From Ianthella basta (Eukaryota > Porifera > Demospongiae > Verongiida > Ianthellidae), in the NCBI GenBank assembly GCA_964019415.1, contig OZ025873.1:8372734-8436733 (forward strand): DNA of 64,000 nt, written 5' to 3'. Both the position numbers and the translations under genes were made by a program. Position 1 is the first letter of the stretch, and each line of letters opens with the position of its first letter. Of this stretch, positions 1-64,000 are shown piece by piece. Below the pieces are notes generated by a model. That model was not told the DNA's origin and made no database searches. It was given only the letters and a program-made list of their open reading frames with translations.

Positions 1-303
1 CAGTGATGCTAAACAGGTCAGGCAGCAGTGTGTCATGTGTGTGCTTCTGTTTGTACCAGTTCTTCTTGGTTGAATGGACACTCCTTGTGTTGTACGTATT
101 TCAGCCTTCTTTATGCATTGTGTAGTGTGTTAGAATGCCATGTAGTCACCCAGTGTGTGTGTGTGTGTGGTAGTACTGTGGTGTCATAATGTGTTGTGTT
201 GTGTTGGTCAGGACTCCCATTCGCCGTCAGCCAATGGTGTCTGGGAGGTTGGTAGACCTGTTTGATTTCCACAAGTATGTGCAGGGACAGGGAGGATACA
301 AGA

Positions 304-305
<2 letters not shown>

Positions 306-372
<67 letters not shown>

Positions 373-578
373 TTGTGTGTGGGTGTGTTGTGTGTGGGTG
401 GGTGGGTGGATGTGGGTATGGGTGTGTGTGTGTGGTGTGTGTGCATGTGTCTGTGTGTGTGCATGTGTCTGTGTGTGCATGTGTGTGTGTGTGCATGTGT
501 GCGTTTGCATGTGTGCGTGTGTGGTGTGTGCGCCTGTGTGGTGTGTGCATGTGTGTGGTGTGTGTGTGTGTGTGTGTG

Positions 579-648
<70 letters not shown>
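306..648. repeat. (TG)n microsatellite filling intron 2 of the first ARID2 copy
   Basis: Almost pure GT dinucleotides with TGCATG and GGGTG interruptions, starting at the splice donor itself (AAG followed by gtgtgtgtg). The second copy has a shorter, differently interrupted tract at 52376-52492. Long open frames of alternating Cys/Val or Thr/His here come only from the repeat. Confidence 0.9.
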
Positions 649-650
<2 letters not shown>

Positions 651-3600
651 CCAATCCTATATCCATTTCAACATTTCCACTGACTGTTTGCCACCAGTGA
701 GGAGTGTTCAGTGATTCACTAGTTCTCTGTACATGACCCAACAGATTACTGAGAGCAGGAAATGGACCTACACCGCTCGCACCTTGTACCCGGACCTCAC
801 GTACAACCACATGCTGAGGGCTGGCTACCTGCTGAGGAACTACTACCTCAAGTAAGGGACACTGTATGTGTGTGGCTATACATATGTTGAGTTGTGTAAA
901 TACTGTACATGGATGTAGCTGAGCATGTGTGTTTATGTGCACACAAGTTTAGGGTTTTCTGTGTGTATTAATGTATCTGAGTGAATGTGACGTGGTTGTA
1001 CAAATTGGTGTATGTGAACACACTCCACAGGCTCTTACAACCTTATGATGACAATTTTGGACCTGAAGCTGAACTGAAAAAGCAGATCCACTCCTCCTTC
1101 AACTCACCTCTTGCTCTGAGGAGGAACTCACTCAACACTCCTTTTTCGCTGTCACTAAAGGCACCCATTTCCATGCCTGTTGCCATGACAACCACTACAC
1201 AGTCTCAGAGTTTACCTGGGTTGTGGAAAAGGGTGGAACCAGAGCCCACGGGACTGCCCCTGCACAAATTGCTGGCATCTCTGGAGAGTGGGTACCCAAA
1301 TGAGGTAGACTTTGCAATGAACATGCTTTTAATGATATCTCACCAAGGAGACATTGAGATTGACAAGGTGTGTGACCGCACCAAACAAGGAAGTCTTGTG
1401 AACTGCAACCCACCCGCTGTCAGCCATGTTATTATGACATCATTGTAAAATGGCCGGCTAATGGCTAGGGGTCTGGTTCATGAGACTAGGCAGGATGTTG
1501 GGAGGAGGGGGGGGGTGGATTGTGTGTTTGGGGAGGATTGTTTGTGTGGGGGGGATTGTGTGTGTGTGTGTGTTTTGCACATTGGCTAGATGTGCTTGTC
1601 CAATACTTGAATACATTCCATTCACCTTGTTAGTGTCTATTAGTTAGTGTCTAGGCAGGATGTTTGGGGGGGGGGGGGGGGGGGGGGGGATTTTGTGTGT
1701 GTGTGTGTTTTGCACATTGCATAGATGTTCTTGTCCAATACTTGAATACGTTCCATCTGTTGGTGTCTATTATTCTTTCTTTGCTGTTTGCACTTGTAGC
1801 ATCCCAAATTGCTTGAGATGCTCACAGCACATGTGGGTATTCCCTCTTCTGATTCCCAATTGTGTAAGCTGTATCAGTCTTGGTATGTGGAGCGGCCAGT
1901 GGGAGTGGACCATGCAGCCTTCTGGAGAGAGATGGTCCCACACAGAGGGCACCTCCGGACAGCACTGTTGTCATGTTTTGAGAGCAGTGAAGTTTCCACT
2001 CCCAGTTCAATCTTCCATTCCAAGTTTAGAATGGGAAGCAGACTGTGCGAAGAGACATATAGAGTTGTGCAGGTGTGTAGTGTGCTGGTTTGGGGACTGC
2101 AGTGAGTGGAGTTGTGTGTATGACTCAGTACATGTACTGGAGGGGAATGGAGTTGACCATTCTACATACACTTGTCCCTTGCTCCTTAACCGTTTTCAGG
2201 TTCTCGCTATTCTGCTCAATTTCTCCTTCCAAGAAGACCTGGTCCCTTTCCTTGTTGGGAGTGACGATGTTCTGAGACTGCTTACTTTAGCGTCAAACAG
2301 CTTCAGTCCTGAGCTGAGTACTCTAGCAGCAGACACACTGGGCAACCTGGCAAAGGAGGTGTGCATGTGGTTGAGGAGTGGGGGTGGGTGGGTGGGGAGG
2401 GGTGCGTGTGTGTACTTGTTTGTTTGTTGAGTGTCTACATACATACTATATAGTACTGTATGTGTGTATGTGTGTGTGTGTGTGTAGCTGTTTGCGTGTT
2501 TGTTGTATGTTTACCAGGACTGTTTACATCTATGTATGTGTGTGTTACATGAGTGTCTCTGTACGTACACACTGTGTGTCCTGTGTGCACACTGTATGCA
2601 TGCACTGTGTGTGTATCATGTGGTACTCTCAATGATGTAGGTGGTACTGAACCACGAGGAGAGGTACAGGCTGAGTGTGGAGTTAGTCGACACTGTCCGC
2701 TTCATGGTCACATCACAAGACCACCACAAGATTGTCACAGGACTGGAGATCTTGGAAGGACTGACAGAGAACGACGGCAATGTGCCATTCCTGCTGGACC
2801 TACCAGTGAACACGTGTCAAGTGATCTTCAATGCATTGTTGCTTGGGGACCTACAGGTCAGTGAATGAGTACCAAGTGTCCACTGATTGTTGGCACAATT
2901 GAGTGGGTCTACAATTTGATGCCAGTGAATGACTGCTGTAAACACTGGAATGCTATGCCAGTAGCACTGCGTGTGTGTGTGTGCACTTCTCGCTTTTCTC
3001 TCTATTCTGCTATGTGCTGTGTTTCCTGGTGCTTGAAGCTCCTCTGTGCTAGTTTGGAGTGCCTCATTGGACTGTCGGACCACAGCGATCTCTGTGCTGT
3101 ACTTCTGAGAGTGAACAGGGCAGTCAGTGAGTATGAGGGATGAGGGAGAGGTGAGGTGTAGGGTGACACAGTGCTGGAGTGGTGATGTGAGGGGAGGGGG
3201 AGTGGAGATGCTTGTTGTGTGGAATGAAGTGGAACGATGTTTGTGAACATACGTATGTGGGAAAAGTGTGTATTTGAGCATGTGTGTATTGCGAGCCACA
3301 GTTTGTTCCTGTGTGAGTGTTATATACTTTCATTTCTTCAACTTTCTTCATGTGTGTAGTTTCTTCACTGCTTCTCTCTCCCCATTCCCAGACATCCTCC
3401 TCTCCCTGCTCACCTTTGACTCCTCCTCTTTGGACAGCACCTCACTAGAGGAGCTGGCAGTGTACCAACAAACCAGTGCTAGTCAACCAGGAGGACCCGC
3501 CACTGTCCCTCAGACTCCTCCCACTGTCACTGGACCTGCCTCCTCTGCGGCTGTCGCAAAGCCTCAACAGCTACAAGTGGGAGGGTCGGTGAAGAGAGGA

Positions 3601-3845
3601 GGACCGGTTTTACCTTCTCCCTTGGCAACCAATAGCTTTGCTGCTCCAAAGAGCAATCAGAATCCACTTCTCTTGAATTCAGATCTCATTGCCAAAGCAT
3701 GGTGAGTTACGTACTACTAGTAATTCATTGTACAATTGTGTTCTCATGGCGTGTCTTATATGCAGGCCTCAAGCGGCTACAGTGTTTGCAGCCTGTACAT
3801 TAGCAGTGTGACTTCGTGTAATTGTGTGTACATACCATGTCTCCC

Positions 3846-3846
<1 letters not shown>

Positions 3847-3918
<72 letters not shown>
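3847..3918. repeat. (CA)n microsatellite directly upstream of the exon 10 acceptor
   Basis: Uninterrupted CA dinucleotides ending a few bases before the acceptor ctacag at 3919-3924. The matching tract in the second ARID2 copy (55489-55620) is almost twice as long. Confidence 0.9.
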
Positions 3919-3921
<3 letters not shown>

Positions 3922-4809
3922 CAGGTTACAGTCCTGCTATGAGGAGACACTAGGAGAGAAGTCCTCGTGGTCTGAAATGTGTACACTGTACAATGCATAC
4001 TGTGCCAAACTGGGCAACATTGGAGCCATGAGCAGTACAGAATTCCTCACAGTTCTGAGGTGGGCAATGCAATATAAATCAGCAACAATGTACACACATA
4101 ATGCTGCATTGTAGATGTAGGTATATACAATTCCTGTGTGTATGTATGTATGTAATTTGATACAATGTACTGTTAACAACCACATTGTTCTACACTGGTA
4201 TTGGATTGCTCAATGGCTGTGGAGTTGTGTGTACACACTCATTGTGCATTGTACCTGAGTGTGTGTGTGTGTGTGTGTGTGTGTGTCTGTGGGTACATGT
4301 ACAGTAGGTAAGATTGTAACAGGATACAGTCAATTTCAGAACAGTTGGCCAAATAGAATCGTGCAAGTGGTACATGGCTAATGGTGTCATGTCATAGTGT
4401 AATGTCTAGCACACTATTTCAGTCACACCCTCCACTCAGGGCAATAGCAATGAGAGGTCATGCAATTTGCCATTAGCCATTTGCAGGTTACCATTTGGAC
4501 AACCATTCTGAATTGTCTGTTGCGTAACTTAATGCTTAGTTGGTGAGGCTTCTCTGTCAAGGATTGTTTTGCTATCTCTGGTGGGAACCACTGTCTGAGT
4601 GGTGTTAGTAGTAGCTTGTGTGCTGAGTTCTGGGGCTTACTGTGCTCTCTGGTCCTTGAATGCAGGACTGTGTACCCGATGGCAGTACTGACAAAGTTGG
4701 CAGTTGGAAAGGATGTCTTGTAAGCAAATCTGTTGCATTTTTGTTGAAGTGAGCAGTGATGTGTTCTGATCACACACACACATGCGCACACACACACACA
4801 CACACACAT

Positions 4810-4859
<50 letters not shown>

Positions 4860-5535
4860 TCACACTCACACTCCTGTTCACCTTCCACCCAGGGTTATGG
4901 TGGTGGGCCTGCGCAAGAGGAGTCCCCTCTCCAATCCTATCCTCCTGCTCAGCCAGGAGGCTGCCAAGATGGCCACCAAGTGGACCACACCCCTCCACCA
5001 CAGCTCCGCCAAGCCCTCTCACCTCAGGCACTCCTCCCCAACCATTGCCTCCGCTGCCCTTCCCATCTCCCTCATCCCATCACCTCTCTTCTCACCACAC
5101 ACCAAGCAAGCCACTACTTCGGCTGCAGCTAGCACCGCAGCCCCCACTGCCATGGCAACCACAGTCTCCGCCCCTCCACCACAGCCAGTTGCAGTGTCAA
5201 CGCCACGCACGCATATGAATGCCACTCTGACCCCTCTAGCACGGTCCTTTCAAGCCAAACCAACATTTGTCAACATCACCGACTATACTCAGCCAAGTAA
5301 AACAGCTCCCGTCAGCACCAGTAGTGTCCCGCCTTCCTCTGCCACTGGCAGTAATGAACGGGAGCAGGTTTCTTGTGCTCAGAACGAAGGAGAAGGGGAG
5401 AGGAAAGAGGGAGGAGGCACTGCAAGGGACAGCGCTGTTCAGGGGACGTCTGCCCTGGTGACAGGCTCTGAACCTCGTGAGACAGGACCAACTTCCAGTG
5501 AGAGAAATGGATCTGGGAATTTGTTCGGGGAAGGT

Positions 5536-5952
5536 GTAGAAACTGGCAAATGAGGTGCATGTGTGGTTGAGGAGGGGGAGGGTGTGTGTACTTGTTTACG
5601 CCACAGCCAATTGCAGTATCAACGCCACGCACGTGGTGTGTGGTTGTTTGTTTGTTGAGTGTCTACATACAGTATACATAGGAAGTGTGTGTGAGTGCAT
5701 GTGTGTAAATATGTACGTATGTACACTGTGTGTATGTGCACACTGTATGCATGCACTGTGTGTGTATCATGTGGTACTCTCAATGATGTAGGTGGTACTG
5801 AACCACGAGGAGAGGTACAGGCTGAGTGTGGAGTTAATCGACACTGTCCACTTCATGGTCACGTCACAAGACCACCACAAGATTGTCAGAGGACTGGAGA
5901 TCTTGGAAGGACTGACAGAGAACGACGGCAATGTGCCATTCCTGCTTGACCA
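5536..5952 (+). other. Rearranged ARID2 tail: exon 6 end, intron 6 and partial exon 7 re-used
   Basis: Immediately after exon 12 breaks off, the sequence switches to the end of exon 6 (CTGGCAAATGAGG, compare CTGGCAAAGGAGG at 2348-2360). It continues through an intron-6-like stretch and then exon 7 (5792-5945), which has the same acceptor context as at 2641. Exon 7 is cut after the LLD residues and runs into unrelated DNA with a stop. Within the intron-6-like part, bases around 5599-5635 match exon 12 itself (around 5174-5212), not intron 6. The order exon 12, exon 6 end, exon 12 scrap, intron 6, exon 7 shows multi-step rearrangement. An AATAAA motif lies downstream at 6127-6132. Confidence 0.75.
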
Positions 5953-6688
5953 TGGAATTTGACTTGTATGGAAATGAGATTTGGAACATTGGTGATTGCA
6001 ACAAATAAGGCAAGTTTGATATTGTGGAGGGTGTTGCATCATACGCAAACAAAAAGGTTTTTGAGCAATTCACACTGTTCAGCTGACGAAGCGCCCTGAA
6101 TTATTGTATGACATCTATGTTGTCTGAATAAAGCAAGTTTGCTTGCATTTGATTTCTACCTTGCATGCGCTTTCTTTGGTATATAGTGTACTGCCTTGTT
6201 AGACGGCAAGCTCCTGAAAGCCTCAGCCGCATCACGGCTGTGTAGATACTTTGTCAGATTTCCACCTGTGCGTGCATGTTGAACTTCTCTTTCTTCTTTA
6301 GTTCTGCCCCTGCTTGTGACCAATCAGACGGACATGCTTTAGGAGTGCCATTATATAAGCTATTGGAGATCTGTCATGACCACCTGGGTAACATTTGCCA
6401 TGAATTTGAATACCAAGTAACCTTACGTTATACCAAATTAACTGACCCAACACAACAGACACACTTCCATGGCTAATAGAAGCCATGCCACTTGCGTTTG
6501 TTTTCACACAGCTGCTGCATTTGCAGCTGTTTGTGGTACGACTTGTACCAATTTGTACTTGTTTCACTGCATGCTATTGTACAGGGACAGCTACAAGTGA
6601 TCCAATGTTTGGACGACTGCTAATGAGATTTTATTGTTACAGCAGAGAGTGCTCATTGTTCATTCCTTGTCTTTCATCTTCTCCCTAG

Positions 6689-7675
6689 GGTTGGAGGTGA
6701 CCTTTGCCCTAGTCCGTGGACCCCTTCCCTCCTAAGCATGCCTCATGTTGGAGACAGTGAGGTGCAGGTGATGGTGGAGGCCATCAAGTCCACCGTGGTG
6801 GGGCTGGATGTGTGCTGCGGGAGGTACACTGCCATGTTCTACTGGTCACAGCCGTGCACTGACAGCACCAAATACCTTGTACAGGTGACTCCCTGCTGAT
6901 CACTGGGCCAGCACACTACACTAGTAGCCTAAAGCTTTTTAGGTCAATGTATACCAGCAATTGTAGTAGCACTGGCATGCCAGTCCCTGCAGTGTTTGTG
7001 TGTATATGTACAGACATAGACACACTGAGTGCATTGTACAAGGACACTGGGCGCATTGTACATATGTGTATGTTGTGACTGACTCCTTTCAGTATGCTTC
7101 ACATCCATGACCTGTAGTGTGTGTCTTGATACGAGTGTTTGAGTGCTGACGTAGCAGAAACAATCCATTGAAGCACAAGATGTTTTGACTGTAATGCCTT
7201 TGTCAGGTGTACTCCAACTGTATGCTCTGTCAGCACTCAACAGCTCGTGTCATACACTGTTTTGTGTGTAGCAGTGAGCCTCGAGCTCTATGATGTCATG
7301 TGTCTGTGTGCACAGTATTTCACTGACATTCACAGTGTAGCTATCTGGTGTAGCAAGGTGCTATTGTCCTCACCATGTGTTGCTAGTCCAAAGGTGTGTA
7401 GGGTGGGTGTACAGTGTACAAGTGTTGTGTTCATATTACACAGGTAGCAATAGGAGTGTTTGTTATAGGCCCTCAGATAGTCTGTGTTGCAGTTATTGGC
7501 AGATCATGGGGTAGAAGTCTCATGTTGACATCACCTCCCACCTCTTGCTCTGTCAGTGTCCTCTCCTAATCTTCACCTGCAGATGAAGACTGATGACGAC
7601 GTCTTCACCTTTTTGGAGGTGATACGAGGATCGGATGGAGTCACTCAAATGTGCAAGGTGCATCCCCCGGTACAG
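6689..7675 (+). CDS. GT31-type (beta-1,3-glycosyltransferase-like) gene fragment, two exons
   Basis: Two exons, 6689-6884 and 7583-7675, join in phase 0 across consensus GT-AG borders. The joined product has a segment rich in Cys and Trp, then KYLVQMKTDDDVFTFLEVIR. KTDDDVF is the DxD-type metal/nucleotide-sugar motif typical of GT31 galactosyl/N-acetylglucosaminyl-transferases, and the preceding KS/TVVGLD..C stretch sits where family members have LKT..G..W..C. Such enzymes act in the Golgi on glycan acceptors. No N-terminal signal anchor and no C-terminal exons are visible, so this is partial or a remnant. It lies just past the broken ARID2 copy. The family call rests on a short motif. Confidence 0.5.
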
Positions 7676-8685
7676 GTGACACCTGGGGATTCCCCAGGGT
7701 TCTTCCCATGCCCCACCCGGAGCCCTGCACGTTGAACCTAAACCCTCCATGTTGAGGAACTGTTACCACAACATTCCACCTGTAGTGTTCATGAACGCAT
7801 AGCTGTGTGGTGTTGACCGATACCATTAATGTACTCTGACTTGAAATTATTTAGACAATTGGGCTTTTGGGGCGGATCTACTCTTTCACATGAGATACTG
7901 TACAGTACACAATTGTATGTTACACACCTCTACAGTATGTGTTTACTTTGATCGATGCATGATCCATGGTATATTATACGAATATAATTGTTATATCCAC
8001 CCCATGCATGCAACTTCATTGCCAATTAATCTGCAGTCATTAGATCAGATTTACCTATTAATATTGCATGTGATATATATGATTGCGATCATATGCATGC
8101 AAGGCATGTGCATCCAAATGGTGCTGCAAGTGTAATATGTAGCTAGGGCTAGTATCCATGGAATCACTATGCTGTTGTGAATATTAATAATTGCTATAAT
8201 CAATTCTGCATGTGTGCATAATAGTGCATATGCATGCACTGCAGCTGGTCGATGCACATGCACATTGGGTAACATATATACCCACACGCAATGCTCCCTG
8301 CTAGCTGATTCGATCTGAACAGACTTATATTGTACCTTAAGCTTCATGCAATGATTCACCAGCTGCAGCTTAGATCAATTTTCAAATGTACGTATAACGT
8401 ACCAGACCTCTTGAGGTGCAAACACTTGTGTAATGATATGTACTACAATAATGGATGTGCATGCCATGGTGAATACAAACGTGATTAGTGTACAATTAAT
8501 GCCATACTGATTCAAATAGAACTGTAAAATACAATAGTTTTGAATGCAACATTCAAATAGAATAAAATTTACAAGTGGGCAACCAAACAATATAAAATGA
8601 TTAAAGTGAGTACAGTACAAGATGATTGATTTTTGGGACATGCTGTAATTAAATCATATGCAGCATGATTTCAGTTACGCTCAAT

Positions 8686-8720
<35 letters not shown>

Positions 8721-9102
8721 CAGTCAGCATGTCCACATGAGTCAGTGTGCACCTTCCTGGCTTATATACACATGTTTATGCATGGGCATATACACGTGCC
8801 AGCAGATGATGCACTGTCACACATGCAGCCTGCAGCTGGTGTATATATGACATGCCAGCACGTGCTGCACGGAGCAGGAAATTAAGCCCATGCACCAAAT
8901 TCGATTCTTTACGTGATGTGAAAGAGGAGTAATAATACAATATCCATGCATGCATACACGAGCTCACCAAATGGTATAATAATGTAACACAAGTCATTGT
9001 GTGCCATAATATGGCATGGCCACATACGGGTGTATGCTACAAATATAAAACACTGTTTGCCAGTGAGGGAGAGATCAATATTGATGTTCATCAGCAGGTG
9101 TG
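7676..9102. other. No gene recognised
   Basis: AT-rich sequence with many ATGCAT-type palindromic hexamers and a short (CA)n tract at 8688-8715. I see no exon with credible borders on either strand. Confidence 0.6.
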
Positions 9103-10324
9103 TTAGGGACATGAAGCCCCCTCCAATTCTGTGAGAGATCTACACTTTGGGCAGCACTGTCCAAGTTCGTACACTCTCTCTTCATCGGCACAGCTCAGAT
9201 TGGGGCAAGTTTTGGGAGACCCACAAGTCCATTTTCCATTCTGCAAAGAAGGAGAGATGATCGATGAAGTGAAGTAGGATACATTAATATGAAGCAAATG
9301 GGTTTAAGACTATGGCTACTAAACTACTTGCAGGATAATTTAAGTGGAAATGTACAATTGAAGACATTCAAAGTGGGAATGTATTAGGCCACCAATGCTC
9401 AGTCACACTTGTCACTTACATCACAGGAGCACTCTACACAACCATTGTCAATGGTAACATTCACTGGCTGTCATTGTTCATTGCAGGTGGGTACCTTGCA
9501 TGTGGGACAGCAGACACCATCTGGAGTGTGCCTCAGGTACTCAGGGCAGTCGTCAATGCTGGGACAAGTCATATTGAAGCACTTGAGGGTACCATTACCC
9601 TGTGGAAGGGGAAGGGGCAAGGGAGGGAGGGAGGGAGGGAGAGGGAGGGAGAGGGAGGGAGGGAGGGAGGGAGAGGGAGAGAGTGAGGGAGGGAGGGAGG
9701 GAGGGAGGGAGAGGGGAGGGGGAGAGGCAGACAGGGAGGGAAGAGAGTGTGATTTAATGACAAGCATACAACATAAACGCATGAGTACCAAGAGGAGCAG
9801 AAGAGAGAGCGAGGGACTACTGAATAACCGGTGTACCAAAATGGTGTTAATCTATGTACAGTATAGTATGTAGTTACTGCTCCAGTCCCAGCAGTGCAAA
9901 GTGTTGGGTAGAACAACAGGTCAACATACAAACCAGTACTCACCCTGCACCGGCAAGTGGTGCAGCCGTCCAGTGTGGTCCCCGAGGTGCCTCTGCTGAG
10001 TTTGGTACCATCACGTAGGGTGCAGGGGCGGCACTCCTGTTTGCAGCACTGTGAGTTGGCTGTATTGAAGTCAGAACAGTCGCAGGCCACAGGTGAACAC
10101 ACTGTCACCCCGTGCTGGAGGAAGGGGGAAGTGCAGGAGGGTAATCAGTAACACATGACATTGCAAACATGTGCCACTCTCACACTGCCCACATTTCCAC
10201 TCACCCTCGCAAGCTGTCCCATTGCTTTGGTAGCCTGACTTACAGCGACAGACATAACTGCCGACTGTGTTCAGACACTCCTGGTTATCCGAACAAGGAT
10301 TGCCATCCTTGCACTCGTCAATAT
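9103..10324 (-). CDS. EGF-VWC domain protein, 3' exons
   Basis: Minus-strand exons in order: 10324-10205 is a calcium-binding EGF domain with six Cys and the DIDEC start typical of Ca2+ binding (phase 1 to 1). About 10107-9946 is a VWC domain (CCKQEC...GCTTCRC). 9599 down to about 9492 is a second VWC (CPEY...CCPTC). 9470-9420 (NGCVECSCD) and 9240-9103 form a third Cys-rich VWC unit (CCPKC) with the stop at 9105-9103. VWC/EGF proteins of the NELL/chordin type are extracellular and bind growth factors or matrix. The 5' exons with signal peptide are not identified. The second VWC block has an in-frame TGA at 9473-9471 unless a 27-base segment is spliced out. Confidence 0.75.
9605..9740. repeat. 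(GGGA)n purine tract
   Basis: Strand-asymmetric GGGA/GAGA repeat inside the intron between the first and second VWC exons. On the coding strand it is a CCCT/TCTC pyrimidine tract leading up to the acceptor at 9601-9600, so it may serve as an extended polypyrimidine tract. Confidence 0.85.
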
Positions 10325-10429
10325 CTGTGGGGGCGGAGGGAGGGGGGAGGTGACAGTACCACACACAGGGACTGCTCACAGACTACAGCACAGACATACT
10401 CTGGATCATATGGCAGCATTGGAAGGTAG

Positions 10430-10490
10430 CCTGATGACAAGATGTTGTCCTTCACATCATCACCCCTCACTGTCTCACTCTGTGGTGAAT
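10430..10490 (-). pseudogene. Decayed copy of the SETV..DDVKDN exon
   Basis: Closely matches the minus-strand exon at 17787-17719, including the acceptor and the intron flank. It encodes DSPQSETVRGDDVKDNILS against DLPQSETVSGDDVKDNILS. The donor is gone: where the good copy ends TACG followed by gtgagt, this copy runs on without a GT. It marks a partial tandem duplication of the ROCO gene's 3' region. Confidence 0.7.
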
Positions 10491-11129
10491 CTGCTGGTGT
10501 AGAGGTGAGAAGTGGAGGAATGTAAGGCATCCACACACACAGTATGTGCCCTCCAGTGTGTACGGGACCGCTAGTCACGAGAGGACTGGCTAGCGGATGG
10601 TGGAGTGTGGGAGAGGGTGTCAGCTTCCTTCGCACAGCACAGTAGGGAGGATGCATGGAGAGCCTTGTGACACAGAATGTAATGCCAGCAAGCCTATGCC
10701 GCATGACTAGTGTGGGAGTGCAGGTGTGGGGACAAGTGGGGGGACTGCTGGGAGGAAAGGTGAACAGGTGGGTGGGACATGCAGGCAACAGGTGGGTGGG
10801 TGAACAGGTGGGGGAACCAGGGGGGGGGAGACAGGGAGGATAGGTGAGGGGACAGGTAAGGGGGACAGCAGTGCTCTGTCCAGAAAATAGTTAAAAATGG
10901 TGCGCTGGACTGTTAGTCACATGAGACTGTCTAGTGGACGGTGGAGTGTGGGAAAGGGTGTCAGTTTCCTTTCTACACCACAGTAGGGATAATGCACGAG
11001 TTGAGACTCCCTAGGAAGGCACTCAATGTCTGCCAAATAGAATAACACAAGTAGATGTAAATTCTTACACATATGCATGGAGAGCCTCGTGACACAGAAT
11101 ATTGTGCAATGTATGCAAACCTATGCCAG

Positions 11130-11980
11130 ATGACTAGTGTGGGGGCAGGTGGGGGAGCAGGTGGGGGGGACAGGTGGGGGGACAGGTGGGGGGAACAGGT
11201 GGTGAGACAGGTGGGGGGGACAGGTGGGGGGACAGGTGGGGGGACAGGTGGGGGGAACAGGTGGGGGGACAGGTGAGGGGGGAAAGGTGGGGGGAACAGG
11301 TGGGGGGACAGGTGAGGGGGGAAAGGTGGGGGGAACAGGTGAGGGGACAGGTGAGGGGGACAGGTGAGGGGACAGGTGAGGGGGACAGGTGAGGGGGACA
11401 GGTGGGGGACAGGTGAGGGGACAGGTGAGGGGGACAGGTGAGGGGACAGGTGAGGGGGACAGGTGAGGGGGACAGGTGGGGGACAGGTGGGGGGACAGGT
11501 GGGGGGAACAGGTGGGGAGACAGGTGAGGGGGACAGGTGGGGGGATAGGTGAGGGGGACAGGTGAGGGGACAGGTAGGGGGGGCAGGCGAGGGGGACAGG
11601 TGGGGGAGACAGGTAGGGGGGACAGGCGAGGGGGACAGGTGGGGGAGACAGGTAGGGGGGACAGGCGAGGGAGACAGGTAGGGGGGACAGGTGAGGGGAC
11701 AGGTAGGGGGGGACAGGCAAGGGGGACAGGTGAGGGAGACAGGTAGGGGGGACAGGCGAGGGGGACAGGTAGGGGGGACAGGTGGGGGGGACAGGTGAGA
11801 GGGACAGGTGGGGGAGACAGGTGGGGGGACAGGTGGGGGGGGACAGGTGAGGACAGGTGGGGTGACAGGTGGGGGTGACAAGGTGGGGGGACAGGGGGAC
11901 AGGGGGACAGGGGGACAGGTGGGGGGACAGGTGGGGGGACAAGGGGACAGGGGGACAGGGGGACAGGTGGAGAGACAGTG
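11130..11980. repeat. G-rich minisatellite, unit about 10-13 bp (GGGGGGACAGGTG variants)
   Basis: More than 60 imperfect copies of a core ACAGGT plus a G run, varying as ACAGGTGGGGGG, ACAGGTGAGGGG and ACAGGTAGGGGG. Shorter patches of the same unit lie at about 10735-10865 and 12476-12612. The long Pro/Cys/Ser/His frames on the minus strand and Gly/Arg frames on the plus strand are products of the repeat. G-runs at regular spacing make G-quadruplexes likely. Confidence 0.92.
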
Positions 11981-12008
11981 TAGCTACAGTGCTACTGTAT
12001 GTTCTCAC

Positions 12009-12078
12009 CGTCCATCTTGATCAGGCCCAGTTGACAGTGTCGCAGGAACATGTACAGGTCACAGACAGCAGCAACCTG

Positions 12079-12109
<31 letters not shown>

Positions 12110-12336
12110 ACGCACACGCACACCACATACACACACACACACACACACACAGGTAGGAAAGTCACATAAGCAACACAGACAACTCCCATCATTCCACGGA
12201 GCACTGTACTGTGCGTGCAATGAGCACATCTTACCCTATTCCTGCTGGCCTCGGACACATAGTACCACGGCTCATCTTCGGCCACCTTGAGTCTGTAACA
12301 GCAGGACTGCTCGCAAAGGTCAAGGAGCACTTCAAA
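12009..12336 (-). CDS. Rabin8/Sec2-like (RAB3IP family) C-terminal exons
   Basis: Two minus-strand exons, 12336-12235 and 12075-12009, join in phase 0. The product reads CYRLKVAEDEPWYYVSEASR then NRVAAVCDLYMFLRHCQLGL, followed by IKMDG. This follows the C-terminal signature of Rabin8/GRAB (Cys-x-x-R-I/L-K, a YY-I/V-S motif, an AVC-x(2)-hydrophobic run, R-x(2)-Q-x-GL). Family members are guanine-nucleotide exchange factors for Rab8/Sec4-type GTPases in exocytosis and ciliogenesis. The coiled-coil Sec2 catalytic region is not found upstream and no terminal exon was found downstream. It is a gene fragment, or part of a gene whose other exons I could not see. Confidence 0.55.
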
Positions 12337-12814
12337 CTGCAAAGAGGCGAAGGGAGGAGTGTGTGATAATGCAAGTGCACAGACACACACAATTACACAT
12401 ACACACGAACACACAACAGTATACATGCAAGCCTATACCACATGACTAGTGTGGGAACAAGTGGGCGGATCACGTGACAGGGACAGCTGGGGGGGATGGG
12501 GGGACAGGGGGGGGGGGGGTAAGGGAGGGACAGAGGGATATGGGGACAGGTGGGGTGGGGGCAGGTGGGGAGAGGTGAGGGGGACAGGTGAGGGGGGACA
12601 GGTCGGGGGGACACTGCTCTCACCCTCCCACTTCCCACAGCTCACACACACACACAAGTCTTGGATTGTAAAGCTAAACTTTCGAAATACATCAATCACA
12701 AATACAACACTTGAATAGATCAAAGCCAATAGCTGTGATGAAATACTGTAAAGAGGGGGTTAGGGCTATGGGGGGATCACTTTCTACTACACACAGACTT
12801 GATAACATACGTAC

Positions 12815-13132
12815 CAGTTACTCCCAGTGACATGGCACTCCTCTCCTCAGGGGTAGGCTGTGGTTGTGCTAGGATAGGTGGTGGTGGAGCAGTCTCTCCT
12901 GCAAGTGGAAAGAACCAAACAATGTCATGTAATGTATCCATTTCTGTCACATGTCAACAATCATTGTGTGCCATTGAAGACTGTTTGATCTGGTCATAAC
13001 GTGTTCACAGTAATCCATGAATACATCATCGTCTTATGTGGTAAACTGATCTTCCAAGGACCAGTTTACATGTGTAAAGCCCACATAAACACAAAACACA
13101 CATCGCATGTACAACCTCACGTATTAGCACAC

Positions 13133-13165
<33 letters not shown>

Positions 13166-13406
13166 GGATGGTAACTTCCTACAGTGTTAGACCAACAAAT
13201 ATAGCCACCCCTACACCTACCTCTCTTCAGCATGTTCTTCAAACTATGATAAAGTATCTCATTCTTCAAGTTTTGATCATCCTCTCTCATGATAGCCTCC
13301 ACATCACCACCATCAATGATACTCCAATGTACAAGGTCTAGTATAATGCTGGCAGTGTCCACTTCATGAAAGAACCGGTCCTGAAACTGGTCAAGAACTT
13401 GTTCAA
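12815..13406 (-). CDS. CARD-like death-fold exon plus Pro-rich linker exon
   Basis: Exon 13406-13221 (186 nt, phase 1 to 1) encodes about 62 residues: VLDQFQDRFFHEVDTASIIL, then DLVHWSIIDGGDVEAI and an acidic turn before EILYHSLKNML. The amphipathic spacing and the D-L-V-x(4)-I-I-x(3)-D-V-E pattern are those of a CARD (helices 1-4). Exon 12898-12815 (84 nt, phase 1 to 1) encodes a Pro-rich linker ending PEERSAMSLGVTG. It resembles the linker ending SSERSAKQPRLTG in the ROCO gene exon at 18278-18119. These exons look like a second, partial copy of the ROCO gene's 3' modules. I found no start, stop or ROC domain for them. Confidence 0.55.
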
Positions 13407-13499
13407 CTGCATGGAAAGGAGAGACGGGTGACACAATGCAGCAACAACATCTCCACACTGCAGGACCACCCTCCAACCACCTTCAGTACAAACTGGCAG

Positions 13500-14184
13500 A
13501 TTAGACCGCTTTGGCTAGTAAAAGGCCCAACCTTTATACAAGTCAACAAACTGGCCTTGAGTACATTGATACTGAGACTGTTGTCATAGACCCTACACAT
13601 ATACACTGACCACAACAGTCTAGCTGTTAGCCTGTCCCATCGCATGCAAGGTGGAAGAGAAGCACCTTGTTCCCTCACAAAACCACTCCTCAGCAGTAAT
13701 GTAAGCTTCCATGAGTTGTCCCCTCCCCCCACCCCCACCCCAATCAACTATGGTTAGATGCAGCCGACCTTCCTGCTAGAGATAGGGACTCTGACACCTC
13801 TGTATATCATATGTCAATTTTTTGTTTGCATGATTTTATTGATTCTTGCGACATGTCTGCTACAAGTGTCGCAACAGTTAGCATTTCCTGCAATCTGATT
13901 GGTCTGCAAACAGACAGCCCATTGCCTCCAAGTTAATGGAGTTGTTGCTTGTAGCTGCTCAGGTAAAATGCCACTCACACCTGACACACTCAAGGGCCAT
14001 CACAAGGTGGAGCTAGGTGATGAAGGTGGCACTGGCTGTGTGTGCATGGCAGGTCCCTCTACTGCAGGAGCTAGGACCAGTCACTATTTACTCCTATTGT
14101 ACTGAGAAATGGACATAGCAGCAGATGTATCAAATGGTACCACTTATGAGAGGAATACTATAACGTGTCTCTCTTCTACTACAG
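13500..14184. other. No gene recognised
   Basis: Unique-looking sequence without convincing exons. A (CA)n tract lies just before it at 13133-13164. Confidence 0.5.
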
Positions 14185-14250
14185 TTACCACTGGAGACAG
14201 GTGTATGACGTCACTGTGGACCTGCATACTGAGCTCATGAGTGTGAACAG
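14185..14250 (+). other. Possible isolated plus-strand exon
   Basis: A 66-nt stretch with a good acceptor (ctcttctactacag) and donor (AG followed by gtagtg). One frame reads YHWRQVYDVTVDLHTELMSV. Family not recognised and no partner exon found. Confidence 0.3.
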
Positions 14251-14997
14251 GTAGTGGTTGTTCTTGGGCTAAGGCGCTAGAGTGTCTACACTACTAAAGG
14301 ATGCAGGCACAGGAGACCGTTCTCCATCAGTACAAGTAGAACACACCACAACCTACAGCACATCTTCTACACACACTAGTGCTCACCCGTGGCCATTGTC
14401 GGCTTCTCCTCTCAATCCTCTCCCAGTGGAATAGTGCCGGATGCCGTTACAGGAGATCACAGTAACATCTGTGGTGACGCTCGATGGACTTTCTTCTCAA
14501 TTAAGAAATGATGCTTTCTCAATTACGGATCGAATTCTAAGTATGTGCACGACTGGCCGTCTGACTCGCACACCGGTACGCGGCCCATGCATATGCATGC
14601 AGCAGTGAAGGGCTTATCGATAGTTCTTATAATGGTCACCATTAATTTGGATAGCGGGTACTTTCACTGTCAGAGTATATAGCTCCTTTCGCCAAGGGGC
14701 TCTCCACACGTGGCCTAAATTAACGCCCTAGGCGGAGACAGCGAGCTGCATGCACTAGCTTGGAAGTACCAAGTCGACCTGTAGCCCTGGGTGCTTAGGA
14801 AGGGTCTAGCTAGCCAGTTATATACATGGAGACAATTGCAATACCGTATAGATTTAAACAAAATTATTATAACAAAGCATATATAAGTACAAATTTAAAG
14901 TGGGCAACAAAATAATCTGTTCTTTGAAAAATGTCAAAAACTATGTACTAAATTACAAAACTATACAGTTAATAGGCATGTAGCTAACATCTCAATT
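14251..14997. other. No gene recognised; 3' flank of the ROCO gene
   Basis: AT-rich towards 14997. On the minus strand this follows the stop codon of the CARD exon. No clear AATAAA was seen. Confidence 0.5.
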
Positions 14998-15305
14998 TTA
15001 CTGTCCCTTGAGCCTCAGAGCCTCTTTCTTTAGTTCACTTGTCCACAAACCGTTGTTGCTCTTTTGCAGCATGTCACAGAAGATGTCAAATTCTTTGTCT
15101 CCCTTCCCACGCAAGATCTCAATTAATCGTTCCATCTGTGGTCTGTCACCCTGCAAACGTGCTACCGACTGTGCTTCAGCTCGGTCCATGAAACCACTGA
15201 CCGGTTTCTCCAGCATGTTACTGAGCCCAGTGGACGTCATCACATTGAGCATGAGCTTTCCTTTCAGGGCAACTAATGCACCATCATTCCAGGGACTCAT
15301 GGGAA
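14998..15305 (-). CDS. ROCO/CARD gene, terminal exon: CARD domain and stop
   Basis: Minus-strand exon starting after ctgcag at 15307-15306 and ending with TAA at 15000-14998. It codes for VPMSPWNDG, then a roughly 90-residue CARD-like fold: LMLNVMTSTGLSNMLEKPV, then a helix with QMERLIEILRGKGDKEFDIF and a final helix WTSELKKEAL. The pattern of short helix, LIEIL, G, F..F, ..L matches CARD helices 3-5. CARDs assemble death-fold signalling complexes by homotypic contact. The exon needs one upstream base, which the CARD exon ending at 16564 supplies (G+TT = Val). The 68-nt exon at 15848-15781 does not. Confidence 0.7.
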
Positions 15306-15780
15306 CTGCAGTGACAGTCAGGAATACAGTGTAATGACAGGAAATGCAGACAAAGGTCATGTAGTGATTTAAACTTCCATGGATCAGTTCACTACGTTTA
15401 ATGTTAGATGTGTGATACGGTATGTTCTAATCAAACAACTATGGTTTTGTGCCCGCCTTACTTTTCTCCTGTTAATTTGATAGATCACATTGAAATGAAT
15501 CATACTTGCTGTGAACATTAATCCCCAAACCATGCACTTTGGTTTTATGCTAAAGATGCAGCAACAATCATTCCATAAAATGAGAATCATAGTTGTCAAC
15601 AAACCCAGTAAAATAGCATTTGTTGTCCCACCAGACAGAGTTGGGAAGGATAAGCACCGGATGTGATGTTGCGTGTGACTAAACAGTAAAGTTAGGCATA
15701 AATCACAAGCAGCTACGTGTATGGCCACAGAAACGGACAAAACGTGTTCAACCCACATGGTTCATGTTATGTAAGCTAAC

Positions 15781-15848
15781 CTGGATCAGAAGGTTGGTCT
15801 TGGTTGGCTCAGGGTGCATAGCAGCAGTTTGCTGATTGGCAGGGATTT
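15781..15848 (-). CDS. Possible alternative/cassette exon of the ROCO/CARD gene
   Basis: It has a good acceptor (ctgtag) and donor (CAG followed by gttagc) and reads EIPANQQTAAMHPEPTKTNL. It accepts phase 1 from the CARD exon upstream but ends in phase 0, while the terminal exon needs phase 1. Including it would shift the last CARD out of frame. It could be a regulated cassette, the end of an alternative form that reads on to a stop in the intron, or not an exon. Confidence 0.35.
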
Positions 15849-16339
15849 CTACAGGTAGATGTAAAGAATAGCATACAAAGGATACATCTACAGTACATAC
15901 AGAAAACATACAGTCAAGATAGCTTAATATGCGGTACAATAATAGAATAAAGAATAAAGAATAACGTACAAAGGATACATGTACAAACCATACAGAAAGC
16001 ACACAGTCAGAATAGCTTTATATATGGCACAGTTTACTGTTAACACCTCATTCCATATAACGGACTCAGTCTGGAAAATCAGGATTAACACCATCCATCA
16101 GTATCCCCTAACTGTACCCAACTCTTATGTCTTACATACATGGTAGGGCTGTATATACTGCTCGCATGGAGGGGAGTTGTTTGGTAGCAATTATATGTAG
16201 TTGTTTGTTGTAAGTATTATGTCAACCAAACTGTTGACCTACAACAGTTTGGTTTAACACCTCCAACAGTATCTCCTAACTGTACCCAACTCTTATGTCT
16301 TACATACAAACAACCAATGAGCACTAACTGCTGTTACAC

Positions 16340-16555
16340 TCATGCACAGACAGGCACACGCACGCACACACACACACACGTGCCCACACACAAGCACTCA
16401 CATGTGCACACAGGCACTCACACATGTACACACAAGCACTCACATGTGCACACAAGCACGCACACATGTGCACACAAGCACTCACACATGCACACACACA
16501 CGCACGCACACATGTGCCCACACACACGCACACATGTGCACACAAGCACTCACAA
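16340..16555. repeat. CA-rich minisatellite (CACACATGTGCACACAAGCACT variants)
   Basis: Tandem units of about 20 bp containing the palindrome CATGTG/CACATG, adjoining the donor of the CARD exon at 16564. A 46-bp direct repeat (about 16095-16143 and 16267-16312) lies just before it. Confidence 0.8.
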
Positions 16556-16563
16556 ATACCAAC

Positions 16564-16845
16564 CTCCTGGCGATAGTTCTGCCTTTATCTTCTCCACAAA
16601 AGCCTGCATGTTGGGAAGGCCTTCTGCATCAATAGCCACTTCACAAAACTCCATCAGACTGTCCACATTGGCGTGACGTTTCAAGTGGGCGTACAAAATC
16701 TCCTGTGCATCTTTGCCATTCGATTTCTCAATTTCCGCCCTAACATCCTCTGTAATGACGCCTGTACGAACAAGTGTACGCAGGCCAACTTTGGCATTGA
16801 CAACTCGAAAGAACTCTTTCTCGTGTTTCTTGAGAATGTCTGCAG
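16564..16845 (-). CDS. ROCO/CARD gene: first CARD-like domain exon
   Basis: 282-nt exon, phase 1 to 1. The acceptor is either gatcag (start 16845) or ctgcag six bases further; both keep the frame. It encodes ADILKKHEKEFFRVV, then GLRTLVRTGVITEDVRAEIE, DAQEILYAHLKRHANVDSL and a last amphipathic helix to KAELSPG. The opening H..EFF..VN, the LV..GVIT.DV turn and the EIL..L segment are CARD hallmarks. It lies between the SETV exon and the terminal CARD exon, so the C-terminus of this protein carries two tandem death-fold domains. Confidence 0.72.
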
Positions 16846-17718
16846 CTGATCATGTAATTATTGCAAAGAAGGAATGATACAACAACTGAGCACACTGTCA
16901 CAAGGTAACAGATACCTCTCCTTCCCCCTTCCATCAACAGTACAATGGATACGGTATGATGGTTCTACACTTCTCACTTAGTAAAGACATTGCAGCTCTT
17001 CCTCTCATTAGCTTCTATAATACAAGCAATTAAGGATTGACCCCCATTCCCATCTGTGTATGACTGCATTAGAAAATAGTTCGGCTTGACTCACACCTGG
17101 TCACCCCCCCCCCCCCACACACACAGACACACTACTACTAGCCCCTACTTCGACCTCTTGCACGAGATGATCAAGTAGGAACTACACCAACTGAAACTTC
17201 AGTACTGACGGACACATTCATACAGGGTGACTGACCTACCAGAGCTCATTGTCGCTTCTTTCCTTTACCTTGTATAACCATAGACACAAGGCTGTCAGTG
17301 GGTTAGTGCTGCCACACACTCCCTGCCTCCACTGTCGTTGCAACCATGTAGATATTAGCACCTCTTGCAGACGGCTAGATTTGGAGCAGCTAATACAACC
17401 AGTAATAAGAGAATCTGAGCGCAAAACTAAGTGCCTGACTGTTCAGTCCACACGGCTGCTTCAAGGTGGCAGCTTAGTTTTCCAAATAGAAAAATTGGGA
17501 ATGGGAATCGGAATGTATCGGACAGATGCTTATCTAAAAACTCCCAATTCCAGCGCTGTCAGTGCTGCAAGTATGCTTGAACGTTGTACACGGACGACAT
17601 TGACCCAAGGCAAGTGATTTTGCCTTAAATAGGTGGATCTCGTTTCAAAGTAACGAGTTCCACATCTCACACACTCACTCATATTCCTCGCAAGTGATAC
17701 AAATGACAACTAACTCAC

Positions 17719-17787
17719 CGTACACTTTCTGTGACAAGATGTTGTCCTTCACATCATCGCCACTCACTGTCTCACTTTGTGGTAAAT
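17719..17787 (-). CDS. ROCO/CARD gene: short linker exon (SETV..DDVKDN)
   Basis: 69-nt exon, phase 1 to 1, with acceptor ctgcag and donor gtgagt. It reads DLPQSETVSGDDVKDNILSQ then KVYG. It could start an alpha-helical segment before the CARD. The 10.4-kb decayed copy shows that this exon was duplicated. Confidence 0.65.
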
Positions 17788-18118
17788 CTGCAGGTATAGA
17801 GGTGAGTAGAGGAGAAGTGGAATACACTGTACTGACTGTATGCATCTAAACACGTACCCATACACACTTTGAGTGTCTCACGTACACCCATGCAATATCA
17901 CCCACAGCTCCTACACACACAAGCCTACAATTGTAAACTACACACATCAGCTGTGAACACAGTCACTTGACAAGATAGAAGCCCACTGGCATGACCACAT
18001 AGAGGGAGGTGGGGGCATAGCCAGCAAACATGTTCCTCACAACACTAGACAGGTAACTGTGTATTGTATGTAGTGTGTGTGAGTCACTGTATCACACAAA
18101 GTTTCAAGTATACCATAC

Positions 18119-18278
18119 CAGTCAATCTTGGTTGCTTGGCACTCCTCTCTGAAGAGCACGCTGTGGACTGCTGAGCATGCTCTTTCTGTCGCTTGTGCCC
18201 CGTTTTAGGTGGACCACTGGAAGAACCACCAGTTGTCTCTTCCATGACCCACATGCTACCATCATCTACCTCCACAAG
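18119..18278 (-). CDS. ROCO/CARD gene: hydrophilic linker exon after COR
   Basis: 160-nt exon, phase 0 to 1, directly compatible with the ROC-COR exon end. It encodes LVEVDDGSMWVMEETTG followed by a Ser/Gly/Lys-rich segment with a basic cluster (KTGHKRQKEHAQQ) and ends KQPRLTG. Probably an unstructured spacer. Confidence 0.65.
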
Positions 18279-18476
18279 CTGTGGTAGGGACAGAGTGACA
18301 TCACATAGTATGCAGGACACATACGTATACAACCAGAAGTAATGGACTCTTAGTGAGCTACTCTGGCATGCATCAGCGCTAAATAGGGCTACTTTGAACA
18401 ATTCACTTCAACAAAGAACTAAACAGGTAAGATCTATATAAGTTACAGTCAACAGAAACAAACTTCAGGTATTTAC

Positions 18477-20503
18477 CTCAACATTTGCCACTGGAATGAA
18501 CCATACTCTCTCCCGGTTCAAGCTTTTGCTCCGCTGGTCTGTGGCTTGGCAGATCAGGGTCTTTGTCTTGGATGACATTGGGGTGGCCAGATGGGGCACC
18601 TTCCTACAGTCACACTCAAACCCAAACACGATCTTAGCTGTCTGGCTGAACTGGTCTCCTAGTACATCCTCAGCTGAGGGAATGATGCTCTTGTGAAGTG
18701 TGTCAAATAATTGTCTACACAGTTTGTGCAGTTCTGCTAGTGGCTCCTTCCCCTCCAACTCCTCCACCAGGACAGGAGTGAGGCTGATGAATCCTGGGGC
18801 CTCTGTGAGGTACAGCTCAAAGTCCTCTGAGTGAAATTTGACTGTGGTGCGATCACTTTTCTGTGGAATGGGTCTCCATGGTCCCTTGCTGAGCTCCACT
18901 GCCAGTCGGCAAAAGACTCCTCGGGGGAGGTCTGTGTAGACCAAGGGGTTGTCAGGGGAGTGGAATGTGAAGGTGACACAGAGGGGGGCCATAGTGCTGC
19001 AGTCTGGCAGCTTTGTCTTCCCTTGAGGGAGGGCTATTGGCATGAAGTAGGAGGGGGAGTGATCGGGGGCTGATGCATAGCGTGCCGCCAGCCCAATGTG
19101 CTCCAGAGCTGCGAGGAGCCAACTTCGCTCTACCTCCTCTGTGATTCGCAGCTCCTGAAAGATCTCTGCATCATTGGAGATGATGCCAAATTGCTTAAAG
19201 GCCTTCACAGCTTGACTATCTGGCTCTGCATGGAACTGAACAGCCAACAATTTTGACACCTCCTTCAGGAACACCCCTTTGTCGATGCAGACGTAATTGG
19301 CCTCATCTGGGACATCTTTGAGGTCAAAGAATGAGTAGAAGCCAAGGATGGAGAACAGCTTTAACAGGGAGTGAAACTGCTCATCTGCACTATTTCCATA
19401 AATGAAATTGCGCTCCAGGCAGAAGGTCTTCAGGTCTTGGAACCGAAAGAACTTCTTTGGGTGGACTTGGGTGCATTGCTTGCAGATGTACCACCTCAGT
19501 GGTACCTTAATCTTCAAAGAAGACGGTTTGCTGGAGAGCTTCCCACGCAGGCTGTTGATGCAGGCCCCTTCGTCTTCTTTCACTGTTGTGTTGTCGATGA
19601 GGTAAAATGGCTGCCCTTTATTCAGTACGATGCAGGGATAGTATGGCTTGCACTCCAACGCTGTCAAGTGCTTGCTGATATCTTGGGTTGCCTCCTTGAG
19701 CCTGCTTTCCTTGACCAGCTGATCCTTGAATGTGCCCACCACAAAAATGCGCAGCTGTGGCAACTGACTTCCTTCTTGCTGTATCGAGGCCAGCTCTTTG
19801 GAGCACTTGTGGGCCATGGTCTGCATGCTGGAGAAGGAGCGCAGCATCATTTCCCATCCTGTCTCAGCACTGGGTGGGAGGGATTCCTCTGTGTGGTCAT
19901 CAGGGCGGTATGTGATGGGGACAGGCTGATCCAGGTCACGGGCTGCATTGAACACCTGGATGTACGTACAGGGGGTATTCAGGAGGAGGGGGAGGGCATC
20001 CTGGAAAGATGGCTGACCACCGGTGTCGAGGAGGTGAATGAAAGAGGCATCATTCAGCTTGATACTTTCACATCCTTCTCTCCTTGCACATGCATACAGA
20101 ACATCGGCACCACTTACAGTAGCGGCTACTGTAGGCTGGAGAAGGCTATCCTCTTGTTGCATTTGAAACTCAGAGTGATGCTCTTGAGGATGTTTGAGAT
20201 CCTTTTCATATGCCTTGGCTGTGATACATTGATACAAGGATTTTCCCATGATGTCATCACCAACCAGCTGCCATGCAGAGGTGCCTTCCTCTACTGCGTA
20301 TTGCTCAGATGAAACTTGGATCACCTCTGGTGTGTCCACCACAGCCGTGCTTGTCTTTACCGCCTTGGGTGTGTTGTGTACCAGGAGGTGCTTTAGGGAG
20401 GACTTCCCCACTGCCGAAGACCCAATGAAAATGCACTGTGTTACTTCCACTGACACCGAGCCATACTCAAGGGATTGTCGGTATACAGGTAGCCAATACC
20501 ACT
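18477..20503 (-). CDS. ROC-COR GTPase exon of a ROCO-family protein
   Basis: A single 2,027-nt minus-strand exon, open throughout (675 codons plus two bases). The acceptor ctgctccttttag precedes 20503 and the donor GAG|gtaaat is at 18477. The ROC (Ras-of-complex) domain has a P-loop GSSAVGKS at exon residues 27-34, a G3 motif DTGGQPSF near residue 155, and VVGTFKDQL near 255 in place of the usual N/TKxD base-recognition motif. The C-terminal half fits a COR dimerisation region followed by a winged-helix-like part (KEVSKLLAVQF). ROCO proteins are large GTPases that dimerise through COR (LRRK, DAPK1 and MFHAS1 types). No leucine-rich repeat or kinase is seen nearby; the downstream exons carry CARDs. 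It needs one base from the previous exon. Confidence 0.88.
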
Positions 20504-20568
20504 CTAAAAGGAGCAGTGTAATAGTGGAGCATGTATTGAAGATGGTATACTAGCAAATGCAACACATT

Positions 20569-20569
<1 letters not shown>

Positions 20570-20599
<30 letters not shown>

Positions 20600-20606
20600 G
20601 GGAGGG
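20570..20606. repeat. (GT)n followed by poly-G run
   Basis: GTGTGTGTG followed by about 20 G, interrupted by a single A. It lies upstream of the ROC exon acceptor on the minus strand. Confidence 0.85.
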
Positions 20607-20699
20607 GAGGAATATACCTTACTATTTGTATGTGTGGTGTGTGTAGACTGTAGCAACTGGACTGACTACACCAATCAGTGCTCATGGCACTTCTAGTGA

Positions 20700-22280
20700 T
20701 GGCGTGTAGGACATAACGAATTAATGATGCACTTCAGGTTTGAAGCTGAAGAGGCAAGTAAAGGAATGAGGCTATCCATATGAGCAGGTTATTGGACAGT
20801 AGGAAGGAATAGCAGAACAAGTGGGTGATTCCTACTTTTCTTTCAATAGCTTTGACTTCGCAGCCTTTCAGTTGAAAAGCACACTGATGCACTCTTACTC
20901 CACAGAGTTGAGGCTACAGTGGTTTATTGGCAATTGAGCGCCTACATAATGTAAATCTGAAGGCTGTCTGAAAGCCTGTACAACAGAGAAACCACTACAA
21001 AGTGTAGGAGCCATTGCAAACATCACCAAACATTTCTTAGGGATGGACCTTGTGCAGCCATGCTCCTCTGGTGTATTAGGATTAAGAGATGTTGTGCGAC
21101 ACTTTCTGTCTTCCTTCTTCTGACATATACGTAGCTAACTTGCACAGGTGATAAAGAAAATATTAGACTACGTACTTAAAACTTTGATGGACAGCCATTT
21201 TGTTGGATTACATCATTATGTCACAGAATACAATTGATCTTCTGTTTACCACTGATCCAGCTTGATTACATCGTCTGGTAGTAGAGATCTGTGCACGAAT
21301 GAGTGACCATTGTTTAATCTATGCAATCCTAAAGAGGGCACAGGGAAACGTACCACTGTCTGTGTGAAATCACGGCCACAGGCATATGTGATGTAGCTGA
21401 GATTGCGGACGGCATAACATCTGCTCCATGGTCAGGGATGGATGTCTGGAAGACAATGATAGCAAGTGGGAGGATTGGAAGGAGCAGGTTTTGTGATGTT
21501 GAACTCCCATGTCACACTGAAGAGTGTCAGAGTCAGGAGAAAGACCCACCAGTGCAAGGAGGCAAAGTAGACAAACAGTGCAGAGAACTGGGATCAGTAG
21601 TGAGAAATATGGGACATATTGTTATACTATATTCTCTCTAAACATTCATCACTACAAATATTTGTCACCTGCTAGAAACCTGTCCAAATGAATTCTAACT
21701 GCTAACAAATTTCCTGTATTCTAAAATTCGTCACATCACTCCAATAATTTGCCAGACAGGAAGTGCATTCCAATATTTCATCACATGATTGCCTCTCATT
21801 GTGTCACAGTCTTTGCTCTTTGCTAGTTGTCTTCACATGAACTTTTATGATTGCCCAAGTATGACGCCTGAATCTTGCCTCCATACACAGCCTGTTCTGG
21901 TTGCAGATAACTTCTTTGCTGACTCACGGCACTCAGGAGTCTTTGTAAATGTGATAGAGCTCAAACTGCTGTCCATATGGTGAACTCAAACCCCTGCCAT
22001 TTTGTCTCAAGAAATGCCCCTAACAAAAGCACTCCATGGTTTCACATTCCGCTCTAATATTTTGTTGCAATAATCCAAATATTTGTCACCCTCGGCCATC
22101 TTCTTCATTCCAACTCTAATAAATGATATAATAGGCACACATGTGCACTGCCTGGTATAGACATAACTATATACACACAGGTATAGACTCCAATTCTGAT
22201 TGTGACGAAGTGACGAATTTCTCTGGACACAGTTGGTGACAAATCTTTAATGAGAATACAGTAACTATAGAATTGAGATA
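20700..22280. other. No gene recognised
   Basis: Moderately AT-rich sequence inside what would be the intron upstream of the ROC exon. No credible exon on either strand. Confidence 0.5.
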
Positions 22281-22289
22281 AGAAAATTT

Positions 22290-22880
22290 GAATTACGTAC
22301 TTTGATAGTACCAGTGAAGAACTGAAGAAGAACCCGAGGAAGTCCTGGAAGGACCTAAACAGACTATTGGGGAGATTAAACTGCATAGGTTTGAAGTAGT
22401 GAAGACAGAACCAGGTACATAGTGACAGATGATCATGTTGGGGAGCTTAGCAGATATATTTTTGAGATGAGTAGAACTAGTACAGGAGGCAGTTGATGAG
22501 ACGAATGTGGGTGTGGTGCAGTGTGTGATCAAGTGTGAAAGTTCAGATGAGTAGAGGAAGATGTGGCGTTAAGGTTGCTCACAGGAGGTAACTAAGACCA
22601 TTGGTTTGGATGCCATAGTGTAAATTACATCAGATTTCATTCCCTGGTATTCGTGGAAGCATTACAGCACTATTCAGTAATAACCTTGATGGTGGGATGG
22701 CTCCTCGTGCGTGGAAGTTGGCCAATGTTAGCACTGTACCAAAGGGTGATCATAGTGAAGAGTTCATCATTGGTAGCTTTAGACCATACCAATACTCCCA
22801 GTACTGGCTAAGGTGTCTAGAGTGCATTGTTCACTAGCAGCTATACGACTAAGGGCTATAATTGCTAAAAGACTGAGGGA
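22290..22880 (+). mobile_element. Decayed non-LTR retrotransposon fragment (linker/RT start)
   Basis: The plus strand reads TSEELKKNPRKSWKDLNRLL near the start, a phrase typical of the segment between endonuclease and RT in CR1/Jockey-like elements. A frame-broken version of the RT start follows: TIGLDAIV, stops, then the same serine/tryptophan-rich text found in the copies at 24.5 and 32.9 kb. Several stops and frameshifts show it is dead. Confidence 0.6.
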
Positions 22881-22889
22881 ACAGCATGC

Positions 22890-24090
22890 ATTGTGACAGA
22901 CTTGGACTGGGGCACACTTTGAGCATACATTGTGTGGTAACCATGACAACAACTACAACATTCCTACAGTTTGAAGTAGTCAACAGTGTCATCTACTCTT
23001 GCAAATTAAATCTCTCTATATATTTTGGTAGAGCTCAAATCCTCTGTTCGCAAACTCCTCCTGCAGTTTGCGCGCGATTACTGCAAAACTCGGGATTATT
23101 ACAGAGCACTGCATGGTGATGGTTATAAGGGGGTAGGCAGAAGATGATTTGCCACGCCTGCGAAGAGCGCCTCACGTTTTTCCTCCGTTACGGAAAAAGA
23201 CGCCTCGTTTTTCGTCCATTTACAGTCTGTGTATACAGGATTCTAGTTACTTAATGTTTTAAAACGCAGCACCATGCCAAAAGGAGAGTGCTTGCGCTCT
23301 GCCATGCAAGAGCGCTGCAGCTAACACTATCAATGGCACCATACTGGTGTAAATCAGATGCAATATGAGACTAAAATGCGGCAACATGGTAAACCTCTTC
23401 CTTCTGTGAAGCATCAGAGCTGCAGATAACACTATCTATGGCACCATTCCGATATACATCAGCTACAATATGAGTCTACAATGCAGCAGCAGCATAGACC
23501 TCTTCCTTCTGTGAGCATGTTGCTGCTTTTGCATCAAGTCAGTGATAGCTAACAATCTGTCGGCAACATTTTGCACCTTTTATCCACCATTGTATATCTG
23601 TGTGGGCGCATCAAGTATTGGAGCTTAAGTACACTCAGGTGAGCAACATGTCTTGATGGTTTAGACAGTACATGCATGGTGCTGTTCTAAGCCAAAGTGA
23701 GATATAGTAGCTCAATCAGTGACTTTTCATCACACTTTGACCTGGAACAGTACCATGCATGACCTGTCTAAAACCATCTTAAGACATGGTGTTCCCCTGA
23801 GCATACATAAGCTACCAATTTACTTGATATGCCCACATACACTGTTCTTCAGTTCCATTCTTAGACTACCAATTTTGCAGCTGTTTTTATGTCATATCCA
23901 TCTCTGTCCACATCATGCTACACACAGTATTGCCTGCAACATGCATGCATAGCTATGGTTGCGGCCTACCAGCGGGCATACCCGCACAATCATAAGCCAC
24001 ACTGTCGCGGTGTAGCTATTGTGCAGTAGCCGTCGTAGGGGCGCTGGAGCAGGGAAGCCCGCCGAAGGTGGGCTTTCCTGCTAGTATCTC
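22890..24090. other. No gene recognised; low-copy repeats
   Basis: Two similar segments (about 23290-23400 and 23400-23520) both contain GCAG..AACACTATC and CTTCCTTCTGTGA, so they look like an old direct duplication. A GC-rich patch at 23970-24080 resembles the flank at 25900-25940. Confidence 0.4.
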
Positions 24091-24499
24091 AATACAATGC
24101 CAACACTAAGACATTATGTAAGGTTCCCTATCACTACAGTGCATGAACTTGGTACTCGTGGCAGTAGACAGAATTGGCTAAGGTCACACCTGAATTGTGA
24201 CACACACATACAGTAAAGTACACAACATGTTAAGTATACACCACACAACATGTCACATGACACAATCGGTATTACTAAAACTTGGATTACGGAATGGCAA
24301 AACAGCAGAAGAACGAAAACAGCAGAATAACATAATAATGATTTTAAAATTCAGTATCACACGACGCGTAAACTAACGAGTGTAGCTTGCATGCATTTCT
24401 GTCCCGCAAGATTTCAAAATTCTGAACAAAATGAATGGAAATCAGTATACTGACAACTCTGTGAAAGCATTAAGTTTGCTCACATCACTGAAGGGACGT

Positions 24500-24840
24500 A
24501 AATAAGGCTGTCTGTGTGGATGCTATGAGTGCTAAACTACTTCAAACTGCAGCCCCTGGTACCAGGAGCCATACAGCACTATTCAGTCACAGCCTTGATA
24601 CTGGGATGGTTCCTTGTGAGTGGAAGTCGGACAATGTTTGCCCTGTACCAAAGGGTCATCGTAGTGAAGAGGTGGCAGCTTTAGACCAATATCAACACTC
24701 CCAGTAGTGGCTAAAGTGTTTGAGTGTATTGTTCACCAGTGGCTATATGGCTCTTTACAGGAGAAGTCCATCTTACATCTTACACAGTCAGATTCATAGC
24801 ACAGCATAGCACCCAGGATGTACTGGTAAGCATGGTTGAT
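24500..24840 (+). mobile_element. Non-LTR reverse transcriptase fragment
   Basis: Reads SAKLLQTAAPGTRSHTALFS, then DTGMVPCEWKSDNVCPVPKG and the broken continuation of RT domains 1-2 (VFECIVHQWLYG). This resembles the CR1/Jockey-type N-terminal RT text. It is stopped and frame-shifted. Other copies: 26815-27128, 32970-33450, 33970-34180, 35340-35735, 38860-39360, 44036-44345. Confidence 0.7.
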
Positions 24841-25064
24841 GGTTGATGGAGGAAGGCATGGTATGTGAATATATACCTAAGCTGGATGGATGTCAATGAA
24901 CAACGAAACAGCAGAATAACGAAAATAATATTATATTTTGAAATACAGTACCATACGACTTGTAGGCTAACAAGCGTAACTTGCATGCATTTCTGTACAG
25001 AAAGATTTTAAAAGTCTGAACAAACCAAATGGAAATCAGTATGCTGAGAACTCTGTCAGAGCAT

Positions 25065-25480
25065 TAACCCATTAGCGCTGAAGTTTAAAATTTGGGACAT
25101 ATACAGTAAACTAATAAGTACCCCTGCACCAGAGAGAACCCCTAATACGTGACCAGTGACCACATACTTGTCACTTCAAGCGACAGCTGTAACGTCATGA
25201 TAGGCGACAAACCTACCATGTAGATCTAATCAAGTTTCATCAATGGTGGTGAAGAACTCCAAATGAATGGTTTTGACTCTAAAAGAAAGGATTGGAGTCT
25301 GAAGTCAGTCGAGAAAGGCAGATCTTGCCACGAAGTTGTGAAAGAGGTGGGCATTGGTGAAACACATGATGGTTGCACAAAGTGAGGATGCTCAAGGAGG
25401 CAAGAAGGCAAAGTAAAGAATAGCTGTATTAATTGCCTGTTCTGCCTCTGGGGAGACGCTCCGTGCCAGTTGAGGAACTG
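25065..25480 (+). mobile_element. 5' fragment of the pogo/Tigger-like element
   Basis: Matches the start of the elements at 35885 and 41575 (TTAACCCATTAGCGCTGAAG and the first part of the helix-turn-helix region). It then jumps to the ATGGTTGCACAAAGTGAGGATGCTC section of the same element, so it is an internally deleted copy, and ends near 25480. Confidence 0.6.
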
Positions 25481-25489
25481 AGGGGCCAT

Positions 25490-25950
25490 GTTCGTAGATG
25501 GTTGCCGCTCGCCTAGCTGTTTTGCGGCCGAAGAGCGAGACGTCCTTCGTCAATTCTCTGCGGGTCGACACGCCATTTTTAACATTATCGACCGGCCCTT
25601 CCACTACCGGTCATTGGCGTACTTGATACGAGCCATGCCAGTTAACGGAGTGGGGGACATGATCGTAGAGGGGTGCCGCTCACCTAGCTGCTCTGCAGCC
25701 GAAGAGCACGCTTCCTTTTTTTCCCACCGGCCGAGACGCCATTTTTAATTATCAGTTTCGGGGACTTCCGGTTACGGAGGATCTTATTCGTTGTTGGCAA
25801 ACGTTCAAATTAAACTCTACCGTTGTTATAGCAGCCAGCCTCTGTTGCTACCTGTGCAGATAGTTCAAAACTGGCAAGGTACCGACTCACTGGCTTGCCA
25901 TAAGCTGGGAACCTGCCCGAAGGGCGGGCATTCAGCTAGTGTACTAAAAA
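25490..25950. repeat. Short GC-rich direct repeat
   Basis: Two related units begin at about 25499 and 25662 (GCCGCTCGCCTAGCTG and GCCGCTCACCTAGCTG, each followed by GCCGAAGAGC). Family not recognised; it may be a SINE-like or MITE remnant. Confidence 0.4.
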
Positions 25951-26814
25951 GCATGGTTGATTGTTGATGGAGGAAGGCGTTGGACGAGAATAAACTGGTT
26001 GGATGTGTGCCTCTATTGCATCAATCTGTACACCACACTATCTTTACATACAGGAGACAACAAAGGATGCCACACAATGGACACCTTACAATACTTACTT
26101 TGGAGTTCCTCCATCTCCCCTGCAGAGAAGACAGATTGAGGAAGAGTAACACACGTGCAGTAAAGTACACCACACAAACACGACACATGACACAACACAA
26201 CCACTTGCTACTCATTATTGTAGACAAAGGGCTGGAATTGCTAAAGGACTGAGGGAACAGCATGCATTGTGACAGACTTGGACTGGGACACACTATGAGC
26301 ATACATCATGTGGTAACCATGACAACAGCTACAACATTCCTACAGTTTGAAGTAGTCAACAGTGTCATCTACTCTTGCAAACTAAATACCTCAAGACAAT
26401 GCCAACACTAAGGCATTATGTAAGGTTCCCTATCACTACATGGTAAGGTGGCACGTACACATGAGTCTGCAACAGTGCATGAACTTGGTACTCATGGCAG
26501 TAGACAGAGTTGGCTAAGGTCACACCTGAATTGTGATACACACATACAGTAAAGTAAACAACATGTCACATGACACAATCGGTAGTACTAAAACTTGGAT
26601 CATGGACTAGCAGAATAGCAGAAGAACGAAAACAGCAGAATAACACACTAATGATTTTAAAATTCAGTGTCACTTGACGCGTAAACTAACGAGTGTAGCT
26701 TGCATGCATTTCTGTCCAGAAAGATTTCAAAATTCTGAACAAAACGAATGAAAATCAGTATACTGACAACTCTGTGAAAGCACTAAGTTTGCTCACATCA
26801 CTGAAGGGACGTAA

Positions 26815-29498
26815 ATAAGGCTGTCTGTGTGGATACGATGAGTGCTAAACTACTTCAAACTGCAGCCCCTGGTACCAGGAGCCATACAGCACTATTCAGT
26901 CACAGCCTTGATACTGGGATGGTTCCTTGTGAGAGGAAGTCGGCCAATGTTTGCCCTGTACCAAAGGATCATTGTAGTGAAGAGGTGGCAGCTTTAGACT
27001 GATATCAACACTCCCAGTAGTGGCTAAAGTGTTTGAGCGTATTGTTCACCAGTGGCTATATGGCTCTTTACAGGAGAAGTCCATCTTACATCTTACATAG
27101 TCAGGATTCATAGCTTAGTATAGCACCCAATGCCAAAGACAATGCCAACACTAAGGCATTATGTAAGGTTCCCTATCACTACATGGTAAGGTGGCACGTA
27201 CACATGAATCTGCAACAGTGCATGAACTTGTTACTCATGGCAGTAGACAGAGTTGGCTAAGGTCACACCTGAATTGTGACACACACATACAGTAAAGTAC
27301 ACAACATGTTTAGTATACACCACGCAACATGTCACATGACACAATCGGTAGTACTAAAACACAGAATATGGAATAGCAGAATAGCAGATCAACGAAAAAG
27401 CAGAATAAAGGAATAATAATTTTAAAACAACATACGACTCGTAGGCTAACAAGTGTGGCTTGCGTGCATTATCTTTCAGAAAGGGTTCAAAATTCTGAAC
27501 AAAACAAATCAGTATGCTGATAACTCTTAGACTATCAGCGACCATCTAACTCCATCAGAGCATCAAGTATGTTGACATCACTGGACAGTGTGGGCAGAGG
27601 GACGGGAGGACCCGGCAGCATGTGGCAAGCACACTTTCTATGCTTCATTAAGATGCCACCATTTTCCCACATGAAGGGGCGGGGCTAGTCCCCAATACAC
27701 CAAAATGGTTGCTGCGGGGTCCTCCCGGGACATTATGTAACTTATGTCATTACCACTTAACAACTCTTCCTGATCATGGCAATTGGTAATCTGGAGGGGT
27801 GTGGCAATAAAGACCAGCCCCTTAGCTGAATAGATTACTGCTAAGGTATCTTTACTCAGAGGACACCTAACTTGAAAGTATTTATGGTGGTTTACAACCA
27901 ATCAGAAACTAGATTGTGTAATTCATACAAAATTGCAGCAGCGGCAATTCTTTTGCTGTTGAAGTGCTTTATTGAACGAATGAGACTGACAACAATGTTG
28001 TTGTCAATACAAGTGTAGACATTGTTCTTTCCCAAGGGAAGTGGAACTGAATTGACTAATCGTTCAGTGTCCAACGTCATGTGCATGTGTGAGACTACAT
28101 TCCTCCTATCTCAGCCTGTGGACACTTCCCTCAACGATTCTGACTTAAAAGGATAATGCATCCACAAGTGTGCAATGGTCTGATACTGCACACTTCTAAC
28201 CTTTGATGTATGGTTTCATCATTCAATAACTACAGTACATTATATACGAGGTCTCCAGAAATAAAGTACACACACAACTCTTATTGTACTATTTGTATAG
28301 TGAGCTGTAGGACATGAAGAGACAATGAACTTCACACCAAATGCACAACTAGTGTAAGTAGAATCATAAGTAGATGGAATGTACTCACATTGCATTCGTT
28401 GCCTTTCCTCCTCTGCTGCTGCTGCTGCCTGTGGAGTAATGAGAGGCAGTTACACAAGTACACATGGCCACTCTGTCATTACACAACACACAACTGTCCA
28501 ACACAACACTCCACAGCAGTTGAAACAATCTTGCAATAGACCTTTGCAGTTAATAAGGGCTGAGGAATGGAAGACTGTTACCTGCATATGACGCCATGGG
28601 GGGCAGTGATTCCATATCTTGATGTGTATGGGATTAACTATAAAAGGCCACCTTCAATGAACAATACCTTGCAGCCCAACTCAGTAACTACCCAGAGAAC
28701 ACAACTCCTAGACATACACATCATTGCTTAGCTGCTATACAATCAACTGAACAGTTGCTGAGATGGAGAGAGTACTTGCACCTCTAACTGGACACAAAGT
28801 GGGAGATATGAACTAGGTCTGGGACAAATATTGATGTTACTATTCAAACCTTCATCTGAAAAGGCTTCAAATGCTGTGAAGTGTCGCTATGTATGCATTG
28901 AAAACTATCTTATTCAAGACTATGATGTCATTAAAATGGCCGTCTGATGGATCAGTGAGTCTACAGGTGTCTCGTGTAGCCAGACCACTTTCTGGAAAGT
29001 GGTCTGGATATGCAAGACTAGTCTACACGTCTGTTATGAATTAGCAATAATAATATGTTTGATCCTGACAGCGATTAGAGCAAAATTCCATATCATCTTC
29101 AAACAAATGCTGACACGTGTGTACATTAATCAAGTTTATCTCACAGGTCAATAACTTGGTGTACAGGACAATATACATAAGGTTGATCCCAACTACCAAT
29201 TTGTGATACAGTCACAATTCACACTGCCAATTGCTTTCAGGACAAAGGTCCATCACTTTACAAACATGCCCACTCATCGCCTAGGATAGGGATGGGTACA
29301 GTACACAACAATAATCAATATCACCAGGCTGTATCCATGGAAACGCCTGTCCACAGTTAGGGGACATGACGGCAAGATTGCACAAAACCACTACCACTGC
29401 TACAGGAGCAGTGAGAGAAGAGTCACTCTGAGGTAGTTACAGGTGCACACACAGCCACCCTGTGTCTATTGCAAGAGACAGAGTCACACTCACACTGG
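26815..29498. repeat. Segmental duplicate block, left copy
   Basis: Collinear with 44036-45475 and again with 45830-47694. It includes an RT fragment, the repeated 220-bp block, an element with GCACACTTTCTATGCTTCAT and ACATTATGTAACTTATGTCA, and the small Ala/Glu exon at 28389-28428. The right copy carries an extra foldback insertion (45091-45263) and an internal re-duplication. Confidence 0.8.
28389..28428 (-). CDS. Small Ala/Glu exon, copy 1
   Basis: 40-nt minus-strand exon (phase 0 to 1) between a good acceptor (ttactccacag) and donor (gtgagt). It reads AAAAAEEERQRMQ and one spare base. It accepts phase 0 from the NZF exon at 32238. Its final T followed by the AG that opens the ROC exon would form TAG, so it cannot splice directly to that exon. 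The copy at 46636-46603 is six bases shorter. Confidence 0.45.
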
Positions 29499-29642
29499 CA
29501 TAACAACTAGAGTACACATAGCATACGTACATACCCTGCGCACGAGTGAAAAGTGAATGCATGTTTGTGAGCGTAGACAGTGCAGTGCTATGTAATTGGT
29601 TGATAGCCTCTAAAACTATTTTGTTAAGTGCTTCAATTGTGT

Positions 29643-30360
29643 ATAGAGTGACTTGCGTGGGTGGATCAAAGAAATTTTGAGTACTTTATATTGCGTAATC
29701 TTGCAGCGTGCTTTATGGCCGTTCTTTATGGAAGTTAAAGAACGCTAGGAGTGCCATAAAGAACTCTAGCAAGAAACACAAGCGCTCAAACTTCCTCCTT
29801 ACGCCATTAAGGGTGGATTCTGTCCAGTGTGGTCTGACTGAGATCGCCAATTACAAACGTTCCTTTTCATTTCTGCTGAAGTGTTACCTCGCCACTCTGT
29901 AAGTTAAAGTCTAGCCTGCTACCCATCCTTCGCTTCTGAAAGGCGGCAACAAGTGCTCTAATGGTAGAGGAAGGGTGCTTCGCTAGTCCTTTTTGCGTCT
30001 CTTGAACTGGCAGTCCGAGCGGGCATCTGCGCACTAGCTAGCTAGCTAGCCAAAGGGATAGTACCAATGGCAGCAAATAGTTGTTCTTCTGCGATGATAA
30101 AAAGGACATAGCGCAGCTCAGACTTGTTCTATTAAGGCGCATTGAGAGTCTTCTTGCCAGTGAAGGAGCGTTTTCATCCACTACTGCTACTACTCGCTTC
30201 GCTATACCTTCCTTCTGACAAGAATGCTAGGCAAGTTTGAATGGAGTCAACCAATCACATTACAGATGACGCAATAGAATCAACGAAATATGGCTTGCAG
30301 ATGATGCAATTGGAAAATGGAAGACTGAAGGCCAACCGTCCACCCGTGCAAGTCACTCTA
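29643..30360. mobile_element. Putative DNA-type element with imperfect terminal inverted repeats
   Basis: The left end TAGAGTGACTTGCGTGGGTG and the right end (reverse complement TAGAGTGACTTGCACGGGTG) match over about 23 bases with a few mismatches, 718 bp apart. The interior has no transposase. It is present here but not in the 47.7-kb duplicate, where homology ends at the preceding ACTGGCATAA. Confidence 0.4.
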
Positions 30361-30378
30361 CAGTATATCATTTAAAGT

Positions 30379-30519
30379 GGGCTAGGAGTGCTTTATGCGA
30401 TTTATGGCACTCGGTGTGGGGGTCTCGTTGCGTGATAAAGCACTCGGCTTAGCCTCGTGCTTTATCAGCAACTCGACCCCCACACCTCGAGCCATAAATC
30501 GCATAAAGCACTCCTAGCC
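30379..30519. repeat. Foldback palindrome, arms about 68 bp
   Basis: Starts GGCTAGGAGTGCTTTATGCG and ends with its reverse complement; the arms are nearly perfect around a three-base centre at about 30449-30451. Part of the theme (TGCTTTATGG, AGGAGTGCC) recurs at 29705-29760, so this is a short interspersed foldback family. Confidence 0.85.
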
Positions 30520-30712
30520 ACTTATAAAGAGTAGCCACATGGATTGGTATGAAAATGCAAGAAAGAAGGTACAAACACATCCACAGTAGCACTATGTACA
30601 CAAGCAGAACAGAACACTAACTACTGATTGCATACAAGTTCCAACTTCTTAGACACCCTTCATACCCTTACACCCATCTACAATTAACACGCACGCATGC
30701 ACGCACGCACGC

Positions 30713-30855
<143 letters not shown>

Positions 30856-30859
30856 TAAC

Positions 30860-32150
30860 TTATGCAGACAAATGCAGAGAAGAATAGGATACATGTATAT
30901 GTACATGACAGTTGAGTCAGCTGTGTCTAGAACAACTGCTACCTGTTTCAAAGTAGGAATGGAAAGAGTGCGCGCTCCACTGCATACATATTCTTTCTCC
31001 CCAGTACTCTTCACACACAATCACAGATGAATGAACCCACACACACATGTACACTGATGACTGGTGTTTAGAGCTGTCATTGGAGATGTTCTGAGCTATG
31101 ATTATATGCATGGCCAGTTCGGAACCAAGTGAAGGGGAGCCACTTGCATCTGAGACCGCTACTTCTAAATATCTGCAGTCAATTGCATGGAAGAGAGCAG
31201 GAAGATTTGGCACAGACAGGCAAGAAAGGTATTAGGAGACAACAAAGGATCATTACTACCCAGCGAATCCATAGGAAAGTTTTCAGAGTCTTCACAGACA
31301 CTGCATGCTGCCAACCGTCCGCAGCCATTCTACATAGCCTCAGCTCACTGTCCGTATGGCTAAAATACACAAACAAAATGGCGGACCCCAGGAAATACCA
31401 AGAAAGATGGCAATTTCTCGCAAACCATCCCTATCCATAAAATCCAGGTCCACAGACAGCACCACTTGACGCCCTGCCATTATTGTCTCAGGCGTGGGGT
31501 CGTATAAGGTTCTAGATCAACCGCGCGAGCGGCAAATGTCAAAACTGCCGACAGACAGACAGACAGACAGACTGAAGCAATCACTTAACCCCCCTGCGCT
31601 ATCACGCGTGGGGTAAATATATATGCGCTGTCCCTGCGAACAATTCAGTCAGTTCTCAATGGAGGGCCACCCTATGAAGTAGGATTAAGGGCAGACGTTG
31701 AAGGAATGTAACAAGAAGGTTTAAGGTTGTTGGAGAGTTCTTTTATTGGGCTTCCTACATTGTTGTCGATTGTCAATGATGCGAACATCGTCAAGAGGAC
31801 AGAGGGGAAGTGATTGGATCAGAGAACAGTTTTGGATCTATAAAATTTAAATGCTGCCTAATTTGTGTCTGCGAGGGTTTAGATCACTCAGCACTTGGAT
31901 GCTTTGTGCACTCAAGCTTCGTGCTCTAAATCCTGCAGACACCTCTTGGGAGGCATTTAACTCTTATGTAACTGGTGACTAACAATTATTGCTGAAATTT
32001 AGATATGTCCTTAGCATAGCAACACTATATGCATTCACTATGGATCACGTGCCCTACAGTGCTTTTTTGGTGTAGCTACATAACTCCTACATCGTACCTG
32101 ATATGGCCCATAGCTGCATACGTACATCACAAACACCACCACTCCTTACA
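30860..32150. other. No gene recognised; SINE-like tail
   Basis: Contains (GACA)n at about 31547-31572 just after a GC-rich ACCGCGCGAGCGG segment, bracketed by GGCGTGGGGTCGTATAAGG and CACGCGTGGGGTAA. No exon seen. Confidence 0.45.
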
Positions 32151-32151
32151 C

Positions 32152-32152
<1 letters not shown>

Positions 32153-32221
<69 letters not shown>
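32153..32221. repeat. (CA)n microsatellite next to the NZF exon donor
   Basis: Pure CA tract, 17 bases downstream of the NZF exon's donor on the minus strand. Confidence 0.9.
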
Positions 32222-32223
<2 letters not shown>

Positions 32224-32237
32224 CATCAGATACCCAC

Positions 32238-32431
32238 CTGTCTTGTAGTTTCCTCTTCCTGGTCCAGCTTCCTCATCAGTTCCTTCTCTGAGTCATCAAA
32301 CTGGTAGTCCAGAGGTGGCTGGTAGTCTGCAGGCCGGGCAGTGGCGCATATCTCACAGCCAGGGCGAGCGGGCTTGTTGACGAAAGTGCAAGTGGGGCAT
32401 GCCCAGCCAGCAGTAACATTAGTGGTCAATT
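32238..32431 (-). CDS. NZF (RanBP2-type) zinc finger exon resembling HOIL-1/RBCK1
   Basis: 194-nt minus-strand exon (acceptor ctcaacag, donor gtgggt; phase 1 to 0). It encodes GWACPTCTFVNKPARPGCEI followed by CATARPADYQPPLDYQFDDS and a Glu-rich helix ending EEETTRQ. The finger has W-x-C-x(2)-C-T-F-x-N-x(6)-C-x(2)-C, the Npl4/NZF consensus with the Thr-Phe pair that contacts ubiquitin. The tail (ARP.DYQ...Y..D..E) closely follows the segment after the NZF of HOIL-1 (RBCK1), a LUBAC subunit. No UBL or RBR exons of a HOIL-1 gene are found nearby. Phase fits the Ala/Glu exon at 46636-46603 upstream (C+AA = Gln). Confidence 0.78.
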
Positions 32432-32969
32432 CTGTTGAGAAAATTGCAGATACAGCAAGTGCACATACACACTTAACAACCTGTCGACACAGTACTCAAG
32501 ACACTTCACTTGTTACAATATATTAATGCCCTCTATGGAAACAAAAGATACAGCACTATTCAGTCACAGCCTTGATACTGGGATGGTTCCTTGTGATTCC
32601 TATGCAAGGAACAAACATGCCATGGCCTGTACACTCGGCTCCGCATGTGACATGTTACGATCCTAAAAATTTGATTAGTCCTTCCAAGATCCTGGTATGC
32701 TGAGTCAGCAAAACCAAGGAATGCAGCATTGTGCACCAGACCCACTTTTCGTGTGTGGCGGCCACGTTTGCAGAAGTGGGGCTAGGAACGAGACTACTGA
32801 ATAAAAGAATACTAATATTAAAATGGTGGACGATTTGTAGGCTAACAAGTGTAGCCTGCATGTGTTTCTGCCTAGAACAGGTTTCAAAATGAAGGAAAAA
32901 CAGTATTTTGATGATTCTTCTGTTGAAGTGCTAAGTTTGCTCACATCACTGGAGGGACATAAATAAGGC

Positions 32970-33450
32970 TGTCTGTGTGGATACTATGAGTGCTAAACTA
33001 CTTCAAACTGCAGCCCCTGGTACCAGGAGCCATACAGCACTATTCAGTCACAGCCTTGATACTGGGATGGTTCCTTGTGAGTGGAAGTCGGACAATGTTT
33101 GCCCTGTACCAAAGGGTCATTGTAGTGAAGAGGTGGCAGCTTTAGACCGATATCAACACTCCCAGTAGAGGCTAAAGTGTTTGAGTGTATTGTTCACCAG
33201 TGACTATATGGCTCTTTACAGGAGAATTTCATCTTACATCTTACACAGTCAGGATTCATAGCTCAGCATAGCACCCAGGATGTACTGGTAAGCATGGTTG
33301 ATGGCTGATGGAGGAAGGCGTTGGATGAGAATAAGCTGGTTGGATGTGTGCCTCTATTGCATCAATCTGTACACCACACTAACTTTACATACAGGAGACA
33401 ACAAAGGATGCCACACAATGGACACCTTCCAATACTTACTTTGGAGTTCC
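32970..33450 (+). mobile_element. Non-LTR reverse transcriptase fragment
   Basis: Same broken RT text as at 24.5 kb, preceded by the 5' segment KMVDDL, stop, ANKCSLHVFLPRTGFKMKEK. Internal deletions bring RT-N directly to a Leu/Gln-rich segment. Confidence 0.65.
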
Positions 33451-34469
33451 TTCAGCTCTGCAGAGAAGACAGATTGAGGAAGAGTGACACATGTGCAGTA
33501 AAGTACACTACACAAACATGACACATGACACAACACAACCACTTGCTACTCATTATTTTTTAGACAAAGGGCTGGAATTGCTAAAGGACTGAGGGAACAG
33601 CATGCATTGTGACAGACCAGGACTGGGGCACACTTTGTAGTGCACATCTTGTGGTAACCATGACAACAACTACAACATTCCTACAGTTTGTAGTAGTCAA
33701 CAGTGTCATCTACTCTTGCAAACTAAATACCTCAAGACAATGCCAACACCAAGGCATTATGTAAGGTTCCCTATCACTACATGGTAAGGTGGCACGTACA
33801 CATGAGTCTGCAACAGTGCATGAACTTGTTACTCATGGCAGTAGACAGAATTGGCTAAGGTCACACCTGAATTGTGACACACACATACAGTAAAGTACAC
33901 AACATGTTTAGTATACACCACACAACATGTCACATGATGCAATCGGTATTACTAAAACTTGGATTACGGAATTCATAGCTCAGCATAGCACCCAGGATGT
34001 ACTGGTAAGCATGGTTGATGGTTGATGGAGGAAGGCGTTGGATGAGAATAAGCTGGTGTGTGCCTCTATTGCATCAATCAGTACACACACTATCTTTACA
34101 TACAGGAGACAACAAAGGATGCCACACAATGGACACCTTACAATACTTACTTTGGAGTTCCTTCAGCTCTGCAGAGAAGACAGATTGAGGAAGAGTGACA
34201 CATGTGCAGTAAAGTACACTACACAAACATGACACATGACACAACACAACCACTTGCTACTCATTATTGTAGACAAAGGGCTGGAATTGCTAAAAGACTG
34301 AGGGAACAGCATGCATTGTGACAGACTTGGACTGGGGCACACTTTGAGCATACATCTTGTGGTAACCATGACAACAGCTACAACATTCCTACAGTTTGAA
34401 GTAGTCAACAGTGTCATCTACTCTTGCAAACTAAATACCTCAAGACAATGCCAACACTAAGGCATTATG

Positions 34470-35200
34470 TATTCTTGATGCCATAATTGTATTCATACAC
34501 AGTGCAACAGGAAGTATGGTCACCAAGAAGGTTAACTATGCAGCCTAGAATTCGTTGTTAGTGCCAGAGCTAAGAATACAATGTTCCAATGAAGCATAGA
34601 AACGATTCTTCTGTGAAGTGTGCCCAATTAGTGAAGAAGAAGCGAGAAGAACCCAGGGCAACCTTTCACAAGCATTTCCTGTACTTGTGCAATAACTCTA
34701 GATTGCAATGCTATAACAGAACTTCATTTATTATGCCTTATTCAATCATCTTTAAAGTTAGACATCTGAAAACATCTAGCACACATCATTACCACATAGT
34801 CCATGCATGTACGTGAGGATTTGAATTGATGTGGCAGCCGCAATGAGCAAATTCTACATGAATTCATGAGACAGGAAAACAGTTTTGCACTTCCTTATGG
34901 AAATCAGGAAATCCCCCAAGTACAATCATGTGGTCAGTCAATCAGAAATATGTATATGCAAAAGTGATAGGTTGTAGTCGCAAATTACGCGGAAACAGGT
35001 GTACTAAACATTAGGTGATCGCCTGCAAAACCGTCATTATCAGCTACCTCAACTAGCCAAAGAGGCAGCCTTCCTGCTACTTCTAGTTTGAAACTCAGAG
35101 GTACTGTAGCTACGTAGTAGATACACTGCCAAAGTTATGTGGGTAATAAATTCTCCGTGTTTTTCACTAAAAAGGAACACTGCCACCTTAAAATGGCAGA
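34470..35200. repeat. Repeat block B, copy 1
   Basis: Shared with 37950-38720 and 39625-40140 plus 40868-40930. Opens ATGCCATAATTGTATTCATA and ends AATAAATTCTCCGTGTTTTT. No intact coding frame. Confidence 0.75.
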
Positions 35201-35339
35201 CAACAAATAGGCTATAACAAGTGTAGCCTGTGTGCGTTTCTGCCTAGAAAGGTTTCAAAATCAAGGAAAATTAGTATATATATTGATGACTCTGACAAAG
35301 TGCTAAGTTTGCTTACATCACTAGAGGTGTGGAAATAAG

Positions 35340-35735
35340 GCTGTTTGTGTGGATGCTATGAGACTCAGTGCTAAACTACTTCAAACTGCAGCCCCTGGTA
35401 CCAGGAGCCATACAGCACTATTCAGTCACAGCCTTGATACTGGGATGGTTCCTTGTGAGTGGAAGTCGGACAATGTTTGCCCTGTACCAAAGGGTCATTG
35501 TAGTGAAGAGGTGGCAGCTTTAGACCGATATCAACACTCCCAGTAGTGGCTAAAGTGTTTGAGTGTATTGTTCACCAGTGGCTATATGGCTCTTTACAGG
35601 AGAATTCCATCTTACATCTTACAGTCAGATTCATAGCACAGCATAGCACCCAGGACGTACTGGTAAGCATGGTTGATGGTTGGAGGAAGGCATGGTATGT
35701 GAATATATACCTAAGCTGGATGGATGTTGATGAAC
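35340..35735 (+). mobile_element. Non-LTR reverse transcriptase fragment
   Basis: Carries the same RT-N text, then an in-frame run VFECIVHQWLYGSLQENSIL and STQDVLVSMVDGWRKA, the conserved RT region that leads to the catalytic block. The catalytic block itself is absent. Confidence 0.68.
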
Positions 35736-35879
35736 AACGAAACAGCAGAATAACGAAAATAATTTTGAAATACAGTACCATACGACTTGCAGGCTAACAA
35801 GCGTAGCTTGCATGCATTTCTGTACAGAAAGATTTTAAAAGTCTGAACAAAACAAATGGAAATCAGTATGCTGAGAACT

Positions 35880-36942
35880 CTGTCAGACCATTAACCCATT
35901 AGCGCTGAAGTTTAAAATTCGGGCCATATACAGTAAATTAATAAGTACCCCTGCACCAGAGAGAACCCCTAATACGTGACCAGTGACCACATTTTGTCAC
36001 TTCAAGCGACAGCTGTAACATCACGATAGGTGACATACTTGCCATGTAGATATAATTGAGTTTCATCAATGGTGGCAAAGAACTCCAAAAGAGCGGTTTT
36101 GACTCTAAAAGAAAGAAAGTCAGTCGAGAAAGGCAAATCTTGCCACGAAATTGTGAAAGAGTTGGGCGTTGGTGAAACACAAATTCAGGGAATTGTGAAG
36201 GATAAAGTGGCTATCAAGAAGTGATGGGAGAGCAGTGGTCATTCAGATGACAAGTATAGTAAGCACAGAAAGGAGGCTACGACCATTTGCATGGTTGAAT
36301 GTGGGTTTATAGTGGCCAGATTTTAGAATATTCTTGCCAGCAGTTGTGTGATACAGGAATGAGCAATCATGTATGCAAAGGAGCTTGGATATGGGGATTT
36401 CACAGGTGCAAATGGCTGGCTCAATCATTGGCTCAAACGTTACAACACTTGTCAAGAGGGCTAACTGGAGAAGATGCTGACGTTGACACACCCATCGTCG
36501 TAGAAGATTGGAGAAAGCAGTTGCATTCAATATGTGAAGGATACAAGACAACAGATACTTTTAACGCTAATGAAATTGGTCTGTTTTACTGAGCTTACCA
36601 ATTCTAATGATGGTTGCACAAGGTGAGGATGCTCAAGGGGCAAGAAAGCAAAGGATAGGATAATTGTATTAATTGCCTGTTCTGCCTCTGGGGAGAAAAG
36701 TCAACCCTTAGACATTGGGAAAAGTGCAAGCCCTTGTTGTTTCACGAGAGGGTCTCAGTGCCTGCCAGTCACATACTGTGCCAACAAAAGCATGGATGAC
36801 CAGTGATATATTCCAGCAGTGGCTTGACAAGCAGAACAGCAACATGAAGAGAGAGAAGGCCGCTCCATCCTGCTATTTGTTGACAACTGTCCTGTACAGT
36901 GATGTGAAGCTAGTTTTTCTTCCCCCAAACACAACAGACTAG
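35880..36942 (+). mobile_element. Pogo/Tigger-like transposase relic, copy 1
   Basis: The plus strand, with several stops, reads a CENP-B/HTH-type opening (KGKSCHEIVKELGVGETQIQ), then YAKELGYGDFTGANGWLNHW, the CENPB DNA-binding phrase. DDE-domain pieces follow: ANEIGLF, a GKKAKDRIIVLIACSASGEK stretch, ILLFVDNCP and VKLVFLPPNTTD. These are the ordered hallmarks of Tigger/JRK-like transposases. Many in-frame stops and one frameshift make it inactive. Its neighbour MITE and flanks were duplicated together with it. Confidence 0.8.
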
Positions 36943-37088
36943 GGCATTATGTAAGGTTCCCTATCACTACATGGTAAGGTGGCACGTACACATGAGTCTG
37001 CAACAGTGCATGAACTTGGTACTCATGGCAGTAGACAGAGTTGGCTAAGGTCACACCTGAATTGTGACACACACACATACAGTAAAGT

Positions 37089-37525
37089 CATAGCAATTAA
37101 ATTCCTGTTTCACATCCTACTCCTAGCTTTCAAAGCCATGAACCATGTGGGCGGGCGGGCAAATTACAAATACAGGAAACAATCACATAGCTTATTATAT
37201 TGTACAATAGCACATAGATTCTCTATGAATAGCAAGAGTGCTAGGGTGACAACAGTTTTGGTTGACACCCCCACCCACACAGATAGGAACACACAGCAAT
37301 GATGCCGTTTTCCTTTAAATGATATCCTAAGACACTGTCTCTGTATAAAATAAATGTCAGTTAAGCTGCATCAGGGTGAATTTGTCTGTGAGTTTTCAAA
37401 AGCTTCAAAGACAATACTCAATGCGGACCGAGTACATATAAATTAATACATTGTGTTTTGCCAGCTTCTCTGCCAGGAGGTGTATGAGGAGGGGATGAGA
37501 AACAAGAAATTTAATTGCTATGGCC
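37089..37525. mobile_element. MITE with CATAGCAATTAAATT terminal inverted repeats, copy 1
   Basis: Left end CATAGCAATTAAATT, right end AATTTAATTGCTATG. It interrupts the repeated 220-bp block between ACAGTAAAGT and AAAGTACACAAC, so AAAGT (or TAAAGT) is the target duplication. About 437 bp, no coding frame. Confidence 0.75.
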
Positions 37526-37949
37526 CAAAGTACACAACACGTTTACCATACACCACACAACATGTCACATGACACAGTCGATATTACTAAAATGCAGAAT
37601 ACAGAATAGTGGAACAACGAACAGCTAAAATAACTAGTCTATTCTCCAGCCCCAGCATTGTTGATGGTTTATGGAGGAAGGTGTTGGATGAGAATAGGCT
37701 GGATGGATGTGTGCCTCTATTGCATCAATCTGTACACACACTATCTGTACATACAGGAGACAACAAAGGATGCCACACAATGGACACCTTACAATACTTA
37801 CTTTTGCGTTCCTCCCAGAACCCTGCAGAGAAGACAGATTGAGGAAGAGTGACACTTTCGGTGTATAAGTCGCACCCTAGAAAAGACTGCTGAGAATTAA
37901 GCCTGAAACTGCAAGTTATACACAAGCAAATACGGTACCTCAAGACAAT

Positions 37950-38720
37950 GCCGACACTAAGGTATTATGTATTCTGGATGCCATAATTGTATTCATAGTG
38001 CAACAGGAAGTATGGTCGCCAAGAAGGTTAACTTGTATGTATGCAGCCTAGAATTTGTTGTTAGTGCCAGCGCTGAGAATACAATGTTCCAACGGAGCAT
38101 AGAAACGATTCTTCTGTGAAGTGTGCCCAATTTGCAAAGAAGGAGTGAGAAGAACCCAGGGCAACCTTTCACAAGCATTTTCAGTACTTGCGCAATAACT
38201 CTAGATTGCAATGCTATAACAGAACTTCATTTATTACACCTTATTCAATCATCTTTTAAGTTAGATGTCTGAAAACATCTAGCACACATCATTACCACAT
38301 AGTCCATGCATGTACGTGAGGATATGAATTGATGTGGCAGCCGTAATGAGCAAATTCTACATGAATTCATGAGACAGGAAAACAGTTTTTGCACTTCCTT
38401 ATTGAAATCAGGAAATCCCTCAAGTACAATCATGTGGTCAGTCAATCAGGAAACATGTATATATGCGAAAGTGATAGGTTGTAGTCGCAAATTATGTGGA
38501 AACAGGAGTACTAAACATGGCTTAGCTGATCGCCTGCAAAACTGTCATTATCAGCTACCTCAACTAGCCGAAGAGGCAGCCTTCCCGCTACTTCTAGTTT
38601 GAAACTCAGAGGTACTGTAGCTACGTAGTAGATACACTGCCAAAGTTATGTGGGTAATAAATTCTCCGTGTTTTTCACTGAAAAGGCACACTGCCACCTT
38701 AAAATGGCAGCCAACAAATA
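37950..38720. repeat. Repeat block B, copy 2
   Basis: Collinear with 34470-35200; the uninterrupted reference for the hAT-like insertion at 40147. Confidence 0.75.
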
Positions 38721-38859
38721 GGCTATAACAATTGTAGCCTGTGTGCGTTTCTGCCTAGAAAGGTTTCAAGGAAAACTAGTATATATATTGACGACTCGGT
38801 CAAAGTGCTAAGTTTGCTTACATCACTGAGTTGTGGAAATAAGGCCGTTTGTGTGGATG

Positions 38860-39360
38860 CTATGAGACTCAGTGCTAAACTACGTACTTCAAACTGCAGC
38901 CCCTGGTACCAGGAGCCATACAGCACTATTCAGTCACAGCCTTGATACTGGGATGGCTCCTTGTGAGTGGAAGTCGGACAATGTTTGCCCTGTACCAAAG
39001 GGTCATCGTAGTGAAGAGGTGGCAGCTTTAGACCGATATCAACACTCCCAGTAGTGGCTAAAGTGTTTGAGTGTATTGTTCACCAGTGGCTATATGGCTC
39101 TTTACAGGAGGATACCATCTTACATCTTACACAGTCAGGATTCATAGCTCAGCATAGCACCCAGGATGTACTGGTAAGCATTGTTGATGGTTTATGGAGG
39201 AAGGTGTTGGATGAGAATAGGCTGGATGGATGTGTGCCTCTATTGCATCAATCAGTACACACCACTATCTTTACATACAGGAGACAACAAAGGATGCCAC
39301 ACAATGGACACCTTACAATACTTACTTTTGCGTTCCTCCCAGAACCCTGCAGAGAAGACA
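38860..39360 (+). mobile_element. Non-LTR reverse transcriptase fragment
   Basis: Longest in-frame piece of this family: VFECIVHQWLYGSLQEDTIL, TQSGFIAQHSTQDVLVSIVD, then a rearranged tail. Stops separate it from the RT-N part. Confidence 0.68.
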
Positions 39361-39624
39361 GATTGAGGAAGAGTGACACATGTGCAGTAAAGTACACCAC
39401 ACAAACACGACACATGACACAACACAACCACTTGCTACTCATTATTGTAGACAAAGGGCTGGAATTGCTAAAGGACTGAGGGAACAGCATGCATTGTGAC
39501 AGACTTGGACTGGGGCACACTTTGAGCATGCATCTTGTGGTAACCATGACAACAGCTACAACATTCCTACAGTTTGAAGTAGTCAACAGTGTCATCTACT
39601 CTTGCAAACTAAATACCTCAAGAC

Positions 39625-40930
39625 AATGCCAACACTAAGGTATTATGTATTCTGGATGCCATAATTGTATTCATAGTGCAACAGAAAGTATGGTCACCAA
39701 GAAGGCTAACTTGTACGTATGCAGCCTAGAATTCGTTGTTAGTGCAAGTGCTGAGAATACAATGTTCCAACAGAGCATAGAAATGATTCTTCTTGAAGTA
39801 CGCCCAATTTGCAAAGAAGAAGTGAGAAGAACCCAGGGCAACCTTTCACAAGCATTTTCACTACCTGTGCAATAACTCTAGGTCGCAATGCTATATCAGA
39901 ACTTCATTTATTATGCCTTATTCAATCATCTTTTAAGTTAGACGTCTGAAAATATCTAGCACACATCATTACCACATAGTCCATGCATGTACGTGAGGAT
40001 ATGAATTGATGTAGCAGCCGCAATGAGCAAATTCTACACAAATTGATGAGACAGGCAAACAGTTTTTGCACTTCCTTATTGAAATCAGGAAATCCCCCTA
40101 TGTACAATCATGCAGTCAATCAGGAAATGTGTATATGCGAAAGTAAAGTTGCACCGATAATCGGATCGGCAATCGGTATCGGCCGATATTGGGTCTCTGT
40201 AACCTTATCGGTAATCGATTTTTTCCTTCGTCCCCTACCGATTATGTCACATCGAGCACGTGACGTTTGCGAGTAAAGTGTTATGTCGAGTAGTTACGTT
40301 GTTGCAGCGTTTGCCATTGGTTTGCTCTGGGTCTGCGGCGCATGGAATCGCCAGGAAGAAGGATTCACCAGCATGGGACTACTTCGCTGTCGACGAGGAC
40401 CTCAACTTCGTAGTGTGCCAGGCCTGCAACAAGAAGGAATCCGCGCAGCAGTAGGAATTGCGTGCACGAATTATATTATGGGCCGATTATACGAATTTTG
40501 TGCAGCATCTGAAGGACAAGCACGCTCAACTACACAGAGAGCTTCAACAAAATGGTTGAGGTGCAGAATCCAGCGACTTCGTCAAGTAGTCCAGCGCCTT
40601 TCTGGCAAATATCGCTTCGAGCCTGAAAGTGAAGATCGCATATGAATCTGTAGGCTAAGCTGTATTAGTGATGCGCACACGGGAGAACTGGTGAGATGAT
40701 TGCACTCGATTGTCAGCCGTTTTCTGTGGCTGAGGACCAGGGCTTCAGGCAACAGATCAAAGAAACCAAGGTACACATTGTGAAGCAAAAATCGGAATAT
40801 CGGATCGGTATCGGCATTTAAAAATAGGAAATTGGATAATCAGTAAAATCCTATATCGGTGCAACTCTATGCGAAAGTGATAGGTTATAGTCGCAAATTA
40901 TGGGGAAACAGGCATACTAAACATGGCTTA
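39625..40930. repeat. Repeat block B, copy 3, split by a hAT-like element
   Basis: Homologous to the other block B copies up to 40144 and again from 40868 to about 40930. Confidence 0.7.
40147..40866 (+). mobile_element. hAT-like element with BED-finger remnant
   Basis: Ends are inverted (left AGTTGCACCGATA, right TATCGGTGCAACT) and contain several ATCGG motifs. The 11-mer TATGCGAAAGT flanks it on both sides (40134-40144 and 40868-40878); in the uninterrupted block B copies it occurs once. Inside, the plus strand reads KKDSPAWDYFAVDEDLNFVV then CQACNKKES, a BED zinc finger of the ZBED/hAT type, followed by broken HLKDKHAQLH-like text. No catalytic domain remains: an internally deleted, non-autonomous copy. 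Confidence 0.75.
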
Positions 40931-40937
40931 GGTGACT

Positions 40938-41345
40938 TCAATTGATCCCTCCACTTCCCCTACCAAAAGCCTGCCTGGTGCTGGGTGTGGGGACAAGATA
41001 TGTGGTATACGCAGCAAGAAAGAATGAATCTCTACTTCGGCGAGCGACGGAGGCTCTGCCGTTGAGTGGATAGTGGGTTGTACGGGGCCTTTCTCGAGGT
41101 TTTTGTGCGAGGAAACTGCGATGAGCTGCTGTTTTCATTCGAAGAAGCATTTCTGCGCAAACCACTTCCAAGCAGTTGTCAATGTACCCATTTCCCTTAC
41201 TTTCGTTCGAAATTCGAACCTTACTGGGCAGAAGCGCACGCCAGCGAGACTTGTTTGCGTACGAGTCGTCCACCATTTTAATATTATCTAATTCCGTTAT
41301 TCCGCTATTCCGTATTCCGCGTTTTAGTAATGCCAGAGTCTGCAA
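40938..41345 (-). mobile_element. Better-preserved 5' coding segment of the array's element family
   Basis: Minus-strand open frame containing KMVDDSYANKSRWRALLPSK, VRISNESKGNGYIDNCLEVV and CAEMLLRMKTAAH. The many stop-broken copies in the array (for example 32829-32960) read MVDD..ANK...V.LP as decayed versions. It is preceded by GGAATA-type repeats (CGGAATACGGAATAGCGGAA). Protein family not recognised. Confidence 0.5.
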
Positions 41346-41574
41346 CAGTGCATGAACTTGTTACTCATGGCAGTAGACAGAGTTGGCTAAGGTCACACCT
41401 GAATTGTGACACACACATACAGTAAAGTACACAACATGTTTAGTATACACAACATGTACCATACGACTTGTAGGCTAACAAGCGTAACTTGCATGCATTT
41501 CTGTACAGAAAGATTTTAAAAGTCTGAACAAAACAAATGGAAATCAGTATGCTGAGAACTCTGTCAGAGCATTA

Positions 41575-42627
41575 ACCCATTAGTGCTGAAGTTTAAAATT
41601 CAGGCCATATACAGTAAATTAATAAGTACCCCTGCACCAGAGAGAACCCCTAATACGTGACCAGTGACCACATTTTGTCACTTCAAGCGACAGCTGTAAC
41701 GTCACGATAGGCGACATACTTGCCATGTAGATATAATTGAGTTTCATCAATGGTGGCAAAGAACTCCAAAAGAGCGGTTTTGACTCTAAAAGAAAGGAAG
41801 TCAGTCGAGAAAGGCAAATCTTGCCACGAAGTTGTGAAAGAGTTGGGCGTTGGTGAAACACAAATTCAGGGAATTGTGAAGGATAAAGTGGCTATCAAGA
41901 AGTGATGGGAGAGCAGTGGTCATTCAGATGACAAGTATAGTAAGCGCAGAAAGGAGGCTACGATCATTTGCATGGTTGAATGTGGGTTTATAGTGGCCAG
42001 ATTTTAAAATATTCTTGCCAGCAGTTGTGTGATACAGGAATGAGCAATCATGCACGTATGCAAAGGAGCTTGGATATGGGGATTTCACAGGTGCAAATGG
42101 CTGGCTCAATCATTGGCTCAAACGTTACAACACTCGTCAAGAGGGCTAACTGGAGAAGATGCTGACGTTGACACACCCATCGTCGTAGAAGATTGGAGAA
42201 AGCGGTTGCATTCAATATGTGAAGGATACAAGACAACAGATACTTTTAATGCTAATGAAATTGGTCTGTTTCACTGAGCTTACCAATTCTAATGATGGTT
42301 GCACAAGGTGAGGATGCTCAAGGGGCAAGAAAGCAAAGGATAGGATAATTGTATTAATTGCCTGTTCTGCCTCTGGGGAGAAAAGTCAACCCTTAGACAT
42401 TGGGAAAAGTGCAAGCCCTTGTTGTTTCACAAGAGGGTCTCAGTGCCTGCCAGTCACATACTGTGCCAACAAAAGCATGGATGACCAGTGATATATTCCA
42501 GCAGTGGCTTGACAAGCAGAACAGCAACATGAAGAGAGAGAAGGCCGCTCCATCCTGCTATTTGTTGACAACTGTCCTGTACAGTGATGTGAAGCTAGTT
42601 TTTCTCCCCCCAAACACAACAGACTAG
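41575..42627 (+). mobile_element. Pogo/Tigger-like transposase relic, copy 2
   Basis: Same order of HTH, CENPB and DDE remnants as copy 1 at 35880, with most of the same stops. Copy 2 therefore arose by duplication of an already dead element, not by transposition. Confidence 0.8.
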
Positions 42628-42772
42628 GGCATATGTAAGGTTCCCTATCACTACATGGTAAGGTGGTACGTACACATGAGTCTGCAACAGTGCATGAACT
42701 TGGTACTCATGGCAGTAGACAGAGTTGGCTAAGGTCACACCTGAATTGTGACACACACACATACAGTAAAGT

Positions 42773-43209
42773 CATAGCAATTAAATTCCTGTTTCACATC
42801 CTACCCCTAGCTTTCAAAGCCATGTACCATGTGGGCGGGTGAGCAAATTACAAATACAGGAAACAATTACATAGCTTATTATATTGTACAATAGCACATA
42901 GATTCTCTATGAATAGCAAGAGTGCTAGGGTGACAACAGTTTTGGTTGACACCCCCACCCACACAGATAGGAACACACAGCAATGATGCCGTTTTCCTTT
43001 AAATGATATCCTAAGACACTGTCTCTGTATAAAATAAATGTCAGTTAAGCTGCATCAGGGTGAATTTGTCTGTGAGTTTTCAAAAGCTTCAAAGACAATA
43101 CTCAATGCGGACCGAGTACATATAAATTAATACATTGTGTTTTGCCAGCTTCTCTGCCAGGAGGTGTATGAGGAGGGGATGAGAAACAAGAAATTTAATT
43201 GCTATGGCC
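42773..43209. mobile_element. MITE with CATAGCAATTAAATT ends, copy 2
   Basis: Duplicate of 37089-37525 at the equivalent place in the duplicated block. The target duplication TAAAGT is perfect here. Confidence 0.75.
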
Positions 43210-45090
43210 TAAAGTACACAACACGTTTACCATACACCACACAACATGCCACATGACACAGTCGGTATTACTAAAATGCAGAATACGGAATAGTGGAACA
43301 ACGAACAGCTAAAATAACTAGTCTAGTCCCCAGCCCCACTTCTGCAAACATGGCTGCTGCCAGTGAAAAGTGGGTCTGCCACACAATGCCACAGTTCTTG
43401 GTTTGTTGACTAAGTATACTTCAAGCGATATCTTTTGTGATCATCTCAATGCTATCCCGTCGTCTTTACAAGAAAGTGTTGCTGGAATCATCAAGTACTA
43501 GGGGAATACATGTACATAAAACAAAGGCTCGTACCATTTTGAGTGTGAAGTGAACTTACTATATTGTGCCCACTGACAACAGTAGCACTTCACCTTGATC
43601 GTTTTCAGGTCTGCCATACCCAAGTTTCTGAATGCTCTTGGTGGGCAATGATATGGCGAAAGTGATTCCTGTGCAAGGAACAAACATGCTGTGGCCCGTA
43701 CCCTTGGCTCTGCATGTTACATTATACGATCCTAAGAATCTGATTACGTAGTCCTCCATGATCCTAGTTTGCTGAGTCAGCAAAACCAAGATATGCAGCA
43801 TTGTGTGCCAGACCCACCTTTTGCGGGTGGCAGCCATGTTTGTGGAAGTAGGGTTGGGAAAGAGGCTATTGAATAACAGTATACTAATATTAAAATGGTG
43901 GACGACTCGTGGGCTAACAAGTGTAGCCTGCATGTGTTTCTGCCTAGAACGGGTTTCAAAATAAAGGAAAAATAGTATTTTGATGATTCTTCTGTCAAAG
44001 TGCTAAGTTTCCTCACATCACTGGAGGTATGTAAATAAGGCTGTCTGTGTGGATACTATGAGTGCTAAACTACTTCAAACTGCAGCCCCTGGTACCAGGA
44101 GCCATACAGCACTATTCAGTCACAGCCTTGATACTGGGATGGTTCCTTGAGTGGAAGCTGGCCAATGTTGCCCTGTACCAAAGGGTCATCGTAGTGAAGA
44201 GGTGACAGCTTTAGACTGATATCAACACTCCCAGTAGTGGCTAAAGTGTTTGAGTGTATTGTTCACCAGTGGCTATATGGCTCTTTACAGGAGAAGTCCA
44301 TCTTACATCTTACATAGTCAGGATTCATAGCTTAGTATAGCACCCAATGCCAAAGACAATGCCAACACTAAGGCATTATGTAAGGTTCCCTATCACTACA
44401 TGGTAAGGTGGCACGTACACATGAGTCTGCAACAGTGCATGAACTTGGTACTCATGGCAGTAGACAGAGTTGGCTAAGGTCACACCTGAATTGTGACACA
44501 CACATACAGTAAAGTACACAACATGTTTAGTATACACCACACAACATGTCACATGATGCAATCGGTATTACTAAAACACAGAATATGGAATAGCAGAATA
44601 GCGGAACAACGAAAAAGCAGAATAAAGGAATAATAATTTTAAAACAACATACGACCTGTAGGCTAACAAGTGTGGCTTGCGTGCATTATCTTTCAGAAAG
44701 GGTTCAAAATTCTGAACAAAACAAATCAGTATGCTGATAACTCTTAGACTATCAGCGACTATCTAACTCCATCAGAGCATCAAGTATGCTGACATCACTG
44801 GACAGGGTGGGCAGAGGGACGGGAGGACCCGGCAGCATGTGGCAAGCACACTTTCTATGCTTCATTAAGATGCTACCATTTTCCCACATGAAGGGGCGGG
44901 GCTAGTCCCCAATACACCAAAATGGTTGCTGCGGGGTCCTCCCGGGACATTATGTAACTTATGTCATTACCACTTAACAACTCTTCCTGATCATGGCAAT
45001 TGGTAATCTGGAGGGGTGTGGCAATAAAGACCAGCCCCTTAGCTGAATAGATTACTGAAGTGAGGGTTTCTCAGCTGGCTCAGGCATCAG

Positions 45091-45263
45091 AAAGGGGGTT
45101 GGTTCTCTAATACCAGCTTCACAACAGGGTTGAAAACCTTGCCGACGTTTCGACCAGATGCTCTGGTCTTCTTCGCCCTGAAGAAGACCAGAGCATCTGG
45201 TCGAAACGTCGGCAAGGTTTTCAACCCTGTTGTGAAGCTGTTATTAGAGAACCAACCCCTTTC
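45091..45263. repeat. Foldback element with hammerhead-like core
   Basis: About 83-bp arms, nearly perfect inverted repeats, centred at about 45175-45178. Each arm contains CTGAAGAA, a GACCAGA/TCTGGTC hairpin, then GAAACGTC, which resembles a degenerate hammerhead ribozyme core. The flanking GCTGGCTCAGGCATCAG also flanks the shorter relative at 63246. Confidence 0.85.
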
Positions 45264-46602
45264 TGAATAGATTACTACTAAGGTATCTTTACTCAGAGGA
45301 CACCTAACTTGAAAGTACTTATGATGATTTACAACCAATCAGAAAATAGATTGTGTAATTCATACAAAATCTGTAGAAAACACATAGATTGTGTAAATCA
45401 TACAAAATTGCAGTAGTGGCAATTCTTTTGCTGTTGAAATGCTTTATTGAACGAACGAAACTGACAACAATGTTATCAAAACAAGTCACATGATGCAATC
45501 GGTAGTAGGGCATTACTAAAACGCGGAATAACGGAATCCGATATGTCACATGACACAATTAGTATTACTAGAACACAGAATATGGAATAGTGGAACAACA
45601 AAATAGCAGAATAATGGTATAATAATTTTAAAATAGCATACGACTTGTAGGCTAACAAATGTAGCTTGCGTGCATTTTTGTCCAAAAAGGGTTCAAAATT
45701 CTGAATAAAATGAATGGAAATCAGTATATTGACTACTACTATACTACTACTATGCAACACTGTGAAAGCATTAAGTATGCTCACATCACTGGACAGGGTG
45801 GGTGGAGGGTCGGTGGCGTGTACACTTTCTATGCTTTATTAAGATGCCACCACATTCCCACGTGAAGGGGAGGGGCTAGTCCCCAATAGACCAAAATGGT
45901 TGCTGCGGGGTCCTCCCGGGACATTATGTAACTTATGTCATTACCACTTAACAACTCTTCCTGATCATGGCAATTAGTAATCTGGAAGGGTGTGGCAATA
46001 AAGACCAGCCCCTTGGCTGAATAGATTACTGCTAAGGTATCTTTACTCAGAAGACACCCAACTTGAAAGTACTTGTGATGGTTTACAACCAATTAGAAAC
46101 AAGATTGTGTAATTTATACAAAATTGCAGCAGTGGCAATTCTTTTGCTGTTGAAGCGCTTCATTGAACGAACAACTGACAACACTGTTGTTATCAATACA
46201 AGTGAAAACATTGCTCTGTCCCAAGGGAAGTGGAACTGAAATGGCTAAGTGTTCAGTGAACGCAATGGAGATCATTCTCCTAGTCCAATGCCATGTGCAT
46301 GTGTGAGACTACATTCCTCCTATCTCAGCCTGTGGACACTTCCCTCAACGATTCTGACTTAGAAGGATAATGCATCCACAAGTGTGCAATGGTCTGATAC
46401 TGCACACTTCTAACCTTTGATGTATGGTTTCATCATTCAATAACTACAGTACATTATATACGAGGTCCCCAGAAATAAAGTACACACACAACTCTTATTG
46501 TACTATTTGTATAGTGAGCTGTAGGACATGAAGAGACAATGAACTTCACACCAAATGCACAACTAGTGTAAGTAGAATCATAAGTAGATGGAATGTACTC
46601 AC

Positions 46603-46636
46603 GTTGCCATACTTCCTCCTCTGCTGCTGCTGCTGC
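46603..46636 (-). CDS. Small Ala/Glu exon, copy 2
   Basis: 34-nt minus-strand exon (phase 0 to 1) with acceptor ttactccacag and donor gtgagt. It reads AAAAAEEEVWQ plus one base. Phase 0 fits the death-domain exon end at 48040, and the spare C completes a Gln codon at the start of the NZF exon (32431). It would equally give Gln (C+AG) if joined to the ROC exon at 20503. Polyalanine/glutamate encoded by GCA repeats suggests a flexible helical spacer. Confidence 0.5.
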
Positions 46637-47699
46637 CTGTGGAGTAATGAGAGGCAGTTACAGGAGTACACATGGCCACTCTGTCACTACACAACACACA
46701 ACTGACCAACACAACACTCCACAGCAGTTGAAACAATCTTGCAATAGACCTTTGCAGTTAATAAGGGCTGAGGAATGGAAGACTGTTACCTGCATATGAC
46801 GCCATGGGGGGCAGTGATTCCATATCTTGATGTGTATGGGATTAACTATAAAAGGCCACCTTCAATGAACAATACCTTGCAGCCCAACTCAGTAACTACC
46901 CAGAGAACACAACTCCTAGACATACACATCATTGCTTAGCTGCTATACAATCAACTGAACAGTTGCTGAGATGGAGAGAGTACTTGCGCCTCAAACTGGA
47001 CACAAAGTGTGAGATATGAACTAGGTCTGGGACAAATATTGATGTTACTATTCAAACCTTCATCTGAAAAGGATTCAAATGCTTTGAAGTGTCGCTATGT
47101 ATCCATTGAAAACTATCTTATTCAAGACTATGATGTCATTAAAATGGCCGTCTGATGGATCAGTGAGTCTACAGGTGTCTCGTGTAGCCAGACCACTTTC
47201 CGGACATGCGAGACTAGTCTACACGTCTGTTATGAATTAGCAATAATAATATTTTGATCCTGACAGCGATTAGAGCAAAATTCCATATCATCTTCAAACA
47301 AACGCTGACACGTGTGTACATTAATCAAGTTTATCTCACAGGTCAATAACTTGGTGTACAGGGCAATATACATAAGGTTGATCACAACCACCAATTTGTG
47401 ATACAGTCACAATTCACACTGCCAATTGCTTTCAGGACAAAGGTCCATCACTTTACAAACATGCCCACTCATCACCTAGGATAGGGATGGTACAGTACAC
47501 AACTATAATCAATATCACCAGGCTGTATCCATGGAAACGACTGTCCACAGTTAGGTGACATGACTGCAAGATTGCACAAAACCACTACCACTGCTACAGG
47601 AGCAGTGAGAGAAGAGTCACTCAGAGGTAGTTACAGGTGTACACACAGCCACCCTGTGTCTATTGCAAGAGACAGAGTCACACTCACACTGGCATAAAG

Positions 47700-48039
47700 A
47701 GATATGGGGGGCTGGGCCAATGTGAACTTTGTCAAGTGGTAAGGAAGTAGGCAAATGACCTCTGCTCATTACAATGAACTATTGCTGACAGGTCAAACTG
47801 AAGGGATAAAGTTGTGGATATGCATGAAGTGGACCCTGACAGGGGAGAGGGCCAGGAGCAGTCAACAATCTCCCCAGCTGCTACACAAGGTGATATGTAC
47901 AAGTGGAATTCTTGCATTAGTCCTTATCCTGGGGTGGGTGCATGGGAATGGGAGCTAGGATGTTCTGCACTTTAGCACACCTGGGATACCTATTGTGTCT
48001 GTGTCCCAACCCACTGTGGACAATATGTAATCTACCCAC
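47700..48039. other. Intron of the death-domain gene
   Basis: Unique sequence between the right edge of the repeat array and the death-domain exon donor. Nothing else seen. Confidence 0.5.
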
Positions 48040-48634
48040 CTCAAAGTCTTTGGCCACATCATCCAGTCCAACAGTGGAAGACCTTAGAATGGCTGAAATC
48101 TTTGCGCGAGGGTGTGGAACAAAACTCCCAATCCATTCATCTAGTATCTGCTGTAGTTTCTTTTCATTTGACTCTGGTGAGCTCCGCAGTTGCAACACAA
48201 GTTCTTCATGTCCTAATTCACTTCCAATTGTGTCCCACTTGTGGGACATCCTGGGTACAAACTGCGGTAGGACATTCTTCACTGCTCTCCGCTCATAACT
48301 GCAGGAACAAGAAGTAAAAGTATTCCTCTTCAAAACAAGATACACAATCAAGTCACTAAAGACAACAAACTCATTGTCTGACGTGGGTTTAAACACATCT
48401 TCATCTCTAGCTACACCAATACACAACACGTGTCACTCAGCACACAAAGTGACACGAGGCTACTCAAAGTTTTCAACCACTTGGATCTATGGCTCTAGCT
48501 ACCTGCATATTTATAGCTACACATACATCAACAGAAACGTCATTCCTCCTTATCTATACGTGTATGGCCTCAACGATAATGCGAACGTACGCGGATTGAA
48601 ATGGATCGTCAAGACGGTCAAGATCCTCTGCCAT
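48040..48634 (-). CDS. Death-domain protein, exons 1-2 (5' end of the gene)
   Basis: Exon 1 runs from ATG at 48634 to 48591 (44 nt; MAEDLDRLDDPFQSA; donor gtacgt). Exon 2 runs from 48298 (after ttcctgcag) to 48040 (donor gtgggt). The join is exactly in frame (GC+T = Ala) and exon 2 ends in phase 0, giving 101 codons. Residues about 22-98 form a death domain: VLPQFVPRMSHKWDTIGSEL, the buried Trp at helix 2, then KKLQQILDEWIGSFV and AILRSSTVGLDDVAKDFE for helices 4-6. Death domains recruit partners by homotypic contact in apoptosis and NF-kB signalling. It lies head-to-head with ARID2, 3 kb away. I infer it is the N-terminus of the minus-strand gene whose later exons include NZF and perhaps ROC-COR-CARD. 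Confidence 0.75.
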
Positions 48635-48649
48635 GGCCAGTGTTCGTTC

Positions 48650-49350
48650 TGGTAGAAGCCGACGGGGACGATCCCTCGCGTCCTTCGCTAACTTCGGGGC
48701 TTGGAGATGTTACAGTTCTGCTACTTGACGACTATTGTTCAGCCAAAGCTATGGCGGGCCAGAGGGCCGAGGGAACGATCCCGATTCACTGCTGCATACT
48801 TTGAAATACGGAATGGGCGGGCTATGATGATAGGTTTGCTAGACCGTCCATCTAATTGCCTAGGGCGTTTAGTAAGCGATTAGATGGCACTTGCTAGCCT
48901 ACGACTGCAATAAAAGGGTTTGCTGGTGAAAAAGGAAGGGAACGTGTGCGCGCTTGCAAGCCAGCCGAAGGGGATTGCTGGCGAAGGCAACGTGTGCGTC
49001 CAGCTGTAGGTGGGAGTCAGTGTGGAGGACAAGGAGAGGGTCATACCAAGACTGACGTGCTAATGTGCACATAATCACCATGTACTCAGTAGTCTGAAGG
49101 TACCTGCTGATAGCTAACTAGCTAGCTTGCTACCAGGTCAACTGTCACAGTGCAGCAAGATATCCACTTGGTAGTTAGTTACATCAAGACATGTGTGACA
49201 GTCATCGATAGCACTACAATTGAACTCTTGTTTAACTAGCTATGATGATAAGGTCCGTGCTACACACAGTAGGTTAATGTAGCTACAGCTATGCAATACA
49301 TCAGAACTGTGTAATGAATAGCTACAACACTCAGAAACCTCTATTTTATT
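48650..49350. other. 5' flank of the death-domain gene
   Basis: No exon recognised. The first 250 bases are GC-richer with CG dinucleotides (ACGATCCCTCGCGTCC), consistent with a promoter region. Confidence 0.4.
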
Positions 49351-49355
49351 CATTA

Positions 49356-50340
49356 CAGGGCCGTCGGAGGCGGTACGGCCGGTACGGCCATGGCCGTACC
49401 ACTTTTTGAACAGCTAGCAGTTTTTTAATTTTCAAAAGCAGTGTTTTTGCTACTAAACCAGATAACCCCTACCCTACCTTAACTAACCGCTGAGGAACAA
49501 AGAAGCAATGATCTTAGGTTGTTAGCATATGCAATGAAACAGGAGATATCAAGTAGGGTCCAATACTTCGCGATTTGCAAGCACGCTCCTTTTTTCCGCC
49601 ATGTTTTGTTACGTAATCGATTCAAAACGTAATAAAGATGGAGGCCAGCAGCGCGTACGTAGGTAATCGTTTTCACGCACCAATAGACCCACATTACCTG
49701 GCGCTACGAAGCATGGCTTGTAGCACCACACGTCAGCGAATCGCTATACTTTTAACGGTGATGTAACAATTCAAGATGGCCTCATCGTCGAAGCACGTGG
49801 ACCTAAGAACGCCGACAATAGGTGACAAGCCTCATCAGCCTCGCGCAGGTTTTTAGTACCCTAAACGTCGATTCGGTGTGAAGAAGATCGTTTCTCGAAC
49901 TTTCCAAGAGAGCTGGTATACCAGGTGAAGATTTTGCATAATAGCTAGCAACTTTGAAATGCAAGCTAGCTAAATCAAAGACTAGCTATTGTATCTAATA
50001 TTTAGCTATATATACGTATGTGTAGCCTATGCATGGGCACGTATCTAGCTTCATACAATGCTGAACATTTAGTAAACATGATTTAGCTGCTTTTTGCTGT
50101 ATATCACTGATATCATTGTGAAATCTATGTAACCCTCTTAAAAAAGACTTACTGACTGATCGAGAGTGCATGCTGGGCTAGGACAAAGGCATCACCATTC
50201 TTGAGGCACAGATCTGTAGCAAACATTATCTGTATGATAATGAAAAGTAGCTAAAAATATTTTTCGCTCACTTCGCTCGCAACATTTTATATCCTTCACC
50301 TAATGGCCTTACCACTTCTAAATTGTCTCCGACGGCCCTG
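49356..50340. mobile_element. 985-bp DNA transposon with TSD CATTA
   Basis: Left end CAGGGCCGTCGGAGGC, right end the inverted counterpart GTCTCCGACGGCCCTG, identical over the outer 14 bases. CATTA is directly repeated at 49351-49355 and 50341-50345. The interior has no long open frame, so it is non-autonomous. It sits between the divergent death-domain and ARID2 genes. Confidence 0.85.
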
Positions 50341-50345
50341 CATTA

Positions 50346-51394
50346 TGCCATTTCTGAGTACATGCAGATTTGACCTTGAGACCCACTAGTGTTATGAAGG
50401 AGATGGTATTGTGGTAGCTGCACCACGATCTACTCCCCAGTGAGGCACTGAGGGAGTTGTCTCACTGGGCATGCTACTACTACAGAGTAAAGTAATTTTG
50501 TAGTTAGAACCTTTTAGCTGTGAATGTGTAGTGTGTGCTTACCGGCCCAAGAGATCAGCTGTAAGCAGTTTGTGATGAGAGCTGTGTGTTTCAAAGTCTG
50601 AGCCACAGACAGTTTGAGATGATATGAACTAGATGTTGTGGAGCCATGGTGTCTGTGACATACAGAGCTTCAAGCCTGCAGTGTGTTCTCTATTGTACTG
50701 ACATGTGGAGACTGTAGACCATTATGCTGAAAACAGAACAGATTACTAGACCAGCACTTAGACCTCGGTCACCCACTCCACCACGTACTTGTACCTCCAG
50801 TATAAGTGACCAAGGGTGGAGAGAGATCTAGCTTGTTAGACTAACCAGCACTTTCTCTTTCACATGGACACTTACTATTACTGTATGTATGTGTATGTAT
50901 GTGTGTGTGTACATGTTCACATTCTACTAATGACGTGAGGTTCACATGTGGGCAGTGTGAGTTTGCAGACCATTTACAAATCATACTCCTGCACTGTCCC
51001 ATTATAATATCTATGCCTTGACCAAGCTCACAGTGCAAGACCATGACCAACAGAGGGGGTAATACTATTCCTTGTCCAAGCTCTGCTAGTGTCAAGAGTT
51101 GATACCACAAACTACATACGTACGTAATTGTACATAGCTAGTTAACATATGCATGTGTGTACACATCGTGTCTTGTAATAAGCATACAACTGCTGACACA
51201 TTAAAAGCACCAGTAATCCGTCATGGCAGTAATCCATCCAGCTAAAGGGCTCGTCTTTACTGCCATACCCTTCCAGATTTGATTATACAAATTAAAATTG
51301 TCATGTCACAATCAAGAAGGGGTGGTAAGGTGAGGGATTACAAGGACAACAGTACTATGCCACAAGAGCAGTGAAGAGAATCTGTTTACAATAA
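50346..51394. other. No gene recognised; upstream flank of ARID2
   Basis: Ordinary AT-rich sequence with a short GTATGT repeat at 50883-50910. Confidence 0.5.
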
Positions 51395-51560
51395 CTGGTG
51401 TGACATACATTACATAATGTCTACGGAGGACTCGACAATCGACTGTGCAGCGACCATTTTGAACTGTTGGGGACTAACCCCGCCCCTTCACGCGGGAAAA
51501 TGGCGGCATCTTAATGAAGCATAGAAAGTGTACACGCAACGCGCTGCCTGGACCTCCCGG
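51395..51560 (-). mobile_element. Repeat-element end in the ARID2 promoter region
   Basis: In reverse complement this matches the array element at about 27610-27740, 44830-44960 and 45820-45930 (TACACTTTCTATGCTT, CATTAAGATGCC, GGGGCTAGTCCCCAA, then ACATTATGTAA). It is more diverged than those copies. It ends about 70 bp before the ARID2 start codon. Confidence 0.65.
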
Positions 51561-51627
51561 CCCTCCAGCCTCCCTGTACTGTGTTCCTAGCTTTCCTGAC
51601 CTCATCTCGAGGTACTGATGGCCGAAG

Positions 51628-60343
<8,716 letters not shown>

Positions 60344-61562
60344 GTACATACATACGTTAGGCTGTGTTTCACTTATCTATGTGTATACCTGTAAATGTGT
60401 GCCCTGTACGTGTTTATGCGTGTTAACGTTAACATACTGCAAGATACCTACTATATAATTATTTATTGTAAGCATAGTTATTCCTTCCCGCTATTTATTT
60501 GAATGCACATTAATTTTATCATGTGACAACTTGTATGGCTACGTAACCCTTTGTCCTTCCATATATAGTTTTTTTTCTGGATAGTTCCGGAAATTGTCCG
60601 GATATTGAGGCGTATGACTAGTTAGTAGTTGTGTAGATATATTGCATATCTTGCTGAGACGGATCGACAAGTGCACGAAAGGACAGGTTGCTCTGGGATG
60701 CTCCATTCCTATGCGTTTTATAGTAGTTGGATTGTGAAAGGAAGTTAGTAGTCATTTAAGTAAGGAACACACGGCGAAATCTACACAATTCACACTTGAT
60801 ACGAGGCACTCCGTCTCTGCCGAGGACAACTGGAGCTAGGTGAGTGAGGTGGGAACGGCGCGGTGCGCGCTGTAAGTGCGTCCGTTACTGAAGAGCTGTA
60901 ATTATATGGACGTCGGTACTCGGGTTCCTAGCGAGTAATGTCACTGTCTTGCTCTACTGCGCAGTAGCTTGTAGTATGGTGGAGGTCAGTTTCTTTAGTA
61001 CAGCCGCCTCTCGACAGTCTTGACAGTTTCATTGTTGTGTGTATGTACAGAGAATGCCGTCAGTTGCTCGGTCAGTTGAGCCGAGTCTTTGTAGTTTTGC
61101 GCTGTAAGTGGTAAAACCGTTACCTTGGTTCTCTATGGACTGCGTGCATTTAATAATGTTGTCTGGTTGTGATCTGTGTTACTGTGTTTTGCTGTTTTGT
61201 AAAACTGTTTATTCAGAATCTAATCTTCAGCACCTTCCTCCTCACTTCAAATGGGCAGCCATTTTGTTGCTATTTTTAGCACTTCCATTGTCTACATTCA
61301 CTAAAGATACCGTCACTACACCAGTTTGAATACCATAGTTACCCTGGTGTATTCCCCCACTGTGCTCAAGATAGAAGTAGCTCTCCAACCGTAAGTCCCC
61401 TAGCTCAGGTGTGTGTATGCATACTCACTGGACTACAGGTTGTGAGAATGTGGTGCCCCTCCCATCCCCCTTCCCACACGAGTTGATGTTTGCTTTTTGG
61501 CAGATTGTTACACCACACTAGCCGGGGTGTTTTCCCTGCATCATTGCAGAACCCCTTCTGTG

Positions 61563-61664
<102 letters not shown>

Positions 61665-62526
61665 ACATGAGGAAGTACACTGTTATTGCAATAATCCATA
61701 CATGTCATGTGATTGTGAATAGGCAGTGACTTCCATTCAGTTCACTACAGTTCTTTTGTCTGCATGATCATAACACTCATGTGGAGGTGAATTCCAAGAT
61801 ACGCACCACCAGGACTGGTACACTGTCGTATGTTGTTAGCTGTGAAATGTAGCAAAGAGAACAGGTGCTGCTGCTGTTGCCAGGTGGTGGGGTTGTCATT
61901 GTTGTACCATTGAGCATACATGTGGTATGAGCACCTGAAGCCTGTAATGCCTGCGTAGTTCGCCTCACTCTAAATGGTTACCATTCCTCTGGCTTGGTGT
62001 TGGCTTCTCCATGTACTCTTGTTTCCAATGCCCTCCACTTCATGTCACACCAGCACATAAGTGTGCATGCACACGCATACGTACACACACACACGTACAC
62101 ACACAGTGAGACAGTGGGAGATGTGCAAGTGTTGTGTATGAGTTAAACACATACGTACTGTAAGTACATGATTGCATGCCTATGATACTCCGAATGTATG
62201 ATGTGTGTGCGTGTGTATGTACAGTATGAACTATGAACATAGGGTTAGTCCACTATGTGGTGAATGCACTGTATTGTGGGAGTTATTGGTGTTAACTAGT
62301 AATCAATGCGAGCACATTAGCAGACACAATGCCACTCAATGAACATGACACACACTGACCACACATACACACAGTGTGTGGCGTGTATGTATGTACGTAC
62401 GCATGTGCAGACTGGGCACACAAGTGTGAACACATGCGTAATCACCCAACACAGTGTACTCATTGATTGAACATGCATGCAACAGACATTCGTATTGAGG
62501 AATCTTGTAGAATAATGGATGTACAT

Positions 62527-62638
<112 letters not shown>

Positions 62639-63245
62639 TCGCGCACATTCACACTTGCCTGCTTTCCTACTGTGTTTGCCCGCTCTGTTCTGTAATAGAC
62701 ATGTGTATTTATCCATTCTAACCACTTGGGTCGCCTAAACATCTGCCTCCTGTGCAGGTGTGCTAATTTGTACCTGCCCACTGTCATTATGGGTGCATTG
62801 TGTGTCATTTTCTATTAAGGCAGTTGCTTGTGAAGCTTATCAGGTGGATATTTTCACTCTTTAAACCAGTCATCTTCACTGGGAGTGAAGTGCGAAACAT
62901 CTTGGTATCCAGCGTACGCATACACACTGATATATAAACCTGTACGGTACTGCGTACCAGCATTGGTGTTGTAGTGTGATGAGGGCAATGTAGGTTGCCG
63001 CTTTAATGTGGTATGGAGCAAGTTTGGGTACGTACCTTTTAGTTCTTATTCAAACTTGGTTGGTGTGCTATTGTGTAATGGGGTGCCAGGTCTCAGAGGT
63101 TGCCGTGGCGACGTTGTAGCAGGTCCAATCACTATGTATGCAGACTGACCTCCTCCATGCTACGTATGTGCTACCAGATGTAAGTAGGTGTGCCTTACCG
63201 GAAAATGGACAGGAATGGATGTGGTTTACTACCCATTGACTTCAG

Positions 63246-63344
63246 AAAGGGTTGGTTCTCCAATACCAGCTTCACAACAGGGTTGAAAAAGGCAAGGTTT
63301 TCAACCCTGTTGTGAAGCTGGTATTGGAGAACCAACCCTTTTTG
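63246..63344. repeat. Foldback element lacking the hammerhead-like centre
   Basis: Arms AAAGGGTTGGTTCTCCAATA and its reverse complement, about 45 bp each, the same arm family as 45091-45263. The centre with the CTGAAGAA/GAAACGTC motif is deleted here. It is flanked on the right by GATGCCTGAGCCAGCTGAGA, the inverted counterpart of the left flank at 45070. Confidence 0.85.
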
Positions 63345-64000
63345 ATGCCTGAGCCAGCTGAGAAGCCCTCACTTTACCCATTGACTTACCATTTGTGTAC
63401 GTACATGTGTGTAATGATTGGAGAAGCTTTCCATTCTATGTACGTATCTTACTGTATGTAGTAGTGATCACAGGGGAACACTGTGACACCTCTCAGTGCC
63501 CAAACTGTGTAGAATGTGATCATACTAACACATACAATACATACATACTGTATACTTACGTACCTGCTACCCCCCCCCCCCCCCGTGAAGCACAAGCTAT
63601 GAATGTATTCAAACTTGTATGACCTTTACATCTCTTGTACGACGGTGCACTCTTCACACACCCTGCTAGAGTCTCGTCTTCGTACACAACAGGAGCACTG
63701 TACAATCCCCTTGTGTACAGTAATTGTGCTGTGTGGGAGTGCTGTACTTTTGATAGCATCTGCTCTGCTCAACATTGGGATGACCATACACTAGTCATGC
63801 CTCAGCTGTTTGGAGCGGTACTACTGTGTACAATGTACGTATGTACACGCCTCATTCAATTACAAGCAGTGGATACTATAGTATGTGTAGCTATGTGTGT
63901 ACGTATGTACAGTACGTATATATGTAGAAGATCTGCAAGGATCACTATTTTTTGAGGAGCTGTTTTTCTCTGTGACAAACTGCCGAGTGAATTCTTTGTG
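63345..64000. other. No gene recognised
   Basis: Contains a poly-C run at 63570-63584. No exon with credible borders. Confidence 0.5.

Follow-up and report, generated by a model that had tools for sequence, protein, structure and literature searches.

The 64,000-nucleotide stretch of Ianthella basta DNA that we analysed (the window) quite likely holds one minus-strand gene of a tandem ROCO-type family, in which a death domain (DD) is followed by a heptad spacer, a ROC(-COR) exon, a CARD-like domain (CARD1) and a CARD (CARD2). The spacer is predicted to be helical; it combines an Ala/Glu exon (AE) with phase 1-1 microexons that vary in number and for the most part encode one heptad each. A more far-reaching reading, which we offer only tentatively, is that single-heptad microexons give this ROCO family a hypervariable helical spacer of variable length that could act as a pairing code for each paralog, perhaps for each splice form, and that one paralog captured an NZF cassette from HOIL-1, by which a death-fold GTPase would be linked to ubiquitin sensing.

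The exons proposed in the initial annotation are present on the minus strand in the phases given there, with AG acceptors and GT donors (Table 1). That annotation had noticed a T+AG stop ahead of the ROC exon and had left the connection from NZF to ROC unsolved. The stop is real, and a model without microexon m5 ends at codon 217, but m5 removes it; this exon is one of five microexons between the DD and ROC that had been overlooked and that bridge the gap. Joined together, all 15 exons form a single open frame of 1171 codons. The NZF exon is usable only jointly with a duplicated Ala/Glu exon (AE'), and the two make up an in-frame, optional cassette of 78 codons, without which the frame is also open (1093 codons). 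Any of the 32 subsets of the five microexons gives an open frame when the cassette is absent, as against 16/32 when it is present, because m5 is then required. Two other joins were ruled out: NZF spliced straight to ROC without AE' produces a frameshift and a stop, and NZF plus AE' without m5 retains the T+AG stop.

Table 1 Exons and associated features of the gene model, in positions of the window
Feature	Positions	Strand	Remarks
Exon 1	48591..48634	minus	start codon, phase 0 to 2; start string also in unit B and unit 8110
Exon 2	48040..48298	minus	death domain, end phase 0
Ala/Glu exon (AE)	46603..46636	minus	phase 0 to 1
Microexon m1	39326..39346	minus	21 nt, phase 1-1, RFWEERK
Microexon m2	37802..37822	minus	21 nt, phase 1-1, RFWEERK
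Microexon m3	34151..34168	minus	18 nt, phase 1-1, KLKELQ
Microexon m4	33440..33457	minus	18 nt, phase 1-1, KLKELQ
NZF exon	32238..32431	minus	RBCK1/HOIL-1 copy, phase 1 to 0; acceptor new, donor from RBCK1
Unit-specific segment around NZF	29503..32593		no match in sister unit B
Duplicated Ala/Glu exon (AE')	28389..28428	minus	phase 0 to 1, last base T
Microexon m5	26099..26119	minus	21 nt, phase 1-1; turns T+AG stop into TGG ... AAG
ROC(-COR) exon	18477..20503	minus	acceptor phase 1
Linker exon L1	18119..18278	minus	phase 0 to 1; 96% identity to unit B
Linker exon L2	17719..17787	minus	phase 1-1; 96% identity to unit B
CARD-like exon (CARD1)	16564..16845	minus	phase 1-1
CARD exon (CARD2) and stop codon	14998..15305	minus	99% identity to unit B

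An important question is whether these exons belong to one gene, as had been proposed, and here the paralogous units and the conserved phases lend support. The window unit shares its chromosome (C6) and strand with six more death-domain units. Exon 2 has six close copies on the minus strand of C6, with 68-99% identity, and its length of 259 nt and its ends are identical in 5/7 units; the start string of exon 1 is present in three of the seven (window, unit B and unit 8110). Seven AE copies come from 6/7 units, all of them 1 mod 3 in length by hand count. The order DD - microexons - ROC is kept in 5/7 DD loci, and this, together with the existence of the paralogous units, identifies DD - heptad spacer - ROC(-COR) - CARD-like - CARD as a tandem family. 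At the other end of the gene, a CARD1-like domain lies at most 6 kb downstream of 12/67 ROC copies and upstream of none; this count uses all 150 CARD1-like places, and 23 hand-picked places gave the same 12/67. Sister unit B is collinear with the window from 8.5 to 52.7 kb, except for internal duplications, smaller gaps and the interval 29.5-32.6 kb. Its ROC carries a stop, and some units look broken. It is unlikely that the exons instead belong to two or three separate genes, with a gene for a short DD protein followed downstream by a ROC-CARD gene. Such a split would accommodate the DD reading frame that can continue past the exon end and reach a stop in the intron (frame at 47917), the two DD loci after which a search for a downstream ROC found none, and two microexon-bearing ROC copies for which no upstream DD was found. 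However, the window ROC exon has no in-frame Met ahead of the P-loop, the ROC acceptor is in phase 1 in all ten copies read by eye, a phase that AE and the microexons provide, and the order of the elements is the same in five of the seven loci.

The domain labels differ considerably in strength. In the window copy, Pfam Roc matches at E 4e-5 (24.3 bits, below the 27-bit cut-off); with an E limit of 0.01 the profile recognises 7/12 family members, and the P-loop GKSS and the DTGGQ motif are invariant in 12/12. The COR profile finds nothing in the window copy and 0/12 members at E up to 0.01, while COR-A gives E 0.014-0.015, under the cut-off, in 2/4 half-exons tested, the window copy not being among the matches. 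Death scores 15.9 bits in the window copy (Pfam cut-off 22.6) and matches 6/11 members at E up to 0.1, the best at 6.4e-4. For CARD2, Pfam CARD gives 21.5 bits against a cut-off of 23.9, and 17.0 bits in locus L045. For CARD1, the Pfam CARD profile does not match the window copy and matches one among 23 relatives (E 0.0077), and profile comparison with true CARDs by hhalign shows weak similarity (P 2.4e-4, probability 44%). Judged by these profiles, COR, CARD1 and Death are weak assignments. Searches with profiles of solved structures returned nothing usable for ROC-COR, DD or CARD1; a DD match to 'circular tendon repeat protein' was set aside, as no stretch of it passes alone. The domain assignments of the initial annotation fare unevenly: NZF is at its Pfam cut-off, Roc, Death and CARD2 are sub-threshold, and COR and CARD1 are without a match in the window copy.

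The spacer of the family is hypervariable. A profile search recovered 30 microexons in seven units, every one in phase 1-1, open and of a length divisible by 3. The window has microexons of 18 and of 21 nt, while 24 and 30 nt occur as well in paralogous units; 22 of the 30 measure 21 nt, or one heptad, typically R-x-x-E-E-x-K. An exact splice-flank pattern has 24 matches in the 209-Mb genome, all on the minus strand of C6 between 7.79 and 8.41 Mb and with an exon length divisible by 3; the same genome scan gave no match on the opposite strand and none for the reversed control. The number 24 is a lower bound, since variants escape the exact pattern. Five DD - microexons - ROC loci contain 16 of these 24, six follow a DD without a ROC having been found, and two precede a ROC without a DD having been found. 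Both sets (30/30 and 24/24) thus consist of symmetric exons divisible by three in series, as in a micro-exon array.

Could these repeats be duplicated intron DNA with splice-like ends by chance? We regard this as very unlikely, and it was already disfavoured. The microexons do sit inside repeated blocks that align many times within units, and the search expression demanded splice ends, so that these ends are partly present by construction; the copies are moreover related, and the counts are consequently not independent. On the other hand, chance would have to make all 30 lengths, which fall into four classes, divisible by 3, and to confine the copies to one strand of a single 0.6-Mb region, where DD or ROC lie nearby. 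It would also have to explain why the microexon interior, although it differs 2.6 to 4.1x more than the flanks do, retains both its frame and the E-E core. Microexon variation exceeds that of their own introns, with heptad positions 2, 3 and 6 variable. Because pS equals pN (0.28 each), classical positive selection on the microexons is not demonstrated, and conservation of the GGAGGAA core may reflect a role in enhancing splicing instead of a constraint on the protein. One microexon of unit B has a mutated acceptor.

The HOIL-1-type NZF motif is a C-x2-C-x10-C-x2-C ribbon with W and T-F. The HOIL-1-like label given to the window NZF holds up, with a Pfam PF00641 score about at threshold (28.0 bits for the exon and 26.6 for a longer frame, cut-off 27) and a 21-residue core identical to that of RBCK1 on C14 of the same genome. 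A genome-wide protein search finds two strong copies, in the window and on C14; the exons adjoining the latter resemble RBCK1 structures of the human type (E 3e-33) as well as RING and IBR profiles, making it the genome's RBCK1/HOIL-1 (C14:3887520, L030). Judged by sequence, the window NZF is a fragment of this HOIL-1 (RBCK1) exon, found only in the window unit. Of the interval 29400-32700, only 32155-32409 resembles the RBCK1 locus at the DNA level; no RING/IBR part was found beside the window NZF, and the next usable exon is AE' instead of the one that follows in RBCK1. Since the copied piece begins inside the RBCK1 exon, its acceptor is new, while the RBCK1 donor GTGGGT, read by eye, is retained. 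The genome-wide search places no NZF in unit B or the rest of the family, and with only seven weak matches (E up to 1) besides the two strong copies we rejected NZF as a family-wide domain. The DD-NZF-ROC-COR-CARD-CARD architecture put forward initially can therefore be no more than an optional isoform of a single gene.

On balance, the NZF is probably a dead exon fragment, present in no transcript, in the repeat-rich intron of a family gene with the layout DD-spacer-ROC-CARD-CARD. This reading agrees with its restriction to the window unit, with the dispersed repeats matched alongside at about 31200-31966 (951 bases tested in the NZF segment), and with the new acceptor, which has 11/17 pyrimidines compared with 13/17 in the microexons. 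The open frame in itself says little, because a copy this old that had evolved neutrally would be free of stops with a probability of 0.40. Against a dead fragment speak 6.5 nonsynonymous changes relative to RBCK1 where simulated neutral copies have a median of 16 (P = 0.044), although a simple binomial gives P 0.047 for 6 changes and 0.12 for 7, and the constraint is marginal (P 0.04 to 0.12). The divergence from RBCK1 (pS 8.5/37) is also about that among the ROC exons of close units (dS 0.22-0.26), and with AE' and m5 the phases fit at either end. A less probable but sizeable possibility is an expressed isoform, DD - spacer - NZF - spacer - ROC-COR - CARD - CARD, coupling ubiquitin-chain sensing to death-fold assembly. 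In keeping with this, the 1171-codon frame is open throughout, the 21 core codons show one synonymous and no nonsynonymous change from RBCK1, and the donor has persisted; against it, the NZF is a single copy without a relative for a conservation test, NZF, AE' and m5 are all required together, and the P value is marginal.

In a protein built on the likely family layout, the GTPase-like core would dimerise and switch, the death domain and CARDs would draw partners into death-fold assemblies, and the spacer, helical and charged, would set distance or pairing. As every microexon is symmetric, spacer length could be adjusted by splicing without loss of frame. The NZF and AE' cassette, added from RBCK1 to the window unit alone, would confer ubiquitin binding if spliced in. 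Its NZF exon is a case of capture from a gene still present in the same genome.

DAPK1 and LRRK share the ROC-COR core, and DAPK1 has a death domain at its C-terminus, but these proteins carry kinase, ankyrin or LRR domains rather than CARDs. Schistosome micro-exon genes also contain numerous small exons whose lengths are multiples of three and whose skipping leaves the frame intact; they encode secreted proteins, a context unrelated to the ROCO array. Compared with HOIL-1/RBCK1, the window shares the identical core and the donor, but has a fragment of one exon, with a new acceptor, new neighbours and no RING/IBR found beside it. Literature searches for sponge ROC-COR with CARD gave no relevant match, and those for Porifera ROCO with a death domain and for HOIL-1 NZF with a death domain or CARD in invertebrates gave none. 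The combination of death domains and CARDs with ROC-COR is already reported from Trichoplax, in ROCO proteins whose ROC-COR core likewise lies amid death-fold domains (PMC11378527); the passage that describes them mentions neither a heptad-microexon spacer nor an NZF. A parallel to the array is found in brown-algal LRR-ROC-COR genes, which have one 72-bp LRR per exon in phase 2, with tested positive selection and known splice variants (PMC11378527). Like the sponge genes, they form an expanded family with same-phase exons divisible by three upstream of ROC, one structural repeat per exon, variable positions and the possibility of alternative splicing (PMC11378527). Here, by contrast, the repeats are mostly 21-nt heptads in phase 1, the proteins would have an N-terminal death domain and C-terminal CARDs, and the comparison draws on the genomic sequence. 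The unusual part of the sponge family is its hypervariable heptad-microexon array, a parallel to the shuffled brown-algal LRR exons. If expressed, the family would be an animal counterpart to those genes, with a similar GTPase core and a modular, fast-varying upstream array that is heptad-based and wired to death-fold domains, and exon-level diversification of the ROCO family would become testable.

A single open frame of 1171 codons is obtained when the death domain (DD), the Ala/Glu exon (AE), microexons m1 to m4, NZF, a duplicated Ala/Glu exon (AE'), microexon m5, ROC, the linkers L1 and L2, CARD1 and CARD2 are joined in this order, and leaving out the cassette of NZF and AE' keeps the frame open (1093 codons). 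The initial annotation, which had proposed the order death domain, NZF, ROC-COR, CARD, CARD, was largely right: in the 209-Mb assembly, where the window lies at G000:C6:8372734-8436733, all exons it named were found on the minus strand, their splice sites and phases agreeing, and joining the exons on the NZF side directly to ROC does produce the T+AG stop it reported. When the cassette is left out, all 32 subsets of the five microexons are open; when it is included, 16 of 32 are, because m5 must come after AE'. NZF and AE' are usable only jointly, since omitting AE' shifts the frame.

Compared with the NZF, the more unusual feature is the array of heptad microexons between AE and ROC, short sequences each found after the near-constant intron end TCTTCTCTGCAG and before GTAAGTATTG. 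Genome-wide, the exact pattern finds at least 24 sites, a lower bound because exact flanks alone match it, all on the minus strand of C6 at 7.79-8.41 Mb and all with lengths divisible by three (twenty are 21 nt long, three 18 nt and one 24 nt); the same genome-wide pattern gave no sites on the forward strand or with a reversed control. A profile search over the seven DD units gave 33 matches, three of which were dropped as partial flanks without an exon, and the 30 kept again all have lengths that are multiples of three (21 nt in 22 of them, 18 nt in three, 24 nt in two and 30 nt in three). These counts are not independent trials, because the copies are mutual duplicates, and the splice-like ends are partly there by construction, as the search expression demanded TGCAG or TGCAA (the latter in 1/30) plus a GT donor. 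The product of the common form is one heptad, R-x-x-E-E-x-K. A second microexon class, 30 nt long in phase 1-1 and with TC as its first two bases, is present in three units, L032, L038 and L041 (C6:8196395, 8096210 and 7812002).

Microexons of the window gene
Feature	Position	Strand	Phase
Microexon m1	39346-39326	minus	1 at start and end
Microexon m2	37822-37802	minus	1 at start and end
Microexon m3	34168-34151	minus	1 at start and end
Microexon m4	33457-33440	minus	1 at start and end
Microexon m5	26119-26099	minus	1 at start and end

The gene belongs to a tandem family. Six close copies of the death-domain exon lie on C6 on the same strand (68-99% identity), and a ROC search listed 67 copies over 118 rows, some of the copies being split in two (67 of 293 candidates scored). 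The order death domain, microexons, ROC recurs at five of the seven DD loci. At locus 8110353 there are six exact microexons and ROC was not found, nor was an Ala/Glu exon by the search used for the other units; a microexon accompanies each of the ROC copies 7829336 and 8249548, and no death domain was found upstream of them. The 24 exact microexons divide into 16 within intact DD-ROC intervals, six after a DD without ROC and two before ROC copies without a DD. The acceptor is in phase 1 in all ten ROC copies read by eye, and the seven Ala/Glu exons, counted by hand, measure 34, 40, 52, 37, 37, 49 and 46 nt, all 1 mod 3. There is no in-frame Met before the P-loop in the window ROC exon. From the recurrent order, the microexons, the phase-1 acceptors and this lack of a Met we infer that DD and ROC would form one gene, in support of the one-gene reading of the initial annotation. 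The unit at C6:8210500-8240400 (L043-L045; DD locus 8235378), with one variant microexon, L2, CARD2 and no ROC found, may be a ROC-less variant or a decayed copy.

The microexons are much more variable than their flanks. For the 22 of 21 nt (17 distinct sequences), exon sequences differ pairwise by 0.283 on average, vs. 0.069 upstream and 0.109 downstream. A flank-based tree places 71 changes on 21 exon sites vs. 172 on 200 intron sites, with a maximum of 29 in any 21 contiguous intron sites; a tree built from flanks and exon together gives 48 vs. 176. Changes cluster at residues 2, 3 and 6, which at 100 degrees per residue would fall within 200-300 degrees, on one helix face, and the two glutamates are nearly constant. 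Local hypermutation or homogenised flanks are possible explanations, because pS equals pN (0.28). The GGAGGAA in the microexons could be a splicing enhancer, as motifs of this kind can be.

The NZF is genuine, in frame and RBCK1-derived, as well as restricted to one unit, and may be in use. Strong NZF matches occur only in the window and at C14:3887520, seven others being weak (E up to 1). The C14 locus (L030) is identified by its sequence as the HOIL-1/RBCK1 gene: the next exons match RING (32.8 bits, cut-off 27) and IBR profiles (24.6 bits, cut-off 24.3; in a second exon 24.4 bits, cut-off 27), and all four PDB matches of the IBR exon at E up to 0.001 are RBCK1 (best 3.1e-33). Within window 29400-32700, only 32155-32409 resembles this locus at the DNA level (89%); the similarity sets in partway through the RBCK1 exon, which makes the window NZF acceptor new. 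The sister unit B (C6:8167000-8206900) is ~84-100% identical to the window in the main blocks, and window 29503-32593 has no alignment in it (blastn E 1e-10, at least 80 bases). In the tested piece 31200-32150, ~31200-31966 matches dispersed repeats and the remainder has no other match (40 of 1056 candidates scored). An imperfect palindrome at 30371-30528, which matches its reverse complement at 87% identity, lies inside the unit-specific NZF segment and is possibly part of a mobile element. Relative to RBCK1, the NZF copy has 8.5 synonymous changes at 37 sites and 6.5 nonsynonymous at 134, and its 21-codon core one and none. Assuming a neutral copy and a fully constrained RBCK1, so few nonsynonymous changes have P = 0.044 (simulation, median 16); a binomial alternative gives 0.047 for six and 0.12 for seven, and a frame without stops would by itself have probability 0.40. 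At synonymous sites, the ROC exons of close units differ about as much from each other (0.22-0.26) as the NZF copy does from RBCK1. These figures are suggestive of use of the NZF, short of proof.

Domain labels differ in strength. NZF is at the Pfam cut-off, with identity to RBCK1 behind the label; ROC and Death fall short of their cut-offs, yet recur among family members; the COR match is weak, CARD2 is close to the cut-off, and CARD1 is CARD-like through profile comparison alone. PDB profile searches with DD, ROC-COR and CARD1 did not help. At least 150 CARD1-like domains occur over many contigs (698 candidates), and Pfam CARD matches just one of 23 aligned members, making them a candidate large unlabelled death-fold-like family. 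For at least 12 of the 67 ROC copies, one of the 150 listed matches lies on the same strand no more than 6 kb downstream; over the same distance upstream, neither strand has any of the listed matches. Between the two CARD exons, a possible extra 68-nt exon (15848-15781, minus; exit in phase 0 by eye) would bring an early stop, possibly giving a truncated form that lacks CARD2. Downstream there is probably another CARD gene: a frame at 13117-13482 (minus) resembles by eye the CARD1-like exon of L045, itself downstream of CARD2 there, and a second L2 copy (10435-10491, minus) is 89% identical over 19 residues. A calcium-binding EGF domain exon (10071-10382, minus, 43.6 bits) lies near this L2 copy.

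Amphimedon proteins with death folds plus TRADD-N are described in part of a paper on death-fold expansions, whose ROC/COR passages concern DAP kinase homologs with leucine-rich repeats, plus a reference title (PMC8195603). According to PMC11378527, Trichoplax has ROCO genes that carry CARD and death domains, so these domains on ROC-COR are not new. The same source counts between 9 and 47 ROCO genes in each brown alga, stated to be more than in any other organism reported so far; the 67 ROC copies here, which may include pseudogenes or duplicate contigs, would be similar to this range or above it. In the brown-algal proteins it describes, each LRR is one 72-bp exon of constant phase, and these exons undergo shuffling, alternative splicing and diversification (PMC11378527), a logic similar to that of the microexon array, although unit, phase and partners differ.
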